Part shown: piece after piece, positions 1 to 51,314 of the stretch
Layout of the letters: the number at the start of each line of letters is the position of its first letter
How positions within the stretch are numbered: position 1 is the stretch's first letter
DNA from: an uncultured Clostridia bacterium
GTDB lineage: Bacteria; Bacillota; Clostridia; Christensenellales; UBA1242
DNA length: 51,314 nt
Direction: 5' to 3'
Assembly (NCBI GenBank): GCA_944383375.1
Contig: CALWPG010000003.1
Span: 64,339-115,652, forward strand
The notes under the pieces: model-generated
What the model was told of the DNA's origin: nothing
Databases searched by the model: none
The model's input: the letters and a program-made list of their open reading frames with translations, nothing else
Translations under genes and position numbers: made by a program

Positions 1-986
1 TCATTTGTCGAAAAGGTTAGTGTGTTACAGTGTATTTCCTCAACTACAATATCAATATTTTCAACATGCCCACTGCCATCAGTTGCAACTATTTGAAGAG
101 TTGTTTCTCCAATGCCCTTTGCCGTGATTTTGTCTTGTTCAAACGAAACAATGTTTTCATCTGCAACAATGACATCATACAAAGGTAAACAATGTTGACT
201 TATCGCGACTTTGAAATTGGTGGACATATATTTACCGTCTGAATTTGCCATGTCACTTTGATTACTGTCAAACAAAAATAAAGATAGCATGTTGTTTTGA
301 TAGGAATTTGAAAAAGATATTTCAAAATCCGAAATATACTCATAGCAATCAATGTCAAAGTGTTTGGAGTAATTACGATACTCAAATTCAAACCAGGTTT
401 CGTCATAACTTGCCACCGTGAAATTAAATTTCAAATTTTCACCTTCTACTTCGGTGAAACTCTCTATATTGTCACTTGTGTGTATTGTAAAATTGCCATG
501 AAGTGGAACATCGGTTGAAATACTGAGCGAGTAGCTTTCTCCGACAAAGACTTTATCTACCACTTCATCGCAAGACACCGTAAACGAAACCTCTTCAACT
601 GTTGGATACACGGTGACCAAAAATGTTTTAGATAAGCTTTTATCACTTGTGGCAACTTCTGCAAGCACATCAAAAGTACCACTTTTGATTGGATATACTT
701 TGTCATCAATTATTTTTATTGCACTTTTGTCATATTCATATGTGAGTGTATAATCTTTGTTGCACGTGACATTGACATTAAGTTTTGCATATTCGTCGTC
801 TACAAACATTGTCACATCACCACAAGTTAGATCTATTTTTGTCTCTTCTTCGTTCACACTGTCAGTGGTATCATTAGTTGGTTGTTGTGGAGAAGATGGA
901 ATTTTAACATTTGCAATTATTATGGCTGCTACGGCAACAACAATGATCGCAACAATCACAGAACAAATTTTCAGTTTATTTTTCAT
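1..986 (-). CDS. Secreted/membrane-anchored protein with Ig-like (Big2-type) domain, partial
   Basis: A continuous reading frame runs from the ATG at 986 off the left edge of the window (at least 328 residues, no stop reached). The N-terminus is a short lysine-rich stretch followed by a hydrophobic segment (about residues 8-27, rich in I/V/A), then a Ser/Pro/Gln/Thr/Asp/Glu linker, so the protein is probably anchored by its N-terminus or secreted; no lipobox is visible. The rest is beta-rich. Near the visible end the pattern VxxDENIVSFEQDKITAKG followed by GxTTLQIVATDGSG resembles a bacterial Ig-like group 2 domain. The role is unknown; a surface function is inferred. It is transcribed divergently from the gene at 1208. 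There is no Shine-Dalgarno: a TATAAT lies exactly 6 nt before the ATG, so the mRNA is probably leaderless. Confidence 0.75.
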   Translation of the reverse strand, partial: MKNKLKICSVIVAIIVVAVAAIIIANVKIPSSPQQPTNDTTDSVNEEETKIDLTCGDVTMFVDDEYAKLNVNVTCNKDYTLTYEYDKSAIKIIDDKVYPIKSGTFDVLAEVATSDKSLSKTFLVTVYPTVEEVSFTVSCDEVVDKVFVGESYSLSISTDVPLHGNFTIHTSDNIESFTEVEGENLKFNFTVASYDETWFEFEYRNYSKHFDIDCYEYISDFEISFSNSYQNNMLSLFLFDSNQSDMANSDGKYMSTNFKVAISQHCLPLYDVIVADENIVSFEQDKITAKGIGETTLQIVATDGSGHVENIDIVVEEIHCNTLTFSTN

Positions 987-992
987 GCAACA

Positions 993-1020
993 ATTATACT
1001 AAAAAATTGACAAAATACAA
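993..1020 (-). promoter_or_regulatory. Sigma-A-type promoter giving a leaderless mRNA
   Basis: On the minus strand TTGTAT (1015-1020), a 16-nt spacer and TATAAT (993-998) lie 6 nt before the ATG at 986. With the usual distance from -10 to the start of transcription, +1 falls on the A of the start codon. Confidence 0.55.
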
Positions 1021-1070
1021 AATATTTTGACAAATGTTGAATTGGATATTTCGACGCCGTCTCATTCATT

Positions 1071-1133
1071 GTCATTCCGAAGTGCGATAGCACTGAGGAA
1101 TCTTTGAGATCCCTCACTGCGTTCGGGATGACA
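1071..1133. repeat. Interspersed palindromic repeat, full-length copy
   Basis: An imperfect inverted repeat: the left arm starts GTCATTCCGAAGTGC and contains GAGGAATCT; the right arm AGATCCCTCACTGCG ends CGGGATGAC. The arms are complementary over about 26 nt. It lies between two divergent genes. Related partial copies occur elsewhere in the window. Confidence 0.8.
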
Positions 1134-1157
1134 AGTGGAGTAAGAAAAAATAAGGTA

Positions 1158-1186
1158 TTGACAAAAGTTAAGAGATGTGGTATACT
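1158..1186 (+). promoter_or_regulatory. Strong sigma-A promoter for the gene at 1208
   Basis: TTGACA (1158-1163), a 17-nt spacer and TATACT (1181-1186). A leader of about 15 nt follows, carrying the Shine-Dalgarno GAGGAG before the ATG at 1208. Confidence 0.8.
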
Positions 1187-1207
1187 CACAAACAAGAGGA
1201 GAGATAA

Positions 1208-2218
1208 ATGGCAAAAGGCATAGTGAAAAAGATAATAGGTGGATTGGTGAGCGTAGGTATAGTAGCAGGAACAGTATTAGCTGTTACAAAATTGACAGGT
1301 AATGAGCCAAATCCAGTAGATGACACTCCAGACAAACTAGCAACCGTAGAGAATATAGAATACAACATTGAGGATAAGGTACTTTCATGGGGAGAAGTAG
1401 AGAATGCAGATACCTACAATGTAAGAGTGAACGGAGAGACCACACAAGTAAAAGACAGTTATTTCACAGTGGATGTAGATGCGCTGGAATATACCTTCCA
1501 AATACAAGCACTAGATTCAACAGGAGAGTATTCACCATCAAACTGGTCAAGCCCATATGTAGTAGCTGTGCCAGTAGAGGAATTCAGTGTTGCAGCAGTG
1601 AATGAATTCGTTAAAGATCAAGTAGAACAATCAAGTTCAAGTTTTAACGTAGAGAAAGTAACAAGTATACATTCCGAAGGTCACGAATTGGTTACAAAGG
1701 CAGTTTTATCAGCTAATGGAAGTTCTAGAATAGCGGAACTTAGAACTACATATGCGAACGAGATAACATCACTAGCAGATGTAGTATCTGGTGAAAATCC
1801 AATTGAAATAGAAATGGGATTATATAATTCCTACGACACAGTAAATTACGATTCTGCATCGTATTTCTTGCGTGCAGCAGAATATGGAGACCAGATGCAA
1901 GCACTAAGAGACCAAGGATATGAATTTAGTGTTGTTGAAAGTCAGGCATATGATTTAGGCGATTATGCAGCAGGATTGAGTGGGATATTAAAAGCGACAA
2001 GTGGAATAGATACAAAATATCTTTCAGTAGATATAGGGTTTGGAGTAAGTACAAACTTAGAAGGGTTCAAGTACACGTCAGCAATTCAAAATATAGATCC
2101 AGACATGATAGTTGAACATACCTTTGTAGAGCTTACAGGAGATTTTGCAGAATACGCCAAGATGCTTGATGAACAAAATGTGAATACTCAACAATCAGAT
2201 TTGGGGATGTCTTATTGA
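1208..2218 (+). CDS. Membrane-anchored protein with one Fn3-like domain
   Basis: 336 residues. An N-terminal hydrophobic, glycine-rich segment (about 5-28, GIVKKIIGGLVSVG onward) is followed by a short N/P/D linker, which looks like an uncleaved signal anchor with the rest outside the cell. Residues about 45-118 form a fibronectin-III-like unit (VLSWGEVENADTYNVRVNG ... YTFQIQALDS) of the same kind as the repeats in the giant lipoprotein at 17183. The remaining ~215 residues match nothing I recognise. The start is set by GAGGAG 6 nt upstream and by a strong promoter. Valine is mostly GTA and isoleucine often ATA, which reads unlike the neighbouring housekeeping genes. The stop overlaps the next gene by one base (TGATG), implying translational coupling. 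Function unknown. Confidence 0.8.
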   Translation: MAKGIVKKIIGGLVSVGIVAGTVLAVTKLTGNEPNPVDDTPDKLATVENIEYNIEDKVLSWGEVENADTYNVRVNGETTQVKDSYFTVDVDALEYTFQIQALDSTGEYSPSNWSSPYVVAVPVEEFSVAAVNEFVKDQVEQSSSSFNVEKVTSIHSEGHELVTKAVLSANGSSRIAELRTTYANEITSLADVVSGENPIEIEMGLYNSYDTVNYDSASYFLRAAEYGDQMQALRDQGYEFSVVESQAYDLGDYAAGLSGILKATSGIDTKYLSVDIGFGVSTNLEGFKYTSAIQNIDPDMIVEHTFVELTGDFAEYAKMLDEQNVNTQQSDLGMSY

Positions 2219-2841
2219 TGAATAAGTGTATATTCTATTCAAAAACTGATGTGGTCAGTTATTATAAGCTCAAAAATTTGGCAACAGAATGCAATGTTGA
2301 CTTGGTTGCTAAATTTAGCATTGTCGATGTTTTGAGTGAAAGATATTATGAAAAATGTCCGATTTTAGTTGGAACCATGAGCGAATACAATCAACTTCTT
2401 GGGAGCCTAAGCCCCATCACTTGTCAAGACATTTATGCCATTTCTGGTGAAAAAATAGTGGGAGAAAATGAAAAATTTGAAACAATAAAAGATTTTTTCT
2501 CAAGTAAAATATTTAAACAATTGTCACAAAAGATGGACAGGCAGCAAAGTTATGATTTTGTCAGAAACTATCTTTCAAATATAGACAGTATGTATTCTGA
2601 TTGGAGAATGGAGTATATTCTTCAAATCATATGCGAAATGTATTATTTCGATACTCAAACGGTGACAACACAGATGCTAGAATATGTTCTGAAGAAAAAC
2701 AGATTTCAAGTTGAAAATGTTTATGACTGTGTTAGACCAAAGTTAAAATATGTTCTTGAAAAAGCCACAGGTCAAAAGGTTGATGACGAAGTTAGCATTG
2801 TGGAATTGTTTAAAATGTTTTATAACGAAATATTTAAGTAA
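2218..2841 (+). CDS. Unknown protein, possibly with a Spo0A-C-like helical C-terminus
   Basis: 207 residues, no signal peptide or membrane segment, probably cytoplasmic. I chose the ATG at 2218 that overlaps the previous stop (TGATG); a TTG one codon earlier is possible. I do not recognise the protein with confidence. Residues 1-80 alternate strand- and helix-like stretches, as in a degenerate receiver domain. Residues about 110-190 are helical and can be laid by eye along the Spo0A DNA-binding domain: a Y-rich helix, then VTTQMLEYVLKKNRFQVENV where Spo0A has ITKxLYPxIAKKxxTxxxxV. Identity is low, so this is a hypothesis. A terminator follows at once, so 1208-2841 is a two-gene operon. Confidence 0.75.
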   Translation: MNKCIFYSKTDVVSYYKLKNLATECNVDLVAKFSIVDVLSERYYEKCPILVGTMSEYNQLLGSLSPITCQDIYAISGEKIVGENEKFETIKDFFSSKIFKQLSQKMDRQQSYDFVRNYLSNIDSMYSDWRMEYILQIICEMYYFDTQTVTTQMLEYVLKKNRFQVENVYDCVRPKLKYVLEKATGQKVDDEVSIVELFKMFYNEIFK

Positions 2842-2848
2842 AAATGTT

Positions 2849-2897
2849 AAAAAGGCATCTTGTTGATAGGATTATCGAATGTTGGATGCCTTTTTTG
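2849..2897 (+). terminator. Rho-independent terminator
   Basis: AAAAGGCATC (from 2850) pairs with GATGCCTTTTTT (ending 2896) across a long loop; the T-run completes an intrinsic terminator for the 1208-2841 operon. Confidence 0.8.
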
Positions 2898-2903
2898 TAT
2901 GCC

Positions 2904-3085
2904 CGTCATGTCGAACCTCTTCCTTTGCCATGTCGAACGAAGTGAGACATCTCTTTAGATTCCTCGTGGCAAAGCCACTCGGAATGACAGGGAGTGGTGT
3001 CATTTCGAGCGACAGCGAGAAATCTCGGAGATTACTCACCTAAAGGTTCGGAATGACAGGAGATTCCTCGTGGCAAAGCCACTCA
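2904..3085. repeat. Cluster of interspersed palindromic repeats
   Basis: Several degenerate copies of the family lie end to end: CATGTCGAACGAAGTGAGA, GTCATTTCGAGCGACAGCGAG and CGGAATGACAGG. An identical 24-nt segment occurs at 2957-2980 and 3061-3084; each copy contains the hairpin GTGGC-AAA-GCCAC. With the terminator and the promoter of the next gene this fills the 325-base gap 2842-3166; I see no gene in it. Confidence 0.8.
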
Positions 3086-3114
3086 TTTTTTGCTAAAGTT
3101 GTTATTGAATTTTA

Positions 3115-3144
3115 TTGACAAAGTGACAAATTTGGTACTACTAT
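3115..3144 (+). promoter_or_regulatory. Sigma-A promoter for the PHP-whiA-dnaE-pfk operon
   Basis: TTGACA (3115-3120), an 18-nt spacer and TACTAT (3139-3144). The leader then carries AAAGGA before the ATG at 3167. Confidence 0.6.
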
Positions 3145-3166
3145 TATTTGTAAAGGAATTTATTCA

Positions 3167-3934
3167 ATGGTTATATGGGGTGACTATCATACACACACAA
3201 TATACTCATCAGGGCCACACAATGCCAAACATGCAACTGGCACAATTTTAGAAAATGCCATGGTCGCAAAAGAAAAAGGTCTTAAGCAAATTGCCATCAC
3301 TGAGCATGGATTTGACCATAAACTTTATGGAGTAAAAAGAAAAAATATAAACAAGATGCGACGCGAGATAGAAGAGGCAAAAAAGAAGACCGGAATAGAT
3401 ATTTTGCTCGGCATTGAGGCAAACTTTATTTCCAGCGATGGAGATGTTGATTTGACTGAAGAGGATATTAAAAATTTAGATTTTATCATTGTTGGATTTC
3501 ATAATTTTGCAAAGGCTAAATCTTTGCGTGAGTTTTTTAAGTTTAGGCTTCCAAATATGCTTAACCTTCGCCGAAAAAAAGATATTAGGCGTAACACATT
3601 GGCAGTGATGAAGGCGATGGACAAATATCCAATAGACGTCATCTCTCATCCTGGGGCACATATGCCAATTGACTTTGAAGCAGTGGGAAGACATGCCATA
3701 AAAACCAACACGCATTTGGAGCTCAACGGCAAACGAATACTTTATAGCAAAGAGGACATAAAGAAATTGGTGGAGATGGGCGTAAAATTTATGATAAATT
3801 CAGACGCACACTCAAAAGATGGTGTCGGCGAGGTCAACAATGGTGTCAATTTTATGTTTAAATATGACATTCCACATAGCCAAGTTGCAAATATAGAAAA
3901 TTTTCCAAATTTTAAAAATTACAAAAAGGGATAA
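3167..3934 (+). CDS. PHP-domain phosphoesterase (histidinol-phosphatase-like)
   Basis: 255 residues, a single polymerase-and-histidinol-phosphatase (PHP) domain, a metal-dependent TIM-barrel-type phosphoesterase. The metal-ligand motifs are all visible: DYHTHT near the N-terminus, AITEHG (about 45), GIEANF (about 85), SHPGAH (about 165) and NSDAHS (about 215). The substrate cannot be read from sequence; no histidine biosynthesis genes are nearby, and stand-alone PHP proteins of this size next to whiA are common in Clostridia. AAAGGA precedes the ATG. The next gene follows after 3 nt, so the two are co-transcribed. The rapZ and yvcK genes that often lie beside whiA in Firmicutes are absent from this window. 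Confidence 0.85.
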   Translation: MVIWGDYHTHTIYSSGPHNAKHATGTILENAMVAKEKGLKQIAITEHGFDHKLYGVKRKNINKMRREIEEAKKKTGIDILLGIEANFISSDGDVDLTEEDIKNLDFIIVGFHNFAKAKSLREFFKFRLPNMLNLRRKKDIRRNTLAVMKAMDKYPIDVISHPGAHMPIDFEAVGRHAIKTNTHLELNGKRILYSKEDIKKLVEMGVKFMINSDAHSKDGVGEVNNGVNFMFKYDIPHSQVANIENFPNFKNYKKG

Positions 3935-3937
3935 AAG

Positions 3938-4894
3938 TTGAGTTTTTCACGAGATATTAAAGAAGAGATATTAAATTTTGATACCGATGATGACACACAG
4001 TGCCTAGCTTTTTTGAGTGGACTTATGAATTGCTCAGCACAAATAGATATTGAAAATGAGGTGAGCATAGCAATAACCACTGAACTTGTCAAACTCACAC
4101 AAAAAGTTGATGAAATAGTTTTTAAGTTTTACGGCATACACATAAACACAACTTTTTTTCCTCCTCACCAAATAAAAAAAGAGGGATATTACAAAATTTC
4201 AATAGAAGGTGATGTTGCGAGACGACTTTTGCTTGACACTGGCTGTGTTAAAATTGAAAACGCAAACATGGTTCGCTTTTTTGATATCGACCAATATCTC
4301 ATCAAAGAGCAGAGCGCACTTAAACTATTTGTCAGGGGAGCCTTTGTTGGCTGTGGAACCTCAAGCATAAAGATCGACAACAATTCACGACTTTCCACGG
4401 GATACCACCTTGAATTTGCTTCAAAAAACTATAATTTTTTAAGTGGTCTTAGTCACATTTTGGCACAGTTTGATGTGATGGCAAAACTGGTAAAAAGAAA
4501 AAGTTTGTTTATACTATATGTTAAAGACGCGGAAGAAGTTAGCAACACCTTAGCGCTCATGGGGGCCAATAATGCAGTGCTTTCTCTTCAAAATGAGATG
4601 GCTAAAAGGCAGATCAGAAACAAGGTCAACCGACAAACAAATTGCCTTAGTGCCAACATTGAAAAAACTGTGAGTGCAAGCATCAGACAAAATGACGCAA
4701 TTGAAAAAATTGTGCAAAAAATCGGGCTTGAAAGTCTTCCAACGGACTTGCAAAATGTGGCACTACTTAGACTTGCAAATCCAGAGGAAAGTTTGGAGGA
4801 GTTGACAAAACTCTCCACATTCAAAACCAGCAAGAGTGCACTTGCTTACAGGTTAAACAAGATTATAAAAATTGCACAAAAACTTGAGGAGTAA
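3938..4894 (+). CDS. whiA: WhiA-family sporulation/cell-division regulator
   Basis: 318 residues, the usual length for WhiA. The N-terminal half has the LAGLIDADG-homing-endonuclease-like fold without nuclease function; its signature here is FVRGAFVGCGTSS (about residue 126). The C-terminal half is the WhiA helix-turn-helix (RQTNCLSANIEKTVSAS, later LANPEESLEEL and SKSALAYRLNKI). WhiA binds DNA; it controls sporulation genes in Streptomyces and affects division and chromosome segregation in Bacillus. The start is TTG at 3938, immediately after the upstream gene, with AAAGGG as a weak ribosome site overlapping that gene's end. dnaE starts 1 nt after the stop, so the genes are tightly coupled. 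Confidence 0.92.
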   Translation: MSFSRDIKEEILNFDTDDDTQCLAFLSGLMNCSAQIDIENEVSIAITTELVKLTQKVDEIVFKFYGIHINTTFFPPHQIKKEGYYKISIEGDVARRLLLDTGCVKIENANMVRFFDIDQYLIKEQSALKLFVRGAFVGCGTSSIKIDNNSRLSTGYHLEFASKNYNFLSGLSHILAQFDVMAKLVKRKSLFILYVKDAEEVSNTLALMGANNAVLSLQNEMAKRQIRNKVNRQTNCLSANIEKTVSASIRQNDAIEKIVQKIGLESLPTDLQNVALLRLANPEESLEELTKLSTFKTSKSALAYRLNKIIKIAQKLEE

Positions 4895-4895
4895 T

Positions 4896-7800
4896 ATGGG
4901 AGAATTTGTACACCTTCACAACCACACAGAATTCAGCTTACTTGATGGTGCTGCCAAAATCAAAGATCTTGTTAAACTTACCAAAGAAAGAGGTTCACGT
5001 GCTGTTGCAATCACTGACCATGGCAACATGTATGGGGCACTGCAATTTTACACGGCCTGTCTAGAAAACGGCATAAAACCAATTATTGGCTGTGAATTCT
5101 ATGTTTGTGACGATTATAAAAACAAAAAAGGCAAACAAAATTTTGATCATTTGATTCTTTTAGCGAAGAACAATGAAGGCTATAAAAACCTCTTAAAACT
5201 CAATTCCATAGCATTCATTGATGGTTTTTACTATAAGCCACGCATTGATTACAATCTATTAAAAGAACATTCGAGTGGGCTAATATGTCTCAGTGCATGC
5301 CTTGCAGGAAGAATACCAAAACTCATACTTGAACATAGAATGGAAGATGCTGAAAAATTTGCTTTGTTTTTGAGCAGTTTGTTTGATGAGGGAGATTTTT
5401 ATCTTGAGGTACAAAATCATGGCATACCAGAAGAAGATGAAGTGCGCAACCAAATGTACAAACTTAGCAAAAAATTGAACATAAAAGTTGTTGCCACCAA
5501 CGACTGCCACTACATAGGCAAAGAAGATGCCGAGATGCAAGATGTCCTTATGTGCGTCCAAATGGGCAAAACTCTTGATGACCCCGACAGACTAAAATTT
5601 TCTACACAAGAATTTTATCTAAAGACCTATGACGAGATGGCACAACTTTTTGTTGGACATGAGGATGCGCTTTTAAATACGCTTGAAATTGCAGACAAGT
5701 GTGATGTTGTCATTCGCCGAAAAGTCCACACTGAAATGGGGCTGGAGGAGAGATATTGTTTGCCAGCAAATGAAAACTATATTCCAAAGTATGTTCTTGA
5801 AAATGGAATGAGCACTTTTGAATACATGAAATATCTCACCTACCGAGATTTGGACAAAAAGTATCCAAAAGCTTCAAAAGAGGTGTTAGATAGAATTGAA
5901 TATGAACTAAACATCATACACGAGCAGGGCTTTGTTGAGTACTTTTTGGTTGTGTGGGATTACATAAACTGGGCAAAAAACAATGGTATCTCTGTTGGTC
6001 CAGGCAGAGGCAGTGGCGCTGGAAGTGTTGTTGCGTATTTGATGGGAATTACCGATGTTGAGCCATTAAAGTACTCTTTGTTCTTTGAAAGGTTTATAAA
6101 CAAAGAAAGAGTTTCCATGCCCGACTTTGACGTGGATTTTGACAGTGAAAGACGTGGCGAAGTCATCGAGTACGTCAAAAGGAAATATCATCCTGAAAAT
6201 GTGTCGAACATAATCACTTTTGGTAAAATGCAAGCCAAAAACGCAATAAAAGACGTTGGCAGAGTACTTAGAATTCCTTATTCCGAAACTGACAAGATCA
6301 CCAAACTAATTCCAAATAAATTGCCTGACGGGATTAAAAAACCACCTGTGCTTGCGTACTATTTTGGCAAAACTGGCAAAAAAGAGAACGATAAGTTCAT
6401 AATGCAAGAACTAAAAGATATCTACGACAGCGACACCGACCTAAAACGTGTCATAGACATAGCCATAAAACTTGAGGGTTTTCCACGTAACACATCCATG
6501 CACGCATGTGGAGTGCTCATCGCGCCTGAGGCAGTAGATGAGTTTGTTCCAGAGGCAAGAAATGGTGAAGATGTTACAACTCAGTATGATATGGTTGAGC
6601 TTGAGTCACTTGGACTTTTAAAGATGGACTTTTTGGGGCTTGTCAACTTGGTGGATATCTCGCTTGCAAAAAAATATATCAAAGAGCGCCACAACGTGGA
6701 CATCGATTTTTCAAAAATTGGCTATGACGATAAAAAAGTTTATGAAATGTTAAGCACGGGAAACACAATGGGCGTGTTTCAGCTTGAAAGTGCAGGTTTT
6801 CAAAACTTTATGCGTGAACTTCAACCAGACGGACTTGAGGATATCATAGCGGGTGTGTCTTTGTATCGTCCAGGACCGATGGACTCCATTCCAACATATG
6901 TGCGAAACAAATTCCACCCAGAAGAAGTCAAATTTCCTCATGAGTGTATAAAAGATGTTTTAAAGGTCACCTATGGTGTCATCGTGTATCAAGAACAGGT
7001 CATGCAAATATTCCAAATCATGGGTGGGTACAGCCTGGGTCAAGCCGACAATGTACGTCGTATCATGGGCAAGAAAAAGGTGGACAAAATGGCATATGAA
7101 CGTGAAAAGTTCATAAACGGCTGGGAAGATCCAAAGGGTTTGCATTCCATTCCAGGTGCAGTAAAGCTTGGTATACCAAAAGAGACTGCAGAAAAGGTTT
7201 TTGCCGAAATGGAAAGTTTTGCTCAGTATGCCTTTAACAAATCCCATGCCACAGCTTATGCCATGATCACTTTCCAAACGGCATATCTTAAGTGTTACTA
7301 TGAAGTCGAATTCTTGACCGCAATTTTGAACAATAGAATAACAAAGGCAGATGAGATCAAAACATACCTAAGCTATGCAAGAAGTGAAAATATTCAAGTA
7401 TTGCCACCAAACATCAACAAAAGCCAAACATATTTTTCAGTTGAAAGCGACAATAGTATAAGATATGGACTCAGTGGACTTAAAGGTGTTGGAATAGCGG
7501 CGATTGATGTTATCATCAACGAAAGAAAAAATGGCGAATTTAAAGATCTACATGATTTCATCTCAAGAATCATGCATATCCAACCTTCACTCATAAACAA
7601 AAAGAGTATGGAGAGTTTGATCTTTAGTGGAGCGCTTGATTGTTTTGGACTTTATAGATCTCAACTGATTGCCATGTACGACACCATTATAGAAAAAGTT
7701 GAAAAAGATATAGAAAGACAAAAGACAGGTCAATTTTCCCTTTTTGAAAATTTCGAAAGCGAATCTTCAAAAGCAGATCAAGTTCCTGTGCCAAAGATAA

Positions 7801-8501
7801 AGGAATACACTGACGAAGCGAAATTAAAATTTGAAAAATCCATACTGGGTGTATATATGTCAGGTCATCCTCTCCAAAAATTTGAAGACAGATGGAAGTC
7901 CTACAACTTCAACAGCACCATGGTGGAAAACGATGAAGAAGATCAGTACAGCGACGATGAAGATATGGACATTCAATCCAATGCATATGCCAATGGTTCC
8001 CTGCAAAATGGTACAAAAGTAAAATGTGGCGGCATAATAACAGATGTTAAACGCATTTTAACAAAAGCTGGAAACAAGCCTATGGCAATATTGCACATCG
8101 AAGATATATATGGCACTTTTGTTGTAATGGTTGTTCCAAAATGTTATGAAAAATATAAGGACCTACTTGTTGAGGATAACATTGTCGAGATATATGGTTC
8201 ATTTACTGATAGAGATGGTCGAGAAAGTTGTGTGACTGCTGACAAAATTTCTTTGATGGAAGATGAGATCGATAATGTTGAAGAAACTCAAACTTTATAT
8301 TTAAAATATAACACCAAAGACAGCAAGGTAAGTGATAAAGTCAATTTAATTTTATCACTTTATCCAGGACCATGCTCTGTAATAGTCAGATGCACAAGCG
8401 ACAACAAAGCCTATAAACTTGGCAAAAAAGTCAATGTAAACAACTATCTATCCAACGAACTTATTGGCGTTCTTGGTGAAGACAATGTAGTCACAAAATA
8501 G
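4896..8501 (+). CDS. dnaE: DNA polymerase III alpha subunit
   Basis: 1,201 residues, a full-length C-family replicative polymerase. The N-terminal PHP domain starts VHLHNHTEFSLLDGAAKI. The palm carries GPGRGSGAGS (about 368) and the catalytic aspartates in PDFDVDFDSERR (about 410). The fingers, thumb and helix-hairpin-helix region follow (YGLSGLKGVGIAAIDVI near 860), then an OB-fold (VKCGGIITDVKRILTKAG near 1045) and a C-terminal tail. An acidic insert (ENDEEDQYSDDEDMD near 1015) precedes the OB-fold. I chose the ATG at 4896 because GAGGAG sits 5 nt upstream and overlaps the whiA end; an in-frame earlier ATG lies inside whiA. The phosphofructokinase gene follows after 9 nt. Confidence 0.96.
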   Translation: MGEFVHLHNHTEFSLLDGAAKIKDLVKLTKERGSRAVAITDHGNMYGALQFYTACLENGIKPIIGCEFYVCDDYKNKKGKQNFDHLILLAKNNEGYKNLLKLNSIAFIDGFYYKPRIDYNLLKEHSSGLICLSACLAGRIPKLILEHRMEDAEKFALFLSSLFDEGDFYLEVQNHGIPEEDEVRNQMYKLSKKLNIKVVATNDCHYIGKEDAEMQDVLMCVQMGKTLDDPDRLKFSTQEFYLKTYDEMAQLFVGHEDALLNTLEIADKCDVVIRRKVHTEMGLEERYCLPANENYIPKYVLENGMSTFEYMKYLTYRDLDKKYPKASKEVLDRIEYELNIIHEQGFVEYFLVVWDYINWAKNNGISVGPGRGSGAGSVVAYLMGITDVEPLKYSLFFERFINKERVSMPDFDVDFDSERRGEVIEYVKRKYHPENVSNIITFGKMQAKNAIKDVGRVLRIPYSETDKITKLIPNKLPDGIKKPPVLAYYFGKTGKKENDKFIMQELKDIYDSDTDLKRVIDIAIKLEGFPRNTSMHACGVLIAPEAVDEFVPEARNGEDVTTQYDMVELESLGLLKMDFLGLVNLVDISLAKKYIKERHNVDIDFSKIGYDDKKVYEMLSTGNTMGVFQLESAGFQNFMRELQPDGLEDIIAGVSLYRPGPMDSIPTYVRNKFHPEEVKFPHECIKDVLKVTYGVIVYQEQVMQIFQIMGGYSLGQADNVRRIMGKKKVDKMAYEREKFINGWEDPKGLHSIPGAVKLGIPKETAEKVFAEMESFAQYAFNKSHATAYAMITFQTAYLKCYYEVEFLTAILNNRITKADEIKTYLSYARSENIQVLPPNINKSQTYFSVESDNSIRYGLSGLKGVGIAAIDVIINERKNGEFKDLHDFISRIMHIQPSLINKKSMESLIFSGALDCFGLYRSQLIAMYDTIIEKVEKDIERQKTGQFSLFENFESESSKADQVPVPKIKEYTDEAKLKFEKSILGVYMSGHPLQKFEDRWKSYNFNSTMVENDEEDQYSDDEDMDIQSNAYANGSLQNGTKVKCGGIITDVKRILTKAGNKPMAILHIEDIYGTFVVMVVPKCYEKYKDLLVEDNIVEIYGSFTDRDGRESCVTADKISLMEDEIDNVEETQTLYLKYNTKDSKVSDKVNLILSLYPGPCSVIVRCTSDNKAYKLGKKVNVNNYLSNELIGVLGEDNVVTK

Positions 8502-8510
8502 GAGAAAGTT

Positions 8511-9380
8511 ATGAACATAGCAATTCTTGCGAGTGGTGGAGATGGCTCGGGTATGAACCTATTTCTCTACCATGTTGTAAAAAAACTGAAAAATCATAAT
8601 ATAACTTTATTTAAAAGTGGTTTTTGTGGGCTTTGCGATGACATAACCTGCGATTTTGACTTGTCCTACATCAAAGAGCACAGAAACGATGGAGGGATAA
8701 TGATAAAAACATCCCGCTGTGAGCAATTTATGACAAAGCAAGGTCAAGATAAGGCAATAAACACGTTAAAAAGACACAAGATTGATGTGGTTATAGTGAT
8801 GGGTGGCAACGGTACCCTCAAAGGTGCAGAAATATTACATCAAAATGGAGTAAAGGTTGTATTCGTCCCTTGTTCAATAGACAACGACGTTTCACCAAGT
8901 GAATATTCTATTGGTTTTGATACCGCTTGCCAAACCTGTGTTGAATACATACAAAAAGTAAATGACACCATGCTTTCTTTTGACAGAGGTTGCGTTTATG
9001 AAGTCATGGGCAGACACTGTGATGCAATCGCGAAAAAGGTTGGGCAACTTGTTGATGCAGATTACGTATACAAAAACACGTCTACTTTAAAGCAATGTGT
9101 ACAAGCCTTAAAAAAATCTAAAAAAAGTGCCCCAATAGTGGTACTGCAAGAAAATGTCACAGATGTTTCGCAACTGTCTAAAAACCTTGAAAGCGAAATA
9201 TCAAAAGAGGTAAAGTTTTGTGTGGTTGGCTACATCCAACGTGGAGGAAAACCTAGCAAAAAAGAAAAGGCATTTGCAAGATTATTCGCAACATGTTCTG
9301 CTGATGCTGTGAATAATGATAGTTCATTTTCTATGTGTGCCGTAAAGAACAATAACGTTACTTGTCTAAATTTGTCGTAA
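8511..9380 (+). CDS. Divergent 6-phosphofructokinase family protein
   Basis: 289 residues, shorter than the ~320 of PfkA. Family motifs are clear: ASGGDGSGMN (ATP loop), PCSIDNDV where the family has PGTIDND (catalytic Asp kept), GFDTA, EVMGRHCD and GYIQRGG. By eye against E. coli PfkA several key positions differ: GGDGS is GGNGT (D103 to N, an Mg-ATP residue), the subunit-bridging R243 is probably K, and H249 is Y; R252 and E222 are kept. The Gly after position 103 suggests ATP rather than pyrophosphate as donor. Whether it still phosphorylates fructose-6-phosphate is uncertain. dnaE-pfkA adjacency is common in Clostridia. The ribosome site is AGGAGAAAGTT before the ATG. It is the last gene of the operon; the next gene has its own promoter. 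Confidence 0.85.
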   Translation: MNIAILASGGDGSGMNLFLYHVVKKLKNHNITLFKSGFCGLCDDITCDFDLSYIKEHRNDGGIMIKTSRCEQFMTKQGQDKAINTLKRHKIDVVIVMGGNGTLKGAEILHQNGVKVVFVPCSIDNDVSPSEYSIGFDTACQTCVEYIQKVNDTMLSFDRGCVYEVMGRHCDAIAKKVGQLVDADYVYKNTSTLKQCVQALKKSKKSAPIVVLQENVTDVSQLSKNLESEISKEVKFCVVGYIQRGGKPSKKEKAFARLFATCSADAVNNDSSFSMCAVKNNNVTCLNLS

Positions 9381-9405
9381 TACATTATTATTTTTCTTTT
9401 TTTGT

Positions 9406-9433
9406 TTGACACTTTTATTAAATCTACTATAAT
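9406..9433 (+). promoter_or_regulatory. Sigma-A promoter for the secreted protein gene
   Basis: TTGACA (9406-9411), a 16-nt spacer and TATAAT (9428-9433). A leader of about 34 nt ends in AAAGGAG upstream of the ATG at 9474. Confidence 0.8.
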
Positions 9434-9473
9434 ATTTTACGAGAATTCATAGTAAAGGACAAAGGAGAAAATT

Positions 9474-10094
9474 ATGAAGAAAAAATTTAAATTGCTATTT
9501 TCAATCGCCACACTTTGTTTTTCAATAGCAATACTTTCTTTTGGAGTTTATGCTGCCTCAACGGTCACTTACACAGCTAGTGGTAATGTTTCTTATGATG
9601 TTAGCAGTGTATTTTGTAAAATAGAAAGTAAAGTTTATTACTGTTCCGGCACAAATAGTGGAATTAGTGATGAACGTAGTCTATATTTTATGTTGATGAG
9701 TTTAAATGGTTGGCAAGAAGTGTCAGGTGGAAGCAACTTAACTTATGACACTGGATTAGATCCAACTGCTGATGATCATGAGGGTGGCACTTTGCCAGAA
9801 ATTGAGTTTGAAAATAGTTCACTCTATAGGATTACTTCCACAATCACCGTATACAAACAGGAAAAATCTATAAAGATTACTCCAACAATAGCGGCAAATC
9901 AGGAAAATGGTGCAACTAATACTCTTTTAACTGCATTTGATAGTGCCAATTCAGGAGCGATAGATGAACCAATAACTGTAAATGCAAGTGCGGCACAACA
10001 AACGGTGACAATAAATTTCTATGTAGCACTTAAAGATGTTACACTAAGTGCCAGTGGAAGTTATACAATAACAATCAATGTCGAACAGGCTTAG
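9474..10094 (+). CDS. Small secreted protein with Sec signal peptide
   Basis: 206 residues. Residues 1-28 are a typical signal peptide: KKK, a hydrophobic core rich in L/F/I, and a probable cleavage at VYA/AS. The mature part is Ser/Thr/Asn-rich and beta-like, with two cysteines (FCKIESKVYYC) that could form a disulfide, and a GTLPEIEFENSSLYRIT segment in the middle. No known domain is recognised; it resembles small exported proteins of unknown function in Clostridia. It is monocistronic: its own consensus promoter, AAAGGAG ribosome site, and a bidirectional terminator beyond the repeat array that follows. Confidence 0.8.
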   Translation: MKKKFKLLFSIATLCFSIAILSFGVYAASTVTYTASGNVSYDVSSVFCKIESKVYYCSGTNSGISDERSLYFMLMSLNGWQEVSGGSNLTYDTGLDPTADDHEGGTLPEIEFENSSLYRITSTITVYKQEKSIKITPTIAANQENGATNTLLTAFDSANSGAIDEPITVNASAAQQTVTINFYVALKDVTLSASGSYTITINVEQA

Positions 10095-10110
10095 TAAACT
10101 AGCAACTTTG

Positions 10111-10205
10111 TCATTTCGAGCATTTGTTCCACATCATTTCGAACATTTGTTTTACGTCATTTCGAATATTTGGTTCACGTCATTTCGAGCGAAGCGAGAA
10201 ATCTC
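10111..10205. repeat. Three 23-bp tandem units ending in a palindromic repeat
   Basis: TCATTTCGA begins units at 10111, 10134 and 10157 (each 23 nt, TCATTTCGA followed by an (A/G)(C/T)ATTTG core), then at 10180 the sequence continues into the standard element GTCATTTCGAGCGAAGCGAG. The units diverge slightly from each other. They look like local amplification of one arm of the interspersed repeat. Confidence 0.75.
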
Positions 10206-10221
10206 TTCAAAATTACGCAAC

Positions 10222-10252
10222 AAAAAAAACCACACAATGCTGTGTGGTTTTT
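10222..10252. terminator. Bidirectional intrinsic terminator
   Basis: AAAACCACACA / TGTGTGGTTTT stem with loop ATGC, with an A-run on the left and a T-run on the right. It can end transcription of the secreted-protein gene (+) and of the tRNA-Ala (-). Confidence 0.85.
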
Positions 10253-10256
10253 ATCG

Positions 10257-10333
10257 TGGTGGAGATTATCGGAATCGAACCGATGACCTCCTGCTTGCAA
10301 GGCAGGCGCTCTAGCCAGCTGAGCTAAACCCCC
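10257..10333 (-). tRNA. tRNA-Ala (anticodon TGC)
   Basis: Minus-strand cloverleaf of 77 nt including an encoded CCA. The acceptor GGGGGTT pairs with AATCTCC (two G-T wobbles), the D-arm is GCTCAGCTGG...GAGC, the anticodon loop CTTGCAA carries TGC, and the T-arm contains GGTTCGATTCC. The flanks show a promoter (TTGACA at 10370-10375, TATTAT at 10346-10351) and a terminator. It is oriented away from the 23S unit and not part of it. Confidence 0.95.
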
Positions 10334-10345
10334 AAACGCTTAAGT

Positions 10346-10375
10346 ATAATAACATCAATAAAATGTCTTTGTCAA
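10346..10375 (-). promoter_or_regulatory. Promoter for tRNA-Ala
   Basis: On the minus strand TTGACA (10370-10375), an 18-nt spacer and TATTAT (10346-10351), placing the start a few bases upstream of the tRNA 5' end. Confidence 0.65.
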
Positions 10376-10443
10376 TATTTTTTTTGAGTTTTGTCAAAAA
10401 AAATAGAAACATCACGTTTTCCGTCCTCTTGCTAGTAGCAATA

Positions 10444-10472
10444 TTGACTTTAAAGATATATTGTGGTAATAT
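10444..10472 (+). promoter_or_regulatory. Promoter for the WG-repeat protein
   Basis: TTGACT (10444-10449), a 17-nt spacer and TAATAT (10467-10472), upstream of a GAGGAG ribosome site. Confidence 0.65.
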
Positions 10473-10490
10473 ATCGCCGAGGAGCATTAA

Positions 10491-11393
10491 GTGCAAAAAC
10501 AGCAGTATCCAAAACCTATACAATTAAAACACAATAGATGGACTTATCAAAATCCAGACAAAACTCTTTGGACAGAAATTTATGGAAAAAAGGCAATTTT
10601 TTATGATGCATGGAATTTTGAAGATGGGTTTGCTGTGGTTAGGCTAAAAGACGGCTGGACCTTTGTAGATGTCGCTTGTAACCTTTGGAAACAAAGATTT
10701 GAACATCTGAGAAATTTTAGGGAAGGGCTGGCATGCGTAAAGCCATACCTTAAAAGTTATACATTTATGGATGCTAATGGTAATTTTTGGAAAAAGTCTT
10801 TTCAATTGGTCAGTGACTTTCATGAGGGTTTGTCTGGTGTGATGATGGATGATGGCTGGACTTTCGTGGATAAAGATAGCAATATTTGGAAACAAAGATA
10901 CAAATTTGTTTACCCATTTTGCGAGGGAATGGCTAGTGTACAACTAAAAGATGGTTTTTATACCTTTGTGGATAAAAGTGGTTATCAGTGGGACTGCAAG
11001 TTTTGTTCCTCAACAAGTTTTAATAAAGGTCTTGCAATCGTAAATAGAGAATTTGATGTAAGACCGAAATATATAGATAAATATCAAAATTTTTGGGATA
11101 GACATCAGGCAGATATCTTTTATGATATATATGATAGGCCAGAGGTGATTTTTGAACTAGATAGTAATATTGTCAATGATAAAAAATTTTTTAGAACTGC
11201 ACTGAGTGTGATCAAGCAAAAAATTAATGATATGCAAAAGGACCATTCGGAAAAAGAAGTTACTAAGTATAAGGAAACATTAAATAAAGATTTACAACTA
11301 ATGTTTTCAAACATTATTGAAGAGATTCGTCAAGATATTAGTCTCTACAAAAGCCTACATGTTTTAGATGAAGATAAGTCAAAAGATATTTGA
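10491..11393 (+). CDS. WG-repeat protein
   Basis: 300 residues with no signal peptide. Residues about 15-205 are built of five or so ~33-residue repeats of the WG (KWG) type, each with an aromatic-Gly-aromatic core: GWTFVDVACNLWKQRFEHL, then SYTFMDANGNFWKKSF, GWTFVDKDSNIWKQRY and FYTFVDKSGYQWDCKF, separated by F.EG(L/M)A.V linkers. Residues 205-300 are charged and helical. WG repeats form a beta-propeller-like scaffold and are often protein-binding; the partner here is unknown. The start is GTG, supported by GAGGAG 6 nt upstream. It is monocistronic, with its own promoter and terminator. Confidence 0.85.
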   Translation: MQKQQYPKPIQLKHNRWTYQNPDKTLWTEIYGKKAIFYDAWNFEDGFAVVRLKDGWTFVDVACNLWKQRFEHLRNFREGLACVKPYLKSYTFMDANGNFWKKSFQLVSDFHEGLSGVMMDDGWTFVDKDSNIWKQRYKFVYPFCEGMASVQLKDGFYTFVDKSGYQWDCKFCSSTSFNKGLAIVNREFDVRPKYIDKYQNFWDRHQADIFYDIYDRPEVIFELDSNIVNDKKFFRTALSVIKQKINDMQKDHSEKEVTKYKETLNKDLQLMFSNIIEEIRQDISLYKSLHVLDEDKSKDI

Positions 11394-11423
11394 TAACATT
11401 TTAAAATCAATTAAAAAGATATG

Positions 11424-11462
11424 TAAACAAAGGCCTAAAATTAACGTGGTCTTTGTTTTTTA
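11424..11462 (+). terminator. Intrinsic terminator after the WG-repeat gene
   Basis: AAACAAAGGCC (from 11425) pairs with GGTCTTTGTTT (one G-T pair) and runs into six Ts. Confidence 0.75.
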
Positions 11463-11601
11463 TTAAAAAATTTAGCTATAAATATTATCAAAATTAGGTC
11501 GAAAACCCACAAAAACATCATACTACGCACCACGTGTTTACGAAAAGTTAAAAAAAGTACGAAAAAAGTGAAAAATTATTGAAATTTTTTGAAAAAAGTT
11601 G

Positions 11602-11631
11602 TTGACATACCATTTTTAGGTGTGCTAATAT
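11602..11631 (+). promoter_or_regulatory. Promoter of the 23S-5S rRNA unit
   Basis: TTGACA (11602-11607), an 18-nt spacer and TAATAT (11626-11631), about 200 nt before the 23S. Its presence shows that the 23S is transcribed on its own and not from a 16S promoter. The gene-free stretch 11394-11831 holds the preceding terminator, this promoter and the rRNA leader; upstream of the promoter the sequence is only AT-rich. Confidence 0.75.
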
Positions 11632-11637
11632 TGCGAT

Positions 11638-11723
11638 GTTGCAACCCCCTAGTGGTGTGTTTGCAACGTGGAACACATGTTTCCACCAGTACCTTGACAA
11701 CTGCATAATTAATTCAAATATCA
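11638..11723 (+). other. rRNA leader: hairpins and 5' half of the 23S processing stem
   Basis: GTTGCAA/TTGCAAC and GTGGAA/TTCCAC hairpins (11638-11687) are followed by 11688-11723, starting AGTACCTTGACAACTGCATA, which is complementary to 14810-14843 downstream of the 23S. The pairing is about 33 bp with G-U pairs and one bulge. This is the expected RNase III-type stem that excises pre-23S rRNA. Confidence 0.8.
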
Positions 11724-11831
11724 GTAATTTAAATTACGAGTAAATGTAATATGCATAAAACAAATTACAATTTGCGTTGAGTAGATTAACAAAGCAAAAA
11801 TGCTGAGAATCAATCGTATATACCTAAGATT

Positions 11832-14760
<2,929 letters not shown>

Positions 14761-14809
14761 AGATTTTGTTTGACAAAATCTATACAATTTGGTATATACA
14801 ATTAAGCTC

Positions 14810-14843
14810 AATATTTGAGTGATTATGCAGTTGTCAGGGTACT
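14810..14843 (+). other. 3' half of the 23S processing stem
   Basis: ATATTTGAGTGATTATGCAG and the following TTGTCAGGGTACT pair with the leader segment at 11688-11723. Just before it, AGATTTTGT/ACAAAATCT (14761-14781) forms a perfect 9-bp hairpin at the 23S 3' end. Confidence 0.8.
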
Positions 14844-14890
14844 GACTATATTAAATAGATATTTCGTGGCATAAGCCATTAAATATACCA

Positions 14891-15009
14891 TTTCTGGTGA
14901 CATTAGAGAGAAGGTTCACCTGTTCTCATCCCGAACACAGAAGTTAAGCTTCTCATCGCCGAAAATACTTGGCTGGAGACGGCCTGGAAAGATAGGACAT
15001 TGCCAGAAA
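14891..15009 (+). rRNA. 5S ribosomal RNA
   Basis: About 119 nt. The ends TTTCTGG and CCAGAAA pair. The conserved core CTCATCCCGAACACAGAAGT, the stem GTTAAGCTTCTCATCGCCGA and the loop-E region GGAAAGATAGGAC are recognisable. It lies about 130 nt after the 23S in the same unit. Confidence 0.95.
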
Positions 15010-15012
15010 ACT

Positions 15013-15041
15013 AAAAAATCCCGCTTTGGCGGGTTTTTTTT
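15013..15041 (+). terminator. First terminator of the rRNA unit
   Basis: CCCGC-TTTG-GCGGG stem followed by eight Ts, directly after the 5S. Confidence 0.92.
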
Positions 15042-15049
15042 AGTTTTGG

Positions 15050-15077
15050 CACAGTTATTCACAACTGTGTTTTTTTG
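15050..15077 (+). terminator. Second, back-up terminator of the rRNA unit
   Basis: CACAGTT/AACTGTG stem with a short loop and a run of eight Ts, 9 nt after the first terminator. From here to 15165 I see no feature. Confidence 0.75.
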
Positions 15078-15165
15078 CTTCGCAAAATGGACAACGTCCT
15101 TTTAGACTGGGGCAAAAACTGCGCTTTCGTCACATTTTTCCACTTTTCGGTTATTCAACACTTGT

Positions 15166-15192
15166 GTCATTCCAAGCGAATGCGAGGAATCT
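15166..15192. repeat. Partial interspersed repeat
   Basis: GTCATTCCAAGCGAATGCGA followed by GGAATCT: one arm of the family only. Confidence 0.65.
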
Positions 15193-15222
15193 TAAAAATT
15201 AAAGAGAATTGCCCAGTTGAAT

Positions 15223-15249
15223 AAAAAAAAGACGATTTAACGTCTTTTT
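15223..15249. terminator. Bidirectional terminator
   Basis: AAAAAGACG / CGTCTTTTT stem with loop ATTTAA, flanked by A and T runs. It overlaps the stop codon of the minus-strand gene. Confidence 0.75.
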
Positions 15250-15493
15250 ATGCAAAGAATTTTGGTCTTCCGAAAATAATTGTGCTGATAAGGTCCACAA
15301 GCCAGCAAATGACTGAGCCAGGTATAATCCACAACACACCAACCAGGATTGTGAGAGCTTTACCTTCTGCAGCGCCCTTAACTATACGGTAAATTGCCCA
15401 TACGATGTCAAGAACTGGTATGCAGAGAATAAGTTTAACAATCCAAGGCAAATTATCCATAGCCGCAACAAATCCATTTTTCTTTCCTGCCAT
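15248..15493 (-). CDS. Small membrane protein of unknown function
   Basis: 81 residues from the ATG at 15493, chosen because GGAGG lies 7 nt upstream of it and a TATAAT (15513-15518) just before that; the longer in-frame extension would run through the promoter. Two hydrophobic segments are visible: about 17-38 (LPWIVKLILCIPVLDIVWAI) and about 50-74 (ILVGVLWIIPGSVICWLVDL), each with internal proline, so two transmembrane helices are likely, with a charged N-terminus (AGKKNG) and C-terminus (GRPKFFA). The pattern looks like a small conserved membrane protein of Clostridia; I know no function. Monocistronic. Confidence 0.75.
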   Translation of the reverse strand: MAGKKNGFVAAMDNLPWIVKLILCIPVLDIVWAIYRIVKGAAEGKALTILVGVLWIIPGSVICWLVDLISTIIFGRPKFFA

Positions 15494-15512
15494 AATAATC
15501 CTCCTAATTTCT

Positions 15513-15518
15513 ATTATA
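15513..15518 (-). promoter_or_regulatory. -10 element of the small membrane protein gene
   Basis: TATAAT on the minus strand, about 13 nt before the GGAGG/ATG start region; no clear -35 was identified. Confidence 0.5.
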
Positions 15519-15632
15519 CATATTTTATAGAATTTATCAAATAATTTCGACAATTATTGTCTTTTGTTTTACTTTGAAAAATTTATTTGCATACTTATTA
15601 ATACTAAGTTATAATGATTTTTAGAACAAAAA

Positions 15633-16481
15633 ATGAAAAAATATGTGTTGGCTTGTCAAAAACAAGAAAAAATTTTAAAATTTCTTCAAAATAATTTAAA
15701 GGGATATTCGTATTCCAACTTTTTGCGAGCACTAAGACAGAAGGATATTGTGGTCAACGGTGAAAGGATATCTTCAAACATTACCATAAGCATTAATGAC
15801 TCAGTGGAGATTTATTTACCAGAGAGGAAAAATGTGCTTGATATCTTTTATGAAGATGACAACATTATAATTTTCAACAAACCCAAAAAAGTCGAGGTAG
15901 TAGACGGTGATTTCAATTTGTCTCAACAATATGAAAGTCAATTTGGTAAAAAAATTTATGCTGTTCACAGATTGGATGCAAATACCACCGGACTGGTCAT
16001 TTTTGCAAAAAGTGAAGAAATTTTATCTAGGTTAATAGAGCAATTTAAAAAACACAATGTCGACAAATATTACCTAGCAGTAGTTTTTGGTAAGCCTAAA
16101 GATTGTGAAGTTTTTGAAGATTATCTCGTAAAATATGATAAATTTGTAAAAATATTTGATAAAAAGGTGAAAAATTCTCAAAAAATCATCACCAAGTACA
16201 AAAAAATAAAAGATCAAGGCGAATTATCTTTATTGGAAGTTGAAATACAAAATGGAAAAATGCACCAAATCAGAGCACATTTGGCTTTTCATAATCTTCC
16301 AATTCTTGGAGATGAGAAGTATGGTGACAGCAAATTAAATAAAATATATAAACAATCCTCACAATGTTTGCAGTCATACAAAATTGAATTTAACGTTGAT
16401 GACAAAAAGCTTTCTTACTTAAATAACATTAGTTTTGAACTGAAAAAGCAGTTGGACATTCAAAACATCTCAAAGATTTAG
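15633..16481 (+). CDS. RluA-family 23S rRNA/tRNA pseudouridine synthase
   Basis: 282 residues. Residues 1-75 are an S4 RNA-binding domain (SNFLRALRQKDIVVNGERI), followed by the RluA/RluD catalytic domain: the signature HRLDANTTGLVIFAK (about 113) holds the catalytic Asp, and the C-terminal GKMHQIRAHLAF and GDEKYGDSKL motifs are present. It isomerises uridine to pseudouridine in structured RNA; the target base cannot be told from sequence. The S4 domain and size fit the RluD/YlyB/YjbO group. There is no Shine-Dalgarno: TATAAT (15610-15615) with a TTGCAT -35 (15587-15592) would give a leader of only ~11 nt, so initiation is likely independent of the anti-SD. Confidence 0.9.
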   Translation: MKKYVLACQKQEKILKFLQNNLKGYSYSNFLRALRQKDIVVNGERISSNITISINDSVEIYLPERKNVLDIFYEDDNIIIFNKPKKVEVVDGDFNLSQQYESQFGKKIYAVHRLDANTTGLVIFAKSEEILSRLIEQFKKHNVDKYYLAVVFGKPKDCEVFEDYLVKYDKFVKIFDKKVKNSQKIITKYKKIKDQGELSLLEVEIQNGKMHQIRAHLAFHNLPILGDEKYGDSKLNKIYKQSSQCLQSYKIEFNVDDKKLSYLNNISFELKKQLDIQNISKI

Positions 16482-16528
16482 GGTACATCAAAATGACATG
16501 GTGTAGTGTCATTTCTCTAACACCCTCT

Positions 16529-16552
16529 GTCATTTCGAGCGAAGTGAGAAAA
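16529..16552. repeat. Partial interspersed repeat
   Basis: GTCATTTCGAGCGAAGTGAG, with a second truncated GTCATTTC at 16508. Confidence 0.7.
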
Positions 16553-16562
16553 CTTGTTGGTT

Positions 16563-16592
16563 TTAACATAATTTGTCTCAGTTGCATATAAC
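16563..16592 (+). promoter_or_regulatory. Promoter giving a leaderless mRNA with GTG start
   Basis: TTAACA (16563-16568), an 18-nt spacer and TATAAC (16587-16592), then exactly 6 nt to the GTG at 16599. Confidence 0.6.
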
Positions 16593-16598
16593 CAAAAT

Positions 16599-17048
16599 GT
16601 GAACAACTACTACATTTCTCTGTTAAAAAAGACATATTACGGCGAGGCTGGAGAAGTCTTTAATTCGTTGATGTTTTGCAGTTTTGCATGCACACTTTCA
16701 ACTTTCGAAAATCAATTTAGTCAAATTTTTTATGAGATCTTAAGCGATGAACAAAAACATCAAATACTACTGGGGGAATGCATTGCAAAACTTGGGGGCG
16801 ATTTGGATTATGAAAATTTTGATACTGTGTGTGGTAATTTGATTTTTACAAAAAATATACAAAAAATGCTGGAATATAGCATAAAAATTAAGGAAAAATC
16901 TATAATTAATTACAAAATTATTCTTGCAAAAATAATGGAAAAAAATGTAAAAAATACAGTAAAAAATATTTTAGCGGACGAACAAAGGCATTTATTGTTA
17001 TTAAAAAGCATGTTGGAAAATTATAATTTGGTGGAGGAAAATAAATAA
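16599..17048 (+). CDS. Ferritin-like / rubrerythrin-type protein
   Basis: 149 residues, all-helical. Two metal-ligand patterns of the ferritin-like fold are visible: GEAGEVFNSLMFCSFA with a following SDEQKHQILLGE (about 49-60), and ADEQRHLLLL near the C-terminus (about 127); glutamate plus ExxH-like pairs are the di-iron ligands in this family. It could be a small di-metal oxidase, peroxidase or iron-handling protein; there is no rubredoxin-like CxxC tail. The start is GTG: the overlapping ATG two bases earlier hits a stop at once, and the -10 element sits 6 nt before the GTG. It is likely expressed alone. Confidence 0.75.
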   Translation: MNNYYISLLKKTYYGEAGEVFNSLMFCSFACTLSTFENQFSQIFYEILSDEQKHQILLGECIAKLGGDLDYENFDTVCGNLIFTKNIQKMLEYSIKIKEKSIINYKIILAKIMEKNVKNTVKNILADEQRHLLLLKSMLENYNLVEENK

Positions 17049-17182
17049 AAAAAATTGCCTTGAAATGAAAATTTGATAAATTTTAGAGCAGGTATATTTC
17101 TATAATAAATATTTATGCTCAATTCGTTTGATAAAATTATAAAAAAAGTGTTAGAATAAATCGAAAAGTGTAGGAGATGTGT

Positions 17183-20100
17183 ATGAAAAAATTCACTCAT
17201 TACATATTGTCGATTTTTTGTATTCTAACAGCAGTAACATTTTTTGCGTGCAACGAACCAAAAAGTTTGAAATTTGAAAATAATTACATTGAAATGTCAA
17301 TCGGTGATGATTTTGACATTTCTTCTATTTTACAGGTGGAAAATATTGATAGGCAAGATGTGTCATACACAGTTTACGACAGTTCAATAATTTCTCTCGA
17401 GGGGACAACCATAACTGCACTTTCTGCGGGAAAAACTTTTGTCGAGGCAAGTTTTGAAAACAACGTTGCAAATCTTGAAGTAAATGTCATAGGCGAGAGC
17501 ATACAGGCGCCAACTGTAAATGGTCTTACTTACAACACTAATTCAAAGACAGTTGTTTGGGACAATGCACTTATCAAAACACAAAACTCCTTGCTTATAG
17601 CAAATTCATACACAGTAAAAATTGATGATGGAGAAAGCAGTGAAGAATTTGTCACATACACAAATTCATATGCCTTCAACACAAATGGTGAATATTCTAT
17701 TTCAGTGAAAGTCAATGATTTTATCTCAAATGGTCACATAGTCTACAAAGGTTCAGCATATTGCTCACCAATTGAGGTAGAGATTTTGCCAAGTCCAACT
17801 TCAGTTGTCTTTGATGATTTGACTTCAACACTATCGTGGTCATACGACAATACAGATGCTCAATTCAAGGTGATTGTCAACGGACTTGAAAGTGAGATAA
17901 TTTCTCAGACAAGTTACAAGCTCGACCTAACGGGACAAAACATAAATAGTCAAACAATCTATGATGTAAGTGTAGTAAGTACTAAACAAAATAGTGATGA
18001 TAAAATTTTAGTTGAAGGCTCAAGTGGAGTAAAAACTTATACAAGACTTTATGCGCCAACTCTTGAGATTCAAAACGGTATTGTGGTTTGGGATAATTCT
18101 CAAACTGGAAATTTCCATTACGAACTCACGTGGACTGACACCACTGGCAACAAAAATTCACAAACGGTTAGTGGTGGAAGTTTTGCACTTGATAACATTC
18201 CAGCGGGAGTATATTCCATTTCTATCAGCGCCATAAGTGACGATGAAGCTTTTCTTTCCAGCAAAAACACAAGTGAAATAACACAAGTTGAAAAACTTTC
18301 CATTCCAGTCATCAACTTTGATCCTGTAACTAGACAAATTTCAGTTGTTGATCACGAAGATAGAAATATAAAACTTGCCATTACTTTCGCAGGTCAAACT
18401 GAAAATGTCACACTTGTAGATGGGGTTTACACTTTTGACAAGACACAGGCTGGGCAATATCAAATTGTCGCATATCAAGAAGCTCGTGAAAATGAAAATA
18501 AATTGAACAGTGATGCTTCAACGCCTTTAAACATCATCCAACTTGCCGGTGTGGATTTAGCTAGTGTTATTCAAAAGGTTGAAAATGGAAAATATTATAT
18601 AGATTTTGACAGAGATGATGAAAATACTTATGCCTTGTCATACATTGATGGTGATCAAGAATTTGCCCTTAATCAATCACAGGATAAGTCCTATGCAGTT
18701 GTAGACGAAGTGTTTGATGAAGTCAAAGAGTATCCAATCGTCATCACCGAATCAAGAGATAACAGCACAGGAAATACTTACTATTTGCCTTCAAAGACCA
18801 CTGTGTATGTTGAACGTCAAGCAAATTTAACACTCAGTGGAAATCCACAGACCCAGCCTACAGTAATCAGCTGGCAAGTACTTGGGTATGCCAGCGAATA
18901 TGAGTATTACATCACAAAAAACGGCGAAAATTTTGCAAGTGGTACAACCAAACTTACAAATTTGGAACTTCCAACTTTGGAATATGGCAATTATATAGTA
19001 TACGTCAAAGCAAAAGGTGCAAATGTCGCTGGAAAATTGTATTTGGACAGCCTTTCATATGCGGAGCTAGCTTTTGATGTTGTTATGACACTGGATGCAC
19101 CTGTTGTAGAATTTGACAGAGAAACACATATCGTAACAATTCACAAAGTTGCAAATGCTACAAGTTATTATATTTCATTAAACGAAACACAAAAACAAGC
19201 ACAGGACAATGGCGAAACACTCACATTAAACTTGACAAATGAATTGTCTAATGCCGGATCGTATATCTTGAAAGTTTTGGCACAAAATGAAAATGCCTTA
19301 ATTTTAGACAGCAGTGAAAGTACTTTAAACATTGTAAAACTTCAAGCGCCTCAAACATATACAATTTCACCTAACGGGACGATAAGTGTGGAGATTAATG
19401 GAAATGAACAATACTTATCTCCATCAAGATATGAGATTTGGGTTGGTGAACAAATGACAAATCTCATAGGCCAAGAAAATGAATATGTTGTGAAAGGTAA
19501 ATTCGTATCCACCGATCAACAAGTTGAAAATACATATTATCTTGACAGTGATTTTACTGAGTTCACTGTAAAGAGATTGTCATCACCTTCAAACCTCGTG
19601 CTTAAAAACGTAAATCTCTCTTGGGATACTTGTGATAATGAGAATTTTGAATATTTGATTACCTTTACACAAGATGAACTTACGCAACTGTACACCACCA
19701 GTAGCAGCGACGTCAATGTGATGCAAGCGCTTATCGGTTCACATATAAATACTCACGAAGATTTTTATGCAAATGTCACATATTCTTTCAAAGGTCAAAG
19801 TTTTGATGTCGAAGAGAATTTAGTTGTCGATTACACCAGTCAGCCAAGTGAAGATGTATTAATTCATAGACTTTCTTCAGACATAAATGTATCTGTAACA
19901 GAAGATCAGGGACAGGTTACCATGAGTTGGGATCAAAGCGAAATAGATGGAACAATCTACGAAATAATGTTTGATTCCGACACCATTTCAAGACAAACTC
20001 AAAACTCTATAGACATCACACAATATGTTTCCACTCCGGGAGTACATAGTTTTATATTGCAAGCCTCATGTGACGGTTATGTGACTTCGGATTATATTAC

Positions 20101-23100
20101 AGTCCAAGTTGAAAGGCTTGAAAATGTTAGCCAAATCACCATTGATGAACAAGAAAACATATTGATAAACACAGATTATCAAGTGGGAACTGAGATTGAA
20201 AGTGTTCAAATTCAAGTTGATGGACAAGATGTCACAAATGTCAAGGGGCACGATGGCGAATTTACCGTTTACACAAAACTTATCGCTAACAAAAACACGC
20301 AAGATAATTATTTTTATTTAGATAGTGCCGTAAATTCATATATGTTTGAACGAGTACGTCCTCTTGCTGCTCCACTATTTAGCCAAGATGGCTTAATGTA
20401 CTGGGACAACATAAGCGGAATAAACACGTACATTTTAAAAATTTCAGCCGATACGGAACAGACATTGCAGTTACAACAATCCAGCATAGACATCAACGAC
20501 ACCACAATAAAAGACATTGTCAGCATTCTTGGTGGTTATGAATTTAATGTAAGCGTTATGGCATATGTAGGGCAGTTTAACATCTCAAATGGTGAAAAAC
20601 ACCTACTGTCATCTTCTTACAGTCAAAATTCGAAATTTTTCAAATTACAAGCACCAAATAGTGTCACAGTTTCACCTTATGATGAAGACTTTAGACAGCA
20701 AGTCATAAAGGCATCGTGGTCATATAATTCAACTGGTGTGAATTTAGGTGGTTTTGAAGTTGTAGTTCACTTGGAAGGTGTTCTTACTCCAAATACATTG
20801 ACAGTTGCAGCCGATTCAACCTCTGCTCAGATAAACTTTGCTCAAGGTTCTGGAAAATATACACTTTACGTCACAGCAAAAGGTACATCCAATTATATGG
20901 ATAGCGATGCGTCTGATGCAGTTTCTTTTACAAGATTGGATGCTCCAACCAACAAGAGCATTGATCAAAATGCAGTACTAAATTTCACCGGCACAAATTT
21001 GGCAGAGGGTTATGTTATTACATACACAAACAATGGTGCCGTTTCAGGAAGAGTTGATAGCGACAACACCACAGTTGACTTAAAAAGCTATCTATACAGC
21101 AGTGCATTTTCTGGTGAAATTTACATAAATGTTTATGCCACCGGAAATGGGGCAACCACATTTACCAGCGCTTTTGAGGAAACACTCATTGCCACCAAGG
21201 CGCCAGCAGGTGAAATACAATTGTTTGTGGACAAACTTGTTGCTGGTGGAAGCATACAAGATGCGCACTCATATGAATACAACATAACCATCACTCAAAA
21301 CAATAGAGTTGTAAAACAACTTGAATTAAATTATGCCGATGAATATGTGTTTGAAGATTTTGTTTACCAAGATAATGGACAAAGTGTTGACACAACGAAG
21401 GATACAGATTATGTCATCACGATCACAAGGTCTTTAAACGGAAATAACTATATTACTTCAGACCAAGTGACATACAATTTCACAAAACTAGCAAGTGTGC
21501 AAAATCTTGGTTTTGTCAGAGAAAACGAAAGTTTTGACTCCATAATCTCTTTCAGGGCAGATGCAGTTTCAAACGCATCTGGTTATGTTTTGGCAATTGC
21601 AGACCATGTCATAACAGACTTTATTTATGATAATGGATACATAAAAGTTGATCTAGACAATCAAGTATATCCATACATAGATTCAAACTTTACATTCCAG
21701 ATCTATGCTCAGGGCATTATAGACAAAACCGGCAGTGGAACAAATTACATCAACAGTTCAACCACACAAATAAGTGGTACAAAACTTTCTCCAGTTACCA
21801 ATTTCAAAACGGTAAATGGTGTACTTACTTGGGACAAAGTTGACCTCGCCTATGATTATGCCATAAAGGATGACACGTATCTTTATACAGGTTATGTCAC
21901 AAATGGGGTTCACACAACGCAAGAAAGTTTGACAGGAAGAAGTGGTGCACTTAGTTTAAATATCAAGGCAGTCGGAAATGTTGGCACAACACTTTTGACT
22001 TCAAATATCGTATTGGATTCAACATATATTTTGGATGAATACAATAATTTACTCAATTACGAATGCACGAAATTGGAAAAGGTCTCTTCACTTGCAGCGA
22101 CAAGTGGCTATATATCTTTCGCCAAACTTGCGGATGAAAATGTAATTTACCAAGCTGTGACAAACAGTGGTGGACCGTTTGAACTAAGTGAAGAAGTTAT
22201 TGATGACACACTTCAAGACATTTCAACATTCTATAGTGATGAAATGTATAACTCACTTGCGACAGACACAATATACACACTGAGAATTGTTGCCACTTCA
22301 AACCAAGAAGATATCATCTACAGTGATCCAAGTGATGCAATTGAAATACGCATACTAAACAGCAATATTTCCAACCTTAGAGTTGAACTAAAACAACTCA
22401 GGACAGACCCAGATGGAACAATAGTGTATGACTACACCCAAAGCAGTTTGAAATGGGATAATCCAAATAGTGGAAACTACAGTTATGCCATCGACATCAA
22501 CGGAAATGCAATAATAGAAACGAATACTGAATTTTTGCTTACAAACAATGAAAAATATCAGTTTGGAGTAGGATCGTATGTTGTGCGTGTGGCTGTGATA
22601 GGCATTTCTGATGATCAAAGCAATGTGTATTCTCTCATTTCAAAATTCTCTCCATCAATTATCTTCACAAAACTTGCCTCTCCAACACCATCAATCAGTG
22701 AGGGACTGTTGGCCTGGACAAGTGTGGCTGGTGCAGGAGGATATATAATTCGCTTGTATCAAAATGGAGATATTCAATTCCAAAGTGATGTGATAAATTC
22801 AGCAAGTTATTTCCTAGATATGAGTGGCTCAAGCAATATCACTTATGACAGATATGATGTGATTGCAGTTCCGTATGCAAACACAAACTTTATTGCAAGT
22901 GATGCTGCCACGTATGTTGATGATGAAGCAAACGCAAAGCCTGTTGTAAAACTCAGCCCAACTGACATGCTCACGGTCCAAAATGGTGCACTAACTTGGA
23001 ATGTTGATTGGGGATGGGAGGACATAGGCATATACCTTGACTTACTTGCAGAAGAAGATGTCGAAGAGCCATTTACACTAAGCATGGCTAGTTTACAAAA

Positions 23101-26100
23101 CCTTAGTGACAGAATTACACTTAGGTTTGAAGGAGTAGGCGGGAGCTATACATTCGTCGACACAGCAGCAGCATATTGCCTGCTTTCTGATGACATGAAA
23201 AATCTGGTTGGATCGGTGGCCCCTGGTTTAGAACCACTTTTAACTAGCCTTGAATTTTATGGCTGGCCATCGCTCAATAACAATTCTACAGACTTTGGTT
23301 CAGCAATGAATGCCGGATACTATAGCCTATATGTAAATCAGGTAGGTGACAGCAATAAATACCTTACATCAAATTACGGATCTGGGATGCAAGTTTACAT
23401 TCCATACGCACCAGTTGTCAAACTGGTATACACTAACAGCAGTTATGAACTTCAATGGGATAGAATAACCATTCCAAGTCAGTATTATGATCAAGCTGTC
23501 AGATACATCGTCTATGGCCTACAACAAGTAACTAACGAAGATGGCGAAACTATTACAAAAAGAGTTATGCTTACAAGCGAAGACGGAATAACAGACACAT
23601 ATTTCAATTTGTCAAATCTTATTGAAAATGATACATTAGATAGCAGTTTCACCGGTTTTGCCGTCTATGTAAGGGGAGATAACTCTGTTGTTTTAAACGG
23701 AAAGGTCTCAAACATAATCAATGTTGAAATCTTAGATGACACCAAGGCATACGTAAGAAATGGTGAACTGTATTGGAATTCTCAACAAAGTGCGACATCT
23801 TATATTGTATATTACACCGAAAGCACAAATCCAGATAATCCACCAAAATCCGTTGTACTAACACAAGCACATTGGGATGCGCAAGAACTAGATAGCAATA
23901 TTCCATATTACAATATTTCCATCCAAGCGATAGGAGATGGTGCATCTTCAACAATAGCAGTGCTCACCGGCAAAAATACCCCTGTTGGAAAACTATCCAA
24001 ACTTCCATCTCCAAATCCTGAGGTGACAAATGGCGTGTTTAGATGGCAGCAGGTGGACAACAGCACTTCCTATAATGTCAACGTGACTGGTGAGATCAAT
24101 GAAGTAGTGGCTATTGCAAATTCAACTGATAGCGAAAATTATATCTACTATCAAAGCAACTTCCCACAACAAAATCTTGGCTATGGAATGGTTGCAGTAG
24201 GTGACTTAAACGTTGACCTAAGCATTGACGGCGACATAGCATATGTCAATTCAGCTCCAAGTCAAACCATATATGCAACGCTTATTCCAACAGTTCAAAA
24301 TGTAAGCGCGATAAATGGACAGCTTAGTTGGGATAAGGTTATAAACAGTAATGTGGTTGTGTCAAATTACAAATTGACATTGCAAAAAGTAAATGATGAG
24401 GGTACACCACTTGATAGTGAAATCATAGTAGAGAGCAACTATTCGGGACCAAACAACACTGGAGTGTTCGATTGTGCGATACTTGAAGCGGGCAGGTATA
24501 CTGTTGTGGTTCAAGGCTATTTCGAAACTACTTCAAGTGCCGGTGATGATTCTGGAAGATATATCTACAATGGACAAACTGCATACTATTTAATGGGACT
24601 TATGAGTCAACAATATACCTTTGAAAAATTTGATACCGTGATAGGCTATGACGAAACAGGCCTTGTTGATAACATAGTCATCCATGATGGGGTGCTATCA
24701 TGGCAGTACGCAGGAGATAACGACGAGAGCATCTATGAATATGAATTGAGGTTTACAACTCCAAATGAGACATTTAGTGTAAGAATTGAAGATGAAAGTT
24801 ACTCTGGACACATTGTTGACCAGCTCATCGTTCCTGGCTCAATTGAGTTAGAGATCAGAGTGGTTGCAAAACAAGGCGTAGCTGGTCAAGGCTATGTCAA
24901 CTCTGACTACAAAAAGTTCATTAATATCCATCACGATAGTTCTCCATATATCTATCAATTGGACGGACTTTCAGAACATGACATCATTCTTGGCAGAGTT
25001 GGAGATAGTGAGGACTTGCACATTTTGTGGCAAGACTACATTCCATCTGTAAATGGGCTTGCGGCAGACATAAATGTCCAATATTTGGTAACCTATTACA
25101 CAAGTTTGGATCCAACAGAGCATTCAATAGTTGTGGATACACAGTACATAAGCACAGCAGAGTTTAATTTCTCAATAGGTGATGAATATACATTATATTA
25201 CTACATTACTGTGCTTCCAATTGGCAACCAAAGTTATGTTGCTTCCTATCCATCCGAGGTAAGAGCAATTCAAAAACCTGAGTCGGTCAGTGAGGTCACA
25301 TACAACTCCACAGAAAAATACTTTACATGGGCTACCGATGGCACATCACAAGACCATGTATTCAAAATCAAGGACGAAGTACTTGCTGTCAATGAAAACG
25401 GCGAGATAATATATGAAAACGGGCAACCTGTTGTGGTTAGAACATACATCTTCACAACCGATAGTAACACCACAAACATATACTATCCTGTTGAAATGGG
25501 TGCACACAAGGTATCTGTGGCCGTGGTGGTAAGAAACAGTGGCATGGATGGCAGTTTGACCTCAGACTACACCTATTATTACGATAGGATAAATGAGCCT
25601 GAAAACCAAAATGTGGGTACAATTGTACTTGTGGATTTGTTCAAAGTGACTTCAGTGTCACAAGATGTTTATGGTGGCATGGGCACTTCGGAAAATCCAT
25701 ACTTAATTGAAACCACTCAACATTTTGCAAATATTTCCTACAGACTAAGCAAACCTGATTATCAAAATAGTTATACTCTTACCATAGGGGATGTGGATAC
25801 CGCGGTTACACTAAGCGGAGAAGATTTGTATTTACACTTTAAACAAGTGGCAGATCTAAACGATGTGGCTCCTCTTGGAAATGGAGTGGTCACAGAATTT
25901 TCTGGCATATATGATGGTGATATGCATTCCATCTCGTGGAATTTTGACCTTGGAAACATCTCAACTGCACAAAATACAAGGCAATACGTTGCATTGTTCG
26001 GAAGAGTTGGTGAAAACGCAGCCATAAGCAATTTAAGGGTCTATGTGACATTGCAAGGGCAGACGATAACAGGATCCACAGTTTCACTTCTTTGTTATGA

Positions 26101-26935
26101 AAACTATGGAACAATAAATAACATTGTCCTTGGCGCTGTCAATAGTACAATCCAAATAGAGACTTTGCACAACATCAGTGTGTATGGTATTGCGTATACC
26201 AACGATGGAGATATATCCTCTGTGGCAAATTATTACAATGTTGATCTAAGAAATACCACAAGTTCCGTAGGAACATTTGCTAACTTCGCACTTGTTGGTA
26301 CAAATAGAGGCAGTGTGGTATGTGCTGCAAACTATGGCGATGTGTCTTTGGTTACAACTCGTACCAATAGTGCGGGAATTGTTGCAACAAATAATGGTAC
26401 TGTGCAAAGGTCGGTGTTCAGTGGAGACGCAACACTTAGTATGGCGAAAGATAGTAGATCTGATATAAACTTTATGTTTGGTGGAATTGTGGCAGCCAAC
26501 ACTTCTGGTACCATATCCTATACGTATACTCAATCCAACTTCAACATTTCACGAAGTGCTCAAAGTTTAAATACATACATATATATTGCTGGGCTTGTAG
26601 CTTCTTCCAACAACGGAAACATCTCTTCGTCATATGTCAATGTCAATATCTCAGCGACCTCAACTATAGGACAAATTGACTATATTGCAACATTCGTTGC
26701 AAACATAAGTTCTGTATCAAATCCTACCACCACAGAGACAACAACTAACTTCTCTAATCAGTCCACGTACTCTAGTGTGCTTGGATTGGGTGCTTCCAAC
26801 TTTGCAGTTGCTCAGTACACAACTGTTCCATCAGGACTTAGATTAAACGCAGATCAAGCTTACTTTACCAACAACGAAAATGACTTCCCAGTTCTAAGAT
26901 GGGAGTCTGAGTTTAACAGTCTATGGCAATTGTGA
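17183..26935 (+). CDS. Giant surface lipoprotein with ~28 Fn3-like repeats and GLUG-like C-terminus
   Basis: About 3,250 residues (around 355 kDa). A signal peptide with a lipobox (TFFAC, Cys at about 23) predicts a lipid-anchored surface protein. Residues ~30-105 are a Big2-like Ig domain (SLEGTTITALSAGKTFVEAS). Then, to about residue 2,825, roughly 28 units of 80-100 residues repeat the pattern (T/E)KL..P....NG.L.W....... Y.......G, ending in SS or DS turns before the next KL..P; this is Fn3-like. The C-terminal ~420 residues start GMGTSENPYLIETTQHFANI and continue as GLUG-like repeats (GIVATNNGT, GGIVAANTSGT, AGLVASSNNGN), a fold linked to adhesion and beta-helices. I chose the ATG at 17183 because AGGAG abuts the ATG at 17177. 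Likely an adhesin or surface-binding protein; the ligand is unknown. Monocistronic. Confidence 0.92.
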   Translation: MKKFTHYILSIFCILTAVTFFACNEPKSLKFENNYIEMSIGDDFDISSILQVENIDRQDVSYTVYDSSIISLEGTTITALSAGKTFVEASFENNVANLEVNVIGESIQAPTVNGLTYNTNSKTVVWDNALIKTQNSLLIANSYTVKIDDGESSEEFVTYTNSYAFNTNGEYSISVKVNDFISNGHIVYKGSAYCSPIEVEILPSPTSVVFDDLTSTLSWSYDNTDAQFKVIVNGLESEIISQTSYKLDLTGQNINSQTIYDVSVVSTKQNSDDKILVEGSSGVKTYTRLYAPTLEIQNGIVVWDNSQTGNFHYELTWTDTTGNKNSQTVSGGSFALDNIPAGVYSISISAISDDEAFLSSKNTSEITQVEKLSIPVINFDPVTRQISVVDHEDRNIKLAITFAGQTENVTLVDGVYTFDKTQAGQYQIVAYQEARENENKLNSDASTPLNIIQLAGVDLASVIQKVENGKYYIDFDRDDENTYALSYIDGDQEFALNQSQDKSYAVVDEVFDEVKEYPIVITESRDNSTGNTYYLPSKTTVYVERQANLTLSGNPQTQPTVISWQVLGYASEYEYYITKNGENFASGTTKLTNLELPTLEYGNYIVYVKAKGANVAGKLYLDSLSYAELAFDVVMTLDAPVVEFDRETHIVTIHKVANATSYYISLNETQKQAQDNGETLTLNLTNELSNAGSYILKVLAQNENALILDSSESTLNIVKLQAPQTYTISPNGTISVEINGNEQYLSPSRYEIWVGEQMTNLIGQENEYVVKGKFVSTDQQVENTYYLDSDFTEFTVKRLSSPSNLVLKNVNLSWDTCDNENFEYLITFTQDELTQLYTTSSSDVNVMQALIGSHINTHEDFYANVTYSFKGQSFDVEENLVVDYTSQPSEDVLIHRLSSDINVSVTEDQGQVTMSWDQSEIDGTIYEIMFDSDTISRQTQNSIDITQYVSTPGVHSFILQASCDGYVTSDYITVQVERLENVSQITIDEQENILINTDYQVGTEIESVQIQVDGQDVTNVKGHDGEFTVYTKLIANKNTQDNYFYLDSAVNSYMFERVRPLAAPLFSQDGLMYWDNISGINTYILKISADTEQTLQLQQSSIDINDTTIKDIVSILGGYEFNVSVMAYVGQFNISNGEKHLLSSSYSQNSKFFKLQAPNSVTVSPYDEDFRQQVIKASWSYNSTGVNLGGFEVVVHLEGVLTPNTLTVAADSTSAQINFAQGSGKYTLYVTAKGTSNYMDSDASDAVSFTRLDAPTNKSIDQNAVLNFTGTNLAEGYVITYTNNGAVSGRVDSDNTTVDLKSYLYSSAFSGEIYINVYATGNGATTFTSAFEETLIATKAPAGEIQLFVDKLVAGGSIQDAHSYEYNITITQNNRVVKQLELNYADEYVFEDFVYQDNGQSVDTTKDTDYVITITRSLNGNNYITSDQVTYNFTKLASVQNLGFVRENESFDSIISFRADAVSNASGYVLAIADHVITDFIYDNGYIKVDLDNQVYPYIDSNFTFQIYAQGIIDKTGSGTNYINSSTTQISGTKLSPVTNFKTVNGVLTWDKVDLAYDYAIKDDTYLYTGYVTNGVHTTQESLTGRSGALSLNIKAVGNVGTTLLTSNIVLDSTYILDEYNNLLNYECTKLEKVSSLAATSGYISFAKLADENVIYQAVTNSGGPFELSEEVIDDTLQDISTFYSDEMYNSLATDTIYTLRIVATSNQEDIIYSDPSDAIEIRILNSNISNLRVELKQLRTDPDGTIVYDYTQSSLKWDNPNSGNYSYAIDINGNAIIETNTEFLLTNNEKYQFGVGSYVVRVAVIGISDDQSNVYSLISKFSPSIIFTKLASPTPSISEGLLAWTSVAGAGGYIIRLYQNGDIQFQSDVINSASYFLDMSGSSNITYDRYDVIAVPYANTNFIASDAATYVDDEANAKPVVKLSPTDMLTVQNGALTWNVDWGWEDIGIYLDLLAEEDVEEPFTLSMASLQNLSDRITLRFEGVGGSYTFVDTAAAYCLLSDDMKNLVGSVAPGLEPLLTSLEFYGWPSLNNNSTDFGSAMNAGYYSLYVNQVGDSNKYLTSNYGSGMQVYIPYAPVVKLVYTNSSYELQWDRITIPSQYYDQAVRYIVYGLQQVTNEDGETITKRVMLTSEDGITDTYFNLSNLIENDTLDSSFTGFAVYVRGDNSVVLNGKVSNIINVEILDDTKAYVRNGELYWNSQQSATSYIVYYTESTNPDNPPKSVVLTQAHWDAQELDSNIPYYNISIQAIGDGASSTIAVLTGKNTPVGKLSKLPSPNPEVTNGVFRWQQVDNSTSYNVNVTGEINEVVAIANSTDSENYIYYQSNFPQQNLGYGMVAVGDLNVDLSIDGDIAYVNSAPSQTIYATLIPTVQNVSAINGQLSWDKVINSNVVVSNYKLTLQKVNDEGTPLDSEIIVESNYSGPNNTGVFDCAILEAGRYTVVVQGYFETTSSAGDDSGRYIYNGQTAYYLMGLMSQQYTFEKFDTVIGYDETGLVDNIVIHDGVLSWQYAGDNDESIYEYELRFTTPNETFSVRIEDESYSGHIVDQLIVPGSIELEIRVVAKQGVAGQGYVNSDYKKFINIHHDSSPYIYQLDGLSEHDIILGRVGDSEDLHILWQDYIPSVNGLAADINVQYLVTYYTSLDPTEHSIVVDTQYISTAEFNFSIGDEYTLYYYITVLPIGNQSYVASYPSEVRAIQKPESVSEVTYNSTEKYFTWATDGTSQDHVFKIKDEVLAVNENGEIIYENGQPVVVRTYIFTTDSNTTNIYYPVEMGAHKVSVAVVVRNSGMDGSLTSDYTYYYDRINEPENQNVGTIVLVDLFKVTSVSQDVYGGMGTSENPYLIETTQHFANISYRLSKPDYQNSYTLTIGDVDTAVTLSGEDLYLHFKQVADLNDVAPLGNGVVTEFSGIYDGDMHSISWNFDLGNISTAQNTRQYVALFGRVGENAAISNLRVYVTLQGQTITGSTVSLLCYENYGTINNIVLGAVNSTIQIETLHNISVYGIAYTNDGDISSVANYYNVDLRNTTSSVGTFANFALVGTNRGSVVCAANYGDVSLVTTRTNSAGIVATNNGTVQRSVFSGDATLSMAKDSRSDINFMFGGIVAANTSGTISYTYTQSNFNISRSAQSLNTYIYIAGLVASSNNGNISSSYVNVNISATSTIGQIDYIATFVANISSVSNPTTTETTTNFSNQSTYSSVLGLGASNFAVAQYTTVPSGLRLNADQAYFTNNENDFPVLRWESEFNSLWQL

Positions 26936-26942
26936 TGCAAAG

Positions 26943-26976
26943 CTCGCACTGTAATTTAGAGCGAAGTGGGAAATCT
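26943..26976. repeat. Degenerate interspersed repeat
   Basis: TAGAGCGAAGTGGGAAATCTC keeps the central part of the family; the GTCATTTCG arm is degraded. Confidence 0.5.
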
Positions 26977-26992
26977 CAGAAAGCTCAATAAT

Positions 26993-27026
26993 AAGATAAT
27001 GCCAAAATTAGGCATTATCTTTTTAT
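26993..27026 (+). terminator. Terminator of the giant lipoprotein gene
   Basis: AAGATAATGCC / GGCATTATCTT stem (11 bp) with a 7-nt loop followed by Ts. Confidence 0.85.
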
Positions 27027-27095
27027 TTTGTTAGTTTAAAAAAATCAAGGAAGTGTGAGATAAAAAAAGTTGTTATATCAGATGCTTTTGTTTAA

Positions 27096-27101
27096 TAAAA
27101 T
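27096..27101 (+). promoter_or_regulatory. -10 element, near-leaderless
   Basis: TAAAAT 5 nt before the ATG at 27107, with no Shine-Dalgarno. A weak TTATAT lies 17 nt further upstream. Confidence 0.4.
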
Positions 27102-27106
27102 ACAGT

Positions 27107-27808
27107 ATGAAATTTATAACAATAAAAAAACGAACTATTTGTATTGTTTTGGCATGTATTGTTTTGATTTGCTCTCTTGTTGGCATATTTTATGCTGTAA
27201 GTACAGCATCTTCACCACAACCTTATTACACCGTAGTTATTGATGCTGGGCACGGTGGTATTGACAATGGTTCAATAGGTTATAGCGGAACGCTAGAAAG
27301 CGAGATTAATCTTTGGTATGCAAAAACCCTTAATGAATATTTTTCGCAATTTGGGTTTAAGGTTATAATGACCAGGGAGAATGAAAATGGACTATATGGA
27401 CCATTTGCCTCAAACAAGAAAAAAGATGACATGAAAGTCCGTCAAAGCATAATTGAAAACGCAAAACCTGACATGGTCATAAGCATTCATATGAATAGCT
27501 TTAAGGAAACATCTTCTCGCGGTGCACAAGTTTTCTATGCTAAAGACAGCACGACAGGTCATCTTTTGGCGCAAAATATACAAAACCAGTTTAAAAAGCT
27601 TTTGATAAAACCAAGAAACGAGTGCCAAGTCGGCGATTATTTCATCGTCAATTGCACAAAGTATCCAAGTGTTATTGTGGAATGTGGATTTATTTCAAAT
27701 CCCGAAGAGGAACAATTGCTTTTAACCGAAGATTACAAAAACCAAGTGTGCTATGCCGTAGTGTGTGGAACACTATCATATCTTATGTCTAATGATGCAC
27801 TATCATAA
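27107..27808 (+). CDS. cwlD: N-acetylmuramoyl-L-alanine amidase, CwlD-like
   Basis: 233 residues. An N-terminal membrane segment or signal (about 10-32) is followed by an Amidase_3 domain. The zinc ligands are visible: DAGHGGIDNG (His), ESEINL (Glu) and ISIHMNSF (His); the catalytic Glu is in VIVECGFISNPEE. Size and single-domain layout match CwlD, which with PdaA makes muramic delta-lactam in the spore cortex; a general cell-wall amidase is the alternative, since nothing else of sporulation is nearby. The length of the loop before MKVRQSIIENAKPDMVI also fits CwlD. Start without Shine-Dalgarno (see the -10 element). Confidence 0.82.
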   Translation: MKFITIKKRTICIVLACIVLICSLVGIFYAVSTASSPQPYYTVVIDAGHGGIDNGSIGYSGTLESEINLWYAKTLNEYFSQFGFKVIMTRENENGLYGPFASNKKKDDMKVRQSIIENAKPDMVISIHMNSFKETSSRGAQVFYAKDSTTGHLLAQNIQNQFKKLLIKPRNECQVGDYFIVNCTKYPSVIVECGFISNPEEEQLLLTEDYKNQVCYAVVCGTLSYLMSNDALS

Positions 27809-27825
27809 ATTTTTTTGTACTTTTA

Positions 27826-27854
27826 TTACCATTATTTTTTGTTTGTGATATAAT
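27826..27854 (+). promoter_or_regulatory. Promoter giving a leaderless mRNA
   Basis: TTACCA (27826-27831), a 17-nt spacer and an extended -10 TGATATAAT whose hexamer (27849-27854) ends 6 nt before the ATG at 27861. Confidence 0.65.
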
Positions 27855-27860
27855 ACACAC

Positions 27861-28796
27861 ATGACGACACTTGAAATTGTATTTTTATCTGTCTTTTTGA
27901 TTGTGGCTGTGACAGGCATATATCTTATTTTATCCAGCGAAATCAAGTATCTGTTGACTATTAAACGTAATTGTGTATTTGCAAAATTTATTTCGCGCTA
28001 CACAGTGCAAAACACAAAAAAATATAAGATAGATATGTCATGGTGGGAAAAAGTTAAAATTGAGGATATAAATATATCATCCAATGATGGCTTAAAACTC
28101 TGTGGATATTTCTTACACAAAAATGACAAAAAAATTGCACTTGTGATTCATGGTTATGGAGCCAGCGCCAAGGAGATGCAACAGTATGCAAAAATGTTCT
28201 ATGATATGGACTATTCAGTCCTTTTGGTGGACAACAGAGGTCATGGACAAAGCCAAGGTAAGTGCATAACAATGGGGTATTACGACCACATGGATGTTTC
28301 GCTTTGGGTAGAATATGTTGTAAAACTTTACCCAGATTGTCAAATGGTGGTGTTTGGGCTGAGCATGGGAGCCGCCACAGCGTGTCTATATAGTGGTGAC
28401 AAAAAGCCAAAAAATGTCAAAGCCATCATAAGCGACTGTGCATATTCAAGCGCATATAATGTGGTTCAAAATCTTTGTGAACAAAGCATAATTCTCAACT
28501 TTTTTCCATCGTTATTTGTGTACAATTTGTATTTAAAGTACAGAGCAAAATTCAAGCTTTCAGATATTGATGTCAAAGGTGCAGTGAGTAAATGTGATAT
28601 TCCCATACTTTTTATCCATGGTAGCAGGGATAAATTTGTACCTTTTTACATGCAAGAGATTTTATATAAAAATGCACCACAAAATTTAAGACAAAAATAT
28701 GTCGCTGAAGGTGCAAGTCATGCCGAAAGTTTACCACTAAAAGGCGAGGAGTATATTAACCAAGTTCGCCAATTTTTGACAAAATATATTAAATAA
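27861..28796 (+). CDS. Alpha/beta hydrolase, membrane-anchored
   Basis: 311 residues. One N-terminal transmembrane segment (about 4-27) precedes an alpha/beta-hydrolase domain. Visible are the oxyanion region VIHGYGASAKEM (about 95), DNRGHGQSQGK, the nucleophile elbow FGLSMGAAT (Ser about 171), the acid in IHGSRDKFVPFY (about 254) and the base in EGASHAES (about 288). This layout is common in Firmicutes (YqkD/BAAT-like hydrolases annotated as peptidases or lysophospholipases); the substrate is unknown. The next small gene follows after 24 nt but seems to have its own -10 element. Confidence 0.85.
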   Translation: MTTLEIVFLSVFLIVAVTGIYLILSSEIKYLLTIKRNCVFAKFISRYTVQNTKKYKIDMSWWEKVKIEDINISSNDGLKLCGYFLHKNDKKIALVIHGYGASAKEMQQYAKMFYDMDYSVLLVDNRGHGQSQGKCITMGYYDHMDVSLWVEYVVKLYPDCQMVVFGLSMGAATACLYSGDKKPKNVKAIISDCAYSSAYNVVQNLCEQSIILNFFPSLFVYNLYLKYRAKFKLSDIDVKGAVSKCDIPILFIHGSRDKFVPFYMQEILYKNAPQNLRQKYVAEGASHAESLPLKGEEYINQVRQFLTKYIK

Positions 28797-28808
28797 AAAT
28801 TTTTTGCA

Positions 28809-28814
28809 CATAAC
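28809..28814 (+). promoter_or_regulatory. Candidate -10 element at leaderless spacing
   Basis: CATAAC exactly 6 nt before the ATG at 28821. It is a weaker hexamer than the others and no convincing -35 is present; read-through from the hydrolase gene is possible. Confidence 0.35.
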
Positions 28815-28820
28815 AACTGC

Positions 28821-29018
28821 ATGGGATATTATAATTATCATGCCATGATCAAACAAAAGATAAAACAAGGCGAACTTGAAAGATTTGAGTTTGTGGATAG
28901 TTACAAAAAATATAGTCCTTGCCTTCTTCTTTATTTCAAGGACGGAAAAGTTTTTCCTATCAAAGAGCATAGGTTTGATGAATATATAAAGATATTAAAT
29001 TCACAAAATAACGCATAA
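28821..29018 (+). CDS. Small conserved-type protein of unknown function
   Basis: 65 residues, soluble, with alternating helix and strand character: YYNYHAMIKQKIKQGEL, a strand pair around KYSPCLLLYFKDGKVFPIKE, then HRFDEYIKIL. From memory the YNYHA...LLLYF....PI..HR..EY layout occurs in small uncharacterised proteins of Clostridia, but I cannot confirm the family. No Shine-Dalgarno is present. It sits between the hydrolase gene and typA, and typA has its own promoter. Confidence 0.6.
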   Translation: MGYYNYHAMIKQKIKQGELERFEFVDSYKKYSPCLLLYFKDGKVFPIKEHRFDEYIKILNSQNNA

Positions 29019-29044
29019 ACACATTTTTTAATAGACAATAGTAT

Positions 29045-29073
29045 TGTATTTTTTTTGCAATGTGTGATATAAT
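29045..29073 (+). promoter_or_regulatory. Promoter of the typA operon
   Basis: TTGTAT (29045-29050), a 17-nt spacer and an extended -10 TGATATAAT (hexamer 29068-29073). The ~21-nt leader contains GAGGT before the ATG at 29102, so this gene is not leaderless although its promoter resembles the leaderless ones. Confidence 0.7.
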
Positions 29074-29101
29074 CTTTTGATTTTAACTTACGAGGTAATT
29101 T

Positions 29102-30937
29102 ATGACAAATGAAAATATAAGAAATGTAGCAATCATTGCACACGTTGACCATGGCAAAACATCACTAGTAAATGAAATGTTAAAACAAGGCAATGTGTTT
29201 AGAGATAATCAAGTAGTTGTGGACAGGGTGATGGACTCCAATGCACTTGAAAGAGAAAGAGGAATTACCATACTTTCAAAAAACTGCAGTTGTGAATACA
29301 AAGGTGTCAAAATCAACATTGTTGACACTCCTGGACATGCAGACTTCGGTGGCGAAGTTGAAAGAGTTTTAAAGATGGTGGATGGAGTGCTTTTGGTTGT
29401 TGACGCCTTTGAAGGGCCGATGCCACAAACAAGGTTCGTCTTGGAACATGCACTCAAACTTAACTTGAAGGTCGTTGTCGTTGTAAACAAAATAGACAGA
29501 CAGGATGCGAGAATAAATGAAGTTGTTGATGAGGTCTTGGAACTTTTTATGGATCTAAATGCCAACGACGAACAACTTGATTCTCCTTTTGTTTATGCTT
29601 CGGCAAGAACTGGCAAAGCTAGTCTTGATCCAAATGAGGAAGGCGAAAATTTTGTTCCACTTTTTGAAACCATATTGAAACATATTTCAGCACCTCAAGG
29701 AGACGCAGATGCTCCAATGAGGATGTTGGTTTCATCCTGTGAACACAATGATTATGTTGGTAAACTTGCCATTGGAAAGATGGAAAGAGGAGAACTTAAA
29801 GTAGGAGACAGCATCGTTTTGTGTAACTATCACGACAGCGCGAAAAATGCGAAAGGCAAGATAGTACAGCTCTTTACCTACAAAGGTCTAAAACGTGAAC
29901 AAACCGGCACTGCTTCTATGGGGGATATAGTCTGCATAGCAGGACTTGAGGATGTACAAATTGGTGACACAGTATGTTCTCCACAAGACGTAACGCCACT
30001 TGAGTTTGTTCAAATAGCTGAGCCAAGCGTGGAAATGACTTTTTTAGTAAACAACAGCCCATTTGCTGGCAAAGAAGGTAAATTTGTAACAAGTAGGCAC
30101 CTAAGAGACAGACTTTACAAAGAAGCAATTAAAGATCTGTCACTCAAGGTAAGTGACACCTCAAGTTCTGAGGCATTTACTGTATGTGGAAGAGGTGAGA
30201 TGCATCTAAGCATTTTAATTGAGAACATGCGCCGTGACGGCTATGAATTTCAAGTCAGTATGCCAAGGGTAAGGTACAAGGAAATTGATGGAAAAAAATG
30301 TGAGCCTGTCGACATAGTGACACTAGATGTTCCACAGGAAAATGTAGGCACCGTAATGAACAAGATGGCAGTCAGAAAAGGGGAACTTATCAAAATGACT
30401 CCAAAGGGGTCAAGAATGAAGTTGGAATTCTATATTCCAGAGAGGGGACTTTTTGGTTTTAGAAGTGAACTTTTAACTGACACCAAAGGCGAAGGAATCA
30501 TGACTTCAATATTTGATAGTTATCAACCTTTCAAGGGGGAAATTGATAGAAGAGTGTATGGTTCACTCATTGCATACGAAACAGGCGAGGCAATAGTTTA
30601 TGGCCTATACAACGCACAAGAACGTGGCGAATTATTCATCACTCCTGGCACAAAGGTCTATGGTGGAATGGTTGTTGGAAGAAATCCAAAAGGTGACGAT
30701 ATAGTTGTCAATGTCTGCAAGCGCAAGCACTTATCCAACTGTAGAGCAAGTGGTTCTGATGATGCGCTGAGACTTGAGACTCCAATTACTATGAGTCTTG
30801 AAGACTGTTTGGAATTTTTGGCAGATGATGAATATTTGGAGATTACACCAAAAAGTGTTAGAATAAGAAAGATAATATTAGATCACAATATGCGTCTTCG
30901 TGAAAGAGGTAAGATGCTAAGAGGTGAAAATGAGTAA
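29102..30937 (+). CDS. typA: Translational GTPase TypA/BipA
   Basis: 611 residues, the normal length. GTPase motifs: AHVDHGKTSLV (G1, residue ~14), RGIT (G2), DTPGHADFGGEVER (G3), NKIDR (G4) and SARTGKA (G5 region). EF-G-like domains II, III and V follow, then the TypA-specific C-terminal domain (GLYNAQERGELFITPG, KRKHLSNCRASGSDDALRL). TypA binds the ribosome and supports assembly and stress growth. Start by ATG with GAGGT upstream. It heads an operon with a small membrane protein, dnaB and a VTT-domain protein; the next gene overlaps by 8 nt (ATGAGTAA). Confidence 0.96.
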   Translation: MTNENIRNVAIIAHVDHGKTSLVNEMLKQGNVFRDNQVVVDRVMDSNALERERGITILSKNCSCEYKGVKINIVDTPGHADFGGEVERVLKMVDGVLLVVDAFEGPMPQTRFVLEHALKLNLKVVVVVNKIDRQDARINEVVDEVLELFMDLNANDEQLDSPFVYASARTGKASLDPNEEGENFVPLFETILKHISAPQGDADAPMRMLVSSCEHNDYVGKLAIGKMERGELKVGDSIVLCNYHDSAKNAKGKIVQLFTYKGLKREQTGTASMGDIVCIAGLEDVQIGDTVCSPQDVTPLEFVQIAEPSVEMTFLVNNSPFAGKEGKFVTSRHLRDRLYKEAIKDLSLKVSDTSSSEAFTVCGRGEMHLSILIENMRRDGYEFQVSMPRVRYKEIDGKKCEPVDIVTLDVPQENVGTVMNKMAVRKGELIKMTPKGSRMKLEFYIPERGLFGFRSELLTDTKGEGIMTSIFDSYQPFKGEIDRRVYGSLIAYETGEAIVYGLYNAQERGELFITPGTKVYGGMVVGRNPKGDDIVVNVCKRKHLSNCRASGSDDALRLETPITMSLEDCLEFLADDEYLEITPKSVRIRKIILDHNMRLRERGKMLRGENE

Positions 30938-31214
30938 AAAAATTGACCAAGAAGACATAAGAAGACAAAAAGCCCATGCGATGAAATTGGGAATAAAAAG
31001 AATATGGATTTGTGCTGCAATTGTTGCTCCGACATTTATTCTTTTGACATACGTTTTTTCGCTAATTCCTCTTCCTGTGTGGCTTATAATTATGCTCAAT
31101 GTCATAATTGGTGGTTTAATTTGTTTACTTGTTTATATAATTTCTGATAAAATAGAGCAAAAGAAAAAGACAAAACAATTACTTGATCCAGAAGATGACC
31201 CATTTTCTGATTAA
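30930..31214 (+). CDS. Small two-helix membrane protein
   Basis: 94 residues. I chose the ATG at 30930, inside the typA stop region, because GAGGTG precedes it; a GTG two codons earlier is part of that ribosome site. Residues 1-25 are highly charged (KKIDQEDIRRQKAHAMK), two hydrophobic helices follow (about 26-48 and 51-73), and the tail is acidic (LLDPEDDPFSD). No family is recognised. Its position between typA and dnaB, with tight spacing (12 nt to dnaB), makes co-expression certain but says little about its job. Confidence 0.75.
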   Translation: MSKKIDQEDIRRQKAHAMKLGIKRIWICAAIVAPTFILLTYVFSLIPLPVWLIIMLNVIIGGLICLLVYIISDKIEQKKKTKQLLDPEDDPFSD

Positions 31215-31226
31215 AAGAGGTAGAAT

Positions 31227-32699
31227 ATGGCAATAGCAAAAGTAAAAACGATGCCACACAGTATTGAGGCAGAACAGTCAGTGCTTGGATGTATGCTTAT
31301 TGATAACAACGTTGTCACAAAGATCACAGCAAGGCTTTTGCCTTCAGATTTTTACAGTGAGGCACACAAGAGCATATATGAAAGTATGATTGAACTCAAC
31401 AACACAAATCAGCCCATTGACTTTGTGACAGTTGTGGATAGGCTTGAAAAAAACAACACACTTGGTGCCGTTGGTGGAGTCGATTACATAACAAGTCTTG
31501 CCAATGCACTCCCAAGTGCATCAAATTTTGTAACTTATGTGGATATCGTAAAACGCGATAGTTTGTGTCGCGCACTTATCAATGCATCAAACCAAATAGC
31601 AGATATGGCATATAATAGTGACGACGGCGAAAAAACTTTAGCTTATGCAGAGGGCCTTATCTACACTCTTGCTGAAAAACAACAACAGAGTGATTTGGAA
31701 CATATAACCCCAGCATTGTCACAAGCCATTTCAAATATGGATGAAATTGCAAAAAATGGTGGAAAAATCAAAGGTATTTCAACTGGAATCAAAGAGTTTG
31801 ACCAACTTACAAATGGATTACAAAACAGTGACCTTATTTTGCTTGCTGCTCGTCCTGGTGTTGGTAAAACTTCTTTTGCACTCAACATCGCAATAAATGC
31901 CTGTCTCACTCAAAACAAAACCTGTGCAATATTCTCGCTTGAAATGCCAAGGGTTCAGCTTGCGCAAAGGGCAATTTGCAGTGTTGCGAAAGTCAGCATG
32001 AGCAAGGCAAAGAAAGGAACACTTTCAACTCAAGATTGGAAATATATTTGGAGCGCAAATAAAAAGCTTAGCGACGCAAAGATATACATAGATGACTCCT
32101 CTATGAATAGACCAAGTGATATCTTGGACAAATGCCGTAGACTCAAACGTGAAAAAGGTCTTGACATTGTGGTGATTGACTACCTCCAACTCATGACAGG
32201 CATGACCAAAACAGATAATCGTCAACAGGAGATAAGCGAGATCACGAGATATTTAAAAATAACTGCAAAAGAACTCAATGTGCCAATTATTCTTTTGTCA
32301 CAACTTAGCCGTGCAATTGAGCAGAGAAAAGACCATAAACCAATGCTTAGCGACCTTCGCGAGTCTGGAGCAATTGAACAGGATGCAGATATCGTATTGT
32401 TTATTGATAATCCAGACAAGTATAACGACATTGTCAATCCAAACGAACCTGGAATTTGTGAGCTTGTGGTTGCAAAGCATAGAAACGGTGAAACTGGAAA
32501 TATTAAAATGCGTTGGGTACCAGAATATACGCTGTTTGTTGACCCAGATAAGCGCATTGAAAAGAAAGATTATGGCGACGGAGTTAAAGTTGTTCCAGAT
32601 GAAGCCTTTGGGGGAGCACCTGATTTTAAAGATGAGGATTTAAATGACTTTAATTTTGATGAAGTTGCAACTGCATTTGATGACAAAAAAATTGAGTAA
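31227..32699 (+). CDS. dnaB: Replicative DNA helicase
   Basis: 490 residues. N-terminal DnaB domain (MPHSIEAEQSVLGCMLID), linker, then the RecA-like hexameric helicase core: Walker A AARPGVGKTSFALNI (about 207), FSLEMPRVQLAQR (H1a), Walker B VVIDYLQLM (about 313), LLSQLSRAIEQR, LRESGAIEQDADIVLF and the arginine-finger region KHRNGETG. The C-terminus has an extra acidic tail (DEDLNDFNFDEVATAFDD) after the core. GAGG lies 8 nt before the ATG. It unwinds DNA at the fork; dnaE in the same window is the matching polymerase, in another operon. Confidence 0.97.
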   Translation: MAIAKVKTMPHSIEAEQSVLGCMLIDNNVVTKITARLLPSDFYSEAHKSIYESMIELNNTNQPIDFVTVVDRLEKNNTLGAVGGVDYITSLANALPSASNFVTYVDIVKRDSLCRALINASNQIADMAYNSDDGEKTLAYAEGLIYTLAEKQQQSDLEHITPALSQAISNMDEIAKNGGKIKGISTGIKEFDQLTNGLQNSDLILLAARPGVGKTSFALNIAINACLTQNKTCAIFSLEMPRVQLAQRAICSVAKVSMSKAKKGTLSTQDWKYIWSANKKLSDAKIYIDDSSMNRPSDILDKCRRLKREKGLDIVVIDYLQLMTGMTKTDNRQQEISEITRYLKITAKELNVPIILLSQLSRAIEQRKDHKPMLSDLRESGAIEQDADIVLFIDNPDKYNDIVNPNEPGICELVVAKHRNGETGNIKMRWVPEYTLFVDPDKRIEKKDYGDGVKVVPDEAFGGAPDFKDEDLNDFNFDEVATAFDDKKIE

Positions 32700-32715
32700 A
32701 GTCATATAAAAAGAT

Positions 32716-33423
32716 ATGAGCAAAATTCAGATTTATAATATATTAAAAGTCAGTTTGATAGCAGTTATATTAATGTTTGCATTTGAACTGCTGTTTAGTT
32801 TTGACTCGGTTACTGATGCCATCTCAAATTACATCGCATCCATGCATGGTGTGGTGCTTTATCTTATAATCTATTTTATAATGGTCATACAGGTTTGTCT
32901 AATTCCAATACCTGTCTATGTGGTCGTAAATGCCTGCGTTTTGATAGACAGTATGAATTTGTCCCTGACTAGTACAGATGGTTGGATTTTTATAGCAGTT
33001 ACCATGCTTGCATATATGACGGGTGTTGCACTTGCATATCTACTTGGAAGAAAGTTTGGCAGTAAAGCCGTAAGGTGGTGCGCCGGTAGCGATGAAGATT
33101 ATCAAAAATGGGTTAGGGTATTTAACAATAAAGGTAAGTGGTATTATGCTTTGACCGTTTTGTTGCCGGTTTTCCCTGATGATATACTTTGTATAGTCGC
33201 AGGTGGAGTTAAAATGAATTTTCTATTTTTCATGATAGTAAACTTCATATGCCGCTTCATAGGGCTAATTGCCATGATATACTCTCTGGGTTTTGCTCAA
33301 AGCTTAAACGAAGGTGGCTTTCCATGGACACTTCTTGCTTGGGGAGTCGCATTATTTGTCAACATTGTCGCTTTGATTGTGCTCAAGATAATGCTTACAA
33401 AACAAAAAGATAAACAAATATAG
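32716..33423 (+). CDS. VTT/DedA-type (TVP38/TMEM64) membrane protein
   Basis: 235 residues with about five or six hydrophobic segments. The VTT-domain hallmarks are visible: a re-entrant region with prolines (QVCLIPIPVYVVVNACV), GVALAYLLGRKFG (about 105), and LLPVFPDDILCIVAGGVKMN (about 155) before an F/Y/R-containing helix. Members of this family act in lipid scrambling or transport; the particular lipid is not known here. It follows dnaB by 16 nt, is last in the operon and is followed by a repeat remnant and a bidirectional terminator. The ribosome site is weak (AAAAAGAT). Confidence 0.82.
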   Translation: MSKIQIYNILKVSLIAVILMFAFELLFSFDSVTDAISNYIASMHGVVLYLIIYFIMVIQVCLIPIPVYVVVNACVLIDSMNLSLTSTDGWIFIAVTMLAYMTGVALAYLLGRKFGSKAVRWCAGSDEDYQKWVRVFNNKGKWYYALTVLLPVFPDDILCIVAGGVKMNFLFFMIVNFICRFIGLIAMIYSLGFAQSLNEGGFPWTLLAWGVALFVNIVALIVLKIMLTKQKDKQI

Positions 33424-33428
33424 TCATT

Positions 33429-33458
33429 GTCATTCCGAATTTTTTAGGTGAGGAATAT
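33429..33458. repeat. Partial interspersed repeat
   Basis: GTCATTCCGAATTTTTTAGG then TGAGGAAT: the two ends of one arm with altered middle. Confidence 0.55.
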
Positions 33459-33460
33459 CA

Positions 33461-33491
33461 AAAAAACAAGTCGTTTTTGACTTGTTTTTTG
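33461..33491. terminator. Bidirectional terminator between convergent operons
   Basis: AAAAAACAAGTC / GACTTGTTTTTT stem with loop GTTTTT, shared by the typA operon (+) and the rpsF operon (-). Confidence 0.9.
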
Positions 33492-33499
33492 TTTTCATT

Positions 33500-33805
33500 T
33501 TATTCACCTTTGAATGGAAGGATCGCCATGACTCTTGCACGTTTAATTGCGTTTGCAAGTTCTCTTTGATGTTTGCTGCAGACACCAGTTTGACGTCTTG
33601 GAAGTATCTTACCATTTTCTGTTATATAGCGTCTAAGTTTTGCACCGTCTTTGTAATCAATTACATTTGTTTTGTCAACGCAAAATGCACAAACTTTTTT
33701 CTTTGATGTTGGACGCTTATATTTTTTCTTTTCAACAATTGCCGTGGTATTTGCCTCTTCAGCAACTGGCGCTGTTTGCTCTACTTCTTTAACTTCTTCG
33801 CTCAT
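33500..33805 (-). CDS. rpsR: 30S ribosomal protein S18
   Basis: 101 residues, longer than the usual ~75-80 because of a ~25-residue acidic N-terminal extension ([19 protein letters not shown]). The core is typical: [19 protein letters not shown], then [17 protein letters not shown] and [17 protein letters not shown]. The cysteines (VCAFC, GVCSKH) mark a zinc-binding C+ version of S18. It is last in rpsF-ssb-rpsR, 16 nt after ssb with an AAGGAG site. rplI, often next in Firmicutes, is not here. Confidence 0.96.
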
Positions 33806-33821
33806 ATTATTCTCCTTTTAA

Positions 33822-34229
33822 TTAGAATGGAAGGCTGTCATCGTCGATAGGTTCAAGATCTGCCACTTCTTTTTTGTCCTGTGGCTTGTTTTCAACACCT
33901 TCTGAATTTGAATTTTTGCTACTTAAAAACTCAACGCTGTCGGCAACAATTTCGGTAACATACCTTTTTGTGCCATCCTGTGCATCATAACTTCTGGTTT
34001 GAATTGAACCAGAAACTGCACATTTTGAACCTTTTTTCAAATATCTATGGCAACTCTCTGCCTGACCACGCCAAACGATGATGTTCAAAAAGTCTGCTTC
34101 ACGTTCACCTTCGGAGTTGGAATAGTTACGTGTTACTGCAAGTGAAAATCTACAAACTGACACGCCACTGTTTGTTGTGGCAAGTTCAGGATCGCGGGCT
34201 AGGTTGCCGATCAAAAATACTTTATTCAT
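33822..34229 (-). CDS. ssb: Single-stranded DNA-binding protein
   Basis: 135 residues. OB-fold: NKVFLIGNLARDPELATTNS, RFSLAVTRNY, ADFLNIIVWRGQAE and KGSKCAVSGSIQTRSYDAQD. A short, polar linker leads to an acidic tip ending PIDDDSLPF, the docking peptide for replication and repair partners. It binds single-stranded DNA as a tetramer. It lies between rpsF and rpsR, the classic order, 9 nt after rpsF. Confidence 0.97.
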   Translation of the reverse strand: MNKVFLIGNLARDPELATTNSGVSVCRFSLAVTRNYSNSEGEREADFLNIIVWRGQAESCHRYLKKGSKCAVSGSIQTRSYDAQDGTKRYVTEIVADSVEFLSSKNSNSEGVENKPQDKKEVADLEPIDDDSLPF

Positions 34230-34238
34230 ACTTTCTCC

Positions 34239-34517
34239 TTATTTTCTTATAAACATCTGTCTAACAATATGTTCTGTGATGTTCATCAGTTTGTTCATCT
34301 CATCAACCAAAGCTGGCTGTGCTTCAAAAGTCATGAGCACATAGTAACCCTCATTTTTGAAGTTGATTGGGTAAGCAAACTTTTTCATACCAAGTTTTTC
34401 AAGAGAAATAATTTTTCCACCCTTATCTTCAACCATCTTGCTGAATTTTGCAATAAGAGCTTCTTTTTGTTCATCATTTGCATCTTGTGAAATGATATAC
34501 ATAAGTTCATACTTCAT
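34239..34517 (-). CDS. rpsF: 30S ribosomal protein S6
   Basis: 92 residues from the ATG at 34517, chosen because GGAGG lies 8 nt upstream; the in-frame extension to 34571 would cover the regulatory leader. The ferredoxin-like S6 core is clear: KYELMYIISQDANDE, MVEDKGGKIISLEKLGMKKF, AYPINFKNEGYYVLMTFEA and MNITEHIVRQMF. S6 pairs with S18 on the 30S platform; both are encoded in this operon and the complex probably controls it through the leader. Confidence 0.96.
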   Translation of the reverse strand: MKYELMYIISQDANDEQKEALIAKFSKMVEDKGGKIISLEKLGMKKFAYPINFKNEGYYVLMTFEAQPALVDEMNKLMNITEHIVRQMFIRK

Positions 34518-34534
34518 ACAAATAACCTCCTTTT

Positions 34535-34585
34535 GGACTAAACGGCTTTGAGGTATCTCAAAGCAAGGCAAAATAATTGCTCGGA
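34535..34585 (-). promoter_or_regulatory. Probable S6:S18-binding leader of rpsF
   Basis: On the minus strand CCGAGCAATTATTTTGCC is followed by a perfect 8-bp hairpin GCTTTGAG-ATAC-CTCAAAGC that continues directly as CGTTTAG. A hairpin joined to a conserved CCG is the hallmark of the rpsF-leader motif bound by the S6:S18 complex. Identification is from the known motif and its position just before the GGAGG site; no covariance test was run. Confidence 0.65.
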
Positions 34586-34644
34586 AAAGAATATATCATA
34601 AAAAAAAAAGAAAATCAACAAAAAAATGTAGACATTGACATCAC

Positions 34645-34673
34645 TTGACAACATTTTTATGTAATTTTATAAT
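34645..34673 (+). promoter_or_regulatory. Consensus promoter giving a leaderless tlyA mRNA
   Basis: TTGACA (34645-34650), a 17-nt spacer and TATAAT (34668-34673), a perfect sigma-A match, then exactly 6 nt to the ATG at 34680. No Shine-Dalgarno can exist downstream of +1. Confidence 0.85.
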
Positions 34674-34679
34674 CTTTGC

Positions 34680-35405
34680 ATGAGATTAGACATTTTTCTA
34701 CAAACAAAAGGTTATGTAAATTCGCGAAGTAAAGCACGTGAACTCATAAAAAATGGCAAGGTGTTGGTGAATGACTCCGTGGCAATCAAATGTGGGCTTG
34801 ATGTCAATGATGGTGACAAAATTGAACTTTTGGATGTCATAACCTACGTTTCGCGCGCAGGGCACAAGATAGAGGGCGCTTATGAGGAATTTAACCTTTC
34901 CTTTAAAAATCTAGTAATTTTGGACATTGGCGCTTCAACAGGAGGCTTTTGTGATTTTTGTTTAAAGCATGGCGCGAAAAAAGTTTATGCCTTGGATGTT
35001 GGAACAAACCAATTAGACCGAACACTAAAACAGGACAAAAGAGTTGTGGACATGCAAAATACCGACATAAGGAATTTAGACCTTGGGCTTGTGAGTGACA
35101 TGGATGTGTTTGTGTGTGATGTATCCTTCATATCATTGACCAAAATTTCAAATATTCTTTCAAAACTTTTGGACATTGCAAAATATGGTGTCGTACTCAT
35201 AAAGCCACAGTTTGAGTGTGGAAAGGAGATAGCAAAGAAGTCTAAAGGAATCATAAAAGATGAAAAAGTACACAAACTAGTTATAGATAGTGTTAAAAAA
35301 GACTTTTTGTCACAAGCAATAAAAATTGAAAAATTAACCACATCGAAAATACTTGGTGGTGATGGAAATGTTGAATATTTGGCACTTGTTAAAAAGTTGA
35401 CATGA
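34680..35405 (+). CDS. tlyA: TlyA-family rRNA 2'-O-methyltransferase / hemolysin A
   Basis: 241 residues. N-terminal S4 domain (RLDIFLQTKGYVNSRSKARE, KNGKVLVNDS), then an FtsJ/RrmJ-like SAM methyltransferase: VILDIGASTGGFCDFCLKHG (SAM loop, about 80), ALDVGTNQLD, VCDVSFISLTKI and a C-terminal VLIKPQFECGKE. In Mycobacterium TlyA 2'-O-methylates 16S and 23S rRNA; in Firmicutes it is the YqxC protein, with the same likely role. In many Clostridia it lies with xseA/ispA/dxs or recN; none are here. No ribosome site: leaderless from a perfect promoter. The promoter of the next gene begins in its stop region. Confidence 0.9.
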   Translation: MRLDIFLQTKGYVNSRSKARELIKNGKVLVNDSVAIKCGLDVNDGDKIELLDVITYVSRAGHKIEGAYEEFNLSFKNLVILDIGASTGGFCDFCLKHGAKKVYALDVGTNQLDRTLKQDKRVVDMQNTDIRNLDLGLVSDMDVFVCDVSFISLTKISNILSKLLDIAKYGVVLIKPQFECGKEIAKKSKGIIKDEKVHKLVIDSVKKDFLSQAIKIEKLTTSKILGGDGNVEYLALVKKLT

Positions 35406-35426
35406 CTATTTGTAGTATGATAAACT
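35397..35426 (+). promoter_or_regulatory. Promoter of the YwaF-ABC operon
   Basis: TTGACA (35397-35402, overlapping the tlyA stop), an 18-nt spacer and TAAACT (35421-35426). The leader then carries ACGGAG before the ATG at 35459. Confidence 0.5.
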
Positions 35427-35458
35427 TTTTTAAAATAGTAACGGAGATCAAAAGATAA

Positions 35459-37789
35459 ATGCTGGTTTGGTATTACGTAATCACAATAGCACTTGCCGCA
35501 ATATTGTGTGTCACATATTTTTTTTGTCGAAAAAAATTAAGTAAAAAAACAGATTTGGTTTTAAAAATAATCTCACTTGTTTTAGCCGCAATTTTTTTCG
35601 TTAGATATCTTTGGGATAATGAGGCCATCCAGTGGATAAACAAACTTGATACAACATTGTTTAGTAATGCCTTTTACACATTCATGTCCGCTTTTAGCAT
35701 TTGGCTGATGTACATACCACTTCTACTTTTGATTTTATATCCATTTTTCAAGATCAAATACATGAACTTCTTTGTAAAATGGATAGCATCTCCAATTATA
35801 GTTTTAAATTTGATTACACTGAGTTTAACCATAACTGGTGTGTGTGGGCAAGTGGCTAATGAAGTGTTCTCAGTTCGAGCACTTTTAATGTGTGTGGAAC
35901 TTGCGATAAGCGTGGCATACTGTTTTTATGTTTGGCAAAGCGACCCATCACCCAAGTGGACGAAAAAAGATATTTATGTATTTTTGGCAAGTTTATTTGC
36001 AATGCTCATAGCCACAATGCCAGCCTATATGCCTCAACTTGTGGTGGGTACACTCAATGAGAGCATAGTTATAGACGATTTGACTCTATATCACAGAATA
36101 TTTTTATACTTTTCAATCATAATTCCAGTTGCAATATATTTTGCACTAAGAAAAAATGACAATGAGACGAATCGTTTTGCACTTTTGTTTTTGAGCCTTG
36201 GTGGGCTAATAACTTTTATGGCAGGTGCAAGATTTGAATCATGGCTTGATCCAGCACAGTGGCCAATTCACCTTTGCAATACAGCGATGTATATCATTCC
36301 AATTTGTTTGATATTCAAATGGGAAAAATTATTTTACTTTACATTCTTTATCAATGTTCTTGGCGCATTCTTGGCCATGGTCATGCCAAACACAACTGAA
36401 AACATAACAAGTTATGCCTCAATTAGATTTTGGAACAACCACTACATGGCATTTTTCATGCCACTACTAATGGTTGCGCTCAAGGTATACAAACGTCCAA
36501 AACTTAGGCAGTTTATATATTCCTGTGTCGCGTTTACCATATACTTTGTTTTGGTTGTATTTTTAAATTCTTGGTTCACGGGACTTGGAAAAGATGTTGA
36601 CTTTTTCTTTGTAAACAGTGACTTTATTGCTGAAAAACTTGGGCAGTGGGCTGAAGACCTTCGAGATTACAATTTTGTCTTTACTTTAGGGGGAGTTCAG
36701 TTTGTAATATATCCACTGTATCAGTTTTTATTTTGGCTCGTATATATGTTCTTATCGGCAGGAATGTGGTTTTTGTATGAGCAGTCATATAACTACTTTG
36801 ACCTTATGGTGGATATGTCACATAGACGAAAAAAATATAAACTTGAAATGCTTGCACTTGAAAGTAAACTAAACTCAAAGGAGATAACACAGCCAATGAA
36901 TGAAGAAAATAAAGACAAACTTATTTTAAGAAATTTTACAAAGCGTTACGGAAAAAGTGAAGTGTACGCAGTAAAAGATGTAAATTTAGAGGTCCATGGT
37001 GGCGAGATATTTGGGTTCTTGGGGCCAAATGGTGCTGGCAAAAGTACAATAATAAAAACAATTGTTGGAATTCAACCCATAACCAGTGGTGAAATTGAGG
37101 TGTGTGGCTATGATGCCAAACTTCAAGGCACAATGGCGAAAAGACAGATAGGTTTTGTTCCCGATCACTATGCCCTTTATGAAAAATTGACGGGAAGAGA
37201 ATATATTAATTACATCGCAGACCTTTACGAGGTGAGTAAAGAGGAGAGGGATGAAAGGATAGAAAAATATGTATCTCTTTTTGAACTTACAGGTGCTTTT
37301 GATAATCAAATAAAAACATATTCACATGGTATGAAACAAAAGATAGCCATAATGGCAGCACTTGTCCATAACCCAAAGGTTTGGATACTTGACGAACCGC
37401 TTACTGGACTGGATCCTAACAGTATCTTTCAAGTTAAAGAATGTATGAAAAATCATGCAAAGGAAGGCAACATCGTGTTCTTTTCAAGCCACATCATTGA
37501 TGTTGTTGAGCGTATTTGTGACAGAATTGGTATTATAAAAAAAGGACAACTTCAAGTTGTGAAAAAAGTACAGGACATCATAGATAGTGGCGAGCCACTT
37601 GAAGACTTCTATATGAACATAATAAACAATAATAATGTTGAAGCAATTAAAGTTGATGCAGAAGAACTCAAAAAAGACAAACTAGAACTAGAAAAAGACA
37701 AGAAGCACCAAAAAGAGTTGAGAAAACTAGAACGCGAGCAAAAAAGAAATTTAAGAAAAATGAAAAAAGAACAAAAGACAAAGGAGTAA
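35459..37789 (+). CDS. Fusion of YwaF-like membrane domain and ABC-transporter ATPase
   Basis: 776 residues. Residues ~1-455 contain about 12 hydrophobic helices; the block [19 protein letters not shown] (~280) and the layout match the YwaF/TIGR02206 integral-membrane family. Residues ~480-700 are a complete ABC ATPase of the ABC-2 export group: [15 protein letters not shown] (Walker A), [13 protein letters not shown] at the Q-loop, [10 protein letters not shown] (signature), [13 protein letters not shown] (Walker B), FFSSHIIDV (switch His). A Lys/Glu-rich coiled tail ends the protein. An in-frame ATG at 36896, with AAAGGAG 12 nt upstream, lies just before the ATPase and could yield a free subunit. 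The start at 35459 has ACGGAG upstream. The permease gene follows after 1 nt, so this is an exporter module. Substrate unknown. Confidence 0.85.
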
Positions 37790-37790
37790 T

Positions 37791-39440
37791 ATGAACGCAT
37801 TAAAAACGCTTGTTTTCATGCAGTTAAAAGACAAAGTAGATTTTGGATTTTTGAGAACAAAAAAGGCACTCATATCCAAGGTTATTTTGACGCTACTTTC
37901 TTTTATTGCAATCACAGCTGTTTATTATTTTGGTTTTTATTTGTGCCGTTTGCTTGGTATATTTTCACTTGTTAACATTATTCCGACAAGTGTCATTGTT
38001 GTGTTGTTCAGCATTATGGAAATTTTGTCTATAATATCTTGCACATACTCACTAATGAAAAACTTGTATTTTGCTCGTGACAATCAGGTGCTTTTGACTT
38101 TTCCTGTTACAGTTGATCAAATATTTTTCTCAAAACTTATAGTTTTTTATATCTATGAACTCAGGCGCACAATATTTTTCATTTTTCCAATGTTTTTTGC
38201 GTTTGGGCTTATCAGTGGATATTCTGTTGTGTTTTTCTTGTGGCTTTTACCTTGTATGTTTATTGTTGCACTAATTCCAGTGTCAATTGGCGCACTTTTG
38301 TCCATTGTTGCAATGCTTGTCGCTATCGTGCTTAGAAATTACTCTTTAATTAGATGGGTGATTTTTTTGGCACTTATTGGACTTGGCATATATGTGTTTT
38401 TGCTTTTTGTGTCACTAATACCCGAAAACCTCGATATCGTTGCAAGTTGGGGGACCATATTTTGGGACATTCAGGACTTTTTGGGCAGTTACACAAAGTA
38501 TATGGCACCATTCACTTATCTCACACAGTTTATTGTTGGAACACATTTTGGACTTTCGCAAAACTTATTTACTCTTGATACACTCTGGATTTTACTAACA
38601 ATTGTTGCAATGGTGGCTGTGCTTTTGGGGGCAAGTTATTTAATATGTAAGCCGTTATTTTTGAGAATGACCAGTTCTCCTTTTGAATATAAAAGAAAAA
38701 TTATTAAGAAAACATACAAAAATGGCTTTTTAAAGGCGTTTTATAGCGCAGTGCATAAAGACGATTTGGTGATTTTTAGAACAAGCGATGAAGTTTATAG
38801 CCTTTTTGGGGTGGCAATATGTATGCCACTTGCGATACTTCTTTTGAATACCATTTTTGCCGCAATGAGTACAAGACTTCTTGGTGACAATATGGCAATT
38901 TCATTTAACCTTTTAATAATTCTTTTATTTGCAATGGCAACAAACAATAAAGTGGCAAGTATATATTCGCGTGAGGCACAGGCAGGATATCTGGTCAAGA
39001 CAAGACCGAATGGTCATAACTCAAATTTGACTGCGAAACTTGTAACATATGCAATTATAACGTCAATTTCAATAGTCGCATCAGTTTGCGTATTTGCGTC
39101 ATTTAATAGTATGAGTATTCTAAACGTTATCTTATTTGGTATGAGTGCAATTTTAATATATCTAATACACATGTTTTGGAGTGCAGAAATGGATATAATG
39201 AATCCACAAAATATTCAGTATTCCACAACTGGAAGCCATGTAAATAACCCAAACGAAACAAAGTCTACAATAGCAATGGTGTTTTTAGCAGCAGTGTTTT
39301 TTGCAATTTCACTGTTCTTACTTATGGAAAATTCACAAATCGCATGGGTTAAAGTTTTGTTTGTTGCATTGGCATATTTTGCTTATAGAGTTTGGTCATT
39401 TTATAGCAAAATTAAATATTATTATGAGGAAAAAGGATGA
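37791..39440 (+). CDS. ABC exporter permease (ABC-2-like)
   Basis: 549 residues with roughly 12 hydrophobic segments and almost no soluble domain. It matches the large putative ABC-exporter permeases of Firmicutes: an N-terminal LKDKVDFGFLRTKKALISK, YFARDNQVLLTFPVTVDQIFFSKL (about 94-117) as a cytoplasmic coupling-like segment, a second such region DDLVIFRTSDEVYSLFGVA, and IYSREAQAGYLVKTRPNG. It is coupled to the preceding ATPase gene (1-nt gap, AAGGAG before the ATG), so the two form one transporter, likely for a lipid-like or peptide substrate; this is inferred. The next gene overlaps its stop by 4 nt. Confidence 0.82.
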   Translation: MNALKTLVFMQLKDKVDFGFLRTKKALISKVILTLLSFIAITAVYYFGFYLCRLLGIFSLVNIIPTSVIVVLFSIMEILSIISCTYSLMKNLYFARDNQVLLTFPVTVDQIFFSKLIVFYIYELRRTIFFIFPMFFAFGLISGYSVVFFLWLLPCMFIVALIPVSIGALLSIVAMLVAIVLRNYSLIRWVIFLALIGLGIYVFLLFVSLIPENLDIVASWGTIFWDIQDFLGSYTKYMAPFTYLTQFIVGTHFGLSQNLFTLDTLWILLTIVAMVAVLLGASYLICKPLFLRMTSSPFEYKRKIIKKTYKNGFLKAFYSAVHKDDLVIFRTSDEVYSLFGVAICMPLAILLLNTIFAAMSTRLLGDNMAISFNLLIILLFAMATNNKVASIYSREAQAGYLVKTRPNGHNSNLTAKLVTYAIITSISIVASVCVFASFNSMSILNVILFGMSAILIYLIHMFWSAEMDIMNPQNIQYSTTGSHVNNPNETKSTIAMVFLAAVFFAISLFLLMENSQIAWVKVLFVALAYFAYRVWSFYSKIKYYYEEKG

Positions 39441-39883
39441 AAAAATCTATTGTTATTCTTATTGGTGTGGTTTATATAATGTCTATTATAGTAATAGGCT
39501 TTTTTGGTATGAAGATAACATCATATAACACAACCGTGTACCCAGATGAAATTGAGATTTTAAGTGTTGAGTGTGAAGATGAAGAAAGGGTAAGTATTAA
39601 AGAAGCCAACCTCAATATACCAGGAACTGGAGTTTGTAAGTACATAATAACTTATGACTTTCAAGAAGGGAAAGACAATGTTTTTTCTCTTGTTTATAGA
39701 GTTTACCCAGACACAACAAGCGACAAGGGTGTGAATTTTGGCTATGATAAACAAACTGCACCAATATCTGAGATAGATGAGAAAAATAATTTTTGGATAA
39801 AAAATAGAGGTGGAGCAGTGGTCAAAATTTCTGCCGTTTCTCGTCCAACTGTGGAAGTTATGTTCTATTTATCTATAATTTAA
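39437..39883 (+). CDS. Membrane-anchored accessory protein of the ABC module
   Basis: 148 residues. A single N-terminal hydrophobic segment (about 4-24, SIVILIGVVYIMSIIVIGFF) is followed by a beta-rich extracellular part (NTTVYPDEIEILSVECED, YIITYDFQEGKDNVFSL) that ends hydrophobic. No family recognised; it resembles a small Ig-like fold. It overlaps the permease stop by 4 nt (ATGA), showing translational coupling, so it is probably an accessory or sensing partner of the transporter. Confidence 0.75.
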   Translation: MKKSIVILIGVVYIMSIIVIGFFGMKITSYNTTVYPDEIEILSVECEDEERVSIKEANLNIPGTGVCKYIITYDFQEGKDNVFSLVYRVYPDTTSDKGVNFGYDKQTAPISEIDEKNNFWIKNRGGAVVKISAVSRPTVEVMFYLSII

Positions 39884-39904
39884 TTATATGATGCATAAAA
39901 ACAT

Positions 39905-39933
39905 TTGATATTACAAACAGTAAAATGTATAAT
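39905..39933 (+). promoter_or_regulatory. Promoter of the second lipoprotein
   Basis: TTGATA (39905-39910), a 17-nt spacer and TATAAT (39928-39933). A leader of about 24 nt carries AAAGGAG (39952-39958) before the ATG at 39964. Confidence 0.75.
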
Positions 39934-39963
39934 AACCATGGAATATTTTGTAAAGGAGAAAAT

Positions 39964-42084
39964 ATGAAAAAGTTTATTAGTCTTATTAGTGCTGTAATGT
40001 GCGTGATGGTCTTTGGAATAATTTTGACTGCTTGTGGTGAAAAGCCTGTTGAAATAGCAGTTAAAGACGACACTCTTGACACGCAATTAGACATTGGTGA
40101 AAATTTGGTTCTTGATGACCTTGTTTTGCTTGTGACTTACAGCAATGACAAAGTCAAAGAAGTCAAATACAATGACGAAATGCAGTTTGCTTGCTCGGAC
40201 AATACACCACTCGATGAGATAGCAAATGAAGCGGGGGAAAAGCAAGTTATAATTAAATATCTTGGACTTCAAACCGAAGTTACAATAACGGTAACAGAAA
40301 GCCAACATGTTCCAACAGTTGAGTATGAAGTGCAAAGTTTTGGTTTGCCAACATTTATTACTGACTTCGAAAATAATGCAAAAGCATTTAATATTCGTGA
40401 CAATACTTATAAAGTTGGAGACGATAACTCGTTTGAACTTAAACCAATAATTATGGGTGTTGAAATAGTTGATGGTGTACGTGGAGAAATTCAAGCTCTT
40501 GACTATGTGCCAGCAACTTACAAAGTTGAACAAAAAATTGACGGCGAGTATGTTGAGCTTACAGGAGATGAATTAACTGAGGCAGTTACAATCGATCAAC
40601 AAAAGTTTGGTTTTGATTTCGCTGATAAAGCTGTAGGAAATACATATAGAATAACAGTTACTGCACAAACTATTAGTGGAGATGTGAGCATATCTCACGA
40701 GCTTGAAGTTGTTGATGGCTTTAACATTCAGTCAAAAGAGATGCTTTCAGTGATGGACAATAATCCAACAACACAAAAATATTGGGCAGACCTTAAAGCA
40801 CAAAACAATGTGCCTCAAGTTGACACCAACTCAGTCGTCATTCACGGCAGTTATGAATTGTCTGATTCTGATGTTCCACAGGCATACTACTATAAAGAAG
40901 GTGACAGTGATTATGTCCCTGAACTAGCAAACACAATGAGAAACTGGAAGACAATTTATCATATTTCTGTTGACCAAGACGAAACATACAAAATCTATGG
41001 TAATTACAATACAATAGATGCAAGTGCAATCGCTCTTACCAATCTTGATTACTTAAACACAAATAAAATTGATAATGAAAAATTTGGACATGCCTCATTA
41101 TTCTCATTCGGTATTGCAAACAATAACCATCCAACAAACCAAAATCAAGGTAGCGTTGTTATGGATAGCCTTAACTTAATTGGCAACACAAATCGTGACG
41201 AGTCAGAAGCTTTAAGAGGCGGACTTTTAATGGTTCTTACTGGTTCAAAAGATGTGACGCTAAACAATGTCAATGGTAACAGTTGGGTTACAATGCTTGT
41301 TTCAACAACTGAAGGCAGTGATTGGGAAACGGCATCAACACACATTTCAAATTGCAAGTTTACTGATAGTTATAGCCTTATGATAAACTATTGGGGTATA
41401 AAAAATAACTACATTGAAGACAGCATTCTCTCTGGCTCTGGCGGTCCAGTTGTGTTCTTGACACATCTTGACCCTAAGGATACACCAAACTCAAATTACG
41501 CAAATGTTGAAGTTATCAATTCAACAGTTGAAACCACTGTTTCGGGCGAAGAAGCGTGGTTCGGTTTAAATGATGCTACTCCAGTGGCTACTGAACTTAA
41601 AAAATCAAATCAATTATTTTTGGGTACAAGTCAAGCTCTTAAAGATAATAGTCTTTTACCAAGCGTAAGGTCGCTACTTGATAATGACGGGTTATTGAAC
41701 GCTGCATTTGTATTTGTTTCAAACGGTAATCCAGTTTTAAATAGCAATCCAGTAAAAGGGAAAGTGACAATAAAGAACGAAGCTGGTGAGGTAACTTTTG
41801 TTCATGACATGGAAGATCAGACATTTAAGGCAACAACATCTGCACCTGCACTTGCTCCATATCTTGCAAATTTACCATTCTTTAATGCTGGTGGACAACT
41901 CTATACAACACATTTGACTAATCAAACACCTGATGGCTTTGGTAGAGATCCAATTACTGCTTTGGACTTAACAAATATGGAAGAGATACAAAAAATGGTC
42001 CAATTCTTGTCCGATGAGTATGTAGGTATATTTGTAAATGGCATACCAACAATGGGCGCTGTGGTCGAATACTTTAGTTTATAA
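39964..42084 (+). CDS. Surface lipoprotein with Ig-like N-terminal domain
   Basis: 706 residues from the ATG at 39964 (AAAGGAG 5 nt upstream); the longer in-frame form would start inside the promoter region. Signal peptide with a lipobox ILTAC (Cys at about 24). Residues ~30-115 form a bacterial Ig-like domain ending in LQTEVTITVTES. Then come a second beta domain (residues ~120-255) and a long region with WKTIYHISVDQDETYKIYG and VVMDSLNLIGNTNRDESEAL, whose strand-turn repeats (LNNVNGNSWVTMLVSTTE, HISNCKFTDSYS, VEVINSTVETTV) suggest a right-handed beta-helix, as in pectate-lyase-like surface proteins. No catalytic residues identified. Ligand unknown. Confidence 0.85.
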   Translation: MKKFISLISAVMCVMVFGIILTACGEKPVEIAVKDDTLDTQLDIGENLVLDDLVLLVTYSNDKVKEVKYNDEMQFACSDNTPLDEIANEAGEKQVIIKYLGLQTEVTITVTESQHVPTVEYEVQSFGLPTFITDFENNAKAFNIRDNTYKVGDDNSFELKPIIMGVEIVDGVRGEIQALDYVPATYKVEQKIDGEYVELTGDELTEAVTIDQQKFGFDFADKAVGNTYRITVTAQTISGDVSISHELEVVDGFNIQSKEMLSVMDNNPTTQKYWADLKAQNNVPQVDTNSVVIHGSYELSDSDVPQAYYYKEGDSDYVPELANTMRNWKTIYHISVDQDETYKIYGNYNTIDASAIALTNLDYLNTNKIDNEKFGHASLFSFGIANNNHPTNQNQGSVVMDSLNLIGNTNRDESEALRGGLLMVLTGSKDVTLNNVNGNSWVTMLVSTTEGSDWETASTHISNCKFTDSYSLMINYWGIKNNYIEDSILSGSGGPVVFLTHLDPKDTPNSNYANVEVINSTVETTVSGEEAWFGLNDATPVATELKKSNQLFLGTSQALKDNSLLPSVRSLLDNDGLLNAAFVFVSNGNPVLNSNPVKGKVTIKNEAGEVTFVHDMEDQTFKATTSAPALAPYLANLPFFNAGGQLYTTHLTNQTPDGFGRDPITALDLTNMEEIQKMVQFLSDEYVGIFVNGIPTMGAVVEYFSL

Positions 42085-42098
42085 TACGAATAATTTTA

Positions 42099-42128
42099 AA
42101 AAACTGTAGGTTATCCTACGGTTTTTTT
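42099..42128 (+). terminator. Terminator of the second lipoprotein gene
   Basis: AAACTGTAGG / CCTACGGTTT stem with loop TTAT, followed by a T-run. Confidence 0.85.
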
Positions 42129-42200
42129 ATGCAAAAAATTTTGACAAAATTAAATGATAGAATAGAAGTTGTTTAATTACTAAAATAAAAAAGTGACATA

Positions 42201-43628
42201 TTGCATACAATAAAACAAGTGAAAAGGTTAAAAACTGGCACAAAAATTTGTTATGCAGTTGGGAATTTGGGTTATGGTGTTGTTTCGCAAGCCATGACAA
42301 CTTTTATGATGTTTTTTGGGACCAGCGTGCTTGGTATTCGTGGTTCACTTGTGGGGCTTTGTGTTGCACTTTCGGCGTTTTGGGACGGGCTTAGTGACCC
42401 CATTGTCGGATATCTTAGCGACATAACTCGCTCAAAATTTTGGGGTAGAAGACATGGCTATCTTTTTTTTGGTACGCTTGGAATTGTGATTTTTAATATA
42501 CTTCTTTGGAGTGTGCCAAGTGGTATGGGCGAAGTGGCTAAATTTTTTTGGCTTCTTATTATGCTACTTGCCTTAGAAACTGCAAACACATGCTTTGCAA
42601 CACCATATGTCGCCCTTGGAATTGACATAGCACCGGGATACAATGAACAAAGCACTCTCCAGGGTTACAAAACGGTATTTTTTATCTTGGGCATGGTGCT
42701 TCCAAGTGTGCTTATGATGATATTCATGCCAGGTGGTGAGCAAGGTCAGCTTTCGCAAAGCGGATATATTTACATCGCATACACAACATCAATTTTGGCT
42801 CTGATATGTGGACTCATCACTGTTTTTGGAACTTTCAAAAAGGCAAAAGCAGTCCACACAGAAAGTTCAAGAAAAAAAGAAAAAAATGCATTTTTTAAGA
42901 TATTTTACAACTTTTTTTTGGTGCTTAAAAAACGAAATTATGGTGCAATAATATTGTCATATTCTGTAGCGCTTATCTCCACGGCATTTTTGACTTCAGT
43001 TGGTATGCACATTTTTACTTATTGTTTCCATTTTAACTCAACTCAAATTCCAATTATAATGTCAGCCTTATTTTTGGGCGCAATACTAAGTCAGCCATTT
43101 TGGATTTATCTTTCGCGAAGAATTGACAAAAAGCCCACACTCAGATGGTCATATTTTGTCATCTTGGTGGGAATTTTTTTGACATTTTGGGTATTTGTAT
43201 TTCGTGAGAGCATTGGTACTGACATTTGTTTTTATGTTGTGCTTTTGTGCATATTTGTCTGTGGTTTTGGCTCTGGAGCACTTTATAGCTTACCAATGAG
43301 TATGTTTGCCGACAATGTCACAATGGATAAATTGAAAACAGGTGAAAACAAGAGCGCCACATATTCCGGTTACATGACTTTTGCTTACAATGTCGCAAAC
43401 TCACTTGCTTTGTTTGTGATTGGAATTCTACTTGACCTAATCAAATTTGATGCTTCTCAGCCAGTTCAGGCACTTAAAGTTCAAAACTACCTAGGGCTTA
43501 TTGTTTTTGGTGGCTGTGCAGTTTCAATTGCAATTGCCATGATGATTATTTCAAGATACAACTTAAAGCGAAGTGACATATTAAAACAACAATTACTGGC
43601 AAAACAAAAGGATAAAAACAAAAAATAA
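42201..43628 (+). CDS. GPH/MFS-type sugar:cation symporter
   Basis: About 475 residues with 12 predicted helices. The glycoside-pentoside-hexuronide (MelB-like) family fits: TGTKICYAVGNLGYGVVSQ at the N-terminus, FWDGLSDPIVGYLSDITRSKFWGRRHGY (residues ~61-88, with the conserved D..S DP and R/GRR loop) and a cytoplasmic middle loop. The sugar cannot be predicted and no glycosidase is nearby. The start is uncertain: TTG at 42201 is the longest frame; GTG at 42219 (KRLKTG onward) gives a more typical N-terminus, with TACAAT 7 nt upstream. No Shine-Dalgarno is visible for either. A TTGACA lies at 42141. Confidence 0.85.
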   Translation: MHTIKQVKRLKTGTKICYAVGNLGYGVVSQAMTTFMMFFGTSVLGIRGSLVGLCVALSAFWDGLSDPIVGYLSDITRSKFWGRRHGYLFFGTLGIVIFNILLWSVPSGMGEVAKFFWLLIMLLALETANTCFATPYVALGIDIAPGYNEQSTLQGYKTVFFILGMVLPSVLMMIFMPGGEQGQLSQSGYIYIAYTTSILALICGLITVFGTFKKAKAVHTESSRKKEKNAFFKIFYNFFLVLKKRNYGAIILSYSVALISTAFLTSVGMHIFTYCFHFNSTQIPIIMSALFLGAILSQPFWIYLSRRIDKKPTLRWSYFVILVGIFLTFWVFVFRESIGTDICFYVVLLCIFVCGFGSGALYSLPMSMFADNVTMDKLKTGENKSATYSGYMTFAYNVANSLALFVIGILLDLIKFDASQPVQALKVQNYLGLIVFGGCAVSIAIAMMIISRYNLKRSDILKQQLLAKQKDKNKK

Positions 43629-43657
43629 TTTCCAAAATATAACTTTTATGTTATACT
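43629..43657 (+). promoter_or_regulatory. Promoter giving a leaderless cca-uvrC operon mRNA
   Basis: TTTCCA (43629-43634, weak), a 17-nt spacer and TATACT (43652-43657), then exactly 6 nt to the ATG at 43664. No Shine-Dalgarno. Confidence 0.6.
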
Positions 43658-43663
43658 TGGGCT

Positions 43664-44926
43664 ATGAAAAAATTTAAAGAAATAATTGTGTCAGAAAATC
43701 TTGATAAATTGGCACAAAAACTAAAGAAAAAAGCAGAACTTTTCATTGTAGGTGGCTATGTTCGAAACAGTTTACTCGGAATCGGTAGCACCGATATCGA
43801 CCTTGCAAGTAAATTGACCACAACTGAGCTAACTGAACTTTTAAAAGACACACCATACGTGGTCAAAGAAAAAAACAAAAGACTGGGCACGGCGACAATC
43901 AAAATTGGTGAAGAGTTTTATGAGCACACCACATTCAGGACAGAAGTGTATGACGGCACGGGCAAGCACACTCCTGACATTGTCACATTTGTGGATGATA
44001 TTCGCCAGGACGCAAAGCGAAGAGACTTCACTGTGAATTGCATTTATTACAGTATAACGAGAAAAAAGATAATCGACATATACTCAGGCCTATACGACCT
44101 TGAAAAAAAGAGAATAAGGACAATTGAAACACCTGAATTTGTGTTTTCTTGTGACGGGCTTAGGATTTTAAGGATGATTAGAATAGCCTGCGAACTCGGT
44201 TTTTCCATTGAAAAAAATACCTACAAAGTGGCACAAAAAATGGCATACAGAGTAAAAGATATCTCGGGCACAAGAAAGCAACAGGAATTAAATAACATAC
44301 TTTGGTGCGACAAAAAATATCCAATATCCAAAAAGAAATCTCATCTTAGGGCACTTTGTATGCTCAATGTCTTCAATCTTTTTTCTGCACTTTATTGCAC
44401 GGTGTCGAAGATAAAGTTAAGGCTTGTCAAAAAAGTTCAAGACCTTAGGCTAGAAGCGCTTTTGGTGGATATGATTGATGCAATAAATCCCGATTGTGTG
44501 GAATATTATCTTGACTTTATGTTGTCAAGCAAAGGATTCAATTTTCCAGCAAAGGCAAAGGAATATCTAATAAATGTCGTCTGTGGGTATTTTGATGCGA
44601 CAAACAAACTTTCAAACAGGGATTATTTTATAAAATATTATGAAAATTTTTCCAGCATCTCTCGGTTACTTGCAAAAGACCACGTGTTTTTATTCAACAG
44701 ATACAACTTTTTCTATAGATACCTTACAAATTATCATATTCCAATCAGGATTAAAGACTTGCAAGTAAATGGCAATGACATAAAAAAATATAGACCTAAA
44801 CTCGATGCGAAATACTATAATGAGATCTTGCAAAACTTGCTTATCAAAGTCTTTGATGGAGAAGTGGAAAACGATAGAGATAAACTTATAACGGAGATTA
44901 AAAATTATGACATTGCAAATAATTAG
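43664..44926 (+). CDS. cca: CCA-adding tRNA nucleotidyltransferase
   Basis: 420 residues, class II nucleotidyltransferase. Head domain: ELFIVGGYVRNSLLG then STDIDLASKL (catalytic DxD, residues ~45-48), RRDFTVNCIYYSI and DPD-free neck GLRILRMIRIACELGFSIE. The C-terminal half is helical and less conserved; no HD domain is seen. The enzyme adds or repairs the 3' CCA of tRNA; the one tRNA in this window already encodes CCA, so repair is a likely role. A poly(A) polymerase activity cannot be excluded. It heads a tightly packed operon: rmuC starts 20 nt before its stop. Confidence 0.88.
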   Translation: MKKFKEIIVSENLDKLAQKLKKKAELFIVGGYVRNSLLGIGSTDIDLASKLTTTELTELLKDTPYVVKEKNKRLGTATIKIGEEFYEHTTFRTEVYDGTGKHTPDIVTFVDDIRQDAKRRDFTVNCIYYSITRKKIIDIYSGLYDLEKKRIRTIETPEFVFSCDGLRILRMIRIACELGFSIEKNTYKVAQKMAYRVKDISGTRKQQELNNILWCDKKYPISKKKSHLRALCMLNVFNLFSALYCTVSKIKLRLVKKVQDLRLEALLVDMIDAINPDCVEYYLDFMLSSKGFNFPAKAKEYLINVVCGYFDATNKLSNRDYFIKYYENFSSISRLLAKDHVFLFNRYNFFYRYLTNYHIPIRIKDLQVNGNDIKKYRPKLDAKYYNEILQNLLIKVFDGEVENDRDKLITEIKNYDIANN

Positions 44927-46202
44927 TATAGCAATTGTTTCGTTGTGCCTGGTATTACTTTTTATATTGGTGTTTAGAAAACCTAAATCACAGGCTGATA
45001 TAAATGTAGAAAAAATTGCCAATGAGCTCAAGGTTTTGGAAAAAATTCAAAATGAAAAGATGGACATGCTGTCCAATAACTTTACTCAAAATATGACACA
45101 GATACAAAACACACTTGTCAACACCGTGTCTCAAAATGACATGCTACAAAACCAAAAGCTGGAGGACATAAGAACACAAGTTCAAGCACTTGTTTCAAAC
45201 GTTGAACTTTCAATGCGAAATGCAATAACTCAGCTCAACGAAGGACTTCTTCGCATCCAACAAGAAAATGAAAAGAAATTGGAGCAAATGCGTCAAACAG
45301 TTGATGAAAAATTAAATGTAAGCCTTGAAAATAGGCTTAGCCAGTCCTTTAACATCATAAACGAAAGGCTACAATCTGTCTATGAAGGCATTGGAGTCAT
45401 GAAACAGCTTGCAAGTGGTGTGGGTGATCTTAAAAAAGTTTTGACAAACATCAAAACAAGAGGCACATGGGGTGAAATTCAACTTGGAACACTCTTGGAG
45501 CAAATCTTGACCAAAGAGCAATATTTTGAACAAATCAACATCAATCCAAAAAATGGAGAGAGAGTGGACTTTGTCATACGAATGCCGGGCAAAGATGACG
45601 GCGATGAAGTATACTTGCCAATTGACGCGAAGTTTCCACTTGAGGATTATCAACGTTTGGTAGAGGCAAGCGAAAATGGAAGTAAAGAAGATGTCGATAT
45701 GGCAGTGAAAAACTTGGAAAAGAGGGTGAAGGAAGAGGCAAAGCGCATAAATGAAAAATACATATTTGTTCCAAAAACCACAGATTTTGCTGTTATGTAT
45801 TTGCCAATAGAAGGGCTTTATGCCGAAGTGCTGAGAATTCCAGGACTTTGCGAAATGCTTCAACAAAACTATAAAATTGTCATCTGTGGTCCGACCACGC
45901 TGTCTGCACTCCTAAATAGTTTGCAATTGGGCTTTAAAACATTGTCCATTCAAAAACGTTCCAGTGAGGTTTGGAATCTTTTGGGTGTATTCAAACGAGA
46001 GTTTTCCAAGTTTGTCGATCTTTTGGCAAAAACCCAAAAGAAATTGGATGAGGCTTCAAACACTATTGAATTTGCTACCAAAAAGTCGCGTACAATAGAG
46101 AAGAAGCTAAAAGATGTCGCCAGCATTGAAGGCGATACAGTGACGCTTAGTATCGACGACGTGCAAGATGATTTAAAAGAGGAGATTGGTGACGATGAGT
46201 GA
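44907..46202 (+). CDS. rmuC: DNA recombination protein RmuC
   Basis: 431 residues. An N-terminal transmembrane helix (about 4-24) leads to a long coiled coil (about 30-160, rich in N/Q/E/L), then the RmuC nuclease-like core: VGDLKKVLTNIKTRGTWGEI, QLGTLLEQIL, VDFVIRMPGKDDGDEVYLPIDAKFPLEDY (residues ~225-255), YIFVPKTTDFAVMYLPIEGL and a helical tail. RmuC limits recombination at inverted repeats; this genome carries many palindromic repeats. It overlaps cca by 20 nt and the next gene by 8 nt. Confidence 0.92.
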   Translation: MTLQIISIAIVSLCLVLLFILVFRKPKSQADINVEKIANELKVLEKIQNEKMDMLSNNFTQNMTQIQNTLVNTVSQNDMLQNQKLEDIRTQVQALVSNVELSMRNAITQLNEGLLRIQQENEKKLEQMRQTVDEKLNVSLENRLSQSFNIINERLQSVYEGIGVMKQLASGVGDLKKVLTNIKTRGTWGEIQLGTLLEQILTKEQYFEQININPKNGERVDFVIRMPGKDDGDEVYLPIDAKFPLEDYQRLVEASENGSKEDVDMAVKNLEKRVKEEAKRINEKYIFVPKTTDFAVMYLPIEGLYAEVLRIPGLCEMLQQNYKIVICGPTTLSALLNSLQLGFKTLSIQKRSSEVWNLLGVFKREFSKFVDLLAKTQKKLDEASNTIEFATKKSRTIEKKLKDVASIEGDTVTLSIDDVQDDLKEEIGDDE

Positions 46203-47805
46203 TTATAATAGTTGGCTTGGAATAAAAGACAAAAAAATCCAAAAAAAATTGAAAAGTTTAAGTGATGAGCAAAAAATTGAAAATTTCGCCTCACCACTCG
46301 CCTTTGGTACTGCCGGGATGCGTGGAAAGATGGTGATGGGAAGTGGTGGAATCAACGAGGTCACTGTAACAAAACTTGCACTGTCCACGGCAAAATATAT
46401 GCTTGCTCATCAAAAGATCACTTGTGTCGTTTGTTATGATACGAGAAAAAATAGCAAACTTTTTGCTCATATCTATGCAAAAGTACTTTCAAATAACAAC
46501 ATACTAGTCTATCTCTTTAAAAAGTACGCACCAACACCACTTTGCGTGTTTGCAACAAGATTTAAAAAAGCTCAAATTGGTGTAATGATAACAGCAAGCC
46601 ACAACAAACGAGAATTCAACGGCATTAAAATATATAACAGCATTGGCATTCAAATAGATAATCAAACGCAGCAAGAGATATCTGGGTATTTTAATGAGGC
46701 TGATGAAGTTGAGTGCTACAACAATACATACAACTTAAAGCTCAAAAACATTGTTTGGCTTAAGGATGACGTTCTAAAAGCCTTTTTAGATGGCGATACT
46801 GACATGACAACAAAACATCTAAAAATTGTTTACACTCCATTAAATGGCACCGGCTACGAAGGTGTTGAAAAGATATTAGCTCAAAATAAATTTAAATTTT
46901 TCACACCAAAAAGTCAAAAGCATCCAGATCCAAATTTTTCTACATGTCCTTATCCAAATCCAGAATTCATTGAAGCTTTTAAACAAAGTGTGGATCTAGC
47001 AAAAAAAGTAGATGCCGATGTCATCATTGCCACAGATCCTGATGCTGATAGAATTGGTGTCATGATAAAGTCAAAAGATGGCTACAAAAAACTTTCCGGC
47101 AATGAACTTGGTTATATCTTTTTAAAATTTTTGTTGGATAACAAAAAACAAGAGGATGGTTTTGTTGTGACTAGTGTTGTTTCAAGTCCTTTGGTCGAAA
47201 AAATTTGTAATATGGAAAATATACCACTTTACAAAACACTGACCGGCTTTAAAAGTTTGGGTGAAAAAACCCATGAACTCGTCCTCAGTGGAAAAACTCC
47301 ACTGTTGGTATTTGAAGAGAGTTGTGGCTACATAGTCCGTCCAAACACATACGACAAAGATGGAATTTATGCAGCATTACTTGTCTGCCAAATAGGAGAG
47401 TGGTTAAAAAGTCATGGGAGCGATTTTGAAAAATATCTAAATGACATCTATGAAAAATATGGCTACCTATCTGCACTGGGCGACAGCATAGTGTTTGAGG
47501 GTGTGGATAGTTTAAATGTCATGAACAATGTGATAAATTCACTCCGAGCAAATCCAATAAAAAGTGTCGGTGACATCAAAATACAAAGCAAAACTGACTA
47601 CCTAAAAGACGATACCGGGCTTGACAAACAAAATTTTATCGAGTATCGTGCAGGTAAACTGCAATTCATAATTCGTCCAAGTGGAACAGAACCAAAACTC
47701 AAGATTTATTTGTTCTATGAAGACAGCGACAGTGTTAAGGCAGAGCAAAATGCCAATAATATTATGGAAAAATTGAAAGAAATAATAAATGAACGACAAA
47801 ATTAA
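46195..47805 (+). CDS. Phosphohexomutase (phosphoglucomutase/phosphomannomutase)
   Basis: 536 residues; I chose the ATG at 46195 (overlapping the rmuC stop) with AGAGGAG upstream rather than the TTG/GTG codons just before it. Alpha-D-phosphohexomutase motifs: FGTAGMRGKM, VMITASHNKREFNGIKIY (phospho-Ser, residue ~137), metal-binding DPDADRIGVMI (~283), sugar-binding FEESCGYI (~375) and phosphate-binding IRPSGTEPKLKIYLF (~495). It interconverts hexose 1- and 6-phosphates, feeding cell-wall or polysaccharide precursors; glucose versus mannose cannot be decided. It ends 17 nt inside uvrC. Confidence 0.93.
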   Translation: MSDYNSWLGIKDKKIQKKLKSLSDEQKIENFASPLAFGTAGMRGKMVMGSGGINEVTVTKLALSTAKYMLAHQKITCVVCYDTRKNSKLFAHIYAKVLSNNNILVYLFKKYAPTPLCVFATRFKKAQIGVMITASHNKREFNGIKIYNSIGIQIDNQTQQEISGYFNEADEVECYNNTYNLKLKNIVWLKDDVLKAFLDGDTDMTTKHLKIVYTPLNGTGYEGVEKILAQNKFKFFTPKSQKHPDPNFSTCPYPNPEFIEAFKQSVDLAKKVDADVIIATDPDADRIGVMIKSKDGYKKLSGNELGYIFLKFLLDNKKQEDGFVVTSVVSSPLVEKICNMENIPLYKTLTGFKSLGEKTHELVLSGKTPLLVFEESCGYIVRPNTYDKDGIYAALLVCQIGEWLKSHGSDFEKYLNDIYEKYGYLSALGDSIVFEGVDSLNVMNNVINSLRANPIKSVGDIKIQSKTDYLKDDTGLDKQNFIEYRAGKLQFIIRPSGTEPKLKIYLFYEDSDSVKAEQNANNIMEKLKEIINERQN

Positions 47806-49576
47806 GCAAAAGTTAAAATCTTTAACCACAAGTCCGGGTGTGTACGTAATGCACTCGGCAAGTGGTGCAGTGATATATGTTGGAAAGGCTAAAAATCTAA
47901 AAAATAGAGTTAGCCAATATTTCAGCAAGTCAATAAAGCCCGTCAAAGTCATGGCAATGGTAAGTAATGTCGATGACTTTGAATACTTTATCACACTTTC
48001 TGAGCGAGATGCTTTTGCCTTAGAAAACAATTTGATTAAAAAATACAAGCCTTTTTACAACATACTTTTAAAAGACGACAAGGCCTATCCATACATCAAG
48101 GTTACAGTAAAAGACGATTATCCACGAATGGAAGTGGTGCGAAAAGTCAAAAAAGATGGAGCCAAATACTTTGGCCCATACATTTCTTCAATAAGTCCTT
48201 ACAAACTCATAAAAATTGTAAACATGGCATATCCTCTTCGAACATGCAAGCAAACCATGACTCAAAAGACCAAAAGACCATGTTTAAACTATTCATTGGG
48301 TCTTTGCAGTGCGCCATGTGCGCATCTTATATCTTCAAAAGATTACAAAAAGATTGTGCAAAAAGCAATGGACTTTTTGCGTGGTGGTGATAGCGAAATT
48401 GAGCAAATTCTTGAAAAAAAGATGCAGGTTGCATCATCGGTTGAAAACTTTGAACGTGCACTTGAAATCAGAGATATGCTAAAAATGGTTCGTGCACTCA
48501 AGCAAAGAGTTGTGGCAGATGTTCCAAATGACTATGTGGTTGATGTGATAAGCTACGTCAACAACGGTGTTGTCGGGGCGATTTGTGTCATGACAATTCG
48601 ACATGGAAAAGTACTTGGAGTTATCACACAAAGTGTTGTTGATGCAAGTCTTAGCGAAAGCGAAACTCTTGAAAGTTTCATAAGTCAATATTATTCAAGA
48701 CATGAACACCCAAAAGAGATACTGTTAAACATGCCAGTAGATGAGCATTTTGACATTGATTCAAAGATAATTGTACCCAAAAAGGCAGTTAAAAAAAGGC
48801 TTGTCAACATGGCAACAATTAATGCCAAGGAATATTTGGAAAAAGTTCAATATAACCAGGACATTGAATATGACAAGACAGTGGGTGCTCTTGAAAAATT
48901 AAAGCAAAAATTAAATTTAAAAAATATACCAAATCGCATGGAATGCTATGATATTTCACACATAAGTGGCACAAATCAAGTGGCGTCTATGGTGGTGTTC
49001 ATTGCAGGCAGACCAGCCAAGAAAATGTATAGAAAATTCAAGATAAAAGACAAGCCAATTGCAAATGATTTTGAAAGTTTAAAACAGACACTAAATCGAA
49101 GATTCAAAGAACTTCAAGGTGAGGACGAAAGTTTTTCGCAGATGCCAGACCTAATGGTGATAGACGGCGGAAAAGGGCAACTTAGTGGTACCTATGAAAT
49201 CTTGAAACAACACAATCTTGAAAATGAAATTGACATGATTTCACTTGCAAAGCAATTTGAAGAGGTCTACACAGTGGGAAATAGTCAGCCAATAATGCTA
49301 CTTCGAGGCAGCAGCGAACTTAGGGTACTACAAAGCATTCGTGACGAGGCGCATAGATTTGCAATCACTTTCCACCGTTCACTCAGATCAAAAAATGAGA
49401 TAAAAAGCCCATTAGACGACATCAAGGGGCTTGGCAAAGTCAAAAAGAAAGCGCTTTTAAACCAATTTTCTTCCATAGATGAAATAAAAAAGGCGAGCGT
49501 GGAAGAAATCGCACTCGTAAAAGGCATTGATATGGCTTTGGCAATAAAAATTAAAAATTTCGTGGAAAAACTTTAA
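47789..49576 (+). CDS. uvrC: Excinuclease ABC subunit C
   Basis: 595 residues, the usual length. N-terminal GIY-YIG nuclease (SPGVYVMHSASGAVIYVGKA, NLKNRVSQYFS), Cys-containing LNYSLGLCSAPC, a UVR motif (VENFERALEIRDMLKMV), the RNase H-like C-terminal nuclease (RMECYDISHISGTNQVASMV, DLMVIDGGKGQL) and helix-hairpin-helix repeats near the end (LGKVKKKALLNQFSSIDEIKKA). It makes both incisions in nucleotide excision repair with UvrAB, which are not in the window. It overlaps the phosphohexomutase gene by 17 nt. Confidence 0.97.
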   Translation: MNDKIKQKLKSLTTSPGVYVMHSASGAVIYVGKAKNLKNRVSQYFSKSIKPVKVMAMVSNVDDFEYFITLSERDAFALENNLIKKYKPFYNILLKDDKAYPYIKVTVKDDYPRMEVVRKVKKDGAKYFGPYISSISPYKLIKIVNMAYPLRTCKQTMTQKTKRPCLNYSLGLCSAPCAHLISSKDYKKIVQKAMDFLRGGDSEIEQILEKKMQVASSVENFERALEIRDMLKMVRALKQRVVADVPNDYVVDVISYVNNGVVGAICVMTIRHGKVLGVITQSVVDASLSESETLESFISQYYSRHEHPKEILLNMPVDEHFDIDSKIIVPKKAVKKRLVNMATINAKEYLEKVQYNQDIEYDKTVGALEKLKQKLNLKNIPNRMECYDISHISGTNQVASMVVFIAGRPAKKMYRKFKIKDKPIANDFESLKQTLNRRFKELQGEDESFSQMPDLMVIDGGKGQLSGTYEILKQHNLENEIDMISLAKQFEEVYTVGNSQPIMLLRGSSELRVLQSIRDEAHRFAITFHRSLRSKNEIKSPLDDIKGLGKVKKKALLNQFSSIDEIKKASVEEIALVKGIDMALAIKIKNFVEKL

Positions 49577-49606
49577 AAATCGTAAATAACAACCAAATAT
49601 TTGTGT

Positions 49607-49612
49607 TATACT
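49607..49612 (+). promoter_or_regulatory. -10 element at leaderless spacing
   Basis: TATACT exactly 6 nt before the ATG at 49619. The longest reading frame would start upstream at a TTG inside this promoter, which argues for the ATG. No clear -35 is seen. Confidence 0.5.
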
Positions 49613-49618
49613 AAAATC

Positions 49619-50584
49619 ATGGAAATAGCAATCGCTGTAGTTTTGCTGGTGGTGGCATTATTTTTGGTGGTCAAAGGTGGAGACGTCTTTGTCTCTTCTT
49701 CTGCCGTTCTTGCCAAAAAAGCCCACATACCTCAAATAATCTTTGGTGCAACTTTTATGAGTCTTGCCACCACTTTTTCTGAGCTTTTGATTGGCATAAT
49801 CTCCAGCATCGACGGTACAACTGACCTTGCAGTCGGCAACGCAGTGGGTTCAGCCCTTTGCAATGTTGGACTTGTTATGGCAATTGGTATGTGTTTCATG
49901 CCTTCAAAAATTGGTGGAGGCGGGATGCTCAAATACTATCTTTTGATAGTCGCCATTGTTTTTGTCACAGTGATAGGCTTTTTTGATGAAGTCGCAATCT
50001 GGCAAGCTTTTGTGATGATTGCAATTACTTTGACATTTTTTGTTTTCAATTACATTGATGCAAAAAACATGGAAACCAAAAACAAAGGCGACGAAGAGGA
50101 AATTCAAAAACCACTTTGGCTTGCCATAATACTATTTTTGTTAGGTGCGGCAGCTATAGGTGGTGGTGCATATTTGCTTGTTGACAAGGTGGAATACCTA
50201 AGTGGAGTTATTGGCATAAGCGAACAGTTTGTGGGACTCACCGTTGTAGCAATTGGTACAAGTTTGCCCGAACTTGTGACGGTCATAACCTCACTTAAAA
50301 AGAAGACACCTTATCTTGCAATGGGAAACATAGTTGGCTCCAACATTTTAAATCTCACACTCATCTTAGGGGTGTCGCGTCTTGTCGCGTGGAATGATGG
50401 CATGCCAATAACAAAGGAAACGGCATACATTTCTCTTCCACTGGTACTGCTGTTTACACTAATTTTGTTACTTCCAATTCTCATAAAGAAAAAGACATAT
50501 CGCTGGCAAGGTATTGTACTTTTGGTGCTTTATGTATTGTACATCGTATTCTTAGTTTTAAATGCAGTGTTTGGATGGATTTAG
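49619..50584 (+). CDS. Sodium/calcium exchanger (CaCA family)
   Basis: 321 residues from the ATG at 49619; an in-frame TTG at 49601 would place the promoter inside the gene. Ten hydrophobic helices in two inverted halves. Alpha repeats: GATFMSLATTFSELLIGI with GNAVGSALCNVGL (first), and GLTVVAIGTSLPELVTVI with GNIVGSNILNLTLIL (second); the Glu ion ligands are kept, while the first repeat has a Ser in place of the usual Pro. A charged loop separates the halves (NKGDEEEIQKP). It probably exports Ca2+ in exchange for Na+ or H+. The NUDIX gene follows after 23 nt. Confidence 0.9.
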   Translation: MEIAIAVVLLVVALFLVVKGGDVFVSSSAVLAKKAHIPQIIFGATFMSLATTFSELLIGIISSIDGTTDLAVGNAVGSALCNVGLVMAIGMCFMPSKIGGGGMLKYYLLIVAIVFVTVIGFFDEVAIWQAFVMIAITLTFFVFNYIDAKNMETKNKGDEEEIQKPLWLAIILFLLGAAAIGGGAYLLVDKVEYLSGVIGISEQFVGLTVVAIGTSLPELVTVITSLKKKTPYLAMGNIVGSNILNLTLILGVSRLVAWNDGMPITKETAYISLPLVLLFTLILLLPILIKKKTYRWQGIVLLVLYVLYIVFLVLNAVFGWI

Positions 50585-50607
50585 AATTACTTTCAAAGGA
50601 AAAAAGT

Positions 50608-51015
50608 ATGAAAGAAAAAATTTCAAGTATGGCTATTGTAATAGCCGGAGAAAAAAATGGTAAAGTTTTGCTGTTAAACAGCGAAGGAGAGTGGGTTTTT
50701 TCAAAGGGTCACGTAGAAAATGGAGAAACTTACCTTGAGACCGCAATACGTGAATTGTATGAAGAGGCAGGGGTAATTGTTGAGCCAAAAGATTGTGTTG
50801 GACAGGTGGATGAGTTTTCTTTTTATTTCAAAGGAGAAGATGCGTTAAAGGTTATAAAAGTTTTTGGCTTTAAAATTAAGGAGCCTCAAAATATTGTTCT
50901 TAACAAAGAGGAATGTTTTATAGACGGACAATGGATTGATGCTGATAAAGTAGATTCAATGTTGAAACATGATGATGCAAAAAATGCATTTAAAAAATTT
51001 ATAGAAAAGTTATGA
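50608..51015 (+). CDS. NUDIX hydrolase
   Basis: 135 residues. The NUDIX box is complete: GHVENGETYLETAIRELYEE then AGV (G-x5-E-x7-RE-L-x-EE-x-G-V), with catalytic Glu residues in place. I chose the ATG at 50608, with AAAGGA 7 nt upstream, over the ATG at 50575 inside the previous gene. It hydrolyses a nucleoside-diphosphate-linked substrate; specificity (diadenosine polyphosphates are possible given its bis(5'-nucleosyl)-tetraphosphatase-like length) is unknown. Probably in an operon with the antiporter. A terminator follows. Confidence 0.9.
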   Translation: MKEKISSMAIVIAGEKNGKVLLLNSEGEWVFSKGHVENGETYLETAIRELYEEAGVIVEPKDCVGQVDEFSFYFKGEDALKVIKVFGFKIKEPQNIVLNKEECFIDGQWIDADKVDSMLKHDDAKNAFKKFIEKL

Positions 51016-51033
51016 TGGCTGTCATAGTCCTGT

Positions 51034-51060
51034 GTCACTCCGAGTCAAGGGCGAGGAGTC
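51034..51060. repeat. Degenerate interspersed repeat
   Basis: GTCACTCCGAGTCAAGGGCG then AGGAGTC: one arm with substitutions relative to GTCATTCCGAG...GCGAGGAATC. Confidence 0.55.
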
Positions 51061-51068
51061 TTTATATA

Positions 51069-51101
51069 AAACTCGTATGCAAAAACATACGAGTTTTTTT
51101 A
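51069..51101 (+). terminator. Terminator after the NUDIX gene
   Basis: AAAACTCGTATG / CATACGAGTTTTTTT stem with a 6-nt loop and a long T-run. Confidence 0.9.
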
Positions 51102-51206
51102 TTAAAATTTTCTCAATTTTGTGTAAATTTTTAAATTTTACGAACAGAAAATACAAGAATACGCAAAACAATCGTAAAAACCACGTAGAATCACTTGACA
51201 AACATA

Positions 51207-51314
51207 GGGGGGGGGGGGGGGGGGGGGAAAAAAAAAAGAAGAAAAAAAAGGGGGGAAAAAGGGTGTTTTTTTTGGATTAACCCCCCGGGTGTCCTGGGGG
51301 GAGAGAAGGGGGGG
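51207..51314. other. Low-complexity contig end, probable sequencing artefact
   Basis: A run of 21 Gs followed by A-runs, G-runs and mixed G/A/T homopolymers to the end, with a C-run (CCCCCCGGG) too. The composition has nothing in common with the AT-rich genome and no coding pattern. It looks like poly-G base-calling or adaptor noise extended at an assembly edge. Confidence 0.8.

What the first reader, a model, noticed from the sequence alone, without database searches (positions are those of the whole stretch)
986..49621. A class of leaderless genes: -10 hexamer exactly 6 nt before the start codon
At seven genes the promoter -10 element ends exactly 6 nt before the start codon: 986(-) TATAAT, 16599 TATAAC (GTG start), 27861 TATAAT, 28821 CATAAC, 34680 TATAAT, 43664 TATACT, 49619 TATACT; an eighth (27107, TAAAAT) is at 5 nt. 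Since +1 lies about 7 nt after the hexamer, transcription would begin on the start codon, leaving no leader and no Shine-Dalgarno. Other genes in the same window (1208, 9474, 29102, 39964) have normal leaders with GGAG-type sites, so the organism appears to use two initiation modes. Leaderless mRNAs are well known in Actinobacteria, Deinococcus and archaea; such a constant, frequent class would be unusual for a Clostridia-like bacterium.
Basis: partly seen in the sequence, partly recalled or inferred. Interest (0 to 1): 0.78.

Follow-up and report, generated by a model that had tools for sequence, protein, structure and literature searches.

The report
Leaderless genes in genome-reduced gut Clostridia
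In a family of tiny-genome gut bacteria related to Clostridia, a small but sharply defined set of genes has its promoter placed so that the messenger RNA should begin exactly at the start codon, a second way of starting protein synthesis that is rare in this branch of bacteria.

Summary
All seven sites exist as stated, and the pattern is real beyond the window. With a promoter model trained on other genomes, 13 of 350 genes sampled from this genome have a promoter exactly 6 nt before the start codon. No other spacing from -3 to 60 exceeds 4, and none scores at 8-14; outside the window it is 9 of 318. Two relatives reach 8-11% of sampled genes, three 5-6%, the sister species 1 of 60. These sites carry a TGn extended -10, often a -35, and a pyrimidine at -1 in 82 of 84, against 56% in other genes; ATG starts 82 of 84 model-positive genes. 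25 of 38 positives have a positive ortholog, against 29 of 820 negatives. 44% of other genes have Shine-Dalgarno sites. The stringent motif runs at 9.4 per Mb in the family, 1.8 in the rest of the class, about 0.5 reversed. Best reading: transcription starts on the A of AUG and makes a leaderless mRNA. In the window, 27861, 43664, 49619 and 34680 are strong, 986(-) moderate, 16599, 28821 and 27107 weak. The kind is known; the lineage is new for it. No RNA data were available.

The parts
27849..27863 (+). -10 TATAAT (27849-27854) with TGn extension, 6-nt spacer, ATG of an alpha/beta hydrolase gene (27861-28796); -35-like TTACCA at 27826-27831
   Evidence: Model score 15.9, trained without this genome; homologs in L095, L096, L099 and L098 keep TGATATAAT at 6 nt while the flanks differ; Hydrolase_4
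43652..43666 (+). -10 TATACT (43652-43657) with TGn, 6-nt spacer, ATG of a CCA tRNA nucleotidyltransferase-like gene (43664-44926)
   Evidence: Score 10.9; PolyA_pol domain; CCA tRNA nucleotidyltransferase models, below their curated cut-offs
49607..49621 (+). -10 TATACT (49607-49612) with TGn, 6-nt spacer, ATG of a calcium/sodium antiporter gene (49619-50584); -35 poor (3 of 6)
   Evidence: Score 9.6; -35 match; TIGR00367 above cut-off
34645..34682 (+). Consensus -35 TTGACA (34645-34650), 17-bp spacer, -10 TATAAT (34668-34673), 6-nt spacer, ATG of a TlyA-type methyltransferase gene (34680-35405)
   Evidence: Score 9.1; TIGR00478 above cut-off. The four other homologs whose upstreams were displayed show no such hexamer at 6 nt (by eye)
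984..998 (-). -10 TATAAT (993-998), 6-nt spacer, ATG at 986 of a 509-aa ORF that begins with a hydrophobic stretch and runs off the window
   Evidence: Score 6.1; reading frame completed in L255
16587..16601 (+). Weak candidate: TATAAC (16587-16592), 6-nt spacer, GTG of a rubrerythrin-like gene (16599-17048)
   Evidence: Score -0.7; Rubrerythrin
28809..28823 (+). Weak candidate: CATAAC (28809-28814), 6-nt spacer, ATG of a 65-aa ORF (28821-29018)
   Evidence: Score -5.8; L095 and L098 carry CATAAT at the same spacing before a start that reads the same first codons
27096..27109 (+). Weak candidate at 5 nt: TAAAAT (27096-27101) before ATG of an N-acetylmuramoyl-L-alanine amidase gene (27107-27808)
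   Evidence: Score 2.1 at d=5, -16.6 at d=6; Amidase_3
29102..30937 (+). Leadered comparison gene, TypA/BipA, with a Shine-Dalgarno-like site
   Evidence: TIGR01394 above cut-off

Best explanation
A minority of genes is transcribed from vegetative-sigma-type promoters (TGn-TATAAT, often with a TTGACA-like -35) placed so that the likely start base, 7 nt after the -10 hexamer, is the A of the AUG. The mRNA then has no 5' leader and no Shine-Dalgarno site, and must be initiated as a leaderless message, presumably by direct binding of the 5'-terminal AUG to 70S ribosomes with initiator tRNA. A strict pyrimidine at -1 fits selection that fixes the start base and prevents a stray 5' nucleotide. The arrangement is inherited between orthologs, is also gained or lost, and is enriched in a family of genome-reduced gut Clostridia, probably GTDB family UBA1242. 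Shown by sequence: spacing, promoter anatomy, -1 and start-codon bias, conservation, distribution. Inferred: the actual transcript ends, the selection argument and the translation step.
For: Spacing peak at exactly 6 nt in this genome with an out-of-genome model (13 of 350; maximum elsewhere 4), and in G011, G004, G028, G034, G039 and the pooled TypA loci. Pooled hexamer set (84 of 1,602 called genes): -35 of at least 4/6 in 69%, against 20% at d 1-5 and 7-12 and 39% at d 15-30; T and G of TGn at 80% and 71%. Pyrimidine at -1 in 82 of 84, p about 2e-18, 13 of 13 in this genome. ATG in 82 of 84 model-positive genes against 72% of 1,515 others; in the hexamer set 80 of 84. First-in-operon: upstream gap under 20 nt in 3% of 69 against 32% of 1,450. 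Local purine peak 7 nt after the hexamer in 206 leadered promoters. Orthologs at 40-95% identity: 25 of 38 positives have a positive ortholog, against 29 of 820 negatives; AddB-like genes 6 of 6 at 47-69% identity (one member tested). Family 9.36 per Mb, class 1.81, reversed about 0.5.
Against: No RNA data; another promoter further upstream is not excluded. Absence of Shine-Dalgarno is partly forced, because the -10 occupies its place (it is also 0 at d 7-9). The purine peak at +7 in leadered promoters is local only: positions +10 to +14 are as purine-rich (66-71%). Raw d6/d8 counts show no excess in the own genus. The sister species sample G019 gave 1 of 60 genes at score 6 and 0 at score 8. 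Of 64 ortholog pairs at 40-95% identity with the arrangement on at least one side, 36 have it on one side only; at 20-40% identity none of 21 keeps it (two LepA genes left out). The four displayed TlyA homologs lack it. Gene starts were called by a home-made coding-score caller.
Confidence: 0.88

Rival explanations
1. AT-rich, weakly structured sequence before start codons produces TATAAT-like strings by chance or by selection for open mRNA; no promoter is involved.
For: The genomes are AT-rich, and raw genome-wide counts in this genus show no d6 excess over d8.
Against: A one-nucleotide peak with near-empty neighbours, -35 and TGn at the right distances, pyrimidine at -1, and conservation between orthologs.
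Confidence: 0.03
2. The start codons are miscalled: the promoter is real but translation begins at a downstream codon behind a normal leader with a Shine-Dalgarno site.
For: Start calls are computational, and 44% of other genes have a Shine-Dalgarno site.
Against: Only 1 of 84 model-positive genes has a downstream in-frame start with a Shine-Dalgarno site within 30 codons, against 134 of 1,515 others. N-termini of orthologs are alike from the first residues, such as MTTLEIVFLS / MTVLEIVFLS. Pyrimidine at -1 and 98% ATG would have no reason.
Confidence: 0.04
3. Start-codon-proximal promoters exist, but a second, upstream, leadered promoter drives translation of the same genes, as described for Clostridium phytofermentans.
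For: In C. [quoted passage not shown] Upstream promoters of these genes were not scanned here.
Against: These genes have no Shine-Dalgarno site that a longer leader could use: 0 of 84 in the hexamer set, 1 of 84 model-positive genes by another definition.
Confidence: 0.05

Closest known systems
Leaderless genes of Actinobacteria (M. tuberculosis)
   Same: -10 element next to the start codon; start base within 5 bp of the start codon; -1 most commonly C and purine start base preferred over all TSSs (PMC3898074, passages)
   Different: There 22% of expressed genes, TANNNT, TGN before only 7% of these motifs and no -35 motif; here TGn and -35 are common and the class is about 4-11% of sampled genes
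-10-motif leaderless genes of Deinococcus-Thermus
   Same: -10 element next to the ORF with specific spacing requirements, leaderless mRNA tested by experiment (PMC12340547, abstract and passages)
   Different: About 30% of ORFs there; an added -35 enhances but is not needed; phylum unrelated
TA-led (leaderless) genes predicted in Firmicutes: Lactobacillales and Mycoplasma
   Same: Same computational signature; [quoted passage not shown]
   Different: That survey names these two Firmicutes clades; 'clostridi' does not occur in its main text
Rare leaderless TSSs in Clostridium phytofermentans and C. difficile
   Same: Clostridia in the broad sense
   Different: Few and called rare; in C. phytofermentans the genes generally keep an RBS

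Membership tests
Bacterial leaderless gene (TA-led) | -10-like TANNNT element about 10-12 nt upstream of the start codon, at a fixed distance | tested here: met
   Peak at d=6 in this genome and its relatives
Bacterial leaderless gene (TA-led) | No Shine-Dalgarno sequence | tested here: met
   0 of 84 at 4 nt or more; partly forced by the position of the -10
Bacterial leaderless gene (TA-led) | Transcription start base is the first base of the start codon | tested here: inconclusive
   Indirect: local purine peak at hexamer +7 in leadered promoters, pyrimidine at -1 in 82 of 84; no RNA mapping
Bacterial leaderless gene (TA-led) | 5'-terminal AUG is translated without a leader (70S route) | not testable with these tools
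   Needs translation experiments; AUG use of 82 of 84 fits
Vegetative sigma factor (SigA) promoter | TTGACA-like -35 16-18 bp upstream of TATAAT, optional TGn extension | tested here: met
   69% with at least 4/6; T 80% and G 71%; spacing 17 the commonest
GTDB family UBA1242 (Christensenellales) | Genome-based placement | tested here: inconclusive
   G000 and 58 relatives are 0.6-1.4 Mb; TypA 83% identical to 'Christensenella sp. UBA1242'; UBA1242 described as genome-reduced (PMC12306168, passages). No placement was run

The most novel reading that the evidence does not exclude
Leaderless initiation is a standing, selected second initiation mode in a whole family of genome-reduced gut Clostridia: promoters tuned to one nucleotide with a strict -1 pyrimidine and AUG, inherited gene by gene, expanded several-fold over the rest of the class and leaning to DNA-repair and RNA-modification genes.
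Probability: 0.6. Interest if true: 0.62.

Novelty: new member of a known kind. Interest (0 to 1): 0.52.

Why it matters
Leaderless initiation is treated as typical of Actinobacteria, Deinococcus and archaea. The Clostridia studied experimentally in the passages read show very little of it. A family where it ranges from 0 of 60 to about a tenth of sampled genes, and where orthologs with and without it can be compared, gives a natural series for asking how a gene switches initiation mode and what the ribosome needs for it. It also matters for annotation: gene finders that expect a Shine-Dalgarno site may misplace these starts in abundant uncultured gut bacteria.

Tried and rejected
Raw whole-genome counts of TATAATN6ATG against TATAATN8ATG were uninformative in the own genus and noisy elsewhere. 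Apparent d6 excesses in G402, G293 and G409 were not reproduced in the small gene-anchored samples available (0 at d6, one mismatch allowed, for 63, 18 and 6 genes); these are too small to settle it.

Link with ribosomal protein S1: I judged a multi-domain S1-like protein present in 23 of 59 family genomes from the capped listing (none over the family cut-off; one of the 23, G056, partial at a contig end); motif density does not differ (mean 10.2 against 9.2 per Mb, p = 0.43).

Codon 2-5 A content and folding of the first 40 nt did not differ clearly (p = 0.14 and 0.08). TlyA as a conservation test failed: my motif showed 5 of 9 loci, and the four others lack the arrangement by eye. An apparent switch of TypA between leadered and leaderless in G011 and G034 was an error of the reciprocal-best grouping: those two proteins are LepA (988 and 967 bits, cut-off 534), and the ortholog counts were redone without them. 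Functional enrichment was read off the annotated list, not tested. The 16S anti-Shine-Dalgarno was not examined: no 16S in the window or in four further loci.

Full report
What was checked. The seven sites and the eighth at 5 nt are in the sequence as described. The window lies in contig C3 of a 994,686-base, 18-contig, 99% complete genome. The best-matching records to its TypA protein are uncultured Clostridia MAGs (up to 91% identity), with 'Christensenella sp. UBA1242' at 83% and Candidatus Caccopulliclostridium gallistercoris at 79%. The 59 genomes of its family searched are 0.6 to 1.4 Mb. This fits GTDB family UBA1242, described as genome-reduced and uncultured (PMC12306168, passages), but I ran no formal placement.

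Spacing. Genes were called in 451 kb of this genome (window plus 20 stretches, about 45%) by coding score, without using promoters. TATAAT with at most one mismatch (A2 and T6 kept) ends exactly 6 nt before the start in 13 of 352 genes, against a mean of 4.5 at the neighbouring spacings; in G011 it is 16 of 159 against 2.2, in G004 13 of 158 against 1.6, in G028 5 of 82 against 0.8, in G034 4 of 76 against 0.4, in G039 3 of 51 against 0.2, in the sister species G019 1 of 60 against 0.9. A model of -35, extended -10 and spacer trained on the other genomes and applied to this one gives 13 of 350 genes at d=6 (score 8 or more); no other spacing from -3 to 60 exceeds 4, d=8-14 have none, and a broad second group starts at d=15. 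Outside the window it is 9 of 318. So there are two separate groups: promoters that start on the codon, and promoters that leave room for a leader. The model was trained on d=6 sites, so it undercounts leadered promoters.

Anatomy. Pooled over 1,602 called genes (this genome, five relatives, 80 TypA loci), 84 have the hexamer at d=6. Of these 69% have at least 4 of 6 matches to TTGACA 16-18 bp upstream, against 20% for hexamers at d 1-5 and 7-12 and 39% at d 15-30; T and G of the TGn extension are at 80% and 71%. None has a Shine-Dalgarno match of 4 nt, but hexamers at d 7-9 have none either, so that part is largely forced. The base before the start codon is a pyrimidine in 82 of 84 (13 of 13 in this genome), against 56% in other genes, p about 2e-18; this base was not used to pick the set. 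In 206 leadered promoters of the same genomes there is a local purine peak 7 nt after the hexamer (72%, against 52% at +6 and 50% at +8), although +10 to +14 are as purine-rich (66-71%); the base before that peak is only 48% pyrimidine. So +7 is the likely start base, and the strict -1 pyrimidine is peculiar to the d=6 class. I read it as selection to pin the start base to the A of AUG; this is inference.

Start codons and position. In 84 model-positive genes (score 6 or more, model trained without the genome in question) ATG is used in 82, against 72% in 1,515 others (p about 2e-9); a downstream in-frame start with a Shine-Dalgarno site occurs in 1 of 84 against 134 of 1,515. In the hexamer set ATG is 80 of 84, GTG 2, TTG 2. 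Hexamer-positive genes tend to be first in their operons: an upstream gap under 20 nt in 3% of 69 against 32% of 1,450, same-strand upstream neighbour in 57% against 77%.

Conservation. Here the best of all candidate starts within 60 nt was used, and 105 of 1,663 genes are positive. Of 8,336 reciprocal-best pairs, 29 have the arrangement in both and 219 in one. Many of the latter came from two LepA genes (G011, G034) paired with TypA paralogs; without those two there are 8,173 pairs, 28 both, 57 one, 0.39 both expected if independent. At 40-95% identity 28 are both and 36 one; at 20-40% none of 21 is both. The two LepA genes, 68% identical to each other, are both positive. Of the 105 positives, 38 have an ortholog at 40-95% identity in the sample and 25 of these have a positive ortholog; for 820 negatives it is 29. 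An AddB-like nuclease gene keeps it in 6 of 6 genomes at 47-69% identity. The hydrolase gene at 27861 keeps it in L095, L096 and L099 and, once its miscalled start is corrected, in L098 too.

Which genes. The 18 candidates with score 4 or more in this genome include PcrA, PriA, a DNA polymerase III delta'-like protein and MnmE, an RNase R-type RNB protein and an HhH-GPD DNA-repair protein, TlyA and a CCA-adding-type enzyme; others are a glycosyltransferase, a lytic transglycosylase, a zinc peptidase, the antiporter and unknowns. PriA, MnmE, TlyA and the antiporter pass a curated NCBIfam cut-off; PcrA, the delta' and the CCA-adding models do not. The lean towards DNA repair and RNA modification resembles what Zheng et al. 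report for information-processing categories (PMC3160421, passages), but I did not test enrichment.

Distribution. The stringent motif TGNTATAATN5YATG occurs 573 times in 61.2 Mb of 59 family genomes (9.36 per Mb; reversed control 0.52) and 673 times in 371.5 Mb of 152 other genomes of the class (1.81 per Mb; control 0.46). 46 of 59 family genomes exceed the class's 95th percentile. In the phylum sample 195 of 249 genomes have at least one match and, read off the table, none has more than 10. Gene-anchored samples: 2 of 172 genes in G372 of the same order, 0 of 154 in G419 of the same class, and 0 of 54, 56, 47 and 63 in G330, G302, G080 and G402. The own genus is at the low end: 6, 4 and 4 stringent matches, and G019 has 0 of 60 at score 8.

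Literature. In passages read, Firmicutes leaderless genes are placed in Lactobacillales and Mycoplasma (PMC3160421); C. difficile has 15 potentially leaderless genes (PMC7438776); in C. [quoted passage not shown] Searches for leaderless with Christensenell (two papers, listing only) and for leaderless with metagenome-assembled, translation initiation and Shine-Dalgarno (none) gave no sign of a report of this class in this lineage; PMC12306168 on UBA1242 does not use the word leaderless in its main text. Papers outside the held open-licence library and preprints were not searchable, and the domain-wide motif scan in PMC12340547 (Fig. S7) could include related genomes; its text has no occurrence of Firmicutes or Bacillota.

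Verdict. It is a new, well-marked occurrence of a known mechanism, not a new mechanism. The open steps are transcript ends and translation.

Noticed in passing
L032:18514-19105 (-) (G000 contig C1): OLE RNA (RF01071, 404.5 bits, full model length) in this small gut genome.
   Followed up: no
window 11833-15008: 23S and 5S rRNA genes are together, but no 16S reaches the Rfam threshold in the window; the 16S gene seems unlinked.
   Followed up: no
window 17177-26935; L036:6746-19999: Giant ORFs of 3,252 aa and of at least 4,418 aa (still open at the end of the stretch) in a 1-Mb genome.
   Followed up: no
59 genomes of the family: A multi-domain S1-like ribosomal protein gene is patchy: judged present in 23 of 59 genomes; for the others the capped listing shows mostly short S1-domain matches inside ORFs of about 700 aa.
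   Followed up: partly
window 986 to below 1 (-), completed in L255: 509-aa predicted protein with an N-terminal hydrophobic stretch, possibly exported or membrane-anchored.
   Followed up: no

Follow-up and report, generated by a model that had tools for sequence, protein, structure and literature searches.

An ABC ATPase fused in one reading frame to a TMEM164/YwaF-type membrane domain heads a conserved four-gene unit in the 51,314-nucleotide stretch of an uncultured Clostridia genome analyzed here (the window). We read the unit as an ABC transporter of the cell envelope that has an acyltransferase for the outer leaflet built into it, whose acceptor would be either the cognate lipoprotein or a lipid handled by the permease, and we assign this reading a probability of about one half. 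The fusion protein is arranged as a tandem TMEM164-like membrane region, an ABC ATPase and a charged tail. No published account of such a fused machine was found in the literature searched, in agreement with a preliminary description of this DNA that knew of no characterized counterpart.

Architecture and spread of the four-gene unit

The in-frame fusion of a polytopic domain to a complete ABC ATPase, as first described, is confirmed by a single open reading frame (Table 1), in which Pfam places PF14808 (TMEM164) at residues 215–394 and PF00005 (ABC_tran, 100.6 bits) at residues 505–648. All motifs of an ABC ATPase are present and invariant: Walker A, the signature SHGMKQK, Walker B WILDEP and the H-loop SSH. 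By VIA-align, the ATPase superimposes on EcsA in 9a6w with a Z-score of 31.6 (1.7 Å over 240 residues) and on ABCA4 with a Z-score of 31.1, and its sequence resembles that of ABCA lipid transporters (ABCA3, E 5e-59). In the AF2 model, one long TM7 helix joins the membrane region straight to the ATPase, and the charged tail noted earlier forms a C-terminal helix that is variable in sequence and not conserved across homologues. The matches listed for the whole fusion were ATPase domains in a PDB fold search, and ABC and other ATPases in a viral structure library.

Table 1. Coordinates, in window numbering, of the four genes and of the features within the fusion.
Feature	Position	Strand	Basis
Fusion ORF, 776 aa	35459..37789	+	ORF call; PF14808 and PF00005; 72 homologues; AF2 mean pLDDT 88
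Domain A, residues 1–205, six predicted TM helices	35459..36073	+	AF2 model; hhalign
Domain B, residues 210–460, TMEM164/YwaF-type (6 TM), plus TM7 into the cytosolic ATPase	36086..36838	+	PF14808; AF2 model
Cys273 codon, predicted catalytic cysteine, motif P-x-H-L-C-N	36275..36277	+	Invariance
His328 codon, predicted catalytic histidine	36440..36442	+	Invariance
ABC nucleotide-binding domain, residues 486–726	36914..37636	+	PF00005; motifs; fold matches
Charged C-terminal helix, residues 734–775	37658..37783	+	AF2 helix
Permease ORF, 549 aa, PF16949-like	37791..39440	+	ORF call; PF16949 22.8 bits; adjoins fusion in 74/74 loci
Small TM-anchored protein ORF, 148 aa	39437..39883	+	Hydropathy; profile matches in related systems
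Surface lipoprotein	39964..42084	+	GGAG ribosome site; lipobox LTAC; AF2; fold matches

The fusion is not specific to this contig. Its membrane and ATPase parts are both kept in 72 of 72 aligned homologues (42–86% identity), and a near-full-length match occurs in about 80 of the 197 genomes of the family; in a genome scan, 119 loci were confirmed and 80 kept, most of them matching residues 1 to about 740. The host genome is of gut-type Clostridia, and many of its relatives carry the fusion too. Its integrity in so many homologues and family genomes rules out a frameshift or an assembly join as the origin of the fusion. Such an artefact, for which no supporting point was found, has practically no chance of explaining intact frames under strong constraint in many independently assembled genomes.

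The preliminary description had the order and tight coupling of fusion, permease and small protein right (a 1-bp gap and a 4-bp overlap, respectively) but missed a fourth gene, encoding the lipoprotein, and the unit is one of four genes rather than three. The four are kept together in almost all loci having sufficient flanking DNA: where there is room, a permease homologue directly follows the fusion in 74 of 74 loci, the small protein is present in 63 of 71 and the lipoprotein in 62 of 66. Three of the four loci lacking a lipoprotein match belong to distant Bacilli (L083–L085), in which a diverged small protein and a diverged lipoprotein are both found. None of the four proteins had a match in PHROGs.

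The window permease scores 22.8 bits against PF16949 (ABC_tran_2), below the cut-off of 25.7; the same family is matched by 31 of 44 permease homologues scanned (E up to 0.01, best 1e-12) and is their only recurrent match. The small protein has, by hydropathy, a single N-terminal TM helix followed by an extracellular segment. In 38 of 51 systems that have no TMEM164 domain, its profile matches the first large protein after the permease, so that it corresponds, by profile comparison, to the anchor module at the start of related systems' large surface proteins, here encoded on its own.

The start of the lipoprotein gene was moved from 39925 to 39964, where the GGAG site precedes an ATG; the corresponding Met14 and the lipobox Cys37 (ORF numbering) are invariant in 32 homologues. 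The lipobox is followed by Ig-like domains and a right-handed β-helix (AF2 pLDDT 88.9; residues 261–719 match β-helix proteins with Z-scores of 10–14.7). A lipoprotein is present in 54 of 57 systems with a TMEM164 domain versus 5 of 56 without one (L109, L144, L145, L163 and L164), and the divergent fused systems L119 and L193 have no lipobox. On a quick permease tree, built without a mixture model and with long branches meeting at L119/L193, this association, strong by raw numbers, reduces to two changes and two independent pairs, essentially one clade, and is therefore not counted as independent evidence.

The membrane region and its Cys/His pair

Domain B is, judged by sequence, a TMEM164/YwaF-type domain of the ATGY superfamily. 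PF14808 matches it with 73.4 bits against a cut-off of 25, which bears out the YwaF-type assignment made earlier. TIGR02206, which NCBIfam now names ‘TMEM164-related integral membrane acyltransferase’, reaches 67.4 bits over residues 215–373; because this is below the NCBIfam cut-off of 75, the fusion is not assigned to that family proper. Domain B was also searched by sequence against the PDB, with no match.

Two residues stand out in domain B. Cys273 is invariant in 72 of 72 homologues and in all further members that have that column (37 of 37 fused, 26 of 26 unfused); His328 is invariant in the same 72 and, without exception, in fused (38) and unfused (26) members. No column other than these two is fully invariant across 13 divergent sequences, and fused, split and stand-alone members keep both down to 16–26% identity. 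Judged by invariance among homologues, the fusion has a conserved Cys/His pair in its membrane domain, of the kind expected of TMEM164-type cysteine-dependent acyltransferases; TMEM164 is described as such an enzyme (PMC13276253). Positive-inside counts (K+R content of 0.19–0.38 in cytosolic loops and 0.02–0.07 outside) assign Cys273, His328 and His212/Arg213 to the outer side, so the pair is predicted to lie near the outer membrane face.

The YwaF-type region had been taken to span about 455 residues. That holds for its second half, to which the PF14808 match is confined, but residues 1–205 gave no significant match in family searches. Domain A probably repeats the TMEM164 fold in degenerate form and lacks the Cys/His pair: helix order is the same in both domains of the AF2 model, and although a first, narrower hhalign of A against B found no match, a wider alignment matched them full-length and in register (P 0.003 versus 0.019–0.6 for control pairs). 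As the HH probability is only 10%, internal duplication is kept as likely. Domain B is the more constrained of the two, with dN/dS values of 0.04–0.07, where estimable, versus 0.11–0.21 for domain A.

The membrane region is polytopic and fused to an ATPase, features that could suit a transmembrane domain of the transporter, and a second permease had been among the first guesses. This role is very improbable, since a dedicated permease is already there in every locus with room and domains A and B show no likeness to the permease profile (P 0.1–0.7), matching PF14808 instead. The region is a genuine subunit, because split versions exist: in four loci (L105, L108, L120 and L131) it is a separate protein of 472–493 residues beside an ATPase that is 51–57% identical to the fused one, accompanied by a lipoprotein and a permease of the same family. 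Stand-alone copies adjoin Acyl_transf_3 genes (L132, L134), and TMEM164-type genes with a single domain occur in the operons of permeases from a distant clade (L235, L239 and L240).

Proposed function of the complex

The earlier guess that the membrane domain is a lipid-handling module is now favored, because PF14808/TIGR02206 is a TMEM164-related acyltransferase family and the Cys/His pair is invariant here. We infer catalysis, donor, acceptor, transport direction and a link between ATP use and acyl transfer as follows. Two fusion chains would supply both ATPase sites for the permease, a stoichiometry that is itself tentative. The Cys273–His328 pair of domain B most likely receives an acyl chain, in thioester linkage, from a lipid of the outer leaflet and hands the chain on to an acceptor that the transporter presents. 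This acceptor would be the lipoprotein encoded in the operon or else a lipid that the permease moves. Domain A would be a non-catalytic structural copy, and the small TM protein an anchor module, probably docking the surface part to the permease. In a narrower version, which we consider doubtful, the complex would be an ATP-driven lipoprotein-finishing machine of monoderms that acylates, at the outer leaflet, its own surface lipoprotein, with ATP loading, placing or releasing it.

The unit might instead be a lipid-remodelling flippase, in which the permease brings a lysolipid or other acceptor to the outer leaflet for re-acylation by domain B, with the lipoprotein as an accessory at the surface rather than the acceptor. 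Human TMEM164 works on lysophospholipids, according to PMC13276253 and PMC12345273. Lipoproteins also stay where the TMEM164 domain has been lost (L109, L144 and L145), but the fused clade keeps the lipoprotein gene almost without exception. The likeness of the ATPase to ABCA lipid transporters in sequence and fold speaks for a flippase, yet ABC ATPases are alike across substrates, so it is no proof of a lipid substrate. We regard this alternative as possible, if rather unlikely.

Fusion through a single long helix would also fit a gating role, in which the TMEM164-type domain binds a lipid at an old active site and controls the ATPase without catalysis; related ABC systems function without the domain, which marks it as an added part. 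Binding alone, however, does not predict that exactly a cysteine and a histidine stay invariant at such low identity, and a role as sensor, also among the first guesses, or as regulator appears unlikely.

If the enzyme is active, the built-in acyltransferase we favor would place a lipid-modifying site in the very chain that holds the motor of an ABC transporter, and it would bear on the tailoring of surface lipids or lipoproteins in monoderm Clostridia. Functions have been assigned to TMEM164/LhaT superfamily acyltransferases only recently, and most bacterial YwaF-type members are without one. The widespread natural fusion of such a domain to an ABC ATPase, together with its split versions and its constant lipoprotein partner, offers a concrete entry point to the targets of these domains.

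Comparison with known systems

The fusion shares with the TMEM164/YwaF family (PF14808, TIGR02206; ATGY) the six-TM unit and the invariant membrane cysteine and histidine, and differs in adding a preceding second six-TM unit and the ABC ATPase. LhaT (YpjA, DUF1405), a lipoprotein N-acetyltransferase and TMEM164 superfamily relative, acylates Bacillus subtilis lipoproteins at the outer face (PMC12345273). A lipoprotein also belongs to the system described here, whereas LhaT itself is not linked to any ABC transporter, and DUF1405 does not figure among the fusion's Pfam hits at E 0.01 or better. An LhaT-type donor, the acetyl-heptaprenylglyceryl lipid of the Ac-LP pathway, was rejected for the host: PcrB (PF01884), which the donor requires, was not found in its genome, whereas a control search detects PcrB in B. 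subtilis, and the pathway is therefore unavailable here.

The NosDFY copper-site ABC transporter has a similar ATPase fold (NosF, Z 28.5) and a permease. NosD, which we take to be an extracytoplasmic β-helix protein of the same operon, may be comparable to the β-helix lipoprotein; it is absent among the fold matches listed for the lipoprotein, although the β-helix itself was found. We know of no acyltransferase-like domain in Nos systems. EcsAB of Bacillus, which acts with RasP, provides in EcsA the closest solved ATPase fold, but among the 44 permease homologues scanned here it is PF16949, rather than the EcsB family, that recurs; to our knowledge, the ecs operon includes neither a fusion nor a lipoprotein. 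Matches to M50 peptidases (compare RasP) are present in the host genome.

Related PF16949-type ABC systems share the order of ATPase, permease and large Ig-like surface protein, with a homologous ATPase (44–57% identity) and a homologous permease. Their ATPase, however, is without the TMEM164 domain, and their surface protein usually has an N-terminal TM anchor of its own in place of the lipobox.

The fusion ORF and its distribution

The Pfam profiles PF14808 (TMEM164; residues 215–394) and PF00005 (ABC_tran; residues 505–648) match within one 776-residue ORF, which bears out the preliminary description of a YwaF-type membrane domain and an ABC ATPase joined in one frame. With the membrane part alone as query, TIGR02206, for which the current NCBIfam name is ‘TMEM164-related integral membrane acyltransferase’, scores 67.4 bits (cut-off 75). 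The ATPase is complete, and a fold search places it nearest to the EcsA, ABCA and NosF domains. The permease resembles PF16949 members: its copy in the window lies just under the profile's cut-off, and 31 of 44 permease homologues match.

Coordinates of the genes discussed, in the window unless a relative's locus is named
Feature	Position	Strand	Basis or remark
Fusion ORF, 776 aa	35459–37789	+	ORF reading
Permease ORF, 549 aa	37791–39440		ORF reading; starts 1 bp after fusion
Small-protein ORF, 148 aa	39437–39883		ORF reading; 4-bp overlap with permease ORF
Lipoprotein ORF	39964–42084		Start at 39964, not 39925: invariant Met, GGAG site
ORF, 3252 aa	17177–26935		No Pfam match at E 0.001
Stand-alone tandem TMEM164-type protein, two different families	L132: 4286–6881; L134: 4167–6618		Acyl_transf_3 gene directly after
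Single-domain TMEM164-type genes	L235: 2186–3076; L239: 7646–8503; L240: 14054–14923		Related ABC operon; it has a 1367–1704 aa TM-anchored surface protein
Three single-domain TMEM164-family genes, close together	G000 contig C1 (L139): 117042–119831		

A genome scan with one genome per species retained 80 of 119 confirmed loci, encoding fusion relatives that are mostly full length and 42–86% identical. Near-full-length matches occur in about 80 of 197 genomes of the family; at the order level the fusion is patchy yet present across many families, and at the class level it is rare. This recurrence rules out an artefact, and the frameshift or assembly join considered earlier as a source of the fusion can be set aside. 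The window's genome is 0.99 Mb and 99% complete, the nearest named records belonging to uncultured Clostridia and Christensenella-type MAGs. Estimates of dN/dS, obtainable only for some window–relative pairs (in others, synonymous sites are near saturation), are 0.04–0.07 for domain B and 0.11–0.21 for domain A (against L010 and L011) and 0.026 for the ATPase (against L013).

Gene order and alternative arrangements

The permease directly follows the fusion in all 74 loci with enough flank, usually with a 4-bp overlap or a few-base spacing; the small protein is found in 63 of 71 such loci and the large protein in 62 of 66. Three Bacilli loci (L083–L085), missed by BLAST, encode a 160–164 aa small protein and an 851–910 aa lipoprotein in the same order. 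Because these counts hold and tlyA, an MFS gene and similar flanking genes are retained in close relatives only, the conserved unit is fusion, permease, small protein and lipoprotein. The order previously described for the first three genes thus stands, and the lipoprotein is added as a fourth.

Over window positions 37500–42300 (4.8 kb: fusion 3' end, permease, small protein and lipoprotein), the DNA is mostly 95–100% identical to two related loci (L008, L009), with 66–84% identity in the flanks, a pattern suggesting that related species recently exchanged this DNA by homologous recombination.

The membrane region also exists unfused. In four loci (L105, L108, L120, L131) it is a separate 472–493 aa protein adjoining an ATPase that shares 51–57% identity with the fused ATPase; permease, a ~300-aa anchor protein and lipoprotein come next. 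In three further loci (L235, L239, L240), which belong to a distant permease clade, the operon ends with a gene for a single-domain relative that has the Cys/His pair. Since fused, split and operon-end forms exist, the link of this domain type with this transporter type recurs in three arrangements. Stand-alone tandem proteins occur elsewhere, two of them adjoining Acyl_transf_3 genes. The 1-Mb genome G000, in which three single-domain genes of this type cluster (L139), contains seven TMEM164-family matches above the family cut-off in total.

Two six-helix units and an invariant Cys/His pair

The AlphaFold2 model of the fusion (mean pLDDT 88) contains two six-helix units of common helix order (residues 2–196 and 210–375), followed by TM7 (residues 419–470), which extends into the ATPase. 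With a wide alignment, hhalign matched the units in register over their whole length (P 0.003, versus 0.1–0.7 for unrelated pairs and 0.019 for the two permease halves); the units are likely a tandem duplication. Profile comparison found no resemblance of the membrane domain to the permease, which argues against the earlier alternative of an ordinary ABC permease.

The motif P-x-H-L-C-N and a later His occur only in the second unit. None of the 72 aligned homologues varies at Cys273 or His328. The two residues are also kept in every additional fused protein in which the column is present (37/37 and 38/38, respectively) and in 26/26 unfused ones, and they are the sole fully invariant columns among 13 divergent proteins. 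Because the K+R fraction is 0.19–0.38 in loops assigned to the cytosol and 0.02–0.07 in those assigned outside, both residues are predicted to lie near the outer face.

Surface lipoprotein and putative acyltransferase

The lipobox Cys of the lipoprotein is invariant in 32 homologues. Its model (pLDDT 88.9) comprises Ig-like domains over about residues 38–264 and a right-handed β-helix at 261–719 (Z 10–14.7 to β-helix proteins, among them AlgE4 and a depolymerase from a phage). The small protein is an anchor with one TM helix. In 38 of 51 systems without a TMEM164 domain, its profile matches the large protein encoded first downstream of the permease; those systems therefore appear to carry anchor and surface region in one chain, whereas here the anchor is a protein of its own and the surface region belongs to a lipoprotein. 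A survey of 113 systems finds a lipoprotein as the large surface protein in 54 of the 57 that carry the domain, fused or split, and in 5 of the 56 that lack it. These counts are not independent evidence, because the domain changes state only twice on the permease tree and no more than two independent pairs exist; counter-examples exist in both directions.

In the reading that we favour, the membrane region would give the ABC transporter a built-in acyltransferase that works at the outer leaflet. A PF01884 profile search that detected the control in Bacillus subtilis found no PcrB in the window's genome; since PcrB is needed for the acetyl-heptaprenylglyceryl donor of the lipoprotein N-acetyltransferase LhaT, this donor is ruled out here. 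The genome has lgt, so diacylglyceryl lipoproteins can be made, and the acceptor of the acyl chain would be the lipoprotein or a lipid.

No report of the fusion or gene set was found in the literature searched, most subscription literature lying outside that search. Both halves of the fusion belong to known families. The favoured reading draws on two members of one superfamily: TMEM164, whose acyltransferase activity depends on a cysteine (PMC13276253), and LhaT, which adds acyl groups to lipoproteins (PMC12345273).
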